Source: Sphaerolaimus hirsutus
Lineage: Eukaryota > Nematoda > Chromadorea > Monhysterida > Sphaerolaimidae
NCBI GenBank assembly: GCA_964036195.1
Contig: OZ038457.1
Location: 27,195,533-27,259,532 of the forward strand
Direction of reading: 5' to 3'
DNA length: 64,000 nt
Of this stretch, positions 1 to 64,000 are shown piece by piece. Both the position numbers and the translations under genes were made by a program. The notes below the pieces were generated by a model. It did not search any database, was not told the DNA's origin, and saw only the letters and a program-made list of their open reading frames with translations. Within the stretch, counting starts at the first letter, position 1, and each line of letters starts with the position of its first letter.

Positions 1-220
1 AAAGGGAAGCGAAACCTAGATGGCGCCAAAAAACCGGAATGCGGCGCGCAGCGGAAATACAAAATGCGTGCAAATACATGATGGTTAACTATAAGTTGTG
101 ATTTTTTTCAGAAATATCTATTTTTATGTTGACTAGTAATGTATTTATATCGCGTTTTGTGAATTGTTCGTGACTGAAAGTGAAGTTTGACATGAAATGC
201 TGTTTAAAAAGGGTTATAAC

Positions 221-816
221 TAGGGATGGCAAAAAATGTCTTTTTTACAACCCTGTCTTTAAAAAAAGATGGTCTTTTATTAAAAGCTCCCAATTATTGT
301 TATGAGACAACATATACAGGTATATCAGACAAGTACCAGTACTTTGTGATGTTAAATATAACCACAGAATGGCTGTGGAGCAATGGGATAGCATCATACA
401 TAAGTGGTGATTTCTGTCAAATATATTCATTTTTATGTCGACTCAATATGCATATTGCCTTTTGTCAAATGTTTGCGACTCAAGTGAAGTTTGGCATGGA
501 ATAGTGCTTAAATAAGATTGTAAGAGAAGGCTAATACAGTGTGAGTGATGTTTCACACTATAGAAGTATGTGGGAGCACATTACCTGGATATTATATACT
601 ACACTAACATATCACAGCTTATTATCATGCAATAGCATGAACAAATGGAAGATTTTTCACTAAAAATGCTTCAAAGACCAATGACAACAACCACCAATGT
701 GAAATTGCGCGCTTGTGTGCAAAAATTGCAAAATACATAGTGCATAAGTTCTAAAAATTTTGGCTGATGTTTTGTTTAAAAAAAAGATGGTTAAAAAAAG
801 ACATTGGCCATCCCTA
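221..816. mobile_element. hAT-like element, 8-bp duplication GTTATAAC
   Basis: Ends TAGGGATGGC...GGCCATCCCTA, flanked by GTTATAAC at 213-220 and 817-824, a perfect match. It is inserted into sequence that resembles its own interior (TGTGAATTGTTCGTGACTGAAAGTGAAGTT against GTTTGCGACTCAAGTGAAGTT), so it is a self-nested pair. Confidence 0.85.
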
Positions 817-2708
817 GTTATAACATTTAAGAGAAGGCTAATACATTGACAGTGATGTTTCACACTACTGTAGAAGTATGTGGGAGCACATTGGCTACAT
901 AAATATATCATATGCTACATTAACTAGAGAAGGCCAAACTATTTTAAAGGTTTTGAAATAAAAAAATGGTGTTGGGAGAAAACGTTTTTGCATCACTAAT
1001 CAGAACACTTGGAACCCTAATGGTAACCAACAACATTGAACCGAGCAGCATGCAATGGAACCATGTGTCGGGCTGATAAAATCTCACCCCATGCTGGTGG
1101 CAAATTATTTATGCTGATTATAAATAGGTTAAACATACTGGAGGATAATGGAAATTAAGGGCATTTATCACATGCATAATGCAGGGTTTGGGCAAAATTT
1201 ATGAGAAATTGTATTTTCTTTTTGTTGTTTCCACACATTTTGACACCAATTTTTTCATCTTATTTATCTTTTTTTCCAATTATTGTAGTTGGTCATTTTA
1301 TATTATAGTATTTATACATTTTTAAATACCATTTAAAATCGTAATCACCAGATCAACTACATACCAAATGTGAAAAACTGTTTCATTTGTTAGAATTTTA
1401 GTCATGCTGATTAAATTTTATTATCATTACTGTATTGCTTACATTATCCTCAGTAGCTCAAAATGACATTGTAAATTTATTTAATGTTTTATCAGTCTGT
1501 ATTTACTTCTCTTCTTGGTATCAGCTTAATTGTGTTCCCCCACAGAAAGAATAAACAATTTGGTCCAGCCAATTATATACATAGCGTGGCACCATGGATA
1601 GAATCCAGTATAAAATCAGAGTTGTTAAAGGAACTGAACTTTTTCAAAGTAAACGTGAACGTTAAGGTATTCTATTTGTACCCACCCCTGAGTACAGAAA
1701 ATGTTTTTTATGTAAGTAAATTTTTTTACTTTTGCGCTACATAAAAGCTGAGTAAACGTAATTACCACTATTTTTATTCAGGGAAAATGTAAAACAGAGA
1801 TTTTCAAATTTTGTACCCAGGAAAACGTAAAAATGAGTAAAAGTAAAAATGCTTTCCCTACCCATCGTAACTTCTATCATTTCCACTGGCATTATTGGGT
1901 AATTCTTATGAGTGGTTTTTGCTCCTTTGCACCTTAAAATTTTTCTCAATCACGTTTTCTGCATTTGCGTACTTTAAAAAGTACGCGTATAGGTTAGTAC
2001 TGGTATTTTTACAGAGGAAACATAAACGTATTTACTCAGTACTCAAGTATACATATTTTTCGAGTAAACATAAATACATTTAAACAAATATGTATAAAAT
2101 GACAATGCAAAATTCATGTAGACTAGAAAAAATATTTAAAAATAATCTTAAAATGTAAAATGTTTAGAAATTACAAACAAAACAACTTGTTTTCCTAAAT
2201 ATTGCCCAGGTGATATCAACGAGTTTCAGTGATATTTAACTCATTTCAATGATGAAAGTGTTGTGCAAGCTGCATCATGTGAAAATTCACGCACATTGCC
2301 TGGACTATTTCAGCTCAAAGTTTTTAAGATGTAGGGATAAGGGTTGGTTTTATAAAAATTCATTTTAGTAAAATTGTATAAAAATTGTATAAAAATTTTA
2401 TTGTTTTTTAATTTTATTCTTGTTTCATTTTATTTTATTTTATTCCCAAAAGTCATTAATAATAAAAAATGACACATTTTACAAAAATTTTACAAAAATT
2501 GTACAAAATTTTTACAAAAAATCAGAATCATGCATGCAAGGCCAGAAAAATGTTATAATTAGACCTATACATGAAAAACCTGTGACAAATTTTTCCCTTA
2601 CTTTTCAAAAGTTGCATGCAGTATGTATTGTTAGCTAGCTGCAAGTGTAAAGTTACAATTATTGATAAGAATGGTTTGCATTTTCAGTAGAAGGACTAGT
2701 GGAGTGTG
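817..2708. other. AT-rich repeats, no gene seen
   Basis: 1620-2090 holds GTAAACGTAAAAATGAGTA words like those in the CAGAGTTGT elements; 2340-2590 holds ATTTTACAAAAATT words that recur mirrored at 3190-3350. No frame with coding character was found on either strand. Confidence 0.6.
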
Positions 2709-3152
2709 CTGGGCACATTTGTAAAATGTAATGCAATTTGTCAATTGTCATGACAAATGTAAAGTAAAGAGTGTCAATTGTCATGCAAAATGTCAAGTGT
2801 CATGTCAAATTTCAAGCAAAGTGGCAATTGTCATGACAAATGTCACATAAAGTGTAAATTGTGTATCCAAATCTTGTGTTTTTGTATCCATAGTATGTGT
2901 TGTATCCAAATCTTATGTTTTTGTATCCAAATGTTCACATAAGATTTGGATTCAATAACAACATAATTTGGATACAAAACATAAGATTTAGATATAAAAC
3001 ATGAGATTTGGACACAATTTGCTTGACAATTGATACTTTATTTTTTACATGTCGTGACAATTTACACTTTACCTTAGATTTGTCATGACAATTGACACTT
3101 TGCATGACATTTTACATTACATTTGACACTTTACACTTGGGACTGCTCCCAG
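2709..3152. mobile_element. Long introner-family copy with internal word repeats
   Basis: Left edge CTG-GGCACATTTGTAAAATG; right edge CACTTGGGACTGCTCC-CAG. The interior is mirrored runs of TGTCAATTGTCATGACAAA words around a centre of AAGATTTGGATACAAAACAT words. The same AAGATTTGGATAC words occur at 27240-27300, linking the two sites. Confidence 0.5.
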
Positions 3153-3374
3153 ATCCATGAATAAACAGGTAGAAACTCAAGCAACCAGATAAAATTTTAC
3201 AAAAAATATGAATTTTTATACAATTTTACAAAAATTTTACAAAAATTCGAATTTTTATACAATTTTTATTTTTATTCTTAAATTTTCCATTTTATTTTAT
3301 TTTATTTTATTCTTGAATTTTCCATTTTATTTTTATTTTATTTTTATTTTTTTCTGAGATTTTGCCAACCCTGG

Positions 3375-4077
3375 TAGGGATGAAAAACGTTGTTTTTCAA
3401 TAACCCCGTTTACAAAGCGACATTTTTTAAAAATAAAACCATTTTTTAAAGTTCCAAAGTATGGTTGAGTCAACATGTACAGGTTTGTCAGAAAACTCAC
3501 AGTATTTTGTGATATTTTATGTAGCCAAAGCATGACCGTGGAGCCATGAGATAGGATGACAAATAATCATTCCTGTCAAAGAAATGCATTTTTTATTAGG
3601 GTGTCAACTTTCCATTTTCCATTTACCATTTCCGCAGACAACATTTTTCCATTTCGATTACCGTTTTCCAGCAGCTGATTTTTATTCTATTTCCGTTTCC
3701 GTTTTCCAAAAAAATTTTTTTTGACATCCTAGTTTTTATGTTGACTCATTGCATAAATATATCGCATTTGTTGAACGTTCGTGCTTCAAGTGAACTTCGA
3801 CATGGAATAGTGGTAAGAGAAGATAAGAGAACTTCATAAGAGAAGGCTGATACATTAGCAGTGACGTTTCACACTGTAGAAGTATGTGGGAGGGAGCACA
3901 TTGGCTGGATATTATATACTACACTAACATATCACAGTTTATTATCACACAAATAGCATAAACAAATGGAAGGTTTTAAACTAAAAAAGCCTCAAAATCA
4001 ATGAAAACAACCACCAATGGCAATGTGTATGAGAAATTGCATTTAAAACACACACCAGCCATCACTATTAAGATGCA
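3375..4077. mobile_element. Related hAT-like element with a second element inside
   Basis: TAGGGATGAAAAACG left and GCCATCACTA right, with interior homologous to 221-816 (same GGCTGATACATT-AGTGACGTTTCACACT stretch). No target duplication was visible. Another family member (3597-3731) sits inside it. Confidence 0.6.
3597..3731. mobile_element. hAT-like element with TTTCC/TTCCGTTT words
   Basis: Ends TAGGGTGTCAACTTTCC...TTTGACATCCTA, flanked by TTTTTTAT and GTTTTTAT (7 of 8). Same family as 59854-59999. Nested in 3375-4077. Confidence 0.7.
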
Positions 4078-4654
4078 CTTACTTTTACTCAAGAAGTATT
4101 TACATATACTCAAGTAACGATATTTTTTGTTTCCTGTCAAAAAGTGTAAGTTTCATTTAGAACAGTTTTCCAGGGTAAGAAGAAAAAATTTATAATGCAT
4201 TTTTCACATATTTTCAGGTGAAGGTACCTTAGTAGCATTTACTTTTTCCACACAAAAAATCAAAGTCAAAAATCCACTTGTACACTTTTTCTGTACTTCA
4301 CGTATAATTTTCAAAGTGTTCAATGCTCTAAACTAGGGATGGAAATAAGAGCTTTTTCAATGGCCCCACTTTAAAAAAGCGTTTTTTTACAAAAAAATGC
4401 CCAGATATTCCGGAACTTGCCCAGCATTTCACTTTCACACTCAAAACACACTGCCTTCACAGCAGTGTAGTCTGGTGAACATTTTTTGTGACTTTTTGCC
4501 CATTTTAACATTCAAAATCATTGTTTCGGGCTGTGTATGTATTCACTTATGTACCTACTTTGAAGTACTTTTTCCTTTTTTCTGCTTCTATACTTTGAAA
4601 ATCCCAATAGGTATATTGTACCCCCAGCCCCAACACCCCCAGAAATTTTTTGTA

Positions 4655-5232
4655 ACTAAACAGGGTGCACGCCAGGTCCGCCACCCAAATTCTGAGTCGG
4701 TGCCGGACGCCATCTCTCCAGTTGTAGTGGGGGGATTTATTCGAAATTTTGAGGGCATATACTCGAAACCCACCCACTACTATACACGGGCTGGGGAAGG
4801 TCGGCGACCCACCTGAGTGTGGGTCGCCGTATAAATGAATAGTTTTTTGAAAAAATCGCTGTCCACGCGAGGTCCGCCACCCGTTGTTTTTTTTGATATA
4901 ACGGGCTGCTAAACTAAAACTGTTGGGGGGAATTGATCGAAATTTTGAGGGGGTGTACACGACACCCCCACTACTTTTCACGGAAGGTTGAGCCCCCTGG
5001 CGACCTCCCTGAGAGTGGAACAGCGATTTTTTCAAAAAAAAACTATTCATTTATACGGCGACCCACACTCAGGTGGGTCGCCGACCTTCCCCAGCCCGCA
5101 TATAGTAGTGGGTGGGTTTCGAGTATATGCCCTCAAAATTTAGAACAAATCCCCCCACTACAACTGGAGATATGGCGTCCGGCACCGACTCAGAATTTGG
5201 GTGGCGGACCTGGCGTGCACCCTGTTTACTAT
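4655..5232. repeat. Foldback with GGTGCACGCCAGGTCCGCC arms
   Basis: Arms of about 280 bp: CAGGGTGCACGCCAGGTCCG left, CGGACCTGGCGTGCACCCTG right, nearly perfect over GCCGGACGCCAT and GGGGGGATTT. Open frames here are artefacts of the high GC content. It is embedded in a decayed TAGGGATGG element starting near 4334. Confidence 0.8.
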
Positions 5233-5338
5233 CCCTCCGAAGGCACAATTTGCTATCTATCTAATGCCACAGAACAGATGGTCTCAGAACAGTTAAATAG
5301 ATAGTTTGAGTGCTAGGGGTAGATAGATAGCTGGGGGG

Positions 5339-5715
5339 TGCACTGATACGCACATCTGCCCGATATGCACATTTGCCCGTTTTTTTCACTTGACACTTTT
5401 TCAAGTGATTTTCAGATATGAGTTAAGTAAAAAAAGTTGCGCAATGACATTAGTGAACTTTTTTCACTTAACTCATATCTGAAAATCACTTGAAAATATG
5501 TCAAGTGAAAAAAAACAGTGAAAAATAGCCATTTTTCACTGTTTTTCACTTGACACATTTTCAAGTGATTTTCAGATATGAGTGAAGTGAAAAAAGTTCA
5601 CTAATGTCATTGCGCAACTTTTTTCACTTTACTCATATCTGAAAATTACTTGAAAAAGTGTCAAGTGAAACAAACGGGCAAATGTGCGTATCGGGCAGAT
5701 GTGCGTATCAGGCCT
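5339..5715. repeat. Four-fold palindromic repeat of TTTTCACTTGACAC words
   Basis: Outer arms GATACGCACATCTGCCCGATA / TATCGGGCAGATGTGCGTATC enclose two successive inner hairpins of TTTCACTTGACAC...TCACTTAACTCATATCTGAAAATC. Nothing coding is present. Confidence 0.8.
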
Positions 5716-8700
5716 GCCCGAGATAGCTGAGCTTTTAACGAAGGTTACCCACAACTGACTAAACCTAACCAAAATACTGAAAAATTCTAGAAATTTTTCT
5801 GGCTAGTGCTATTTTAAAAAAGCAACCGTTTAAAAAAGTGGTTGAGAAAAAGCGTCCTCTTCTTAACAACTGTGTAGCACATCTGCATGTGCATCAATAC
5901 TAGTAGAGAAGCATTGCTTATCTTATCAACATGATGGCAGTAGCAACTTACTTGGTACTTGAGCGGTGCTCATGAGTGTGTTCCACTTTTCATCCATGAC
6001 GGTTTACATGCTCACAGTGTCATCTAAAATTCTCTGTTTTACTTGCTGAAACGTATGGTTTTCAAGCCCCAGACATGTTTTTACATGCCAAATTGATATG
6101 ACACTTTTCATCCCACGGTATAGCAGTAAAGTGCCAAAGTATTACAGTTTGCAAGCCACAGACATGCCAGATAAATATGCCACATTTCATGTTAAAATAT
6201 ACCAGTTTACTTGCCAAAGAGTCATGGTTTACAAGCCATATGAATTTGTTGTATGACACGATTTATGGTTAAATTATAACCATAGATACCATTGATCAAA
6301 TGCACACGTGGCACAGTAAAAAACGGCACCAGACTCAGCCTTTCCATGCACACCAGGCACAAAATCAATCATAATCAACGATGCTTACCTACTGACAAAA
6401 TTGAAGTGTGTACTGCAGGGATATGTTGAATTTTGACCCTTCGAGTGGTTGGATAGATAGCTGAGCGGCCTTCAGGATAGATAGATAGATAGCTGGGTGG
6501 TTTGGGGGGTAACCCCCCCCCCCATTCGAGACCCCTGGTGTGTAGGATAGGGGGACTCAGAACTGATGATGCCTGAACCCCCTACACTCAACGGTCTTTT
6601 GGAAATGCTGAAACCATTGAACCACATTGAGGTAAAATTGGTTTTGCTGGATCAGAATATTTAGAACACATGTAGAACATGCAAAAAAAGCCTTAATGCA
6701 AGAAAATCACGTGGTAAAAATTTTTGGTTAGTAAAGTTGGACAGATTGGATGAAAAGGGGCACATTAAATTAGCATGAAAACCATTGCGAGTACATTGGC
6801 ACAAACATACAAATTTGGCTTGAAAAGTGGCATTCTTTTAGCAAGTAAAGTGACATACTTTGGATGAAAACCGGCACAGTAAGAGAAGCAAGTAAAGTGT
6901 CACACTTAGCTAGTAAAGTGTCACAAAATAACACAAAAACCGCATGTAAAGCGTACGGGATGAAAAATGAAAATTGCTCGTGCTCATCTCTCCACGTATT
7001 TACTATGGAATCGTGGTGTTCTTATATATTTATACCTACAAATACTATGTAATGCATTTCTGTATACGTGTATTTTTGGAAAGTGTCTCAACTATATGGT
7101 AAAGTAGGATCGTATAGTTGAATTTTTCCCAATTATGGGTGTCTGGCGGGGAAAGTTTTACCCTTCCGTTTTCCATTTTCTGATTGCTTTGTCGCGAATT
7201 TTCTTTTATACCTCTCTGCTTTTCAATTTCTGTCTTCATTTCCTGTTTCTGCTGCATTTTTCACTTTTATAGCACGATTGTGGCTGACATATGTTACACT
7301 GATAGTATTTGTAGGTCTCAGTTCACCGTAAAATTAACGCTATTTTTCTTTATTTTATGGTTCATTTTTCGAATTTAATTGTGCCTTGGTACTATTTAAA
7401 TATTATATTATTTGGCTCAGTGTATGGTATTAGATACAAAGTGGCGCCCAGTGCATTCAAGTGCAAGAAAACATCGCACACGCAGTGAAACTAGAAATCT
7501 GAGAGTAAACCATTTCTAAATCTGGGCAATAGTTTTCCTGTTTCAAATTACAATGGGCTGTTTATCACATTATCCATCATTAATGCACTGTGCTTTTGTG
7601 TTTTCAGCACTCTTATTTCCCTCAGCCATGCGATGGTTCTGCAAGTTGAATGCATGTATGAGAGATAGAAACCTCAGTAATCAGAACACATGCGTCCCTA
7701 CCTACCGTATATCCTCGAATAAGTCCCAGGGGAGTTATTTTTGGCGAGTTATTCGAGGGGGTGTATTTGAAGGCACAAGTTTTTTTTCGTATTAACCACA
7801 ACTAGCATTCTAAAAATCTCTGGGAGTTTTATACTTTAAAAAATCCCAGAAAATATAATTAAGTATACCTATATATTTAATTATATTTATATTTTTACTG
7901 AGATTTTTCAGAGAGATTTAATTATATTCTCTTTTTGAGAGATTTTCTGAGATTTTTAAAAATATCAGAAAATTTCTCAAATTCTGATATTTATATTTAT
8001 TTATATTTTTTCCAGGTTTTTAAGGAGATTTAATTATATTTTATTTGTGAGAGATTTTCTGAGATTATATTTAATTATATTTTCTAAAAATCCGCCATTT
8101 TTTGGAACGCTAACTACAACGAATGATTGATCAATATATTGTATGAACGGTATTGAAAATACCTAGTTGAATACAGAAACTTGTAAATCTGAATATATAT
8201 TCCATAATTCACGCTGGCAATGAAATCATGCTGGTAAACATCAGCTGCAACGGAATACTATTTTAAACCTACACACCTACATGGATAGATTTCTCAACCA
8301 TCAAAGAGGGAAACTTTTTCGAGGGGAAGTTATTTTTTCCTCAGTCAGCTAAAAGGGGGAGTTTTTCGAGGGAGGACTTTTTCAAGGATATACTGTCTAT
8401 AAACACATGCAGATGCGGCATCAATGTCAGAATGTATCTTATTGAAAGAAGTCCAGTCTAGCTAGTGATAAAAAAGTGCTGGCACTTTGGCGTGAAAAAC
8501 CAATAGTGCCATGGCAAATGGTGTTTAGTGCCAATAATCCCACTGCCATAGTAAATGCCACTAAGCCAAGATTGTGGAAAAATAAATGCACAAAAAATAA
8601 AACACCAACAGTGTCAAAGCAAAGAAATGGTGAAAATCACACAGGTGCCATGGCGCTTTTGCACCACGTGTCCTGTCATATGAACCTTCCTGATGCGAAT

Positions 8701-9009
8701 AACATTCTTGGTCATACAGTTATGCGCTAAAGAAATGGCTCCATGCTAACGCTAATCTATTTCGTACATACATATTTCCTCAATAATCTACTCTGACATT
8801 TACAGCACTTTTTATACTTAATGTGCAACGCACAAAAGCTTAAACTGCAGCCCGCACTACCTGAACGTAATTTGACGATTTATATTCCAGCTAAACGATA
8901 ATATTCTATTCCTATAAAATACATGATAAAACATTAATCTTAAAAATAATACATGTGGCCAACTAATATCAATAAAATAATGACGCCAACCAACCATTAA
9001 TATGTAATT
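5716..9009. other. Gene-free repeat region
   Basis: 5990-6920 repeats GATGAAAAGTGGCAC / GTGCCAAAGT words in mirrored halves; 6430-6540 has GATAGATAG words; 7705-8395 is a decayed CCGTATATCC element. 7000-7600 and 8400-9000 show nothing recognisable. Confidence 0.55.
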
Positions 9010-9649
9010 GAGGCGTCTAATTCTAAAAGTCGACAAGTCCACAAAATGTGATTTTGAGTAAATCGCATTTTAAGTTTCGAACCCAATTCCAGGCCCGTGG
9101 TGCGTGTCCAATTTGGCTCTCTCATGCTTTTCATTAAGTTCCATATGTTGACAATAAAGTGTCAAATTTTCAGCCCCAAATCTCAACGTATATGTGAAAA
9201 ATGGGGTGTCCATAAAATTCCATTCGGTCAGAGCAAAACTGTTTTGGGAGGGAAATGGACTTGTCGCCTTCTTGCACGCGAGAACATTTTTGTTCCCGCC
9301 CGCGTTGCGCCTCCCTTATGGGAAATTTATGCGCTTCTCGACTTTTAGAAATCGGTGCCCATAGTGGACTTATCACATTTCTTGCGTTTTTTTCCCATAA
9401 AAAAAGGATGCGCAGGATGGACTTGTCGACTTTTAGCCCAAAACTAAGTGGACTTGTCGACTTCTTGCCCAAATTTTTTGCATTTTTCCCAAAAAATGTC
9501 GAATTTGGCACTATGCCATATGGGCATGTGTGGTCAAAAAATTTATGGAAAATGATGAAAAATGTGCGGAAGTAGCCCCAGATGACGTTTCCGGGCCTAA
9601 CTCGAAATTTTCATATTTGGACTTGTCGACTTTTAGAATTGGACGCCTC
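9010..9649. mobile_element. GAGGCGTC-type element, AATT duplication
   Basis: GAGGCGTCTAATTCTAAAAG left, CTTTTAGAATTGGACGCCTC right, flanked by AATT. The word TGGACTTGTCGAC(TTTTAG) recurs five or more times. It ends about 55 bases before the membrane-protein ATG. Confidence 0.8.
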
Positions 9650-9703
9650 AATTATTAATGCAGAACTATCTCTAATCATCGCATACTAAAAACGGCCAGC
9701 CAC

Positions 9704-11954
9704 ATGACTTGCGTTCACCGGGTGCCACTCTCAGACCCTGCAAAAAGTCCTGAAAAACGTCAAATGTCGTGCAGAGTGTCAAAAGTCCTGCAAAAATGCT
9801 CTGTAAAGCGTTTGCAACTTTGCAGGGCATTTTGCAAGAGATTTTTACATTTCACATGGCATTCTACAGGGTGTGGAAGTGCCGCAGGGCACCTTCGTGC
9901 TGACTGCAGTAGCATTCAGCTGCATTGCTGGACTGGCCACTGGCTTGGGAGTTGTCATGGTGTGTGGGTCACTTTTTGTGTTGTCTGTAAGCCAATGCTG
10001 TTTCATTTGAGTCTAGATTTGATGGCTGCATAAAGTGGACAAGTAGTTAAGTCAATCGACAAACAAACATACAAGTGACAAATATTTTTAATCACAATTT
10101 TACTTGTCACTTATGAGTTTTCTTTTAACCTGACTTACTGTCAACTTGACTTACCACTTGTCACTATTATCCCCCTTCCTCACTCATTACGTCCAAGATA
10201 ATGCAATAATGACCCATTCTATGCAACCAACATGCTTTCCCCACCATTATCATTCCAGCTGCTGAGTTTTCAGAACAGTACACAAAAATATCAATATGAT
10301 GGTTCATAGTTGCCATTCAGCATTAGTAAGCATATTTTTTAAGAAAAATATTTACATCTCCTTTCATGTCTGCCACAAAACAAAAACATCTGCAATTACT
10401 TATTCAACTGTACTTTGCACAGATAGACATCAACCAACACGGGTGGGGACTGTATCTAGTCCTTCTATCCCTGGTACAAATTCCGCAAATGGATGAGTAA
10501 AAACATTTTGGAAAAGAGAAGTGAAATGGGAAGTGAAGTGAGAAGTAAAATAAAAAGTGCGACTTGAAATGAAAAGTAAAATCATATGAGAAGTGAAATG
10601 AGAAATAAAATCATATATGAGAAGTGAAATGAGGAGTAAAATCAGAAGTGAAAAATGAAATGAGAATCAAAAGTGAGAAGTAAACAGTGTTAAATCTTAA
10701 AAGCAGAGTAAACTGTTCACTTCTCATTTCACTTCTCACTTTTCACTGGTCACTTCTCGTTTGCCTCCTCCTTTCAGTGCTCACTTCTCACCTCTAAACT
10801 GGCTTTTCACTTGTCCACTTGCGGAATTGACCCCTGGTGATCCTGGTGCTGCTGGTGGCAGTGGGTGTGGTGGGGCCAGAGAGAGATGGGCGCACAAAGA
10901 GCAAAAAAGCCATGGCCAAGGCTATGAGAAACACTGCCAAGGCACACACTGGATTACTGAAAGCACCGAGTATTACTGGTGAATAAAAGTTTTGTAGAGA
11001 AATTACAGCATAACCATACCATACCCAACCCAAAATCTGTGACTAATGGTGCCATGGGGCTGGCCCAAAGATGACACTGGTGCTTGACACTCATTTTCCT
11101 GATGTGGCTGCCTAAGAAATGCTGTCAAAGAGCATTGGAGCCATCTTCAATCTCTGCTAAGATTAGGGCTCGAACGATATGACTTTTCAATATCGATATT
11201 TGATATTTTTTCAAAATTTTCGATATCGATATTCGATATTCTATATGAAAAAATGGTCGATATCCGATATTCGATATTCGATACGATATATCGTTTGAAC
11301 CCTAGCTAAGATGGCAAAAGACCAGTGCTAGTAGGGAGTGGGTAGGGGATAACCTCCAAAAAGCTCCAGTTATCTATTTTGGTATTTATGCTCAGGCAAA
11401 CTTTTAGCCTATTGGAGCCTGAATCCCAGCAGAAAATTTTTTCATTTATCTGTTTCTCAACAGGAGTGATTTACTACATATCTATCTGAACACTAGCAAA
11501 TGTCCAAACTTGTGATACCCCAGCACCTGACACCACTTTTCCTGGCACTTATTCATTGGTACCCAACTTCTTCCCACCCAAAATTAAAGGCAGAATGGAT
11601 GAAATCAGTGAGTCAGGCATGAGTGAAATGCCCACCACCACAATCACCCAGCAACAATTTATGCAAAAACCAAGCACTGCGTCAATTTGGTGCACTGAGA
11701 ATTTAAAGCACAGCCCTATCAAAGAATTGAGCAGTTCTGACAACATTGTCAGTAATGACATTGTTGTCAGAAAAGACAATATTGTCAGCATTGAGAAAAA
11801 TGACATTCCTGGGCATACTGATGGCAGTTTTTCTGGCAACATGGGGATCAGATTGACTCCTGATTTGGACGGTGGTCTAATTCTGACCAGTGTGACAAGT
11901 GTGGCAGATGTGGAAAGAATCAGCTTTGATTCCACTACAGATGTGGCATTGTAG
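9704..11954 (+). CDS. Two-membrane-helix protein of unknown function, five exons
   Basis: I do not recognise the family. Proposed exons are 9704-9721, 9888-9986, 10423-10473, 10837-10978 and 11590-11954, giving 224 residues in one frame; the first exon is only six codons and may extend upstream. Exon 2 encodes one hydrophobic segment (about residues 8-38). Exons 3 and 4 together encode a second (about residues 47-68, core LYLVLLSL joined to VILVLLVAV). A basic stretch (KSKKAMAKAMR) and a long polar Ser/Thr/Asp-rich tail follow, probably cytoplasmic. Intron 1 is a complete introner-type element. Intron 3 (10474-10836) is a related element that begins GT but ends CTG, not AG, so its splicing is uncertain. 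The last intron holds a hAT-like element. An AATAAA lies at 12236-12241. Exon 4 could instead end at an in-frame TAA at 10984-10986. Confidence 0.55.
9722..9887 (+). mobile_element. Introner-type element A1, exactly one intron
   Basis: The 166-bp segment begins GTGCCACTCTCAGACCCTG and ends CAGGGTGTGGAAGTGCCG then CAG, so the ends are imperfect inverted repeats. The interior repeats AAATGTC/TGCAAA-like words, as in the other copies. The donor GT is the element's first base pair and the acceptor AG is in the terminal CAG. Removing it joins codons for ...VHR to GTFVL in phase 0. Left edge triplet is CGG, right edge CAG. Confidence 0.75.
10474..10836 (+). mobile_element. Sister introner family element B1 with CTG duplication
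   Basis: Starts GTACAAATTCCGCAAATGG and ends CCACTTGCGGAATTGACCC, then CTG. CTG also precedes it (10471-10473). The interior is AGAAGTGAAATGAGAAGTAAAATC words on the left mirrored by CACTTCTCATTTCACTTCTC on the right. Removing 363 bp joins LYLVLLSL to VILVLLVAV, restoring a membrane helix. Unspliced, the frame meets TAA within ten codons. Confidence 0.7.
11164..11304. mobile_element. hAT-like element made of TCGATAT words
   Basis: 141 bp with ends TAGGGCTCGAACGATAT...ATCGTTTGAACCCTA. GCTAAGAT flanks it exactly on both sides (11156-11163 and 11305-11312). The interior is almost only CGATATTCGATAT words. It lies in the last intron of the membrane-protein gene. Confidence 0.88.
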
Positions 11955-12375
11955 AAATGAGAGGAATGGTAGCCCACACTTATGTGCCTCAATCCTTGGT
12001 AGGGTATATTTTACTTTCTTACTACAGGTGCCTTCATTTTCTACACCATTATGGATATACTTTATTATTATTTATAGGATATACATATGACCCATTATTA
12101 ATACCTAGTTTCTGTTAACATGTCATGATATAACTTCAATTCAGACACCAGCTTGACATATTCCGCACACTTATTATATTTGGTCTGTGAACACTGTGTT
12201 TCTCTTGGTGATGGCTAACACATCAGTGCATTGAGAATAAATTAAGATTGAATGATACATTAATTTTCATTGTAACACATCCTGCTGTCAGTACAGAAAA
12301 TGTACAAAAAAATTTTTTGCCAAAAAAAAACATGATACTCAACCAACCCTCAACTCAACCAACACATCTTCACAG

Positions 12376-12528
12376 CTATCTCACAAGGAAAACCACAATG
12401 AAATTGAGCCAGCTGGGGATGTCAGTGATGGTGGACATGGCAGGCAGAGTGGTGGATTGGGAGCAGCACATGAAACTGCCAGTGTGAGTGACCTGGGCCA
12501 AGCTGTGCTACAGTACTACTACAGATGA
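12376..12528 (+). CDS. Possible extra 3' exon of the two-helix membrane protein gene
   Basis: After a plausible acceptor (TTCACAG) a 50-codon open frame runs to TGA. Its composition looks protein-like (LSHKENHNEIEP, then Gly/Ser-rich, ending LQYYYR), similar in style to the polar tail encoded at 11590-11954. It could be an alternative last exon, spliced in phase 0 from a GT such as the one after residues STTD near 11943. It may equally be chance or old coding sequence. The AATAAA at 12236 lies before it, which argues for a second isoform rather than a constitutive exon. Confidence 0.25.
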   Translation, partial: LSHKENHNEIEPAGDVSDGGHGRQSGGLGAAHETASVSDLGQAVLQYYYR

Positions 12529-13197
12529 TGCTCAAGTGCTACTCAAGTGGTACTCAACTCAGTGCATGAGCAAGTTCACTTTGTTAATTGACAGTGTTTT
12601 TGTTTTGTTTTTGGAGGGTGAGAATTTGGGCGGGTGTTTTTGAAAGAAGTCTGTGACATTTGAAGGGCCCTTCTTGAAAAGGAACAATTTTGAAAATGTC
12701 CTCATTTTTTTCAAAAATATCTCAAATTTCTCAAGTTTTCAGTTTCAGTTCTTTAAGTATTTATTACAAGTTTTAAGTTTACAGAGTCAACTTGCGCAAG
12801 CATTATTAAGCTTGTGATCTCATATTTTGTTGCAATGATGTGATAGATAAGTGATCATTTTGAAATTTATGTTAACTATTCGAATTTTACAATTGAATTC
12901 TAACCTGATTGCATTTATAACATATTTAGTATAGCATGAAAAGAACGCGGTTGACTATGATTTTAAAAAAGCATTTGAAAAATCTCGTGTCAAGACAGCC
13001 AAATTACGACAAATGATAAAACAAGCGAACGCAAATTAAGCAGCTTTTGTGTCACAGCGAAAAAAAGCACCGAAAGTGTGCATAGGCCGAATGCTGGCGC
13101 GAGCGCAAATAAAAGTAACACAGCATTATTATAACATCCACACGGATGAAAGCGATAAAAAAGAAAATAGGGAACTTGAGTTGAAAAGGGGTCGCAA

Positions 13198-16100
13198 ATG
13201 GCAACAAAATGCGATTACAAGGTGGCGCTTTGTGTTCGGCAAGCCGTGAAAGAACATGTGAAATTGCTACAATCAAAATTGCCAGACAACGTTTCCTTGG
13301 ACGTGATGGACTTTGATAAAGTTCTTGCAAATGGTTTGTTTTTCTGTTTGAATGCATTCTGTGTTCTGTAAATACCTTAAGCCTGCATTTATTTGGTGAC
13401 AATTTCGCAAGTGGACCAGTAACAAGAAAATTGGTAAAAAGTCGGCGGACGTCTCACTATATAATTCTAAATGATGAAATAGATCTAAATATACTAAACG
13501 CACACGCCTGAAACACATCACGAAATTTTGGCACCGAGCCAAAAAATAAACGTAAAACGTTGTCCCAGTAAAAAGCTCGGCCTGGATAAAATCAAGCCTG
13601 AACCGAACGGAATCCATCTGTTGAAATTCAAATTTGAGACATAAGAAATCGTACCTAAGGGCAACAAAATTGTATTGTGGAAAGTCCATTATCTTTAAAA
13701 GTAATAATCCAAGTGACGAATAAACATAAGTGACAGGTGAATGTGTAGCCCCAATAATCACCATTAAAATTAACACAAAACTCCTTCGAACGTAGACCAG
13801 TCCTGCAGCAGTTCCGCAACGGTGCTGTATGCAGATTGTGACGTCATAGCTGCAGCTTCCAAGCAAATGCCACAGCTGCAGTTTGTGCAGTGCAGTTGGG
13901 CAGGGGTAAATGTGCTTTTCAAGCCAAAACTTGTGGTAGGGTTGGGGACAGGGATTGCCGGAGTTCTTTTACGTTTTTAAAAAAACGTTGTTTTATTAAA
14001 AAAAACGCAAGCATCGCAACCATTGTTTTAATCTGCAGCCAAATTTTTTTGTAGTTATTCACCAGGTATTTTGTGAATTGTTTGTCTGCAAGAGCGCAAT
14101 TTCATATACAAACTACGATTTGTGGTTGTCAATTTTTTCTGGCATTTTAGGGTGAAGGCTTCCATTTACCCATGCAGTGTGAAATAGCACGCTGTCATAT
14201 GTTATAAATGAGAAATATTATATGAGACATTGCGCACTCATGTGCAAAAATCTTGCAAAATTTGCACCCAGTGGATCACTACCAAAAATACCGCTGCCAA
14301 AATTTTTTGTGTTTGCATTTTTTAAATGTTTTTAAAACACTTAAAAAAATTCCAGCCATCCTTAGGTGGATATTTGTGTAGAACTTGTGTTGCTTTTCAT
14401 TTTAATATGGGTTTGTATCATCTGGAAATCTTAAAACAAACTTTTCCCCTGCAGTTTCCAACTCCGCCCACTTGGAAACTTGCCAGAATGGGTGGCTTTT
14501 TTGGACGACTTATGGCTGAATATGCACTTGGGCATGTGATTGCGAGAGAAAGACATTTTGAAGTTGGCAGAAATGCTCAGAAGGAAAGCTTTTGGTCAGG
14601 AAAAGTTCCATAAAAGTTTCAGCATTTTCAAAAGTAAAATGTTGACAATTTTTCAGGGCAAAGGATTCATTGAGCAACTATCGTGCTTTGTCTGACCTCA
14701 CAATACTGATTGTTGGTTTTGGAGAGATTGGGAAGGATGGTTAGTGTAAATGCTGCTTCAAAACTCCTATAAATTTGTAGAATATAACATGGAGGCAGTC
14801 CTGCAAAATGTTAAGTGTAAAATACCGTATTACCTCGAATTATCCCCCCCTTGAATTAACCCCCCCCCCCTCGAAATACCCCCCCCCCCTAAATTTCGGC
14901 TGAGGAAATAATAAACCCCCCCTCGAAATACCCCCCCCTAAAATTGAGTGTAACGTGAACGTACATGACAAATACCGCAGTTTGTGATCTGTACTAGGGT
15001 TGGAAAAAAATCGATTTTTTTTAACGACCCCGATTTTTTTTTAAAAAGTCGATTTTTTTTAAAAAAAATCGATTTTTTTAATAAAAATCGCTGGGGTTGA
15101 AATTAGCCCCAATTCTCTCTAAAATCGCCTCTAAAGGTAAGAAAAGCCATATATTGATAGGGAGTGCAAACTTATGCTTTCTGTTGTAATACAAGTACTG
15201 TAGAGCTTAAGAAAAGCTTGAAAGTCAGTTATTTTTAAGTTTCAGAGAAATTATCTAGTTATATTTGCAGCGTGGAATACACCTCATCAATCATTTGCGA
15301 TTTTGTTTGCAGAAATTGCACGTTCTTGCTGAGAACAAAGTAAAAATCATCTTGGGAGTGAACATGGATGCATTTGCATGAATGTTTGATGTTAAAACAC
15401 ATAGCATAACTATGAATACTTTCTGAAATGATTCAATGCCTACCTTACATGCTTAAAAGCACACAGAAATGGGTGCTACACCACCAAATTAGTTGAAAAA
15501 GTAATGAAAAAGCAAATGATGGATTGCTTGCATGAAAATGCGCGCTTGCGCGCAAAAAAATTTGCTTTTTACCTAGTGCAAGAGTACCAAAATTTTTCGC
15601 CAGCGATTTTTTTTTTAAAAAATCGGTACGGGTGCTGCGATTTTTTTTTAAAAAAATCGGAATTTTTTTTAAAAAAATCGCTTAAAAAAAATCGCTTGCC
15701 AACCCTAATCTGTACTATGCAGAACACACGTTAACACTGATGATTAAGTGACGTTAGGGAAGGGTTTTTGTGTATATACAGTAATATATGCCTATAAACA
15801 CATATAAATCTATGTGATTGTTCGATTTTTCTACGTCTGCGTATGGGGAATTTCTGAAAATTTCTGGCGAAATAATAGACCCCCCCTCGAATAAACCCCC
15901 CCCCCCCCCTCGAATTATCCCCCCCTCAAATTTTGCTGGCGAAATAATAAACCCCCTGGGGGTATTTCGAGGTAATACGGTACCAAATATATTTAAAATG
16001 TCATAAATTTGTCAAATGCCATGCAAGATGTTGAAAGTTCAGTAAAATCTATCTCTTTTTATGAGCGTTTTATATGACATTTGACACTTTACTTTACACT

Positions 16101-17857
16101 TTACAAGCTGCTACACTGCCACCTAAATATGGTAAATTCCACAAGTGCACAAGTGACAAGAAAAACGGTAAGTGGTAGAGAAAGTTGTAGATGGCACAAC
16201 ACATGTGACATGACAAAGCACGAACGATTATACCCACCACTTATTTTACCATTTTTCTTGTCACTTTTCCACGTCACTTCCACTTTGCGGAATTGGAACC
16301 ATTCTCATTGTATCAGTCGCACAATTTCGATTTCAGTCTCTGAGGCGTTCAAGCTGTTTCAATCGCAAATTTTAGCAATTAAAACAAAATTGCCGGAAAA
16401 GAGTGACATTTGCGCATTCGTCGATGAATATGGGTAAAAAGCTTATACATTTTAATAAAAATTAAATGAACCAAAAAGGCATCCCACATTTTACAGCACA
16501 CTGAATGATCTACCGAAATTCTTATCAAAATGTGACTATTGCATCTCGATTTTACCACATACAAATGCCACAGATGGCCTTTTCAATAGAGAAATGCTAA
16601 AAAATTGCAATGCAAAGGTTAGAGCAACTAAAATGAAATATTGTTATCAGCTATCGGACTTCCTTCCTTCATCCTTCAAACACATTATGAAATATTGGCA
16701 CTGAGCCAAAATAAATTACAATTGTTCTCGCATAAAAAAATTGCGACTGAAAAAATTACCGGTGACCTGAACGGAGTCGGTCCGTTCAAATTCGGATTTA
16801 AGACATAATTCATTTAAGACATTTAATAATCGTACCTAGTGGAACAAAATCATATAGTGAAAAGTCCGTCAACTTTTTTTACTTGTCTGACTGCGCGCTA
16901 TACAAAGTGTGTTACCGTAGTTTGATGAATAATCACATGAAACATAATGCACCATATTCACCAACAGTGAGAAATATGCTGTGATGAGAAGATTTTTTAT
17001 TCAGATGGAACATGGTAAATTCATTTGTAAAGTGCGACGTCAGCGGACTACCTAAGTACTTTGTACCTCCATAAATGGTTCATTTTTCCTAGTTTTGTAC
17101 CTTCGTTAAGGTATAAACTACTTACCTATACAAAATTGCTAGAAAAATCTCGATAAAGATAAATTATTCGCAGAAAAGTGTATTTATGAATATTGGAAGG
17201 GGTAATGTAGTGAATGAAACTGAGATACTCAACGCGCTGGGGTTAGTTCAAAATTGCTTTAAAATACAAATATTGGCAATCATCCAAGTGTGGAAAATAC
17301 AGGAACAAATGGATAAGTCATGCAATTTTGGATGTATTTGAGCAAGAGCCGTTGCCGAAGTGCAGCCAACTATGGCAGCATGAAAACGTAGGTTCACTCG
17401 GTTCCTACACACACCAGTTGACAAGGACATCCAACGTCGACTGGTTCCCGTCCCAATCCAAAGCTTGCTCGCGAGTAGACGAACAACGTTCAAATGCAAA
17501 TGTGTTGAATCAAGTTGCAAATAAAAAGCTGCATCGTTCAAACAGATATTGCAGTGTGCAATGTGCAAGGCAGGCATGAAGTAAATATTTTACGGTGTTT
17601 ATGTTATGCTAGCTTTGAATTGGGATGGGAACCAGTTGACATTCGTTGTCTTTGTCAACTAGTGTGTGTAGCGCCAATCCAATCTAAAAATGTCTAAATA
17701 TCACTAAACATCATAACAAACGAAGGTCACTATTACCCCGCACGTTTCCGGTATAACGATAGCAAGTATGGCAATAGACACATTCGTTCGGAATTGGCAC
17801 AAACACGTGAAAGGAGAAAAGATTTTGTACGAAGTTGACTGGGACAAACATTATTGA
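13198..17857 (+). CDS. D-isomer-specific 2-hydroxyacid dehydrogenase, GhrA-like (glyoxylate/hydroxypyruvate reductase type)
   Basis: Family role: NAD(P)H-dependent reduction of 2-keto acids such as glyoxylate or hydroxypyruvate, usually cytosolic. Exons: 13198-13333, 13856-13935, 14455-14594, 14657-14739, 16337-16433, 16497-16617, 17174-17241, 17303-17387, 17726-17857. All introns are GT-AG, all phases match, and the total of 942 nt gives 313 residues, the usual length of GhrA proteins. Visible motifs: QCSWAGVN (57-64), MAEYALGHVIARER (92-105), the Rossmann loop VGFGEIG (138-144), ILPHTNATDGL (197-207), IGRGNVVN with catalytic Arg228, DVFEQEPLP with Glu257, TPHVSG with His276, and the C-terminal LYEVDW. 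The Arg-Glu spacing of 29 matches family members. The ATG at 13198 was chosen because it begins the conserved N-terminal strand. AATAAA is at 17909-17914. Introns 2 and 4 carry transposons. Exact substrate is not inferable. Confidence 0.93.
13955..14371. mobile_element. Decayed copy of the TAGGGATGG family in dehydrogenase intron 2
   Basis: CAGGGATTGCCGGAG left and TTCCAGCCATCCTTA right, with AAAAACG runs near the ends and interior similar to 221-816. No duplication was checked successfully. It makes up most of the intron between 13935 and 14455. Confidence 0.5.
14825..15980. mobile_element. TA-flanked CCGTATT element, interrupted
   Basis: TA-CCGTATTACCTCGAATTATCC on the left and ...GGTATTTCGAGGTAATACGG-TA on the right, with long C runs. 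A hAT-like element (14995-15707) sits inside. TA duplication and inverted ends fit a Tc1/mariner-type miniature element. Confidence 0.75.
14995..15707. mobile_element. hAT-like element with AATCGATTTTTTT words
   Basis: Ends TAGGGTTGGAAAAAAATCG...CGCTTGCCAACCCTA with a perfect ATCTGTAC duplication. It is inserted in the middle of a CCGTATT element (14825-15980), in dehydrogenase intron 4. Confidence 0.87.
16132..16304 (+). mobile_element. Possible B-family copy in dehydrogenase intron 4
   Basis: GGTAAATTCCACAAGTGCACAAGTGACAAG on the left is mirrored by TTGTCACTTTTCCACGTCACTTCCAC and TTTGCGGAATTGG on the right. No CWG edge is clear, so it is either decayed or a relative. Confidence 0.45.
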
Positions 17858-17908
17858 TGTGGATGCAGTGATATGCAGAATTATTTGTGATGAATTGATA
17901 CGTTTTGA

Positions 17909-17914
17909 AATAAA
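17909..17914 (+). terminator. Polyadenylation signal of the dehydrogenase gene
   Basis: AATAAA 52 bases after the TGA stop (17855-17857), the expected place for a 3' end signal. Confidence 0.6.
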
Positions 17915-18569
17915 TTATTTGATTATTAGAATATGTCTTCCAGCCTTATGTCTAGTGAACTTGCGCTGACAGGTCTGCATGCTAAACAAAAAGTGCGACC
18001 ATATGTTATCGAATGAAAAGAACTTCAACAGGTGAAAATGTGGCTAGAAATGAATATCGCTACGTAAAAAAATCCTCCACTAAATGAGCCCGATGTTACA
18101 ATGTTACACTTACGTAGAAATAGATTGTTGTTTTTTATTCAGTTGATGTACGGTAAACTTTAAAAAAGAACGTGTCCTCAGAAATGTATGTGAAGTTGGC
18201 CTACGTCCAAGTTCTCTGCTGAGCTTTATGCGAACGAGAGTTTTTCCCCAATTTTTGCGCCATATCGCTAAAATTTGCTTCATTTTGCTGATGTTCACTT
18301 TCATAATCGCTATTTTCATCTATATACATGGTTATATACCTATTTTTAGCAATGTTTCACCTATTTGATCTTTCACCTAATGTTTTTGATCTATTTTTTA
18401 CCCATTTTTTGACGATTTCGAAATTTTGGCCAGCTGCCAAGTTCACTCAAGGGCCAGTGGACTTAAACCACCAGCCAGTGGACTTTGCACATAATTAAAA
18501 ACTAAAACAAAAACGGTAAACTAACGAAAGAAATTTTAAAAACATTTGAACCAAGGCAAATTCGTCCAA

Positions 18570-19728
18570 ATGGGCAACAAATCGTCATCGTGGAAAAAGC
18601 ACGTTGAGAAGGAGCAAAGACGACGCCAAGAGACCGTGGAAAAACTGCGACAGCGCATATCTGATGTCGAAAGTGAAGAATCGCGCTTTTGGGAACAGAT
18701 CGATCAGTGTGAAAGTGCATTGCAACTGGCCGGTAGGTATAGGGGGTTTTCAGTGAACCCTTTGGGGAGTTGGCACAATGCCAAGAAAAGATATTCTGGT
18801 TTCCTTAGGCAAGTCTCGCACCGCGTGAGATTTCAGACAACTTTCCCAAGTGTCAAGTGTCACTCATTGACCACTTAGTTCGTTTGCCACTTGCAAGTTG
18901 CGGCATTACTCACCACTTACCAACCATTCCCCTTGCCAACTATCAACTTGCAAAATTCACCCCCGTGTAGATCTACTGCGCGCTGGCAAAGTGCCAGTAA
19001 TAGCCGCCCTGCACTTCTACCAAAAAAGGGCACTTAACGCACATGAACAAACGAATTGCGTCACGGAATTTCTGCTTGAAGCTGAATCAAGTGCGATCAG
19101 ATTGGACACTGAATATGAGGGAGTGGAGAAAGATAGGAGACCACCCCTCTTTGGGTTGCCATTCAGTGTGAAGGAACATTTTGAGGTGATATTAAGTGAA
19201 TTTTTGTGACGTTTCTGCCTGGTGGCAGTGCCGCACCCTGTAAAGTAAAGTGTAAAATGTAACACAAATTTGTCAAATGTCAGGCAAAATGTCAAGTGCG
19301 GTGATAAAATCTTTTATTATCTATTTTATTCGCATTTTACATGTCATTTGACACTCCACAGGGTGCGGTACTGCGCCCTGGTACCGAATCCGCAATTGAG
19401 GCGTCTACTTCTAAAAGTCGACAAGTCCAAAATATGGAAATTTCGAGTTAAGCCCGGAAACGTCATCTGGGGCTACTTCCGCACATTTTTATCATTTTCC
19501 ATAAAAATTTTTGACCCAGGGGCGGGGTGCGGGGGGGGGCTGCTGCCCCGCCCCCTCCCGGGGTGAGACCTAAAAGTCACGGAAAATGCAATTTTTTCCA
19601 ATACATTTTTCGAGGTTTCGCGCAATTTCTTCCCCATACATTGTATTTTTAGCGCATCGGTCCCCGTAAACAAATATCCTTGAAAATGAACACAATTTTG
19701 CGATTTTCGCTGCATATGTATGCATATT

Positions 19729-19768
<40 letters not shown>

Positions 19769-22700
19769 GGTTCCTGCGCTGGCTCCAACGCCAATAGCGC
19801 CATGCCGTGGCGCCTTGGTATGGCGCTAGCGCCAAAACACCTTTCTGTCCCTATATAGGGAAAAAAAATTTAGGGGGGGGGGCTGAGCCCCCCACCGCTT
19901 GCCGGCCCCCGTAAACAAGCAGCCCCCCCCCCGCTCAAAAATCCCGGATACGTCCCTGTTTTGACCTCACATGCCCATATGGCAAAGTGCCAAATTTGAC
20001 ATTATTTGGGGAAAATGCAAAAATTTCGGGCAACTAGTCGACAAGTCCATCCTCCTCGTCCTTTTTTATTGCAAAAAATAGCACGAAATGTGATATGTTC
20101 GTCATGGACAGCTACTTCTAAAAGTCGACAAGTCCATAAATTGCCCATAAGGCAGCTTCGTCGTCGCTGGGAACAAAAATGTTCTCTGGCGTAAGATAGC
20201 GACAAGTCCATTTCTCTCCCAAAAACAGTTTTGCTATGGAAATTTATGGACACCCCATTTTTCACATATAGGTTGAGAGCAGGGGCTGAAAATTTGACAC
20301 TTTATTGTCAACATATGGAACATAATGGAAAACATGAGAGAGCCAAATTGGACACGCACCACGGGCCTGGAATTGGATTGGAAACTTGAAATGCGATTTA
20401 CTCAAAATCACATTTTGTGGACTTGTCGACTTTTAGAAGTAGAGGCCTCAATTTGATAATTTGCTTGTTCAGTGTTGAGTAAGTATACAAGTGACAAGTT
20501 AACTAAGTGACAGGTAGATTTCAAAATCAAAATACTGCTCATCCTATCATATTCGAATCCAAGCTGAATCCAACTTAGCTCCCCTTAAAACGTGAAATTC
20601 TTTAAAAAAAAGTTTTTATAAATTTTGCAGCTGCGGAATCACATATCAACATTCGGATACGCACATCGGCTGGCTGAAAATGCGGTCGATTCGGATGCTG
20701 TCATGGTTGAGATGCTTCGGCGGTCTGGAGCCATTCCCTTTGTCAGGACAAACATACCTATGGTAAGTGTGTGCAGGGACATACGCAGGATTTTTGAGCG
20801 GGGGGGGGGCGGATTGTATACGGAGCCCGGCGAATGGGGGGGGCGGTGCCCCCCCCCTAAATTTTGGCCCCATAGTAAAGGAATGGAGCCATGGCGCTGG
20901 CGCCATTTGTAGGCGCCAGCGCCATGGCAGTATTGGCGTTGGCATTGGCGCCAACGTCTACTATTTATATAGGTGACTAGGCATTTATACCTATATATAT
21001 ATCGTACTTGGACCATGTTGGGCGCTTTTGTAGTGCTGTAAGACTCCGTATTAATTAATGGGAGGGGTATTTGCGCGCTTGCACGCAAAAAAATTTCCAA
21101 GTGCCTGCAAAATCGGTTTACAAAAGTGCCATTTCTGGCACATTTTTATGTCCGGCCCCGGAACGGGGGGGGGCGGCCGCCCCCCCCCCCCCCCCTGCGT
21201 ACGTCCTTGAGTGTGTGTACCATGGCTTAGTTCAACTTCAATTGAAATGCAAGGGGATTGTTAGCGTTTTATTTTATTCGCTTACTCGCGTATCTGATGC
21301 CTTGCGTTCTAATTGGATTTGGCCCCAAAATTGCAACATCATAAATATTTAAATATGCCGTATTTTTGCTTGGATAATTTCTCCCTTGAAAAATTCACCC
21401 CCTGTTAGACGAGTGTGAAAAAATTCCATTTGAATAATCCTACCTTTTGGCATATGATCCATTCTTGTTGCCCAATTTGAAAAGAATGACTTGTTATTCC
21501 GTTAATAAATCATATTTCGAGTTGATAGAAACATGCTCGAAAATTGTAACGAAATAGAAGTTCCCCCTTGAATAGCTTCTCTACAAAAACGTCTGGCGAA
21601 AAAAATAATTCACCATGAGAATTAAATATCGACTACACAACACACTAATCTCCCCCAAATTCAGGGAATGGTCTCGTTCAACTGCTCCAACCCAATCTAC
21701 GGTGTGAGCACGCACCCCCAAAACAAAGATCGCACTTGCGGGGGGTCCTCCGGGGGAGAGGGCGCCATCTTGGCATTGAAGGCGGCACCTTTTGGGTCGG
21801 TTTGGCATTTTTTGAGCAAAAATTTCTTGAGCATTTAAGTAAATAATTACATTTTTCGATTCACGGAAATTTATTGTTAAAATGCAGGATTGGTACAGAT
21901 GGCGGGGGGAGTATTCGACTCCCAGCGGCTTTTTGCGGTGTGGCCGGCTTGAAAGTGGGTTTTTTTATTAGACTGGAAAGTGAATGTGCAAACCTCTATC
22001 TTGTAAATAATGGCAAATGTCATAGAATGTGTTTCAAACAAAAGAAATCGAACTGTTGTTCTGATTTAGGGTTCAAACGGGATTGACTTTTCGGGATCGG
22101 GCTCGGGATCGGGATTCACTTTTTGAGATTTCGGGATCGGGATTGGGGTTTCGGGATCGGGATCGGGATTGGTATTTTGAGATTTCGGGATCGGGATCGG
22201 GATTGGCCGGGATTGGGGTCACGGGATCGTGATTGGGATTGGCATTTTTTCGGGATCGGGATTGGGGTCTAGGGATAGAGATTTTCGTTACTGTTCTGGC
22301 ATTCACAGTTGTTCATAAAGGTCTCAAAACACTGTTGGATGCCAGAAAAGTGACATAAAATGGACGCTGGGGGTTTGCGTTCACATTTTTGCACGCAAAA
22401 ATGTCATTTTTCACTTTTTAATATTTTCACTATTTTTTCCGGGATCGGGATCCCGGACTTGGGAGATTCTCGGGATCGGGATTTGAAAGTTTTCGGGATC
22501 GGGATCGGGATTGGTATTTTTGGATTTCGGGATCGGGATTGGGGTTTCGGGATCGGGATCAGGACTGCTAAATCCCGGAATTTCACGGGATCCGGGATCG
22601 GGATCGGGATCCCGTTTGAACCCTATTCTGAATTACATTTTTTCTGTTCAAACTCTACATTAAGGCAATTTGTAAAAACTGGTTGTCATTTTTTTATTTA

Positions 22701-25700
22701 ACTAATTGAAATTTGTTCAATTTGAATTTGAATCTCACACATTGCCCGCAGCCAACGAGCACGAGGGTTTCTCAAAGGGGGGTGCCAGCCAATTTGCCGG
22801 GGGTGGTAGTGTTGGGCATCACCTGCGGCCCCATGGCTCCACACGCGGACACTTTGGCTGAGGTTATGAGGTAAATCATGTGTTTCGGTTGGTACCCGTA
22901 GCACACCTTGTTACTAGGGATGGAAACCGTTTAAAAAACCGCTTTTTAAAGGGGTAAATTTAGACATTTACGGTCTTTTTGGAAAAAGCAAAAATAACGC
23001 TTTTATTTTAAAAAATAGGGCCGTTAAAAAGCCGCTTTTGTCCATCTATAGTTGTTACTGTTGTGCAGGTTTAAGGTTGTTGTGAAATATCTCGTTTTTG
23101 GCGAAATTATCACTTTTAAAAGTAATTTTTCACGTCACAGAGCCACTTTGAGTCCGGCTGCGATGACAATGGACCCTTATTATCTGTGTGTGCCATTCCG
23201 CGATGAAGTTTGTTGTCTTTTTATTCAGGGGTATATGAGTTTGGGCGTAGGGTTGTAATTATATCGTATTATATGGTATTTATTCGTGACGAATCTATTG
23301 ATCAGACTGAACGTTATGCAGGCTGTTACTGTATTTTGATGAATAAAGACTGGTGGAAAATTGTGCACCAGTTCACTGTACTGAAAGCGACGTAATTTAG
23401 AAATGTCGAATGTCAAACATTTTGAGAGAAAAAGCCTCGTCAAGTATCGATAATTGGACAAACACTTCGCTTCAAACCCAATTGTAGCTAGGTATATACG
23501 CTTCAGACTGTTTAAGGCAGAAAAAGTTTTCAGGTGCCAATTGCACATGATAACACACGATAACGCTTGTTCCACATGATCCACAGTGATAGCCCCTCTC
23601 CTGCCTGACCCGTGCTTTCATATCACCCCATTGCCCCCCAGATGTACGCAAGCGCGGAACCCCTTCGCATCGGCTACTACCACTCCGACGGCTTCTTCCA
23701 GTGCACCCCCGCCGTGCAGAGGGCCGTGGCTCTGGCAAAGGACACCCTACAGGCGGAGGGCCACCAGTTGGGTAAGTGCGCTTGGAAATGTTGCAAATAA
23801 TATTTGGGGAATGTAGGTACATTTTGGAGGTGTCATGCTTGGATAGGATAGCTGGAGATAATGGCATTGTGCCAATGGAGCAGTGCCGCGAGTGAACAAT
23901 AGCGGACTGCATGGATAGATTTCAAAGGACATTGCCGTCGCCGCATTAAAACCCTTTTGGTGACTAGAGCCCAGCCGCCACTTGTGTCCAACGCTATTAG
24001 AGGGGCACGGGTTCGATTCCCGCCTGTGGCAGTGCAAATTTTGAACTCTTACTTTAGTGATAAGTAAAGTAAATAGAAGCGTGGTAAGCGAAGTGACAAG
24101 TGTCAAAAAAGTTCCACCCAACGCAGTGCGGTGGGACTTCCCGGACACGGAGCGAGCGCTGCGTCTGTTCTTGAACATGTTCATGCCCGCCGCCGGCCAG
24201 GGCATAAAAACTCTCTTTGATAAAGATGGTTAGTATACCATTGTACACGGTGCAAGGTCGCCATGATTTCGATCGTTTTGGTGGTGTAGCTGAAGATATG
24301 GCTCTCGTAAAAAAATCGTGCCGAACTTGATGTGGAAGCAGTTTAGTCAAAAATGGGCATTTGCAAATGTCGGAATTTTCCATTTGTAAAATGAACATAC
24401 TTAAAATACAAATCAATTCAGGTAATTTCTACGAGCCACTTCTGGCGGAGCACCTTCTGCTTGTGCGACTGCCATTTTGGTTGAAACACTTTATTGGCTT
24501 GGTGCTCAAGTGGTCCAGATGTCCCTTTTTTGCCAGGATTTCCAAGGCACTTTTATGGATGAGGTATGTTTATATACCGGGCGGACTTGATATCTGCACT
24601 CGCGTATATTTATGTCTCATGCTGGATGTGTACCAATGTTAATTGAATTGCGATTTGTGTAAAAAAAGATGAAAAATAACATTGTTGTGAATACGTTTAC
24701 ATTGACATTATAACAGCAATGGATTTTTTCAACTAATTTTGATCCTATCATCTTTTCAAAAGCAGCGTTTGTATTTAATCAATCATTTACATCAATTTTT
24801 CAAGTCGAATCTCTAATCCCGTTTATCACACCCCGAAGCACCGATGCAAACACTCTCCGTGCCGTGTATCAAGAATGTCTGGAATTTCGCCGCGAAATGA
24901 CCGACAATTGGCTGGAGCGCTCCATCGACGCCGTTTTGACGCCGGCGTATTTTGGCGTGGCGCCAAGTCACACTTTGCCGGACAGGTGCCACTCACAGAC
25001 CCTGGAAAATGCCCTGGGAAATGTTAAATGTCATGCAGATGTTCAAAAGTCATGTAAAATGCCCTGTAAATGGCAAATGAGTTGCCATTTTCCAGGGCGT
25101 TTAAACGACTTTAGACACTTTGCATGACATTTGACATGTTACGAGAGCATTTTACAGGGTCTGGTAGTGTCCCCAGGTGTTCTCTGTCTGCCGCATACAG
25201 TCCAGTGTGGAATGCGTTGGACTTCGCTGCTGGCACAGTGCCAGTTACCAGAGTTACTGAACTCGATGAGCAGCAGGTGGGGAATTGTTGCCAGTTTGCG
25301 TGTTTTTGTCTATTCACTTGGCTGCACATGTCTGATTTCAGCAAGTATAATTCTCTGCCTTGAAAATCGGTAATAATGTTTGAACATATTCAAATCCGTC
25401 CTGGATAGGCCTCTGCACAAGTAGTTTTATAACGTTAGCACTTTTTGATGAGCGCAGGCCAATAGCTAGTAGTTCATACAGTCAAAAATGTTCACAATTA
25501 ATCTACCTGCATAATCATGCGTGGTGGCGCAGATGAGCGGCTACCCGTCCAGTGACGTGTGGTACCGGCTCGCCAAGAAGGACCAATCAAAAGGTTCGTC
25601 ACGCTCACAATTTAACTATTTTTACTTTGTTGAAACATTTTTGCCATCTTTTTTAAAGAAATCTGAATTTTCAGTCTCTAATTTCTGCAGTTTTCAGTAA

Positions 25701-28700
25701 TTTTTCAATTACTTGCTCAGTGCAGGAAATGCAGTAACGATAATACCCGTAGGCAATATTCGGTATTCAAAATTGTCTGCGAGCCCAGGGGCCAGATTTA
25801 ATTCTCCCTACAGATTTGTAGGGTAGGGCGTACGCCTGATAGATTTTTTTAAGTTCAGCCGCATCGACGCACATGCACCCAGAGCAAGGCGGTTTGTCAA
25901 ATATACGAAACCATCCCTTAAGGTCGCCGATATTGCAATATGACGTATATCACTTCGATTTTGGCACGGAAATCATGATTTCGTCATTACTTGGCCGTCA
26001 GCCAATTCGTTTTATATTTTTTTTTGTCGGGCGGGTTACTCGCATAAGTCGCGCTTTTGTGTAGTCAGGTGGTCACTTTTTTAGTGTTCACTGTCTGCAA
26101 CCGAAACCATGAGGGCAGCGACAAGAAAGAAATGCATGCGCGAGCGTACAAAAGCGCGACTTATGCGAGTAACACGCCCGACAAAATAAAATAAAAAGCG
26201 AATCGGCAGATGGCCAAGAAATGATGAAATAGTGATTTCCGGGCCAAAATCGAAGTGATATACGTCAAATTGCAATATCGGCGACCTTAATGGATGGTTT
26301 TGTATATTTTACAAACCGCCTTGCTCTCGGTGCATGTGCGTCGATGCGGCTGAACTTTAAAAAATTTATCGGGCGTATGCCCTACCCTACAAATCTGTAG
26401 GGAGAATTATATCTGGCCCCAGGGGTCTCCAGGATTTTCACCCTCACGGCCGGATAGATAGCAAATCACTCCTCCGGAGGGATAGATAGCTGGAAATTTT
26501 TCTGGTGGGGTGCTGGCGGGGGCACAATATATAGGCTTTTTCAAGGTTAAGAAGGCAGAAAGGGGAAAAATCGCTAATAATCAGTTGAAAGTAGCCAAAA
26601 GTAGGTATAAAATGGCTAAAAATATGTATATAACCATGTAAACACCTTCCCGGTCACGTCCGGCACCCTATTTTTGATCGTACTTGTGACACCCTATCTC
26701 CAGTTCTTGGGCGCGCCAGAAGCTGAAACTTGGGGGAGATATTGGCGCAACCCCCCTCTACCTCGCATGAATTAGGGGGGTCGCGCCAATATCTCCCCCA
26801 AGTTTCAGCCTCTGCGGCACCCTAGAGCTGGGTATAGGATGTGAGAAGTAAAATCAAAAAATGGGTGCCGGACGTGACCGGGAAGGTGTTTATATAGCTG
26901 GAAAGCACAATTCTGAAAGTGAAAAACTATAAAAGGTGCGAAAATTAGTGATTTGGACCGAATATTGGGGCAAAATTTTTCAAAAACCACTCCAGATAGA
27001 TAGATAGCTGAGCGATTTGGGGGAGGGGGTTTAGGGGGTAGTAGCCAAAAATTTTGCCTCAGGATTGATAGATAGCTGAGCGGCCTCCGGGATAGATAGA
27101 TAGCTGGCCGATTTGGGGCGGGCAGCCCCCAGCCCCCCGCCCCCTAAAATGACAAATGGCAAGTTAAATGATAAATGATGAGTTAAGAGACAAGAGTAAA
27201 GTTAAATGACAAATCATTAGTTAAGAGAGATGAGAACATAAGATTTGGATACCAAAACATAAGATCTGGGTACGAAACAATAAGATTTGGATACACTTGC
27301 TTGACTCTGAACTTTACTCTTATCTCTTAACTAATCATTTGTCATTTCACTTTACTCTTGTCTCTTAACTCATCATTTATCATATAACTTTACTCTTAAC
27401 TTGCCATTTGTCATTTTACTTAACTAGGGTTGGGGAACCGAACCGACCCGAACCGAACCGAGAACCGAGCACTATTTTGGAACCGAGAACCGAGAACCGG
27501 AACCGAGCTTGAGAACCGAACCGGAACCGAGAACCGGCACTTATACCCGGAACCGAAGTAAATACCCGAAAGAACCGACATTTTCCAGGAATCTTAAAGT
27601 TTTTAAACAGCGTTTTTTCAACACCTACATCTAAGCCTTTAAGCAGCAGCTGAACATCTTGGTGCATGTTCAGAATTGCAAAATTCATCTGTTTGCAAAA
27701 TGATTGCGCGGGAGCGTGTAATTTCACATATGAAGGGTGTGATTCTAAAAGCACCGATCTACAAATTTTTCAAATTTTAGTTAGGACCATTTTTGGGGTC
27801 ACCATAAAAATGTGCTTCAAAAAAATATATAATATGTGGGGGTGCGAAATTCAATTTTGAGATATGGGGGGTCGAAAAAAGCAAAAAAATCACAAAATAC
27901 AGTTTTTGAAATTTTAAAAGTACCGATCTACAAGCTTTTTCAGCTTTTGTATTTTTTAAAGTACCGATCTACACACATTTTAGAAAATTGTACTTCTAAA
28001 TGTACCAATCTGCACTTTATTTTTTGTGCTTCTAAAAGTACCGATGTCAGCTCGGCACCATTAGCAGCAAAAACTCAATTTGTGCTTTTTTACTATGGGT
28101 AAAAGTACCAATCTACATCTATCTGATTTTGTGCTTTAAAATGTACCGATCTACATGCTATTACCAATTTGTTCCTTTAAAATGTACTGTACTACAAAAA
28201 AAACTAAATGTTATATAGCTAGTGTTATATGTATAAACAATGATTATACCCATGCATGTTTATACCCAATAATATGGCCGAAATACCCGTACCCAAAATT
28301 CCCATACCCAATACCCATGTATGGGTATTGCATACTCCAAACTTTCAATCGCGATAATCTCAAAATCGATTTTTTGTAGATCGGTACTTTTAGAAGCACA
28401 CCCTTCATATACTCCAGCGACATTACACCTTACAATGAAATCTACAATATCCCACCTGAATAAAAGAACAAACATAAAAAATTTCATCATATTTATCAAA
28501 TTGCTTTGATAAATATGATGAAATTTTTATGTATGTTCATTCATTCAGATGGGATATGGTAGATTTCATTGTAAGGTGTAATGTCGCTGCAGTATACACA
28601 TTATCACTGGTAGTAGTTTTCATTGGTTTTGTGGCAGTTTTAACTGTAGTTGGCAAAAGTTATTTATGTTTGTACTCAAAATAATATGTGTACTCACTCG

Positions 28701-29434
28701 CGTACTACATAAATACATTTACGTTTCCTCCAGAAAAAAATACCAGTACTCATTTACTCGTTTACTTTTTGAAAGTACGCGAGTACAGAAAACGTATGTT
28801 TGCTTTTACACTTTTTTAAATGCCAGTATTATTATAACAACTCTTATTTCTGCATTCTACCATGAAATAATAAGCTGTGATATGCTCCTGTAGTATGAAA
28901 TATCCAACCAATGTACATGTAAACTTGGGTATATTGTTTTTCTGTTGTTCAGCCGATTATTACTCGATACCCGGTTATTTTATTACCCGGAACCGAAATT
29001 TCGATCATTTTAGAACCGAAAGAACCGAACCGGAACCGAGTTTAAGAACCGAACCGAGAACCGGAACCGAAAATTTTTAGGAACCGAGAACCGATACCCG
29101 AACCGAAATCTTTTGGAACCGAGAACCGAGAACCGGAACCGAAAATTTTGAAATTCCCAACCCTACTCTTAACTTTTCCACTTGCGGAACTGGCCCCTGG
29201 TGTAATTCCATTGAGTTCACCAAAACGTCCGTAATCTGGATTTTCCAGTTGTCCGCTGATTAACTGTCATCTAAGACTGTTAGCCACAACAATTCCTGTA
29301 AAGTCCATTTTTCAGGTACGGTGGGTTTGCCGGTGGCCGTGCAGTGTGTCGCCCTACCGAATCACGAGGAAACTTGTCTCAGGATAATGACTTTACTGCA
29401 AAACAAATTGCCACTGAAACGAGTTGAGAATTGA
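18570..29434 (+). CDS. FAAH: Fatty acid amide hydrolase (amidase signature family)
   Basis: Family role: serine hydrolase that cleaves fatty acid amides such as anandamide and oleamide at intracellular membranes. Exons: 18570-18732, 18971-19185, 20631-20762, 21665-21795, 21888-21954, 22752-22870, 23141-23207, 23642-23771, 24127-24228, 24422-24563, 24839-24985, 25177-25276, 25533-25593, 29316-29434. All junctions are GT-AG and in phase; 1695 nt gives 564 residues (human FAAH has 579). The amidase triad is intact: Lys122 in FSVKEHFE, Ser198 in CGGSSGGEG, Ser222 in GTDGGGSIRLP; the Ser-Ser spacing of 24 equals that of the human enzyme. Other matches are CSNPIYG, PLRIGYYHSD, LTPAYF, NALDFAAGTVPVT and VGLPVAVQCVALP. 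The first 50 residues are charged and probably coiled-coil, with no clear membrane helix, unlike vertebrate FAAH1. Intron 11 is an introner-type element. It starts about 710 bp after the dehydrogenase stop, same strand. Confidence 0.95.
19222..19380 (+). mobile_element. Introner-family element A4 inside FAAH intron 2
   Basis: Starts GTGGCAGTGCCGCACCCTG and ends CAGGGTGCGGTACTGCGCC, with CTG directly before (19219-19221) and after (19378-19380). That is a perfect 3-bp CTG duplication. It lies inside a larger intron, so it is not itself an intron. Confidence 0.75.
19517..19958. mobile_element. hAT-like element starting CAGGGGCGGGG
   Basis: Ends CAGGGGCGGGGTGCGG...GGATACGTCCCTG with a perfect TTTTGACC duplication (19509-19516, 19959-19966). 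It contains long G and C runs and a TA microsatellite (about 19731-19764). Confidence 0.85.
19731..19764. repeat. TA dinucleotide microsatellite
   Basis: About 17 TA units inside the hAT-like element 19517-19958. Confidence 0.95.
20774..21209. mobile_element. hAT-like element at a FAAH 5' splice site
   Basis: Ends CAGGGACATACGCAGG...CCTGCGTACGTCCTTG with a perfect AGTGTGTG duplication. The left duplication overlaps the donor of FAAH exon 3 (GTAAGTGTGTG, donor at 20763), so the element starts 11 bases into the intron. GGCGCCAGCGCCATGG words lie in the middle. Confidence 0.87.
22067..22625. mobile_element. hAT-like element with GGGATC/GGGATTGG word arrays
   Basis: Ends TAGGGTTCAAACGGGAT...ATCCCGTTTGAACCCTA, flanked by TTCTGATT and TTCTGAAT (7 of 8). 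Both arms are GGGATCGGGATCGGGATTGG arrays in direct rather than mirrored orientation. In FAAH intron 5. Confidence 0.82.
22915..23050. mobile_element. Short hAT-like element in FAAH intron 6
   Basis: TAGGGATGGAAACCG left, GTCCATCTATA right, flanked by CTTGTTAC and GTTGTTAC (7 of 8). Interior AAAAAACCGC/GCGG words. Confidence 0.7.
24008..24022 (+). other. tRNA-like T-arm / B-box, probable SINE fragment
   Basis: CGGGTTCGATTCCCG forms a perfect T-stem and loop and matches the RNA polymerase III B box. The flanking GCCTGTGGC has no convincing pairing partner upstream and no anticodon arm was found. It is most likely a tRNA-derived repeat fragment in FAAH intron 8 rather than a tRNA gene. Confidence 0.4.
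24986..25176 (+). mobile_element. Introner-type element A2, exactly intron 11 of FAAH
   Basis: The 191-bp intron starts GTGCCACTCACAGACCCTG, passes through AAATGCCCTG and AAATGTCATGCA words, and ends with their inverted counterparts, then GGGTCTGGTAGTGTCCC and CAG. CAG also precedes the element (exon ...GACAG), so a 3-bp CAG duplication fits. The split codon (phase 2) encodes Arg between HTLPD and CSLSAAY of the amidase. The intron is certain from the protein; its identity as an element comes from the shared ends with A1 and A3. Confidence 0.88.
25793..26418. repeat. Foldback element in FAAH intron 13
   Basis: Near-perfect inverted arms of about 300 bp: GCCAGATTTAATTCTCCCTACAG on the left against its complement ending TATCTGGCCCC on the right. 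The centre has the CAGGTGGTCACTTTTTTAGTG loop. No coding frame runs through it. Confidence 0.8.
26641..26892. repeat. Foldback with AAACACCTTCCCGGTCACG ends
   Basis: AAACACCTTCCCGGTCACGT on the left is mirrored by ACGTGACCGGGAAGGTGTTT on the right. The interior GAAGCTGAAACTTGGGGGAG is also mirrored. A partial copy of the left arm reappears at 63739-63850. Confidence 0.8.
27425..29165. mobile_element. Large hAT-like element with GAACCG word arrays
   Basis: TAGGGTTGGGGAACCGAACC left, AATTCCCAACCCTA right, with TACTTAAC and CTCTTAAC flanks (6 of 8). The terminal 150 bp on each side are GAACCGAGAACCGGAACC words. The interior has GTACCGATCTACA repeats and a palindrome (28417-28597). It is embedded in a TTAAGAGACAAGAGTAAAG-rich B-type repeat in FAAH intron 13. 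Confidence 0.75.
28417..28597. repeat. Palindrome inside the GAACCG element
   Basis: AGCGACATTACACCTTACAATG on the left is the complement of CATTGTAAGGTGTAATGTCGCT on the right. The arms meet at AAATTGCTTTGATAAAT. Confidence 0.8.
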
Positions 29435-29769
29435 GTTTGATTAAGCGATTTGAGTGATGGATATTTATTATTTAAGAGGTACTTACGATATTTTGAGCTG
29501 TTAATTACTGGAAGTGTATTTTAGTCATAGGGTTATGGTATATTTATACTCAAGTCCCGGTGAGATGACACTGCACACTCGGTTATTTATGTTTCACGTT
29601 GTAAGCGTGCCAATGATAATTTGAGGATGTTTTTGAAAATCTGAAGACACTTATTGTAATGAAAATGTTAATGAAAAATGTTATAACAGCACTGAATTTT
29701 TATTGCCATTTTATGAAACTCACGTGTTAATGTCGTTGGCACGCTTCACTGGAGGCAGTCGCTGGGTTA

Positions 29770-30030
29770 CCGTATTACCTCGAAATACCCCCCCCCCCTC
29801 GAAATACCTCCTCCCCCTCAAAATGGGCACTATGAATTTGTGGTCCGGAAAATGCATAACAAACGTTCAAAACACTTACTGTGTTACGTTAGAACATATT
29901 TTTTACCATCTACATCCTTATATAAGGCTGTAAAAACTTATAAATGGTGGTTATTGTTGCATTTTTCACGTTTTTCAAAATTTTCACTCTGAAAAAATAA
30001 ACCACCGGGGGGTAATTCGAGGAAATACGG
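29770..30030. mobile_element. TA-flanked CCGTATT element downstream of FAAH
   Basis: TA-CCGTATTACCTCGAAATACC left and GGAAATACGG-TA right; 261 bp, C/G runs near both ends. Confidence 0.75.
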
Positions 30031-30557
30031 TATATGAAATTGACTGTTCGACCCAAGTCCGTTTGGCTGTTCTAGTTCCGAATTTTATACAATATTCTGT
30101 TAATTCTACGCGGTGTGTTGTAAAAGATAGAAAGTTGTTTTGAAACACTTTCACTTGATGGTAGTTTGTGATATGAAAATCCGTCATGGCATATTTGGTC
30201 TCTTCGCATCAGATTCTTATCTTAGCCGTGTGTGACTGCGTTATTTTCATGGAATATTTCCGATGTCATTTTTCTTTGGTTTTCAAATTATTGGATGTGT
30301 TTTCGCGGATTTTCGATTTTCCACCACAGCTGTTATATCATCCTTTTTATTTATATTGAATGATTTCTTTAGCACTCAGTAATTTTATAATTACCCAACT
30401 GTTTGCGCTCACTAAACACGGATAAACCCGAAAATGATAAATCCACTATTCAGAATTCAAACCCTTGCAACTCAACGCTACAACCTTTCCAGCCCACACA
30501 CCACGAACCACAAATTTCATCCTGAAAACCTCCCGCTAGACATCTAATCCCAACACA

Positions 30558-30725
30558 ATGGGTCAAAACTTCAGCGGCGGCGCCAAGTTGTCCTGCGATC
30601 TGCACCCAAAAGAGGAAGGCACGGGCACTGGGCCGGTGATCACTGGGGGACCTGTGGGCGTCACGGGGACGAGTGTGGGTCAAACTGGGGAACCTATAGG
30701 TGTCCATGGGGAGGCACTTGCGTGA
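30558..30725 (+). CDS. Small Gly/Thr-rich reading frame, 55 residues, function unknown
   Basis: A single open frame starts at ATG (MGQNFSGGAKL) and ends at TGA. It is GC-richer than its surroundings and has a regular Gly/Val/Thr pattern (TGGPVGVTGTSVGQTGEPIG) that looks like an imperfect repeat. MGQNFS resembles an N-myristoylation signal (inference only). The roughly 130 bases before the ATG are a C/A-rich leader-like sequence, unlike the AT-rich flanks. It has no recognised homologue and could be a small gene, a first or last exon, or chance. Confidence 0.35.
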   Translation: MGQNFSGGAKLSCDLHPKEEGTGTGPVITGGPVGVTGTSVGQTGEPIGVHGEALA

Positions 30726-30981
30726 TTTTGATGCTCGCGGAGATTTTTTTGTTTTTTTTTGTAAATGTGGTTTTGTGATTTATTTGTGTCTTGTTTTTTG
30801 GTGTCTCTGTCGCTATGGTTGAACTCTACCTAGTAACTCTTAGGTGTAGTTTTCTTTTATCTAATTATTTAAAACGCGTGACTGGACGCTCATTTGGTCA
30901 CTTTTATTAATATTTCTGTGATCTTAGACCATTCAACTGAAATAAAAGTATCTTGACATGACGTTCCAAAGGGGTGACATG

Positions 30982-31861
30982 TAGTGATGGAATGGCGCCA
31001 TGGCGCTGGCGCCTTTTGAGGGCGCCAAAGGGCGCCGCGCCATGGCGCCATTGGCGCTTGGCGCCCTTTTTCTGTGGCGCCCTTGGCGCCTGGCGCCCAC
31101 TTTCTGAAAGGCGCCATGGCGCCCTTGGCGCTTGGCGCCCATTTTCCGTGGCTCCCTTGGCGCCTGGCGCCCTGCTTTAAAAGGGCGCCAAAATGGCGCC
31201 AGCAGGATTTCAAGGTGAGCGCTGCGAAAACGATTAAAAGAAAAAAGCGTGTCCGTGGATAATCGAAATTCGCTGGAAAAATACAGTGCCAGTGGATTCA
31301 AATCGTTCGTCCAATGGTTTTCCAGACACTTCGGCTGGAATGATGGGCCGTGCAACCTACAAACTCGTCAATCAACGGATTCAAATCGTTTGAATTCCGT
31401 TTTTATCCACTTCAAAGAACATCCATTGCAATAATCTATTTGAGGTGAATGCTTTGCGACAATTTTCATTGCGTTTGAATTAAAATTCACGCGTGAGTGA
31501 ATATGATTTTATGCAAAAATTTTGTTGCTAGTTTCGTTTTTGTTGATTACATGCTAGAGAACATAATTAAAGAAGTGATTGTGTGAAATATAGTGTTGGA
31601 GAACCATTTTTAGCACACGCAGGGTATCATACACACTTATTTATCCTGGCGCCCTTGGCGCCTGGCGCCCTAATTTTCAAATGGCGCTTGGCGCCCTCTT
31701 TCCGTGGCGCCTGGCGCCCACTTTCCGAATGGCGCCATGGCGCCCTTGGCGCCTGGCGCCCTTTTTCTGTGGCGCCATTGGCGCTTGGCGCCCACTTTTC
31801 GAATGGCGCCATGGCGCCATTGGCGCCTGGCGCCCTTTTTTTCGGCGCTTTTCCATCACTA
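30982..31861. mobile_element. hAT-like element made of GGCGCC words
   Basis: Ends TAGTGATGGAATGGCGCC...GGCGCTTTTCCATCACTA with a perfect GTGACATG duplication. Both arms are dense in GGCGCCATGGCGCC and TTGGCGCCTGGCGCC words. The centre (31215-31640) is ordinary AT-rich sequence with a 61-codon open frame of no recognised origin. Confidence 0.88.
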
Positions 31862-31933
31862 GTGACATGACAGACAGCGCATTGATTTTTAGATGGAAGG
31901 GGGCAAAAATGGACCAATGCAAATAATAATGCC

Positions 31934-32257
31934 CAGAGTTGTTAGAATTACTGAACTTGTTTAAAAGTATATGTAAATGTAAAGTTTTTTTTGCTCACCA
32001 CAAAGTATAGAAAACGTAAAATACTTTTTTACTCGTACGTACGCGTAAATGTGGGTACTTTTTTGTGTAGTCACTTTATAGGTAAATGTCCCAAATTGAC
32101 TTTTCTGAAATACATTTTCCGTACGCCTATGCTTTGAAAATGTACGGGTACAAGTGCGTACGGTATTTGAAAAAAAGTATATGTGAATGTATTTACCGCG
32201 TACTCGCGTACGCGTATTTTTCGAGTAAACGTATTTACGTACCTTTTAACAACTTTG
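31934..32257. mobile_element. hAT-like element with CAGAGTTGTT ends
   Basis: CAGAGTTGTTAGAATTACTG left, CTTTTAACAACTTTG right, perfect ATAATGCC duplication. Words GTACGCGTA / ACGTATTTACG fill the ends. Lies just upstream of the Ser/Lys-rich gene. Confidence 0.83.
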
Positions 32258-32626
32258 ATAATGCCTTTGTTAAACCTGACAGCATCAGAGACAATAGTTG
32301 CCATTGTTCTTGTCCAGTCACATGCTGCATACATAATCTGCTTGGCGGCTGTATGTACACTTTGCACTGAAATCTACCATATACCATCGGAATAGTGAAA
32401 CTAGTTTTATATTTTTCATCGCTATGCATTTGTTTGCTACGGCAAATAAAATCATGCCCGGAATTTATCACGTGACTTTGTTCAACAAATTATGGTAACA
32501 TTCCGCCTGCCCAGCGCGTTTCGAACAAAAATTGTAAAGACTATAAATATCATTTAAATTTACAAGAAAGTAAAGCTACATTTTCTGCAGAAAAAGAAAC
32601 ATTTTCTCAATTTTTATACCATAAAA

Positions 32627-35600
32627 ATGTCCGAGAACGATCCATTTGGGAAGAGCATCTTGGTTGTGCACAGCGATCCGGAAGAGGCTGCAGACAAGTA
32701 CAGTGAAAATCCGAATAGTGGAACAAATTATGACAAAAATAAACATGATAGTGAATCCTTGAGTCAAAGCGTGGGCAAGTTGATAAGATGATGTTGTTTT
32801 TGTGGAATAGATTTGACAATTTGGGCATTTGCTGGGGCTAATTCCACCAGCAGAAGTTCCATGAAGTTTTTCAGTTACGTAAGTGAAGCGAAGCTACAAG
32901 TGGTAAGTCGCGTGTATTTCAAAAGTGAAAAAATAAATAGGTAAGTAAATTTCAAAAACTTGACGTTTATTACTGTTGTCACTTGACCACTCGTGGAATT
33001 GGCACCAGGAAGAGGAACAGACTTGTCGTTAAAAATTTGTCCTTTACTCGGTCCAACGCATGTTTTCTGAAGGAAGTACCCATTATGACATCATCATGGT
33101 TAATAAATAAAAAAGTATGCAAAACTATTTTCCTGGAAAAACATTTTTCGTATTTCTTGTATAGGTATTTTTCTTTTTGAAATATTTTTTTGTGCAAGTG
33201 TGCGCAAACTGCCTCCTTGCGCGTCATCCACTAAGACATAAGTAATTTTTGGCACATACTGTGTGGTCTGCCGAGTATACCAATTATCAAATGACCACTT
33301 GCCAAATTCATCTATGCTCACAGACACATATTCAAAGAAAAATGGCATATTTCTTGCCAAGGAAAGGAATGGTTCAAACGACAACAAAAGAGCCAATTCC
33401 AGAGACAATCACAGCAGGTGCCACTCTCATACCCTGTAAAATGCCCTGGAAAATGTAAACTGACAAGTCATGTAAAATCTAATTTGTTTTTAACTAGTTT
33501 TTGACATGTTTCATGACGTTTACCTAACTTTAGACACTTTGTATGACATTTTACATTTTCAAGTGCACATTACATGGTCTGGGACTGCCCCCAGGTCTAG
33601 GAAGCCACCACAGAAAAAGCAGCCAATCGTAGTTGAAACATCAGAATCAGAAGATGATTATGCAAAGGAAATCATTAAAAAAGATAAAATGGGCATTTTG
33701 GGTGTGTCACATTTCACAACACCTTGAGGTCTTTTCTTGTGAATCCATTAGTCTTTCAAAACTTGCTTAAATTTGTGCTTCCAGGTGCTTATACTGACAG
33801 CTCCAGCAGTTCTAGTGGCTCTGAAGACATGAAACCAATGAAATCCAAACACTCCAAGAAGACAAAAACGAAAAAGTCAAAAGACAGGAGACATTCATCT
33901 TCTGATGATGGTTAGATCATGCATAAATCAATCATGGAATAAATTTAAAAAAGCATGACATATTTTTGACATCAAACATTTCAATTCCAGTAAACTCAAA
34001 CTCTGATAGTGAAAAAGAAGACAAAACAAAGAGTAAGAAACAGAAGGGTTCAAGCAATTCAAAGCCATCAAAACGGCCTGATTCAAAAGATGACTCTAAC
34101 TCAAAATCTGCAACGAAAAGCGAGCAAAATGACAACCAGGATGAAGATGATAAGTACAAATTCTGTTCAAAAAGTTTTTTTCCTGCACTTGATTCAATGA
34201 ATTATAAATCAAAGTCTACTCTGAAGTCGATCTGAATCATGTGTCCAAAAATGTGCAATAAAAAAATAAAAATGAAATGGTGAATCTAGCAGAACAAAAG
34301 CAATTCACTTTTGGATAGGGTTCAAACGGGATTCCGATCCCGATCATGAATCCTGAGAAATTTCGGGATTTTGTGGTCCCGATCCCGAACCCGAAATCTC
34401 AAAAAACTAATCCCGATCCTGATCTAGAAACTTTTGAAACAACAATCCCAAACCCGAAAATTTTTACTCAATCCCGATCCCGGCAAATTTGCCAACTTTT
34501 TTAAAATAACATTTTTGTACTAAGAAATGTGACTAGGAACCTCCAACGTCCAATCTGACACTTTTCCGGCATTCGTGTGTGTTTTACACCTATTTTTGCA
34601 GTAAATTAGAGAAAATCCTTCAATATGAGAATTTTTTCAATGATCCGAATCCCGATCCTGAAAAATTGCCAATCCCGGTCGCGATCCCGATCCCGAAACA
34701 CCAATCCCAATCCCGATCCCGAAATCTCAAAAGACCAATCCCGATCCCGATCCCAAAAGCCCAATCCCGATCCTGATCCCGAAATCTCAAAAAGCCAATC
34801 CCGATCCCGATCCCGATCCTGAAAAGTCAATCCCGTTTGAACCCTACCTTTGGATACAATATTTAATGCTTAGACAGCAGTCGCATAAAGATGAACATTC
34901 ACTTTTTGAACAGACTTGGTATAAAGATGAAGAAATGCCAAAATTCAAAGCTGACCTGGAAGAAATTCATGAACTTATAGCACTTTTAAAAAGGAAGAAA
35001 AAGGAAGCACTTGAGAAAGACAAGTTTGTCAACTAGGTTTTGTCAAACATGTAACAAATAATGGTTGACTTGTTTTAACATTCAGGTATAAAAATGCACA
35101 ACATCTAAAGGATATGATTGATAGCTTGCAAAATTCTGAAAAGCAACTGAATGGGTTTATGTATGAAACAAAGGTGGCTGTTGAGAAGGAAGATTACAAG
35201 AGAGCACATGAAATGAAAAAGATATATAAGTAATGCTTGATTCATTCTCCAAAATGGTTCTCCTACAAAAAGATCCCTCAAACATCAGCTTACTTTTTTT
35301 CACAGGAAAACATACAAAGGTATACCTGAACAACTACCTCTTTTATCAAAATATCTGGACAAACAGCAGGTTGTTTTGTAAAATTTATACAGAGTTTGAA
35401 AAATATGCCATATTTACACATGATACCATGGCACATGGCACCCTCTTTCCGTGGTAACTTACCTAGACATCCAGTGCAGGGACGTATACAGGATTTTTGA
35501 GCGGGGGGGGGGGGCTGCTTGTTTACGGGGGCCGGCGAGGGGGGGGGCTCAGCCTCCCCCTAAAATTTTAGCTACATAGTGGCGGAATGGCGCCCTGGCA

Positions 35601-38600
35601 CTGGCGCCATTAGTAGGCACCACGCCATGGCGCGATTGGCGTTGGCGCCAGCGCCATGGAACGCTGTTTATGTATATAAATATACATACAAAACAGCAAA
35701 AAGCACAACATTGAGTGTATTTATAGCGATTGGCGGCCACATGGAGCAAATCTGATGATAATACCTTATGTATGGCAAAGAATGCGCGCATGCGCGCAAA
35801 AATTTTTACGTTGACGTTTGAAAAAGTCGCATTTTCCGGTCACTTTCTGGTCTCGCCCCGGGAAGGGGGGGGGGCTGCAGCCCCCCCCCGCCCCCCCCCC
35901 CTGGATACGGCCCTGATCCAGTGTGCTGTACACAGACATCTGTGCAATAGCTGGGCGATTGGGGGTGGAGTATCACCCACCCAACCACTAACGATGGCAA
36001 ACCTCCCAGAAAAAAGTATTGAAATTTTTAAGTGTTTTTTATAAAATGAATTTTCGAATTTTTTCACAAATTAATTTTCGAATTTTTGAATTTAATTTTC
36101 AAATTTTCAAATCTTTTTTGGCAATTTTCGAATTTTTTTAGAAAAATATTGAATTTGAAGCTTAAAACACAGTATTTGGACTGTTTTCATGTTTGGAGCC
36201 CCTTTTAACCTTAATTTCACTGTAACTGAAGCATGACATGACAGTTTCACTCCACTTTTCCATGACAAATGGTAGAAACACTTACCGTATTTCCTCGCAT
36301 TACCCCCCGGGGAGTTTATTTTTTCAGAGTGGAAATTTTGAGGGGGGTTAAACGACGGGGTGTATTTCGAGGGGGGGGGGGGGTTAATAAATTCATAGTG
36401 CCCATTTTGAGGGGGTATTTCGAGAGGGGGGTATTGCAAGGGGGTATTTCGAGGAAATACGGTATGTGGATCAGCTTGCACCATTTTCGCTGGGGCTGAA
36501 TGTCTTCCAAAAAACGTTTGTGTGACTGCCCCTCGGAAGACCCGTGAGCGATTTTTTGAACTGGCATCTGTATCCGCGGAAGTAGTTCGCCGCGGTTCTT
36601 TCTAATTGTTTGGGCGGCTATGTGCAGTGTGCACTCCTAAACGGATTTGATGGGGTCCACCGCTGCGCCACGGACGCCATTTCAACGTTTTTTTCATTAC
36701 ATGAGATTTTTTCAGACCCAGCGCATATCAATTGTCGCTTTATTTAGCACGCTGAACTTAAGACTGTGTTTTGTCGCCTTGAATTACCTGAAAAATTCGA
36801 AAACTATTTTTGAATTTTCGAATTTTCGAATTTTTTTAAAAATAAATCGATTTTAAGTGTTTTTTCCAGGGGTGAAAAAAAATTCGAAAATTATGAAAAA
36901 AAATATTTTCGAATTTTCAAATCTTTTTTTGCCATCGTTACCAACCACCCAATGCCATGGTAGAACCCTGGCACAATTCGAATCCCATTGTTAACGAAAA
37001 AATTTTTTGACTTTCCCTATGATATGCACATAAACACAACAAAAAAACTGAAACAAAATGTCCAGCGTGCTCGATTCATAACCAACATTGGGCCGGGGAA
37101 TGGAATCGATACAAGTGATTCCAGTGACAATGGTGCATAGGCGGCGCAAGGTCCCAATTTGTGCTTGTGACATTCACAATCACATTGGCCAAAATTTGAC
37201 ATTGTGGCACTTTTTACTAGTTAAACATAGATTATGATGCTTTTTGTTTGTATTTCTGCTTGTGACACCAAAAATTCCGCTTGTGACATTCACAAGCGCA
37301 CAAGCACTTACGCCGCCTATGCAATGGTGATGCAAACAACAAGGGGGCTGATAACTCACACCACAATGACTCAGATGGGAAAGAGGTTTGTTTATATGTT
37401 AACCTATTGACTATATTTTTTTACTGTGTTTGTCGGTCAATTAGATTTTTTGTTGTTGTGGTATCTAGATATCTATACTACGCGGTAGGGTTCAAACGGG
37501 ATTGACTTTTAAGGATCGGGATCGGGATTGGTTTTTTGAGGTTTTTGGATCGGAATTGTTTTTTTGAGATTTCGGGATCGGGATTGGGATTGGCCTTTTG
37601 GGATCGGGATTGGCCTTTTGAGATTTCCATGCCCATGGAACAGAGATATAGAGGGAGGTTGGGAAATGTGCAAATTTTTTGCAAACTGCATACAAAATGG
37701 TCCTTAGTAAGTACCATTTCTGGCACCTTTTGTGTCTGTGAATTTTTCCGGGATCGGGATCGGGATTGGGGCATTTTTTTCGGGATTGGGATTGTGATTT
37801 TCAAAGTCTCAGGATCGGGATCGGGATTGGCTTTTTCAAATTTCGGGATCGGGATCGGGATTGAGGTTTCGGGATCGGGATCGGGATCCCGTTTGAACCC
37901 TACTACGCGGACAGCACAGTATGCATCTGCACATATTTATGTCTTACACACCAACACAATACTTATGAACACACTTTCACAAAAGACAAGGCAAGGTTGT
38001 ACAACCAACATGCTTCATGCCTGAAATCATTTTTTATCCTTTTTGTAGAGCTTTATTTTAACAATGGTAACATCATGATAGAGTGTTTACCTAAGATAAA
38101 TCCATAGCATGCAGTGCGCAGAGTATACACTTGCGTAGTTTTTTGGTTTGGATGAAAAGAAAGCATAGTAAAAGTCCCCATGCATTCTATCAGTTTTTAT
38201 TGTGATAAATTAATGGGTCACAATTGCACATCTCTCCTAAATTGACAACACTGATATCTCCAGGAAAAATGTCTTTAGCCCTTTGATTTTTCTGATTCAA
38301 TGGCGAACCAAACATTAAATATGGGTCACTGAGGCGTGGAACTCATACATAGGGAGAGTCATTGTGTTGACCCCCTACAGTAGAAATTTGGTCTCCCTCC
38401 TGCGTACATAGTCAATATTTCCTTAACCGTGAACACAGCACCTTCCGCGATTTTTCTGTTGCTTTTTTACATTTTGCTAAATGGGCTTGGCTGTGAGCTA
38501 GCACGGTGCCAACATTTCGTTTTGTTCATAAAGTCAAAAATACACACCATGCCGGGTCGATAATTGTCTGCCGACCGAAGGCAGATGATTGTGAACATGA

Positions 38601-41205
38601 TGAGAAATCAGTTGAGTGCAGAGTATCAAGTCCACCGCGTATACCATTTTGAAAATAAATTCGTAGAGTGATGAATATTCGAGCAGCGCATCGTTTTTTC
38701 ACATCACATCACAGACTTTTTCATCATTTTAACATGTTTTTTCCTTGTTTGACCGTTTTCAGAAAAAGGCTAGACTTTTTTCCACCGGGAATTTGACTTT
38801 GGATGGCTGTCAAATGAGCAGCAATGCACCCAGAAAGCTAAAAATTGACATGCGGCATAAAGGCACCTTAATCTTCAATAATTCATCCCATGTATACCCT
38901 GGCACAGGTCGCACATAAGCAGGGGAGACATTGAATTTTTTTGTTCCCGATCAGGAGGCTAAAGACATTTTTCCTGGAGTGAAAGTTGATACATGTAATT
39001 AATGCAAAAAAATTTTAAGGGGAGTTATTCAAAGTAGTAGCTGATAATATTTGAAACAGTGGTTAGAAAGACCCTGAGCCAGTGCACATCTAAACCTTTA
39101 CTCAAGTAGACCCACCACTCATCTAATTCTACCCACTACACATGTATACCCACTACACATCTATATCCCCATAGCCTTTGCAACATGCACAGCCAAGCAG
39201 CACACACATGTGCCATGCCAATGGAGGGCATTATCATGTTCATGTCATGGCTGGTGGTGCAGCCCATGGCAGCAAACATGGAGGGCACATTTGGCAGCCG
39301 ATGGCTAGTGGCTTACCCATCCAAGGATTTAGATCAGATGGCAACTGTTGTGTAAATACATCAAGTGTATGTGCAGAGTGGATAATGATCTGGTAACGAT
39401 AAATGATCTAAATCCTCTGATGGATAAGCCACCAGGTGCCAAATGTGCACTTGATGTTTCCATGCTGTGCCAGCCATTGCCAGCATAGCACATGTTTTGT
39501 GTGTGTGCTGCTTGGCAGTACATGGTCATGCAGTGCACACTGTAGCCTGTGGGGGTATAGATGTGTAGCAGTATAAATACATGTGTAGTGGGTAGAATGA
39601 GATGAGTGGTGGGTCTACACGAGTAGCGGGTTCAGATGTGTACTAAGCCTCGGCTGTTAAAATGCATAATACCAAGAGACCATATTAATGTGCATATTTA
39701 TTTAAATAGAAGCATGGTAAAAATGCTTGACAAGATGCACATTTAGGCAGCAACAGTAAGTGAACAAGGGAGTGAACAGGTGCCAAATTACAGTGCAGCA
39801 GACGCAGATGTTGATGTGAACAAGTTGGCAAAGAACTACTTTAGACAAAACAAACTGAAAGGTTGGATTCGGTGTTTAGCTAATGATTTCAGTTGCAAAT
39901 TGTTGTCAGAATTTAGTTATTTTGTGTTGTATTTGGTTTCGAAATCAAGATGCCTGGGTCAACTCTGCAAAAAGACTGAAAAAGTATTTACAACAAGGAA
40001 GAGTGAAATTTAAGTGCTATTCAGGTCAATACCAAAGTAACATCTGTTCATTCAGAAATCAACCTCCTCTTTCAAAAATCTACTTATCACTTGACTAGTG
40101 ATGTAAAAATAAGTGCCAGACTTATTGCTTGCCTCTGTTCTAGCAGAGTTGCGAAAGTGTATTTACACTTACCCGAAATACCCAGGTAAATGGGTATTTA
40201 TATTTACACTTACACTTTCATAAAATACCCATACACTTTTTTTACACTTTCCTGGGCAAAATACCCGGGTACAGAAAGTGTATTTTTTTCTTTCAGATAG
40301 CTCTGTTTTATGCTTTTGAAAAAGCATAAAATAGAGTCATGTACAAAAAATGCATTGAATGTAGAAAATATGGCAAATGTACAAACTAGCCTTTGATCAG
40401 TACTCATGGTATTCTACAGTTTCATCATACTTTTGTAAAAAGGACAAGGTCAATGGAAGTTCACCAACTGGACACAAAGTCAACTTTTGCATTGACATTT
40501 GCTGCATGTCCATTCTTGCATTTAAACAGTGTTTATCGCATTGCGTTATCAGTAAAATATCAACACTGAAAAACTGCCATTATTAGGGAACTTCAGTATT
40601 TGTTACAGACTGAAATGTTTCATAAAAGGTTGTAAAATGTGAAATAATGCATGAAAATGAAAAATAAATTGATCTAAAGGTGAGAACAGTGGTGTTTTCT
40701 AATGCACAACAGTGAGAGCTCTTTCTCACAAAGTTTTTACACTTACACTTTCCTAGGTATTTTTAAAGTACCTTACACTTTTAGTATCCATACTTAAAAT
40801 TTGGAAAGTGTATTTACACTTACACTTACACTTTCCAAAAATACCGGTATTTTAACAACTCTGTGTTCTAGTCAAGTTTCCTCTTGCAGAATTGATGAAA
40901 CCAGTTGATTTGAGTCTTTATTATTTATATCACACCTAGGTAGTTATTTAATGAAAAACTGAATATCTCCCAGTCTAAAAAAATTTTCTTCAGAATTCAA
41001 CCAATCAATGAGTAATATGGCAACTTATCCAGATGTAGCAACTACAAATAGAATTACAGTGATGTACAAAAATAAGGATCCTGAACTAATTCACGTTCTC
41101 AGATGGATTGTAAAGGACATGAAATACCAAAATATCCGTGATCTTGATGGTGATGTTGCCGCGATTATGGATAAAAAGAAATTATCTTATAAATGGTGGA
41201 TGTGA
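32627..41205 (+). CDS. Ser/Lys-rich charged-helix protein with CEP104-like tandem helical repeats
   Basis: Proposed exons: 32627-32778, 33009-33114, 33362-33417, 33595-33701, 33785-33910, 33991-34153, 34874-35023, 35086-35229, 35306-35369, 36964-37132, 37297-37385, 39747-39861, 39950-40024, 40994-41205; 575 residues in one frame. Residues about 100-235 are acidic Ser clusters mixed with Lys-rich runs (SSSSSSGSED, KKTKTKKSKDRR), typical of disordered, phosphorylated linkers. Exons 7-9 encode charged helices with two UVR-like motifs, EALEKDKYKNAQHLKD and VAVEKEDYKRAHEMKK. The second closely resembles CEP104 (AVEKEDYDLAKEKK), a cilium-tip and centrosomal protein, in the same order and spacing. 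The CEP104 jelly-roll N-terminus and TOG domain were not seen, so orthology is unproven. The C-terminal exon (MYKNKDPELIHVLRW, ending KWWM) is unrecognised. Intron 3 is an introner; the acceptor of intron 1 is the edge of a sister element. Exon 10 is interrupted by a hAT-like insertion. The start of the exon near 39950 and the 36964 acceptor are the weakest joins. Confidence 0.6.
32832..33008 (+). mobile_element. Sister introner family element B2 supplying a 3' splice site
   Basis: Left edge CTG-GGGCTAATTCCACC; right edge ACTCGTGGAATTGGCAC-CAG. The final CAG is the acceptor of the proposed exon at 33009. The donor (GTTGAT, 32779) lies outside the element, so the element forms only the 3' part of the intron. 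Confidence 0.55.
33418..33594 (+). mobile_element. Introner-type element A3, exactly one intron of the Ser/Lys-rich gene
   Basis: The 177-bp segment starts GTGCCACTCTCATACCCTG and ends GGTCTGGGACTGCCCC then CAG. It is flanked on both sides by CAG (exon ends ...AGCAG; right copy 33592-33594). Interior words (AAATGCCCTGGAAAATGT, GACATGTTTCATGAC, TTTAGACACTTTGTATGACAT) match A1 and A2. Splicing it out keeps the frame across SR|SRKPPQKK. Confidence 0.82.
34316..34846. mobile_element. hAT-like element with AATCCCGATCCCGA arrays
   Basis: TAGGGTTCAAACGGGATTCC left, GTTTGAACCCTA right, flanks CTTTTGGA and CCTTTGGA (7 of 8). Inside intron 6 of the Ser/Lys-rich gene, just before the acceptor at 34873. 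Confidence 0.82.
35477..35915. mobile_element. hAT-like CAGGGACGTATACAGG element
   Basis: CAGGGACGTATACAGG left, GGATACGGCCCTG right, perfect ATCCAGTG duplication. GGCGCCATTAG words inside and long G/C runs. Same family as 20774-21209 and 63256. Confidence 0.87.
35989..36940. mobile_element. hAT-like TAACGATGGCAAA element with TTCGAATTTT words
   Basis: TAACGATGGCAAACC left, TTTGCCATCGTTA right, perfect CCAACCAC duplication. The arms are AATTTTCGAATTTT words. A CCGTATT element (36285-36462) is inserted inside. Confidence 0.87.
36285..36462. mobile_element. TA-flanked CCGTATT element, short full copy
   Basis: TA-CCGTATTTCCTCGCATTACC ... GGTATTTCGAGGAAATACGG-TA; 178 bp with a 13-G run. Nested in 35989-36940. 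Confidence 0.8.
37136..37321. mobile_element. Small hAT-like element inserted in an exon
   Basis: Ends CATAGGCGGCGCAAGG...CTTACGCCGCCTATG with a perfect CAATGGTG duplication (37128-37135, 37322-37329). The duplication lies in open coding sequence (SDSSDNG, then GDANNKGADNSHH). Unspliced it gives a stop two codons in. A GT at 37133 and an AG at 37296 would remove most of it in frame, leaving about ten element-derived residues. Confidence 0.82.
37486..37902. mobile_element. hAT-like element with GGGATCGGGATTGG arrays
   Basis: TAGGGTTCAAACGGGATTGAC left, ATCCCGTTTGAACCCTA right, perfect CTACGCGG duplication. Third full copy of this family, after 22067 and 34316. Confidence 0.87.
38262..38985. 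repeat. Foldback repeat
   Basis: TCTCCAGGAAAAATGTCTTTAGCC on the left mirrors GGCTAAAGACATTTTTCCTGGAG on the right. The arms extend about 60 bp and the centre shows no coding frame. Confidence 0.6.
39072..39645. repeat. Foldback repeat with TACCCACTACAC words
   Basis: TGCACATCTAAACC...TAGACCCACCACTCATCT on the left mirrors AGATGAGTGGTGGGTCTA... on the right. Inner arms GGTGGCTTATCCATC against GATGGATAAGCCACC are also complementary. No target duplication identified. Confidence 0.65.
40144..40863. mobile_element. hAT-like element with CAGAGTTGCG ends
   Basis: CAGAGTTGCGAAAGTG left, TTTAACAACTCTG right, perfect TGTTCTAG duplication. Words TTTACACTTACACTTTCC fill the ends. In the last intron of the Ser/Lys-rich gene. 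Confidence 0.87.
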
Positions 41206-42038
41206 AATAATGAACACATTTGAAACTAATTTGAAAATCTATGCAATTTACTTTGGAAAATCAAATATGTTTTGTCGCCCCACACACTAGTTTACTAAAG
41301 CGGCGTTTACACTGCAAAATGTGCCGACAAATCAAAAAGTGAAAAAGTTCCATAAATCCAGAATAAAGTTCCATATCTGCGAGAAAAAACAGGTCAGTAT
41401 ACTCACTAGTTAGGTGCACTCACATGCCAAATTTCAAATAAATCGGCCTTTTTGTTCCAGAGTTATAAGAATTTTAAAAATTTCACGTTGTCGGTTCGCT
41501 TTTTTTGATCGAAAAAATCTTGTTGTCGGCACAAGCTTTTGATTGGCGACAATGCGGCGATGAGCGCTTGTCGTCACAAGAAAAAAAATGTTTTCATCGG
41601 AGCCTGATTTTTGTTGTCAATTGTCGCCACGAGCTGCGAACGTGTTTTTTTCATTTTTTTGTGACGACAATGAGTAAATTTTACAACAGGCACTGGAGTT
41701 TTATTACAGCGTTCATTCAAGTGTAATTAAGCAAGTAAGTAGCGGAGTTAGTGATTGGTGGAATGTATAATGCATATACACTATATTTAAATTGATTACT
41801 GTATGCATAAATGGATCAAAAAACAACATACTGTATTTTCTTGAATTCCCCCCTTCCTTTAATAAACCTTCCTTTGAAATTAACCCCCCCCCCCCTCTCA
41901 GGACCACTATGAAACAATCACCCCCGGGGGGTATTTCGAGGAAATACAGTATAGCCAAAGTTGCTGAAAATAGGCAATAATGAACATGCACTACTGATTT
42001 TGGAGGAGAAAGTCTATATAAAATATGAAAAATAGCTA

Positions 42039-42455
42039 CCGTATATCCTCGAATAAGTCCCCCGGGGAGTTATTTTTTCGTCATAGTTTTTGAGGAGGGA
42101 GTTTTTCAAGGGTGGGGAGTTATTCAAGGGAGGGAGTTATTTTTTCCTCATAGCTTTCAGGAAAACTTGCATGTAGATAGGTGTGTATACACTGCGTAAT
42201 ACACACTGTGCATCTGCTTTCGCTGCCATATGCTAACATCCTTTGTATTTTTTTGTCTCACACACTGCACTGCATTTGCATTTCGTTTTTTTTTCACTTG
42301 TTCCAGTATCGTCTTCACCCATCACAGAGGGGGGAGTTATTCAAGGGTGGGGAGTTATTCCAGGGGGGAGTTATTTTTTCGTCAATGTTTTTGAGGGGGG
42401 AGTTATTCAAGGGTGGGGAGTTGTTCAAGGGGGGGTCTTATTCGAGGATATACGG
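42039..42455. mobile_element. TA-flanked CCGTATATCC element
   Basis: TA-CCGTATATCCTCGAATAAG ... TTATTCGAGGATATACGG-TA, a subfamily of the CCGTATT elements with AGTTATTC words. A decayed relative spans about 7705-8395. Confidence 0.75.
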
Positions 42456-42854
42456 TAGGTAGATAGCTGGCTTATTTTGGTGGGGGGGGCGGGTTAGGGG
42501 ATAGCGGATTTGGGGGGGGGGCAGCCCCCCCCCCCCCTTTCCTACTCCTGCCCTGTTCTAACATAACACAGTCATTGTTTTTAACATGTGTTCCGCATTG
42601 CCTGGATCACAGACAACAGATTTTGTCATTTATGTTCTCTTTACACTCAGTATGGTTTTTTTAGGGGAGTTTATAATTTTTACTGGCCATTTTGAGGGGG
42701 TATTTTGAGGATATATGGTAAAATTCTATCTCTCTGGAAAGAACCAGGAGAAATAAATATATTAAGTACAAATAAATATAAGATTTTTTATATTTTAGAT
42801 TATTATCTTTTATTATGGCTGAAAAAGACAAGAAATAGAAGGGCAGGTAAAAGT

Positions 42855-43352
42855 CAGGGGTCTCCTAGGGGGGACTGGGGGGGGGGCTGCCCCCCCCCAA
42901 ATCCGCCAGCTATCTATCTATCCCTGAGGCCGCTCAGCTATCTATCTATCCCAAGGCAAAATTTTTGGCTACTACCCCCAAAGACCCCCCCCCCCCCAAA
43001 TCGCTCAGCTATCTATCTATCTGGAGTGGTTTTTGAGAAATTTTGCCCCAATTTTCGCTAAAAATCATCTATTTTCGCACCTTTTTATAGTTTTTCACCT
43101 TCAAAATCATGCTCTCCGGCTATATGCATGGTGATATGCCTGTTTTTAGCCATTTTAAACCTACTTTTGGTCACTTTTAACCGATTATTAGCGATTTTTT
43201 CCCTTTTTGGCCTTCTATGCACTGAAAAAGCCTATATATTTTGCCCCCGCGAGCCCCCCCACGCCCCCCCCCCAGAAAATTTTTTCAGCTATCTATCCCT
43301 CCGGAGGAGCGATTTGCTATCTATCCAGCCCCCAAAATCTTGGAGACCCCTG
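42855..43352. mobile_element. hAT-like element carrying GATA words
   Basis: CAGGGGTCTCCTAGGGGGG left, CTTGGAGACCCCTG right, perfect GTAAAAGT duplication. The arms contain AGCTATCTATCTATCC words and long C runs. Partial relatives are at about 5300-6540 and 26423-27130. Confidence 0.85.
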
Positions 43353-43474
43353 GTAAAAGTTGACAAAATAAATAAAAGGGCTACCTTCTATTAGGAGAAA
43401 TACAGTACTGCATTTAGCTTACCAAGAAATAGTATTCATTATAATTCCAGAAAATCTCTCCCAAAAATATAATA

Positions 43475-44728
43475 CTGTATTTCCTCAAATTACACCCCAG
43501 GGGGTTTATTTTTTCAGAGTGGCAGTTTTTTTTTTGGGGGGGGGGGTTAAAACAAGGAGGATATTTCTGGGGCGGGTTATTATTTCACCAGAAATTTCTT
43601 GAATTCCCAGTACTAATTTGTTGTCTGTCATGTACGCAGACAAAGTGCTTGTATGCGTACAGAAAAATGTAACAATGACTGCCATGTATAAGAGTCTACG
43701 GACCTAATTACAGGAGTCTTGTAGATTTAGAACCCCGTGGGGGTTCAGATAGATAGTAAATCGTTCCTCTGGAGGGATAGATAGCTGTTAAAATTGACGG
43801 GGGTGGGCGGGCGGGTTTGGGGGGATTCAATATATAGGCTATTTTAAGGTTAAGAAGCTAAAAAAAGGGAAAATCACTAAAAATAGGTGAAACATAGCTT
43901 AAAATAGGTTAAGAGTAGGTACAAATAGGTACAGATAAGCACTTAAATAGACAAAAATAGCTGAAATTAGGTGATACGACACACATTGATGCTTTTGAAG
44001 GTGAAAATACATAAGTAGGTATGAAAAGAGGCGATTTTGAGTGAAAATCAGGGTAAATTTCTCAAAAATTCTCCAGGATAGATAGCCGGATATTTTGGGG
44101 GGGGGGGTTCAGGGGACAGTAGCCAAAAATTTCGCTTCAGGATAGATAAATAGATAGCTGAGGGGGTTACCCCCAAAATTCTCCAGCTATCTATCTATCC
44201 CGGAGGCCGCTCAGCTATCTATCTATCCCGAGGCGAAATTTTTGGCTACTATCCCCTGAACCCCCCCCCCCCCCAGAATCGCCAGCTATCAATCTATCCT
44301 GGAGCGATTTTTGAGAAATTTACCCTAATTTTCACTCAAAATCGCTACTTTTCATACCTATTTATATATTTTCACCGTCAAAATCATCAATGTGTTTGTC
44401 TTATTGCACATTTTCAGCTATGTTTAGCTATTTATGTGCTTATGTACCTATCTGTACCTACTCTTAACCTATTTTTAGCTATGTTTAACCTATTTTTAGC
44501 GATTTTTTCCCCTTTTTTAGCTTATAAACCTCAAAATAGCTTATATATTGAACCCCCTCCAACCCCCCCATTTTTTCAGCTATCTATCCCCAGAGGAGCA
44601 ATTTACTATCTATCTGAACCCCCGCGGGGGTCCAAATCTACAAGACCCCTGCTGAAGATAGATAGCTGGAGGGAGGGTTTATAATTTCATAGCAGCCATT
44701 TTGAGGGGGGTATTTCAAGTAAATATGG
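43475..44728. mobile_element. CCGTATT-family element interrupted by a GATA-word element
   Basis: TA-CTGTATTTCCTCAAATTAC left, TTTCAAGTAAATATGG-TA right (mutated ends). The middle (43727-44651) is a foldback with CAGGAGTCTTGTAGATTT / AAATCTACAAGACCCCTG ends and GATAGATAG words. Confidence 0.6.
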
Positions 44729-45106
44729 TATAATTCAATCTCCCTGGAAAAATATACAGGAGAAAATACAAAAAAAAGTAAGATTTTTTATCTTTGCTTA
44801 TAGGCATTTAACGATGGCAAAAAAAGATTCAAAAATTTGAAAAACGTTTTCTAAATTTTTGATTTTTTTTGGACTTTTCAAATTTTTGAGCATGAGGTGA
44901 AAAAAATACATAAAAATAAATTTATTTTCAAAAAATTCAAAAATTTGAAAATTCATATATTTTTGAATATATATATATATATATATTTTTATGAATATTC
45001 ATATTCATATATTTTTATAGAAAAGTGTTTTTGAATTTTTTCAGCATTTTTGGATGAAAATACATATTTCATTCAATGAAAATGTCAATTTTGCAAGAAT
45101 CCATCT

Positions 45107-45747
45107 GAGGCGTTCTATTCTAAATCTCGACAAGTCCAAAATATGAAAATTTCGAGTTAGGCCCGGAAACGTCATCTGGGGCTACTTCTGCACATTTTTC
45201 ATCATTTTCCATAAATTTTTTGACCTCACATGCCCATATGGCAAAGTGCCAAATCTGACATTTTTGGGGAAAAATGCAAAAAGTTTGGGCAAGAAGTCAA
45301 CAAGTCCACTTAGTTTTGGGCTAAAAAGTGACGAGTCCATCCTCCGCTTCCTTTTTTATGGGAAAAAAACACAAGAAATGTGATAAGTCCACTACGGAAA
45401 CCGATTTCTAAAGGGCGACAAGTCCATAATTTTCCCATAAGGCAGCCTCGGCATCCCCGGGAACAAAAATGTTCTCGCATGCAAGAAGGCGACAAGTCCA
45501 TTTCCCTCCCCGAAACAGTTTTGCTCTGACCGAATGGAATTTTATGGACACCCCATTTTTCACATATACGTTGAGATTAGGGGCTGAAAATTTGACACTT
45601 TATTATCAACATATGGAACTTTATGAAAACCATGAGAGAGCCAAATTGGACATGCACCATGGGCCTGGAATTGGATTGGAAACTTAAAATGCAATTTACT
45701 CAAAATCACATTTTGTGGACTTGTTGACTTTTAGAATTAGACGCCTC
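45107..45747. mobile_element. GAGGCGTC-type element, ATCT duplication
   Basis: GAGGCGTTCTATTCTAAA left, TTTTAGAATTAGACGCCTC right, flanked by ATCT at both sides. Nested in a TAACGATGGC element (about 44810-46050). Confidence 0.75.
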
Positions 45748-46050
45748 ATCTGTAGGTGCAGAACAAAACTGTGTGGATGTACCTGCGGTAACAGCTTTGA
45801 AGCTGTAAAATCTAAAGGTGTATTTAAAGTTCACCAGAAAAATTCAAAAATGCAGTAATTTTAAGGAAAACATTCGAAAAGTGACCAAAAAGATTCAAAA
45901 ATTCGAAAAGTATTAAAAAAGATACAAAAATTTGAAAACTAAATTCAAAAATTTGAAAACCAATTTCAGAAAAAAATTGTAATTCAAAAATCATTTTTGA
46001 AAAAACACTTTAAAAATTTAAATACTTTTTCCAGAGGGTTTGCCATCATT

Positions 46051-48985
46051 AAAACTTGGCGGACATTATGGAAGTCAATAGTCTAAGGAATTTTTGTATG
46101 AGTGTGGTATAAACCAACGATGGGGTCACATGTGAATTTGGCCCACGTCCAAGTGCTCTGCGTTTCAGACATATGAGAGTGAAAAATGTAGATTTCATGT
46201 TTGTGTCACTAATTATCGCTGCGGAATGCAATAAATTGACCGGGAATGATCACAAATGGTGGCCCGTACACTAGTTGACACATTTGCGATCATTTCCAGT
46301 CGCTTAATTGTATTCCACAGACGTAATGAGTAATGCAAATATAAATCCTGCGTCTTTCACCTCATTCGTATAATATGTAACCCGACGCGTGCCAAATTAA
46401 CATACCGGATATCTATCACATTCGTCCTTTTTAGGAATTTGTTAGCACTGTTTGAGCGAGATTTCTAGCTTTCTGACGGTGCATTTTTATATCTGTGCTT
46501 AATCCATTTATTTTTCAAGTTAAAAGTTCAATCAGTTTAAATAAACTGTGAATCGAACGGAATCCGTCCGTTTGAATTCGAATTTGAGACATATCTTATT
46601 TGTACATAAAAGAAGGAAAGCTGACTCATTTCATGTCTGCCCTCTCATTCAAGGGACGGTTTCAGGCCGAGTTTACCTATACCATATTATCTCAAAATAC
46701 CACCAGGGGGTTTATTATTTCGCCAGCAAAATTTGAGGGGGGGATAATTCGAGGGGGGGTTTATTCGAGGCGGGGTCTATTATTTCGCCAGAAATTTTCA
46801 GAAATTCCCCATACGCAGATGTAGAAAAATCAAACAATCACATAGATTTATATGTGTTTATAAGCATATATTACTGTATATACACAAAAACCCTTCCCTA
46901 ATGTCACTTAATCATCAGTGTTAAGACTCGCTTCGCCTAAGGACCAAACCTCCCTTGTTACAAAAAATTTTTTTGCGTTTTTTTCATGGATTTGGAATCT
47001 CCATAACTAGAAACTTAAAATTTCCATCAATGCATATATCCGGAAATGTCATCTTCCTAGTGAAAAAATTGATCAAAGTCAAAAGTCACCATTTTTCAGG
47101 CTGTTTTTTGGAAATTCATAACTTTTGTTTGACTTTATCTATCAATTGAATATTTTGTATTTTTATAAAGAAATTGGTGGAGATTAATTGGCCCATACAA
47201 ACTAGTTTCATCAAATGTTTTTTTCTCAACGAAATTGATGGCTGAAATTTTGAAAATGGTGTCAAATTTTCAGTTTGTAATTGAGAGCTTAGCTTTTTTT
47301 TGCAAAAACTGTGCCCAATTGCAAAGTTTATTTTACAAAAATAAAATAGAAAAAGTAGGTATGCCAATTTTTGCCACAACAGTTTGAAACAGCCCGACAC
47401 CCGTCTCACCACCACAGACAATCCCACTCTGAAGACTCAGATGAAGTTGTGTGAAAAAAGTTTTCATCATAAACTTAGGTCATTTTTACATGTTCTTTCA
47501 TTTGTATATCTCCATTTTTTATTAAACATAATTTGGAAGGGTGCTTCCATACAAAAATTCACTTTTCACATAAAAAATTCTGAGCCCCATTTGTATGGTG
47601 CATTTGGAATCTTCTTACATAGAAACTAAGAATTTCTTTCCATACATATATCTGGAAATGCCATCTTCCTACAAAAAAAATTGATTGAAGTCAAAAATCA
47701 TCTTTTTTTCCAGATGTTTCTTTGGAAATTCAAAACTTTTGCTTGACATCATCTATCAATTTGATATTTTGGATTTTTATTAATATAGTTTTGGAGATTA
47801 ATTGGCCCATACAAACAAACTTGATCAGATTTTTTTTCTCACTGAAAATTGTGGCTGAAATTTTGAAAATGGCGCCAATTTTTTTGTTCTGAATTGAGAG
47901 CTTAGCTTTTTTCACAAAAACTGTGCTCAATTGCATAGTTTATGATAAAAAAATAAAATCCAAAAACTAGGTCTACACTTTTTACCACAGTNNNNNNNNN
48001 NNNNNNNNNNNNNNNNNNNNNNNNNNNNNNNNNNNNNNNNNNNNNNNNNNNNNNNNNNNNNNNNNNNNNNNNNNNNNNNNNNNNNNNNNNNNNNNNNNNN
48101 NNNNNNNNNNNNNNNNNNNNNNNNNNNNNNNNNNNNNNNNNNNNNNNNNNNNNNNNNNNNNNNNNNNNNNNNNNNNNNNNNNNNNNNNNNNCGAATTAAC
48201 AGTAATATACATCATGTACATTGCATACATGACGTATTTATTATGTACATGACGTACATCATTCCGAGGGGGGCGTATTTCGAGGGGGGGGGGTTATTTT
48301 TTCCCCAGCCCATTTTGAGGGGGGGTTTATTCGAGGGGGGGGGGGTTAATTCGAGGTAATACGGTATATTTGGATATATTTTTTCATAAACTCGGCAGAC
48401 ATGAAACGAATCAGCTTTCCTTCTTATATGTACGAGTAAAATATGTCTCAAATTCGAATTCAAACGGACGGTTTCCGTTCGATTCACAGTTTATTAAAAC
48501 CGATTGAACTTTCAAATGTGAAAAATAAATGGATTGAGCACGGATATAAAAATACACAGTTGGAAAGCTAGATATCTCGCTCAAACAGTGCTAACGAATT
48601 CCTAAAAAGGACAAATGTGATAGATATCCAGTATGTTAACTTGGCACGCGTCGGGTTACGTATTTTACGAATGAGGTGAAAGACGCAGGATTTACGTTTG
48701 CGTTACTCATTATGTCTGTGGAATACAATTAAGCGACTGGAAATGATCGCAAATGTGTCAACTAGTGTACGGGCCGCCATTTGTGATCATTTCCGGTCGA
48801 TTTATTGCATTCCGCAGCAATAATCAGTGACGCAAACCTGCGTTTTTTGTTCTCATTTGTCTGAAACGCAGAGCGACTTGGACGTGGGCCAAATTCACAT
48901 GTGACCCTATCGTTGGTTTATACCGCACTTGTACAAAAATTCCTTAGACCATTGACTTCCATAATGTCCGCCGAGTTTAACCAAT
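46051..48985. repeat. Large inverted repeat enclosing the assembly gap
   Basis: Arms of about 590 bp: 46051-46640 (GGCGGACATTATGGAAGTCAA start) and 48390-48985, reverse complements with scattered differences. The loop holds parts of CCGTATT elements, a diverged tandem duplication (about 46975-47370 and 47600-47960) and the N run. A partial relative lies at 57968-58530. No coding frame is convincing. Confidence 0.7.
47992..48191. other. Assembly gap, 200 N
   Basis: A run of exactly 200 N, probably a scaffold gap of nominal size, in the loop of an inverted repeat, a structure that often breaks assemblies. Confidence 0.99.
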
Positions 48986-49903
48986 ATGAAGTTTTGATTA
49001 AAATTGACAGAATGCGAAATTGAATTGATACTCTTTTCAAATTGTGATTCATTCGAGCGTAGAAATTCGATGATTACCGGTTGAATTAACTTCATTCCCT
49101 GTAAATCTCTCCAGGTGAACATGAACTCGAATTACCCCCCCCCCCCTCAAAACGGGCTGGGGAAATAATAACTCCCCTCGAAATACCCCCCTCCGGAATG
49201 ATGTACATCATGTATGAAATGTACGTACAGTATGTATTTATTACTGCTTATTTGTATCGCAGCTACACATAGACTAGTTTGTGTCTTGATGTGTCTTGTT
49301 TGTGTCTTGTCTTGATTACTTGTGTGAATATATCCTGTTTGGACACATTTATTATACTCCGGTTACTTTACACCTTGAACGCGTGGTTCCCGCTGGAAGT
49401 GTGCCAACGATGGTTAATGCGTGCGAGTTTCATAAAAGATGATAAAATTGATTGTTGTTATAATGTTATTCATTAACATATTCACACCGATGAATTTTTT
49501 CATCTTTTTACGGAAATCGCATGATTTAATAATCATTGGCACGCTTCCAACACGAGACAAATCAGTGCGAGGGTAGAGTATCATGTCCGCTGAGTATACC
49601 TGTTTTGGGTACGCAAATGCCTACTATTTACTACGGCCTTTAAAAAATTTCTGAAGCAATAATGAACCCCCCTTGAATAAGCCCCCCTCGAATAAACCCC
49701 CCCTCGAATTGGCCCACCCGTCGAGTCAACCCCCCCCTCAAATTTTGCTGGCGAAATAAAAAAAACCATTGGGGTATTTTGAGGTAATACGGTTAGCATG
49801 TATTAAGTAGTAACTACTTCGACTCAGACATCATTTCACCATGCATCAGACATCATTTCACCATGCAACAATACTTATTATGTTCTTAATACTTCATCAG
49901 GAG

Positions 49904-50928
49904 TAACGATGGCAAACCCTCCAGAAAAAAGCGGCTATTTACACAGGCCCCGGCTGGGGACCGGTCCCTGGCAAAAAATTTAAATTGTCAAAAGTCAGTA
50001 ATTGGTGTGTATGGGTTGATTGCATGTAAATTAGGTTAATTAACACTAAATTTGCATGCACAAAATTTCTGCAAGACAGTTACACACACCCACGCATATT
50101 TTTTTGGGGTGTGTGTAAATTTATTTTGATTTGGCTCAAATTTGGCATGAGTGTACTCCTTCACTTAGTGAGTTCGCATGCCAAATTTCAGCTCAGGGCG
50201 ATTAGTGAATCCTATTTTATTTAGACTTTGATTCCAATGTCGAAATGGCCCCAACCGGTCAAACGTCCCTGGTGTCAAAAATTTTTCTGGCAGGATTTCC
50301 ATCACTATACAAAAATACAGTGATCGATGAAAATTAAAGTCTAAATAAAATAGGATTCACTAATCACCCTGAGCTGAAATTTGGCATGCGAACTCACCAA
50401 GCAAAGGAGTACACCATGCCAAAATTCAGACAAATCCAAAAAAATTATACACTCCCCAAAGAAAATGCATCAGCGCGTGTAACCGTCTTGCAAACATTTT
50501 GTGCATGCTAATTTGGTGATAATTCACCTAATCAACATGCAAACAACCCATACACGCCAATTATAGACTTTTGAATTTTTTTTTTCTCGGGGGACCAGTC
50601 CCCGGCCAGGACCGGTGTAAATAGCCGAAAAAGTATTTGAATTTTTAAGTATTTTGTCTGAAATGACTTTTTGAATTTTCGAATTTTTCCCCAAAATAGT
50701 TTTTGAATTTTCGAATTTAGTTTTCAAATTTTCGAATTTTTTGGTAGTTTTCAAATTTTTTTGGGTAGTTTTCGAATTTTTAAAAATAGTTTTCGAAAAA
50801 AGTCTTTTCGAATCTTTTGAAAAAAATCGAGTTTTATGTATTTTTTCACCGCGTGCTCAAAAATTTGAAAAGTCCAAAAAAATTCGAAAACGTTTTCGAA
50901 TTTTCAAATGTTTTTTTTGCCATCGCTA
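49904..50928. mobile_element. hAT-like TAACGATGGCAAA element with a nested foldback
   Basis: TAACGATGGCAAACCC left, TTTGCCATCGCTA right; flanks ATCAGGAG and ATCAGAAA (6 of 8). Inside, 49940-50630 is a second foldback with GGCTATTTACAC...GTGTAAATAGCC ends and GGGGACCGGTCCC words. Confidence 0.72.
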
Positions 50929-51870
50929 ATCAGAAAAGACTGCAAAAATTGTTATAGAATTTATCATGTATGCAAAAACTGGTTGATGGAACATTCGGTT
51001 GCATATTGGGTTAGCAAATGGATTTGCACATGCAAAAGGAAGATCTAGGCCTTTCTCAAGTTACTTGATAAATTTTCAATAGTGGCCATTTTGAGGGGGT
51101 ATTTCGAGGGAATAAAGGTATTTGGCAAATTATTAAAGTACATTCATCTTTATCCACATCATAAATTTTGTGTAAATTCCACCAGTCAGATAACGGGACG
51201 GACATTTGCACATGAAATCAGGTGACTTTTCCCTGTGTAAAACGTTGGATTCACTAGAGCATCAAATTCGCCAGAAACACAGCACCAGTGGCGAGCAGAA
51301 TAGCCGTCCAGTGTGTCATTGTTAGCTGTGCGATATTGTATAAATAGGTTATTGTTTTTCTGTGTGTAAGGTCATCCAGTGAACTCATACTTTATGGAAA
51401 CATACTTTACTCTTTTTTATTCCTGTCAACTCAAATGCGTTCAAGGACCATTTATGAGTTTACTTAATTTGAACATTTCTTTAGTAAATTAGTGTGTGCA
51501 GCAACATAAAGCAGTAGGTCATGTGGTCACTTATAAGTAATGATGGCAAACCCCTCCGGAAAAGTATTGAAATTTTTAAGTATTTTTTCTAAAATGACTT
51601 TTCAAAATTTCGAATACTTTTCGAATTTCGAAGTTAGTTTTAAAATTTTTGAATTTTATAATTTTTTGGGTACTTCTCGATTTTTTTTGTAGTTTTCGGA
51701 TTTTTTGGGGTAGTTTTTGAATTTTTTTAACAGTTTTCTAATTTTTTGGAAAAAAATTGATTTTAAGCTTTAAATGCAGTATTTGGGTAGTCATCATGTT
51801 CATATTGGTATATAACTTTTTAGACATTATTTTCACAGTTGTTTAACATTTACATCAATTAAAGCACCTA

Positions 51871-52240
51871 CCGTATTTCCTCGAAATACCCCCCGGGGGG
51901 TGATTGTTTCATAGTGGTCCCGAGAGGGGGGGGGGGGTTAAACGAGGGGGGGGGTATTTCGAGGGGGGGGGGGGGTTATTATTTCACAAGAAAATTTTTG
52001 AAAACCAAGTACGAAATTGTCGTCTGAAACGTACGCAGACGTCGAAAAATGCAGCAAAAACCGCCATTTATAAGGTTCTGTAGACTAATATTAGTACGTA
52101 GATGGTATAAACACTGTTCTACATGATTCCGACATTGTTTTAACGTGTGTTCTGCACTACGCAGAACACAAACTGCAGTATTTGTCATGTACGTTCTCTT
52201 TACACTCAATTTGGGGGGGGGGTATTTCGAGGAAATACGG
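51871..52240. mobile_element. TA-flanked CCGTATT element
   Basis: TA-CCGTATTTCCTCGAAATACC ... GTATTTCGAGGAAATACGG-TA, 370 bp, with G runs of 10 to 13. Inserted in a decayed TAATGATGGCAAA element starting near 51538. Confidence 0.8.
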
Positions 52241-52450
52241 TATATGGACCAGTTTATGATATCTTTGTTTCATTCACTCATCGTTACAAAAACAGGGAAA
52301 GGCAACGAAACAAAACATTTTCAAAATCAATGCCAATCCAGACAAATAATCTGTAGTTACTGCACGCAGTTTACAATTCTCTCTAATCATAACATCTTTT
52401 CTAAAGAACTCGGACTTTGTATTACAGCTCAGACAAACCACAAGTCAATT

Positions 52451-53544
52451 GAGGCATCCAATTCTAAAAGTCGACAAGTCCAAATTTGGAAAATTTGAGT
52501 TAAGCCCCTGAACACGATCCGGGAATGGTCCCTCATTTTTCAAAATTTTGGGATCAAGCTTTTGGCAAAAATTTTGCCATTCCGAGTTGTGTAGAAAGGT
52601 CTAAAAACACCCTTGGATGCCAGAAAAGTGGCATAAAATGGATGCTAGAGGTTTCCGTTGACATTTTTTTGGATTTTTATTTCCACTGATTTTACCGGGA
52701 TCGTTAATGTGCCTACACACACTAGTTTTCACCGTGACTTAGTGTGAAAACTGAAATTTTTTCAAATGCAAATTAATGAACAAGGTTGAATGATTTTTTA
52801 AAATTTTGATTGGAATTTAAATTAATGAAAGTTCAAATTTTAAAATTTTAAAACTAAAACAGATATAGCGTATGAAAAGAGTAGGTTGGATGTCGCCATG
52901 TCGCCATTTCAGTTTTCACACCAGTCACGGTGAAAACTAGTGTGTGTAGGGCCATTGAGGTAACGGGATCGGGATTGTGATTTGAAAATTATCGGGATCG
53001 AAATCGGGATTAGCTTTTTGGGATTTCGAAATCGGGATCGGGACCGTAAAAACCCGAAAATCTTCAGGATTCGGGATTGGGATCGGGACGGGATACCGTT
53101 TGAACCCTAGCAAAAAGTCGACGACTTCAAGTGCCGCAGCTTTTTTTTTGGGGGGGGGGGGAAAGCGAGAAATTTTGCAATTCCACTATGGACACAAATT
53201 TTTTAAAAAGTCGACAAGTGCATATATTGCCCATAAGGCAGCATATTCATTGTCCAGAACAAAAAATGTTCCAGCGTGAAAGAAGTTGACAAGACCATCT
53301 ACCTCCCCAAAACAGTTGTGCACTGTCCAAATGGGATTCTATGGACACCCCATTTTTCACATGTACGGTGAGAGAAGGGGTCGAAAATTTGACACTTTAT
53401 TTTGATTATTTAGAACTTTACGGTAGGGATTAGTGAACCAAATTGGACACGTAGGACGAACCGTGAATTGGACCTGAAACTTAAAATGCTAGTTGCTCAA
53501 AATCGCATTTTGTGGACTTGTCGACTTTTAGAATTAGATGCCAC
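52451..53544. mobile_element. GAGGCATCC element with two nested elements
   Basis: GAGGCATCCAATTCTAAAAG left, CTTTTAGAATTAGATGCCAC right, flanked by AATT. Inside are a GGGATC-type hAT-like remnant ending ACCGTTTGAACCCTA at 53109 and a TGCCTACACACACTAGTTTTCACC foldback (52709-52965). Confidence 0.7.
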
Positions 53545-55809
53545 AATTTTCATAAAATGAAAGCATCTTCGAATGAACAAACCGATGCACCATTGCAGTT
53601 GTCCCCCTTGCAGCAGCACAATTTAATTCCAAACTGCAAATAATATTTACTGTCTCTTGGGGTGTTATTCAAGGGGGCTGGGGTGTTATTCAAGGGGGCC
53701 ATCTTTTTCAAGGATATACGGCGTAATACACTACCGTGCAGAATAGTTGAGACTTTTCACACACAGAGAAACAGTAGGCTGGGGGTCCACCGCACTTTTT
53801 TTGCTTCCCAATTTCTTGTCCCTTGCCCAATTTTGATGCCGTTTGAGTATGTTGGGGTTTGATGCTGGGGCTACTACAGAAAATTTTTGTTTGCTCAAAT
53901 AATCCCCCAGGCCTGAGATAAGGGGTGTCTATAAAAAGATGGTCAATAAATATACAAAAAATGGGCAATCTGGATGAGTGTGTTTGAAGCTTAATAACTC
54001 AACCATTTCTGGGCTTATTTGAATCATTCAACACTTAAAACAATCGGGACAACATGCAAATTCTATTTTTGTGGTCAGTTTACTTATGTCTAAACTACGT
54101 ATGTCAATTTGACCCAGTTTTTGAACATGAAAAAATAAATTTTTTGAACATGCTATCAAATACTTTAGACCACGAAGATTCATTTAAAACAAAAATGAGT
54201 TCAATATCTTTTTCCAATCAAAAGTTATGGCACTTCAAAGTTTTTAATGGTGTCTAAATATTTTATGCTTATTTTACTGGGGTTTGCAGCATCAAAATTT
54301 TGTTATTGAACAGTCTATAACATTCTTTAGACAGAGAGAATTAATATGACAAAAACGTTTTTTCACTATCTCTTTCCAATCAAAAGTTATAGCACTTACA
54401 CACTTCCATCTTCATTCCATACAAAATAATTGCACATTACTCATTCACAGTTGGGCCAACTTTTCTCCCTAATAGAGCAAAGCCATAACCTCAAATTTAC
54501 ACACCAAATAGCCCCACTCAGTAGTATGCCTACCCCCATTTCTGAGTTGCTGGCAATGGATGCAAAACTGCAGCAAAAATAAATAAATGCCACATTTCCA
54601 TATATGCATTGCCATATGCTGTTCATGCTTAGAATGTTTCTTGCTGCACACAGAGCTCACCAATGCAGGCAAGCAGTTCCCATGGTAAAATTTTTGTAAA
54701 AAAATGAACATAGGAATTGGATATAGACTTTAAAGTGAGATACTGGGTGGCTACTGCCCAAAACAAGAAAAGTCTCAACTATTCTGAAACATGAACAAAC
54801 TGAGTTAATATGTTTGTACACTAGGAATATATGCAGATTTGAACTTGAGGGGCAGTCATCCTGGGCATGTGTAGTCAACCCCCCAGGGTACCCATGTATA
54901 GTATCCAAATGTTTTGCATATCAACCATTTTAAAATTCTGGCAACATTAATCACGCAGCGCAAAAAGTCTCAACTATTCTGCACGGTAGTGTATATTTTT
55001 TTGGGAAAAGTTTGATTACTATTAAGAATCGTAAGACTGCTATTCTTGAATTTGCACATGATGACTCACAATTGGGCATTCCGTGCAGCTGTCCCCAAGT
55101 TCCTTGCATGGGCTTTTCTGTTGATTGAAATATTTAAATTATGTCGAGATACCAATGTTTTTGATGAATACTGAAACTGCATATTATACATTAAACCCTG
55201 TAAAATGTCATGTGTCATGTAAAATGTCATGTGTCATGTAATACCCTGTAAAGTGTCAAATGTCATAAATATAAAAGAACCGGTAATGCGTTTTATGCGT
55301 ATTTAAATTTTATTTTCTCGTTTCCAAATATTATGTTTTTGTATCCAAATATGACTTTCCAAATATTACTTATTAATATCCCCCACAAACAGGTCTATAT
55401 GGGGAGGAGAACTGCGAGTCGCAGCCGCGATCGTCCTGTGAACCTTGAGTGGACTCCATTTTGTAGCAATATCCATCGTCGGAAGAATTGCAATGGCCAT
55501 TAGAACGAATAGTTGTCTACGATTAAAATGTTGCATAATGTGGCAAAAAATCAAAGGTCAAGTGTGCAATGGAAAGTAACCTACTGAAAAATCTGCTGTG
55601 CGAGAACAGTAACAGACAGATGTGACTTCCTAATGTGATTGAAAATAGGGTAGGCAGGAGATTTTTGAAAGCACTTTCTTTGATCGGATTTAAAAAAAAA
55701 TCGCAGCCAGATTTTCAGATTATAATTACACATGTAAATTGGTCATAATGTTATGTTGTAAATACTTTTATCGTGAAGTTCATTATAAGATCGCTATACC
55801 TATATAATA
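53545..55809. other. No gene recognised
   Basis: Two diverged direct repeats containing CTTTTTCCAATCAAAAGTTATGGCAC lie at about 54120-54240 and 54310-54400. The flanks share AGTCTCAACTATTCTGCACGGTAGTGTA (54965) with its complement near 53730 (TACACTACCGTGCAGAATAG), making a 1.2-kb foldback of about 53725-54995. No convincing exon. Confidence 0.5.
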
Positions 55810-56221
55810 TACCGTATTACCTCGAAAAATGCCCCAGGGGGTTTATTATTTCGGCATCAAAATTTGAGGGGGGATTATCCTATTGGGGACTTATTCGAGG
55901 GGGGTCTATTATTTCACCAGCAATTTTTAAAAAATCCCCATACTCAGACGTAGAAAAATCAAATAATAACATGGATGTAAACTGCCGGGGCCGATCAAAT
56001 TTTTTGCTCGCTGTACACACGGCGTGTAAAGCGAACATAATGTTCAATATTGGATACATTGTGTAGAAAAATCCGCGCTCTTTCTTTATAGCATGGAATC
56101 AAACCCTGTATCCAAACAAAATCGCGACTTTTTTAAGTTATCACGGATTAAAAAAAAATCAGTCTATAGTTACTGAATCTGCCGGGTGGGGGTAAAAATT
56201 TAACTGTGGGGGGGGGTGAAA

Positions 56222-56545
56222 ACATAACGATGGGGGGTGAAAATTTTGCATAGTATACAGAAAACTATGGCGCACATTTAAAATACATTCCCCCACACAT
56301 CTGTACACACAGAAAAAAACTATCGTAAAATAAAATTTGAACTTTAAACTAACGTTTTCTCGTCCTCCTCCGCCCCTGGACGAGAAAAAGTTAGTTTAAA
56401 TTTCAAATTTTATTTTACGAATGTTTTTTCTGTGTGTACAGATGTGTGGGGGGAATGTATTTAAAATGTGCGCCATAGTTTTCTGTATACTATGTCAAAT
56501 TTTCACCCCCCATCGTTAAGTTTTCACCCCCCACAGTTAAATTTT
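56222..56545. repeat. Near-perfect hairpin
   Basis: GCATAGTATACAGAAAACTATGG and about 100 bases after it are mirrored around a short loop (CCTCCTCCGCCCCTGG, near 56370). The outer arms are GGGGGTGAAAA / TTTTCACCCCC. No coding frame. Confidence 0.8.
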
Positions 56546-56567
56546 TACCCCCACCCTGCAGATTCAG

Positions 56568-57893
56568 TAACGATGGCAAAAAAAGATTCGAAAATTCGAA
56601 AACATTTTCGAATTTTCGAATTTTTTCATAATTTTCGAATTTTTATTCCACCCCTAGAAAAAACACTTAAAAATCGATTTATTTTTCAAAAAATTCGAAA
56701 ATTCGAAAATTCAAAAATTCGAAAATACTTTTCGAATTTTTCAGGGAATTCAAGGCAACAAAACAAACTTTTAAGTTCAACGTGCTCAATAAACTGTCAA
56801 TTGGTACGCGGTGCGTATGAAAACGCGAAACAAAACAAAAAAAACGTCCAAAAACGTTGAAATGTAAAATGCCCTGTAAAATGTGGAATGTCATGCAAGT
56901 GTCAAAAGTTATGAAAATGCCCGGGAAAATGGTTAACATATTTGCAATTTTCCACAGCATTTACATGACTTTAGACACTTTGCATAACAATTGACATTTC
57001 ACAGAGCATTTTACAGGTGTCTGGGACAGCCCATAGGAACTGCACATATTTATAAGTATACTCGGTGAACATGATACTCTGCCATCGTACTGATTTATGT
57101 CTCACGTTGGAAGTGTGCCAATAATCATAAAGCCTGCTATTTTTGTATAAAATATGAAAAAATCCTTGTTGTGAATAAGTTAACGTATCACGATATAACT
57201 GAGATGAATTCTTTCAACTTTTTATAAAAATCACATGCATAGAAAAATATTTGGCACGCTTCCAGCGGGAACCACGCGTGCAGGGTGTAATGTTACTGGA
57301 GTATAAAAGAGATGTGATCAAAGATATTATCAAAGAAGAGTGGTTTGTAAAGTATTTACCTGTATCTTGTGAAGTTAGCACTGTATGCACTGAGTACGCT
57401 CAGTGCACTATACTCAGGCAACATTACACTGTACATTTTTCTGGAGGTAACACTCCATCCTGACGTCATAACCGCAGTTGGCAGTGAACTTACGGCTCAC
57501 TGAACCGGTTCAGAGTTGGGATGAAGTGGAGTGGAGTGGGGAGTCGGTTCACAAGTTTTCGGTTGGCTGTCTGCCAGCCGATGACATAAATCATATCTAT
57601 TTGTGGAGTATCACATCTGGCGAGTATAGCCACTTCCAAAACAGTCCAAATTCTTCATTCAAAACTTCAGATTCAATATTTTTACAAAAAAATTCGAAAA
57701 TTATTTGAAAAAATTCGAAAAATAGCCAAAAAAATTCGAAAATTGCCAAAAAAGATTCGAAAATTAAAAAATTCGAAAATTAAATTCGAAATTCGAAAAT
57801 TCATTTCAGGAAAAATTCGAAAATTTGAAAATTCATTTCGGAAAAAACACTTAAAAATTTTAATACTTTTTTTTGGAGGGTTTGCCATCGTTA
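56568..57893. mobile_element. hAT-like TAACGATGGCAAA element
   Basis: TAACGATGGCAAAAAAAG left, GGGTTTGCCATCGTTA right, perfect AGATTCAG duplication. The ends are ATTCGAAAA words. Introner copy A6 lies inside. The element itself interrupts an outer palindrome with ACTTTTTTAAGTTATC-like arms (about 56130-57955). Confidence 0.85.
56863..57034. mobile_element. Degraded introner-family copy A6
   Basis: Contains AAATGCCCTGTAAAATGTGG on the left and ATTTTACAGGTGTCTGGGACAGCCC on the right, with the usual TCATGCAAGTGTCAAAAGT words between. The terminal GTGCC on the left is missing. It sits inside the large element 56568-57893. Confidence 0.55.
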
Positions 57894-59067
57894 AGATTCA
57901 GTCAGATAGACTGATTTTTTTTAAATCCACGATAACTTTAAAAAGTCGCGATTTTTTTGAATAAACTCGACGGACATTATGGAAGTCAATGCTCTACGGG
58001 ATTTTCGTACAACTGCGTATATTCGTAGTTGGCACTCGTCCAAGTTACCGTTTGAGAGAATGTTACCCAGTATGAAAGATGCAGGTTTTCCGTCTGCGTC
58101 ATCAAAAATGGCTGCGGAATGCGATTAAGCGAACGCAATTGGTCGCTAATGGCGGCGCACACACGAGTTGACACACATGTTGATTTAATTGGATACCGCG
58201 GTCATTTTCGTTGACGAGAGCGGAAATCTAGCGTCTTTTACCTCATTCATATTCAACGCAAAGGTAACTTGGACGCACTGGGAAGTTCATACGTTCTTTT
58301 TTGAAGGAATTCGTCGAGACTGCGACGATAAGATCCGACCTAAGACCTTACAATCTGACTTTCTATAACGATTTGTCTATCAAACTCATCTCGTTCTCGC
58401 ATAAAAAGTTGGATTGAATCAAAAGTATCGTGAACCGAATGGAATCCGTCCATTCAAGTTCGAATTAAAAAAGATACGTCATTGGTAACCAAGGGCCGAA
58501 TACCTGATTCGTTTCATGTCTGCCGAGTTTACAGGGTTTGATGAGATAGATGATAGATGATAGTGCAGATAGATGAATGTTGGGGCTACCCGACAATACA
58601 ATTGAGGCGTCCACCTAATTCTAAAAGTCGACAAGTCCACAAAATGCGATTTTGAGTAAATCGCATTTTAGACAGCGTTTACACTGCATTTTTGTGACGA
58701 CTCCGACAACACTTGAAAAAGTTCCAGAAGCCGAGTGAAAAGTTCCACATTCATGAGTGAATGTGGTAAAGTATACATACCACCTAGGTGTATATCAGAG
58801 TTGTGCAAATACTGGTATTTTTGGAAAACGTAAACGTAAACGTAAATACCTTTTCAAAATAAAAAGTATAAATACTAAAACGTAAGGTATTTTTAAAATA
58901 CCAAGGAATACGTAAAAAAAAACGTAAACGTAAAAATTTTTACACACCATATTTGCCATAGTGCTTTGGAATATACCATTATTTTCACCTTCAGGTGGGT
59001 CAATCATTCCATCTGCACCACTTTCCGTATTAAGTGTGGCTAAATCCAACTAACGCTGGTGATTCTG

Positions 59068-59256
59068 GGGGAGTCCCAGACCCTGTAAAATGCTTTGTAA
59101 AATGTCAAATGGCATGCAAAGTGTCTAAAGTCTTGCAAAGTGCCCTGGAAGGTGGCAAATCTTTGCCATTTTGCTGGGCATTTTACATGAGTTTTGACAT
59201 TTGCATGAAATTTTAAATTTTACAGGGCATCCTACAGAGTCTGGGATTGGCACCAG
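59068..59256 (-). mobile_element. Introner-family element A5 in intergenic repeats
   Basis: Starts GGGGAGTCCCAGACCCTG after CTG and ends CAGAGTCTGGGATTGGCAC before CAG. The end with GTGCC, which acts as the donor side in A1-A3, is on the right, so this copy is reversed relative to the genes. No coding sequence is visible around it. Confidence 0.7.
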
Positions 59257-59480
59257 AGCTTGCACTCGACCTGCCAGTTTCGAAACAGGTACTACTCGTA
59301 CTCACAGTTGTTGCAAGTGGCGTCGTTGGAATTCATCACATAAAATTTATAAGTGCAACGCACCAGAATCAAACAAAAAGGTTTTTGTGTTCAGCTTTTG
59401 AACACATTTATGAATATGTACCCAGTATTCCATGTGTAAGTGCAAGCATGCAGTCACTTTTTTCATACGCTACATTTTTG

Positions 59481-60462
59481 CAAAGTTGTTAAAAGGTACG
59501 TACGTTTACTCGAAAAATACGCGTACGCGAGTACGCGGTAAATACGTTTACATATACTTTTTAAAAAAGTAACGTACTCACGTGTACGCGTACGTTTTTG
59601 AAGCATACGCGTAAAGAAAACGTATTTCTGTGAAGTCAATGTGGGACATATTTGTAAGGTGACTATACTGCAATGTACTCTATTTCCTCGAAATACCCCT
59701 CAAAATTGTTTCATAGTGTTAATTTTGAGGGGGGGGGGGGGTAAACAAGGGTATTTCGAGGGGGGTTTATTACTTCGCCAGAATGTTTTGGAACTATCAG
59801 TGCTAATTCGTTGTTTGTCATGTACGCTGAGGTAGAAAATATTCACCATGTACTAGGGTGTCAAATTTCCGTTTCCGTTTTCCGTTTCCGCCTTTCCGCA
59901 GGAAAATTTTTTACCTTTCCGTTTTCCGTTTTCCGTAAAGTGACAAAATTTTACCTTTCCGTTTTCCGTTTTCCGTAAAAAAATTTTTTTGACACCCTAC
60001 CATGTACAAGAGTATACCTATGTATTGATAGAGTTAAATACCTATATAAGTATGTAGGTAAATATTTATGTAAATATAGATGGTATATAAACCCTGTTCT
60101 AACGGGACTCCGTCATTGTTTTAACGTGTGTTCTGCATTTCACAGAACACAAACTGAAGGTTTTGTTATTTACGTTCTTTTTACACTCAATTGGGGGGGG
60201 GGGGTTCGACGGGGGTCTATTAAGTAATTTGTAGTGGCCATATTGAGTGGGGTACTTCGAAAACGTACCCAGTTCTACATATTCTATGAAGAAAAGTGCT
60301 CGCTTTTGCAATTTACTGGGAATAAATTTTGTACTCGCATTTACGCGTACGTACGAGTAAAAGAAAAGTATTTTACGTTTTCTATACTTTTTGATGCGTA
60401 AAATAAAAATACTTTACGTTTACATATACTTTTAAAAAAGTTCAGTAATTCTAACAACTCTG
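59481..60462. mobile_element. hAT-like CAAAGTTGTT element inside the previous one
   Basis: CAAAGTTGTTAAAAGG left, CTAACAACTCTG right, perfect CATTTTTG duplication. GTACGCGTACG words at the ends. It contains 59854-59999. Confidence 0.85.
59854..59999. mobile_element. hAT-like element with TTTCCGTTTTCCG words
   Basis: TAGGGTGTCAAATTTCC left, TTTGACACCCTA right, perfect CCATGTAC duplication, 146 bp. Innermost of five nesting levels. Confidence 0.88.
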
Positions 60463-60476
60463 CATTTTTGTATGTA

Positions 60477-60892
60477 CCGTATTTCCATCGAAATACCCCC
60501 GGGGGGTGATTGTTTCATAGTGCTCCCGAGAGGGGGAGGGGTTAAACGAGGGGGGGGTATTTCGAGGGGGTGGTTATCATTTCACAAGAACTTTTTTGAA
60601 ATCCTAGTACAAAATCGTTGTTTGTGATGTGCGCTGGGGTAGAAAAATGCATCAATAACTGACATGTAAAGACTCCTGTAGACTAATATTAGTACGTAGA
60701 TGGTATAAACACTGTTCTAACGTGATTCCGACATTGTTTGAACGTCTGTTCTGCACTACGCAGAACACAAATTGCAGTATTTGTCATGTACGTTCTCTTT
60801 ACACTCAATTTGGGGGGGGGGGGTATTTCGAGGGGGGGGGAGTGATTGTTTCATAGTGGTCTCGAGAGGGGGGGTATTTCGAGAAAATACGG
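60477..60892. mobile_element. TA-flanked CCGTATT element
   Basis: TA-CCGTATTTCCATCGAAATAC ... GTATTTCGAGAAAATACGG-TA. Contains an internal partial copy of itself (60800-60880). Confidence 0.72.
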
Positions 60893-61135
60893 TAGGTATG
60901 TTTTGTATGTATGTATCATGTGAACGATCACAAGTTCTTTACGTTTTCCCTGGTACCCGGGTATTTTGGTCAGGAAAACGTAACAAAACGTAATGGTATT
61001 TTTGGAAAACGTAAACGTAAACGTAAGTATAAATACCCGAATAACCGGGTATTTCGGGTAAACGTAAATACGTTTTTCCAACTCTGGTGTATATGCATGT
61101 CAAATTTCAGATGAATCGTGTGTGTTGCTCAAGAG

Positions 61136-62452
61136 TAGTGATGGAAAAAGCGCCAGGCTTTTAGCGCCAAGCGCCAAAAGCGCCATGGCGCTTTTCCGTT
61201 CCACGGCGCCAAGCGCCAATGGCGCCAGAGCGTTTTAGCGCCAAGCGCCAAAAGCGCCATGGCGCTTTTCTGGACCACGGCGCCAAGCGCCAATGGCGCC
61301 AGGAAGCTATAGCGCCAAGCGCCAATGGCGCCAGCGCCAAAGTGAAAACACTTCGAAATACCCCCGTCTCGAAATACCCCCGTCTCGAAATACCCCCCTC
61401 AAAATGGACACTATGAAATTATTACCCACCCCCTCGAAATACCCCCCTAATTGTATGTAAAGGGAACATACATGACTAAAACTGCGGTCTATGACCCGGC
61501 CAATGCAGAACAGACATTAAAAAACCACATTGTTACGTTAGAACCTTTTTATACCATCTACATACTTATGTAAGTGTATAGACTCTATTACATGGTGTTT
61601 ATTGGTGTATTTTTCGATGTCTGCGTACGTTACAAACAATAAATTTGTACCGGGATTTCAAAAAATTTCTGGCGAAATAAAAAGCCCCCCCTCGTTTAAC
61701 CCCCTCAAAATTCTCACTCTGAAACAATCACCCCCCGGGGGTATTTCGAGGAAATACGGTATCTACCCAACCTCCGCGAGAGTTAAAGTAAAGGGGGTTA
61801 GATTGGGTAGATACACTCATTTTCGGTGGGTGCATCTCAAGGGGAGAGTATTATTTCTACAGCTCACTCAAACCTGGGTGAATTTCAAGGGGTAAATACG
61901 AGGTTGTAAATTTCGAGGGGTAAATTGAAAAAGACCAACCTTGAATAACACCCACTCGAATAACACCCCGTTGAGTAACTTCCCCTCCAAAACTTAGTGA
62001 CGAAATGATAACTCACTGGGGTCTTATTCGAGGATATACGGTAGCTAGAATTGTGAGTAAATGAGGAGCAATTTTGGACAACCTACCTATGCAACATTTT
62101 GATGTTTTTAGGGTACTCACAGTGATCAAATGCAAATTTAACAGGGCTTGGGAACAAAAATTTGTCAGGTGCAAGAAATCGTTAAGTCCACTTGTTTACT
62201 GGACTTCTTTTTGGATTTTGTTTAATTATGGTTGGCGCTTTTTTGGCGCCATTTAAAATGCTGGCGCCAAGCGCCAATAGCGCCACCAGAAAATGGCGCC
62301 AAGCGCCAAAAGCGCCATGGCGCTTTCTCAGATCTCGGCGCCAAGCGCCAATGGCGCCAGATCATTTTAGCGCCAAGCGCCAAAAGCGCCATGGCGCTTT
62401 TTGCTTTGGCGCTAGCGCCAGGCGCCAGCGCCATGGCGTTTTTCCATCACTA
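61136..62452. mobile_element. hAT-like element with GCGCCAAGCGCC words
   Basis: TAGTGATGGAAAAAGCGCC left, GCGTTTTTCCATCACTA right, perfect CTCAAGAG duplication. Same family as 30982-31861. The middle holds a truncated CCGTATT element (ends at 61759). Confidence 0.87.
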
Positions 62453-62881
62453 CTCAAGAGTTATACATGTTTATAAAAAAAATTTGCCTTTGTCGGAGGC
62501 CGACAGGTGCGCCGACAATAAAAAAAGTGGTTGTCACATTGCACAAGTGTGACAAGTAAAATATTTGATCTAGTTGTCAAAAGTGTCAAGTTGTCAAAAG
62601 TGTGAAGTTGTCAAAAGTGTCCAGTTGTCAAAAAATGGTTGCTACTTATCGCCAATAACGAGGCCGACCAGTCGTCACACTCATGAAAATTGCTAAAAAA
62701 TAGATTTGTCGTCACAAAAAGGTCTGTGACGATTAAGATCTGTTGTCTTCACAAAATACAGTGTAAAAGCGGCCTTAAGTTCGATTTCCAATTCCAGGTC
62801 CGTGGTGCGTGTCCAATGCGGCTCTCTCATGCTCAACATTAAGTTCCAAATGTTAACAATAAAGTGTCAAATTTTCAGCCC

Positions 62882-63093
62882 CTGGGGGCAGTCCCAAGCC
62901 CTGTAAAGTGTAAAGTAAAGTGTCAAATGTAAAGTAAAGTGTCAAGTCAAATGTCAAATGTAAAGTCAAGTGTCAAGTCAAATGTCAAATGTAAAGTAAA
63001 GTGTCAAATGTAAAGTCAAGTGTCAAGTCAAATGTCAAATGTAAAGTAAAGTGTCAAATGTAAAGTAAAGTGTCAAGTAAAGTGTCAAATGTA
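62882..63093 (+). repeat. Introner end followed by a TGTCAAATGTAAAGTAAAG tandem array
   Basis: CTG-GGGGCAGTCCCAAGCCCTG, a typical introner end, leads into about ten imperfect 19-26 bp units built from TGTCAA(A/G)TGTAAAGT(A/C)AAG. The opposite end was not found. The array appears to have grown out of the element's own subterminal words. It interrupts a GAGGCGTC-type element. Confidence 0.75.
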
Positions 63094-63255
63094 ATGACAA
63101 ACAATAAATATTCACGAAAAACGAAAAATATTAAAAGGAAAGTGACGATATCTGTGTCGGACGTATCGTGAAACCGCAATGTCGAATATAAAATACAAAA
63201 GTATTTTTATGTCACTTCGTTCCCAAATGAGCAAGAATCAATTTTGGATGTACGC

Positions 63256-63348
63256 AGGGACGTATCCAGGATTTTTGAGCGGGGGGGGGGGCTGTTTGTT
63301 TACGGAGCCTCGCGAACGGGGGGGGGGGGGGGCTCAGCCTGGTATTTT
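63256..63348. mobile_element. Truncated CAGGGACGTATCCAGG element
   Basis: Left end CAGGGACGTATCCAGGATTTTTGAGC and G runs match 35477-35915; no right end. Flanking sequence has no coding signal. Confidence 0.6.
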
Positions 63349-64000
63349 GGTGATTTTTAGCAAAAACTCTCATTTAGACAGCTTTCACTCTCGTTCGTAC
63401 AGTACGTAACTGGCAACTTGGACATGGGCCAACTTCGCATACATGATCCAGTCAGATTTGTTTTAATTTGCATCCGGTTATGTATGACAAGTTGGCCCAT
63501 GTCCAAGTTACCGGTTGAACATTGTACTTTGAGCGAGTTTTCCATAATTTCCGCTCAAAATCGCTAAAATTTACTCTATTTTGCAAATTTTTTCCTTCAT
63601 GTTCACAAAAAAATAAAAATATTTAATGTAAAGTCATGAAATCCAACTGAAATGGACTCCGACATGTATTGTGTCGTATGTATCGTGAATCCGCAACATT
63701 AATTATTGGCATATTGGCAGATCTTAAATGTGAGATAAACACCTTCCCGATCAAGTCGGGCCCCCTATTTTTTATTTTACTTCTGACGTCCTATCTACAG
63801 TTCAAGGACGCGCCAGAAGCTGAAACTTGGGGTAGATATTGGCGCAACCCCCCTCCACTTCGCATGAATTGAAGGGGTCGCGGCGACCCCCTACAAGGTG
63901 GGTCGCCGAGTGCAAAAAAAATTTGCAGCTTTTTTAGTGTCCCACACAGGTCCGGCCCCCACTGATTTCTTACACTGCCGGTGCCGTACCTCCAGCTGTG

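What the first reader, a model, noticed from the sequence alone, without database searches (positions are those of the whole stretch)
9722..33594. One transposon-like family forms three whole introns in three neighbouring genes
Introns 9722-9887, 24986-25176 and 33418-33594 have the same first 19 bases (GTGCCACTC-CAGACCCTG type), the same inverted end (CAGGGTCTGG-GACTGCCCC, then CAG) and the same interior words, yet lie in unrelated proteins at phases 0, 2 and 2. Intron boundaries equal element boundaries to the base. That is the signature of introners, DNA elements that create introns on insertion. The FAAH case is anchored by a conserved enzyme, so the intron call is not circular.
Basis: partly seen in the sequence, partly recalled or inferred. 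Interest (0 to 1): 0.93.

Follow-up and report, generated by a model that had tools for sequence, protein, structure and literature searches.

The report
Palindromic transposon that becomes introns
A short mirror-image transposon in an animal genome, probably a nematode's, has inserted into the coding parts of several unrelated genes, and its ends together with the three bases it duplicates look exactly like splice sites, so each such insertion appears to have become a new intron.

Summary
The three introns belong to one ~189-bp near-palindromic element with many copies in a 348-Mb genome. Of 63 complete copies examined, 48 have the same 3-bp flank on both sides, mostly CAG or CTG. The intron is the element plus one flank copy: GT from the left end, AG from the duplicated CAG. 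Removing exactly that much rejoins conserved proteins: Spt16, VMAT, haem peroxidase and GRK2 align gaplessly across the junction, FAAH with no gap near it; M13 and COMM domains cross it by Pfam only, near cut-off. Eleven antisense control frames gave no match at cut-off. The preferred target, ACCWGGT, is the centre of the published Harbinger3_DR target, and CWG is the published NuwaI duplication: an introner from a Harbinger/NuwaI-type MITE. Its arms match at 90 of 94 pairs; three of the four mismatches lie in the first seven, at the splice sites. A moulting-cycle gene suggests a nematode. No RNA, related species, transposase or genome-wide count was available. Copies at CTG or CAT lack AG at the boundary; how they are spliced, if at all, is open.

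The parts
24986..25173 (+). Introner copy (188 bp) in the FAAH gene; GT donor = first two bases
   Evidence: FAAH homology across the junction
25174..25176 (+). Right copy of the CAG target duplication = last 3 bases of the intron (AG acceptor); left copy CAG is 24983-24985
24840..24985 (+). FAAH coding exon upstream of the introner (part given to the search)
25177..25276 (+). FAAH coding exon downstream of the introner
9722..9884 (+). Introner copy, about 18% diverged from consensus; intron 9722-9887, phase 0; flanks CGG / CAG
   Evidence: gene not anchored by homology
33418..33591 (+). Introner copy, about 23% diverged; intron 33418-33594, phase 2; flanks CAG / CAG
   Evidence: open frame across the junction, no Pfam match
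59068..59253 (-). Fourth complete copy; flanks CTG / CAG; does not look coding
19222..19377 (+). Divergent relative (left end GTGGCAGTGCCGC) with CTG on both sides, close after an exon-like stretch resembling an amidase N-terminus
   Evidence: the amidase resemblance is recalled, not searched
56863..57032 (+). Copy truncated at its left end
62884..62976 (-). Right-arm fragment of a related element next to a short-period repeat

Best explanation
A non-autonomous DNA transposon (MITE) of the CWG-duplicating PIF/Harbinger-like (NuwaI) type acts as an introner. A transposase, not found here, cuts ACCWGGT targets and duplicates the central CWG. When the element lands in the coding strand's CAG orientation, the transcript reads ...CAG|GTGCCA...CTGCCCC CAG|G...: GT from the left terminal repeat, a C-rich tract from the right end, AG from the duplicated CAG. 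Removing element plus one CAG restores the original codons at any phase. Shown from sequence: the duplication, the target preference, the inverted repeats, and seamless junctions in conserved genes. Inferred: splicing by the spliceosome, the transposase family, and that the introns are gains in this lineage. A further inference is that the ancestral ends were symmetric GGG... as in NuwaI, and that a G-to-T change at position 2 of one arm made the donor.
For: Across the junction, solved structures align without a gap to Spt16 (106 residues), VMAT (74), haem peroxidase (74) and GRK2 (64); FAAH has no gap at the junction and one single-residue gap 12 residues away. Peptidase_M13 (34.1 bits, cut-off 32) and COMM (22.4, exactly its cut-off) also cross it. 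Both GRK2 copies (chromosome and a 57-kb contig) keep AG although the triplet differs, TAG and GAG. Same triplet on both sides in 48 of 63 copies (the right side could slide 3 bases to find it). Target: C before CWG in 36 of 60, G after in 38 of 60, both in 23 of 60, against 5.8% of 10,350 background CWG sites, p about 1e-13. Published Harbinger3_DR target AAACACCWGGTCTTT (PMC3016246, passage); published NuwaI duplication CWG and GGG ends (PMC4482050, passages and section 7). Arms complementary at 90 of 94 pairs, 3 of the 4 mismatches in the first 7 pairs.
Against: No RNA. No transposase or autonomous copy found. 13 of 63 copies are CTG/CTG and 3 are CAT/CAT; some lie in open, coding-looking sense frames (L039, L049, L056, L037:2306, L024, L036), where the boundary gives TG or AT, not AG. 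The excess of long sense frames in AG-ending over CTG-ending copies is not significant (p 0.12 and 0.18). M13 and COMM rest on Pfam near the cut-off: the PDB search found no M13 or COMM relative and a longer COMM protein scored 21.2, below cut-off. Far more sense frames (49) than antisense frames (11) were searched. An internal GTAAAA donor 18 bases in would also keep frame, and AGs lie 18-31 bases before the end in most copies. Copies were chosen by similarity to the FAAH copy or by lying near such copies, so the sample is not random.
Confidence: 0.88

Rival explanations
1. The elements are ordinary MITEs that inserted later into introns that already existed.
For: MITEs often sit in introns; several copies here do not look coding.
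Against: In the five genes aligned residue by residue not one base of non-element intron is left: coding homology reaches both element ends, and over all copies the two flanks together form a transposon-like target site.
Confidence: 0.04
2. The elements are removed from DNA, not RNA: perfect excision, as PIF/Harbinger elements usually do, or programmed elimination in the soma, leaving one target copy.
For: PIF/Harbinger excision usually removes element plus one 3-bp duplication copy (PMC2836001, passage). It would also explain coding-looking CTG/CTG and CAT/CAT copies.
Against: AG is kept in all seven anchored copies even where the triplet has changed: GRK2 TAG and GAG, Spt16 left CTG but right CAG. 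DNA excision would not need AG. The arm asymmetry sits at the splice-site positions.
Confidence: 0.05
3. The introns spread as RNA (reverse splicing), as proposed for fungal introner-like elements, and the repeat structure is secondary.
For: Fungal introners lack duplications and inverted repeats and have been read this way (PMC9860276, section 4).
Against: Inverted repeats, a 3-bp duplication and a palindromic Harbinger-like target, and copies at CTG that do not look coding, point to DNA transposition.
Confidence: 0.03

Closest known systems
Introners of Chrysochromulina sp. (Gozashti et al. 2022, PMC9860276, section 4 with Fig. 2C legend read)
   Same: Element carries the 5' splice site and takes the 3' splice site from its insertion site, with a target duplication.
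   Different: There 4-bp duplications and no inverted repeats; here 3-bp CWG and a nearly perfect inverted repeat over the whole length, in an animal.
Introner elements of Amoebophrya (PMC7789003, passages read)
   Same: Repeated introns with inverted repeats and 3-5 nt direct repeats at the exon boundaries, predicted hairpins.
   Different: Those are defined among introns with non-canonical splice sites; here the anchored copies all end GT...AG. Protist, not animal.
NuwaI transposons (PHIS superfamily, PMC4482050, passages and section 7 read)
   Same: CWG duplication; ends usually starting GGG (our right arm reads GGGG); reported from animals only.
   Different: Here 189 bp, left end GTG; introns are not mentioned in the passages read; the listed hosts (fish, one beetle, one crustacean, one mollusc, one anthozoan) include no nematode.
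Harbinger3_DR of zebrafish (PMC3016246, passage read)
   Same: Target AAACACCWGGTCTTT contains ACCWGGT, the preference measured here.
   Different: A reconstructed fish transposon that is active in vertebrate cells; not described as intron-making in what was read.

Membership tests
Introner (intron-creating transposable element) | Families of similar introns whose similarity reaches both splice boundaries | tested here: met
   Five junctions aligned residue by residue in unrelated genes, two more by Pfam
Introner (intron-creating transposable element) | Signatures of DNA transposition (TSD and TIR) | tested here: met
   48 of 63 copies with equal triplets; 90 of 94 arm pairs complementary
Introner (intron-creating transposable element) | Spliced in RNA | not testable with these tools
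Introner (intron-creating transposable element) | Intron absent at the site in relatives or paralogues | not tested
   The search for empty paralogue sites did not complete; the genome tool states that G000 has no relatives held
NuwaI / CWG-type PIF-Harbinger MITE | 3-bp CWG target duplication | tested here: met
   CAG/CAG 30 and CTG/CTG 13 of 63
NuwaI / CWG-type PIF-Harbinger MITE | TIR usually starting GGG | tested here: inconclusive
   Right arm consensus GGGG, left arm GTG; T on one arm and G on the other in 33 of 39 elements, G on both in 3
NuwaI / CWG-type PIF-Harbinger MITE | Palindromic ACCWGGT-centred target (Harbinger3_DR) | tested here: met
   published target
NuwaI / CWG-type PIF-Harbinger MITE | DDE transposase plus Myb/SANT protein on an autonomous copy with the same ends | not tested
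   No search was made; the whole-genome search tool answered only

The most novel reading that the evidence does not exclude
A NuwaI/Harbinger-type transposon whose natural target, ACCWGGT, already contains the CAG|GT proto-splice site became an intron factory in a nematode, possibly through one G-to-T change in one terminal repeat. It has made thousands to tens of thousands of introns, each a nearly perfect 90-bp RNA hairpin when young, and may be the largest introner load in an animal. Copies at CTG are spliced through nearby in-frame AGs, or through an AG made by mutating the duplicated triplet (CTG to CAG, as in Spt16).
Probability: 0.45. Interest if true: 0.86.

Novelty: new variant of a known kind. 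Interest (0 to 1): 0.78.

Why it matters
The 2022 survey (PMC9860276) found introners in only two animal groups. Here is a clear animal case, probably a nematode, with the transposon type readable from its target and duplication, so the path from transposition to new intron can be written base by base. It gives a concrete reason for the old proto-splice-site observation: the preferred target contains CAG|GT. It also suggests a minimal change, one base at one end, that could turn an ordinary MITE into an introner. Because 29 of 63 copies differ from the consensus by only 3-7%, insertion polymorphism, splicing efficiency and selection on new introns could probably be measured in natural populations.

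Tried and rejected
Association test: the sense-frame excess for AG-ending against CTG-ending copies by open frames alone was not significant (Mann-Whitney p 0.12; Fisher p 0.18; 33 vs 15 of 56 copies). I therefore rest the case on homology-anchored junctions. Sub-cut-off spanning matches (MAM, ASC, EGF, HYR) are not counted as anchors. The FAT4-like cadherin match stops one residue before its junction and the second cadherin match lies wholly downstream; neither is counted. PDB searches meant to check M13 and COMM residue by residue found no relative of either (best E 0.1 and 0.59, unrelated proteins). Homology for CTG/CTG copies: L039 gave no PDB match; L056 gave weak K2P-channel matches (best E 0.0019, 21.8 bits) that begin at or a few residues before the junction; L037:2306 gave nothing of substance. 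The GBF1-like look of L039 is recalled, not shown. The protein database held no match for the spliced COMM protein. Exact-word scans of viral contigs (24 bases) and prokaryote genomes (22 bases) found nothing. Rfam found nothing in the window. Non-canonical GT-TG splicing was considered. The eight coding-looking CTG or CAT copies I inspected (L039, L049, L056, L037:2306, L050:4777, L033:9287, L024, L036) each have an in-frame AG between 30 bases before and 12 after the boundary, but several other copies do too and coding-looking L034:3309 has none, so this is only a possibility. In L024 the ShK match lies downstream of the junction.
Full report
What is there. With related copies from the rest of the genome the consensus is 189 bp, GTGCCACTCCCAGACCCTGTAAAATG...CATTTTACAGGGTCTGGGACTGCCCC. 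It is almost a perfect palindrome: 90 of 94 arm pairs are complementary, and the mismatched pairs are 2/188, 4/186, 7/183 and one in the loop. Three mismatches all falling in the first seven of 93 pairs has a chance of about 3e-4 if they fell at random. The window is part of a 348-Mb, 762-contig genome, and the FAAH copy alone found 3422 first-look candidates (40 were scored, giving 81 matches, since a palindrome matches on both strands). Four complete copies in the 64-kb window, if typical, would mean about 20,000 genome-wide, with a Poisson range from four counts of roughly 6,000 to 56,000. That is arithmetic from one window, not a count.

Insertion anatomy. In 63 complete copies the flanking triplets are CAG/CAG 30, CTG/CTG 13, CAT/CAT 3, CCG/CCG 1, TTG/TTG 1, and unequal in 15, among them CTG/CAG 3 (the right boundary could slide up to 3 bases to find the same triplet, which favours equality). 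The 63 include three redundant copies (L021, L026, L054) and four divergent relatives. Dropping the three redundant ones, 60 rejoined sites show C before CWG in 36 and G after it in 38, with A and T next outward at 0.42 and 0.43; both C and G occur in 23 of 60 against 5.8% of 10,350 background CWG sites. The target is ACCWGGT. A review gives the Harbinger3_DR target as AAACACCWGGTCTTT (PMC3016246, passage), and the PHIS paper gives NuwaI duplications as CWG with ends usually starting GGG (PMC4482050, passages and section 7). So target and duplication both point to a CWG-type Harbinger/NuwaI MITE. No transposase search was possible, because the whole-genome tool answered only.

Are they introns? 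I removed the element plus one triplet and translated the rejoined flanks. Forty-nine sense frames from 48 of the 63 copies went to Pfam; L019 was sent twice because its first frame used a wrong boundary, and for two others (L038, L050:518) the right boundary is uncertain. The 15 copies not sent are the three redundant ones, the four divergent relatives and eight with short or no open frame. Seven junctions are crossed by a match at or above a curated cut-off or by a solved structure. Five were seen residue by residue: Spt16, 106 residues without a gap (M24 56.5 bits, cut-off 23); vesicular amine transporter, 74 without a gap (MFS 60.9, cut-off 33.4); haem peroxidase, 74 without a gap (123.2, cut-off 25); GRK2, 64 without a gap (no Pfam match); and FAAH, no gap at the junction and one single-residue gap 12 residues upstream (Pfam Amidase 18.7 bits is below its cut-off of 27). 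Two rest on Pfam alone: Peptidase_M13 (34.1, cut-off 32) and COMM (22.4, exactly at its cut-off; 21.2, below it, with a longer protein); PDB searches found no relative for either. Four more crossing matches are below cut-off (MAM, ASC, EGF, HYR). Eleven antisense frames gave no match at cut-off and one weak sub-cut-off match (and one frame). Sub-cut-off matches that look like noise also appeared among sense frames (DUF7787, Frag1, DUF423, DUF6264, Ribosomal_60s, CTX_RstB). Because coding homology reaches both element ends with nothing left over, these are whole introns, not MITEs inside older introns.

How it works. In all seven anchored copies the element is in sense and the intron ends in AG; sense frames were searched far more than antisense ones, so the strand part of this is not a fair test. 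Six have CAG on the left. The seventh, Spt16, has CTG on the left and CAG on the right; the left TG belongs to a Cys codon that is also Cys in solved Spt16, so the retained copy is probably the original and the removed one has changed to CAG. In GRK2 the chromosome copy ends TAG and the copy on a 57-kb contig ends GAG: the triplet has changed but AG has stayed. The left end reads GT in 57 of 60 copies, and the right end CCCC exactly in 37 of 60. I infer that an ancestor with symmetric GGG ends gave CAG|GGGG...CCCC|CAG, which already has a usable acceptor, and that a T at position 2 of one arm made the donor. In 39 duplication-flanked elements found by end pattern, 33 have T on one arm and G on the other, 2 have T on both, 3 have G on both (one of these 710 bp long) and one is T with C. 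This remains an inference. The RNA of the FAAH intron folds at -101.6 kcal/mol against -51.8 for shuffles, z -11.2, bringing the splice sites together. Double, pair-keeping changes between the arms number 78 against 28.5 in shuffles (maximum 46 of 300); these concentrate at a few positions, as subfamilies would, so they may reflect arm conversion in source copies more than selection in introns.

What does not fit yet. Copies with CTG or CAT on the right have no AG at the boundary, yet some sit in coding-looking sense frames (L039, L049, L056, L037:2306 with CTG; L024, L036 with CAT). None of these has a homology match at cut-off crossing the junction; L056 has weak potassium-channel matches around it. 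The eight I inspected each have some in-frame AG from 30 bases before to 12 after the boundary, for example 9 bases before the end in the GGGAGTG type or 18 before it in two copies with one C fewer. Other copies have such AGs too, so this proves little. By open frames alone, AG copies do not differ significantly from CTG copies. DNA-level excision would explain these copies but not the keeping of AG. Frame alone cannot tell the GTGCC donor from the GTAAAA donor 18 bases later; the gapless alignments favour the first.

Which organism. One copy (L031) lies beside exons of which one matches the Moulting_cycle family (22.2 bits, cut-off 22) and others carry LSP-type repeats like MLT-10 (recalled). 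I take it as a nematode, at about 0.8. The species could not be identified.

Known or new. Introners and the use of a target base as a splice site are known: the 2022 survey shows a family carrying its 5' site and co-opting its 3' site (Chrysochromulina), and reports introners in only two animal groups (PMC9860276, section 4 and passages; copepods are named). Amoebophrya introners share inverted repeats and short direct repeats (PMC7789003, passages). In my library searches I saw no listing that reports introners in a nematode or from a NuwaI/CWG Harbinger element. Only listings and the passages named were read; one listed fungal paper holding both words (PMC8476143) was not opened, one search listed 40 of 67 papers, subscription papers are missing from the library, and a 2025 survey of horizontal introner transfer that I recall did not appear. 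I file it as a new variant of a known kind.

Noticed in passing
window 4657-5228: Inverted pair of 192-nt arms, 97% complementary, 188 nt apart, next to a second pair 5343-5711 (96%): other foldback-like elements.
   Followed up: no
window 14883, 15919, 29969, 36283, 41888, 42037, 43473, 46680, 49140, 49731, 51869, 55810, 60475, 61698, 61980 (starts): Many copies of a TACCGTATTTCCTCGAAATACCCCCC-type repeat in both orientations, another high-copy short family.
   Followed up: no
window 20167-20450, 45465-45748, 53262-53545 (and inverted at 9009-9618): Dispersed repeat family: direct copies 74-80% alike over 284 bp, inverted copies up to 94%; the inverted stretch ends about 100 bases upstream of the 9722 introner.
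   Followed up: no
L037 837, 2306 and 4600: Three family copies within about 4 kb; 4600 crosses an M13 peptidase match and 837 lies upstream of a weak M13 start, so one gene may have gained several introns.
   Followed up: partly
L019 and L054 (GRK2, chromosome and 57-kb contig): Two copies of one locus, both with the introner (188 of 195 intron bases equal, flanks 145 and 146 of 150), acceptor TAG in one and GAG in the other.
   Followed up: yes
L019 228-937: 710-bp CAG-flanked element with symmetric GGGCCAGTTCC ends, perhaps a longer relative without the GT end.
   Followed up: no
L009, L021, L026 (C7 23.27-23.31 Mb): Three neighbouring paralogues, 94-96% alike, all carrying the introner at the same site: insertion before duplication.
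   Followed up: partly
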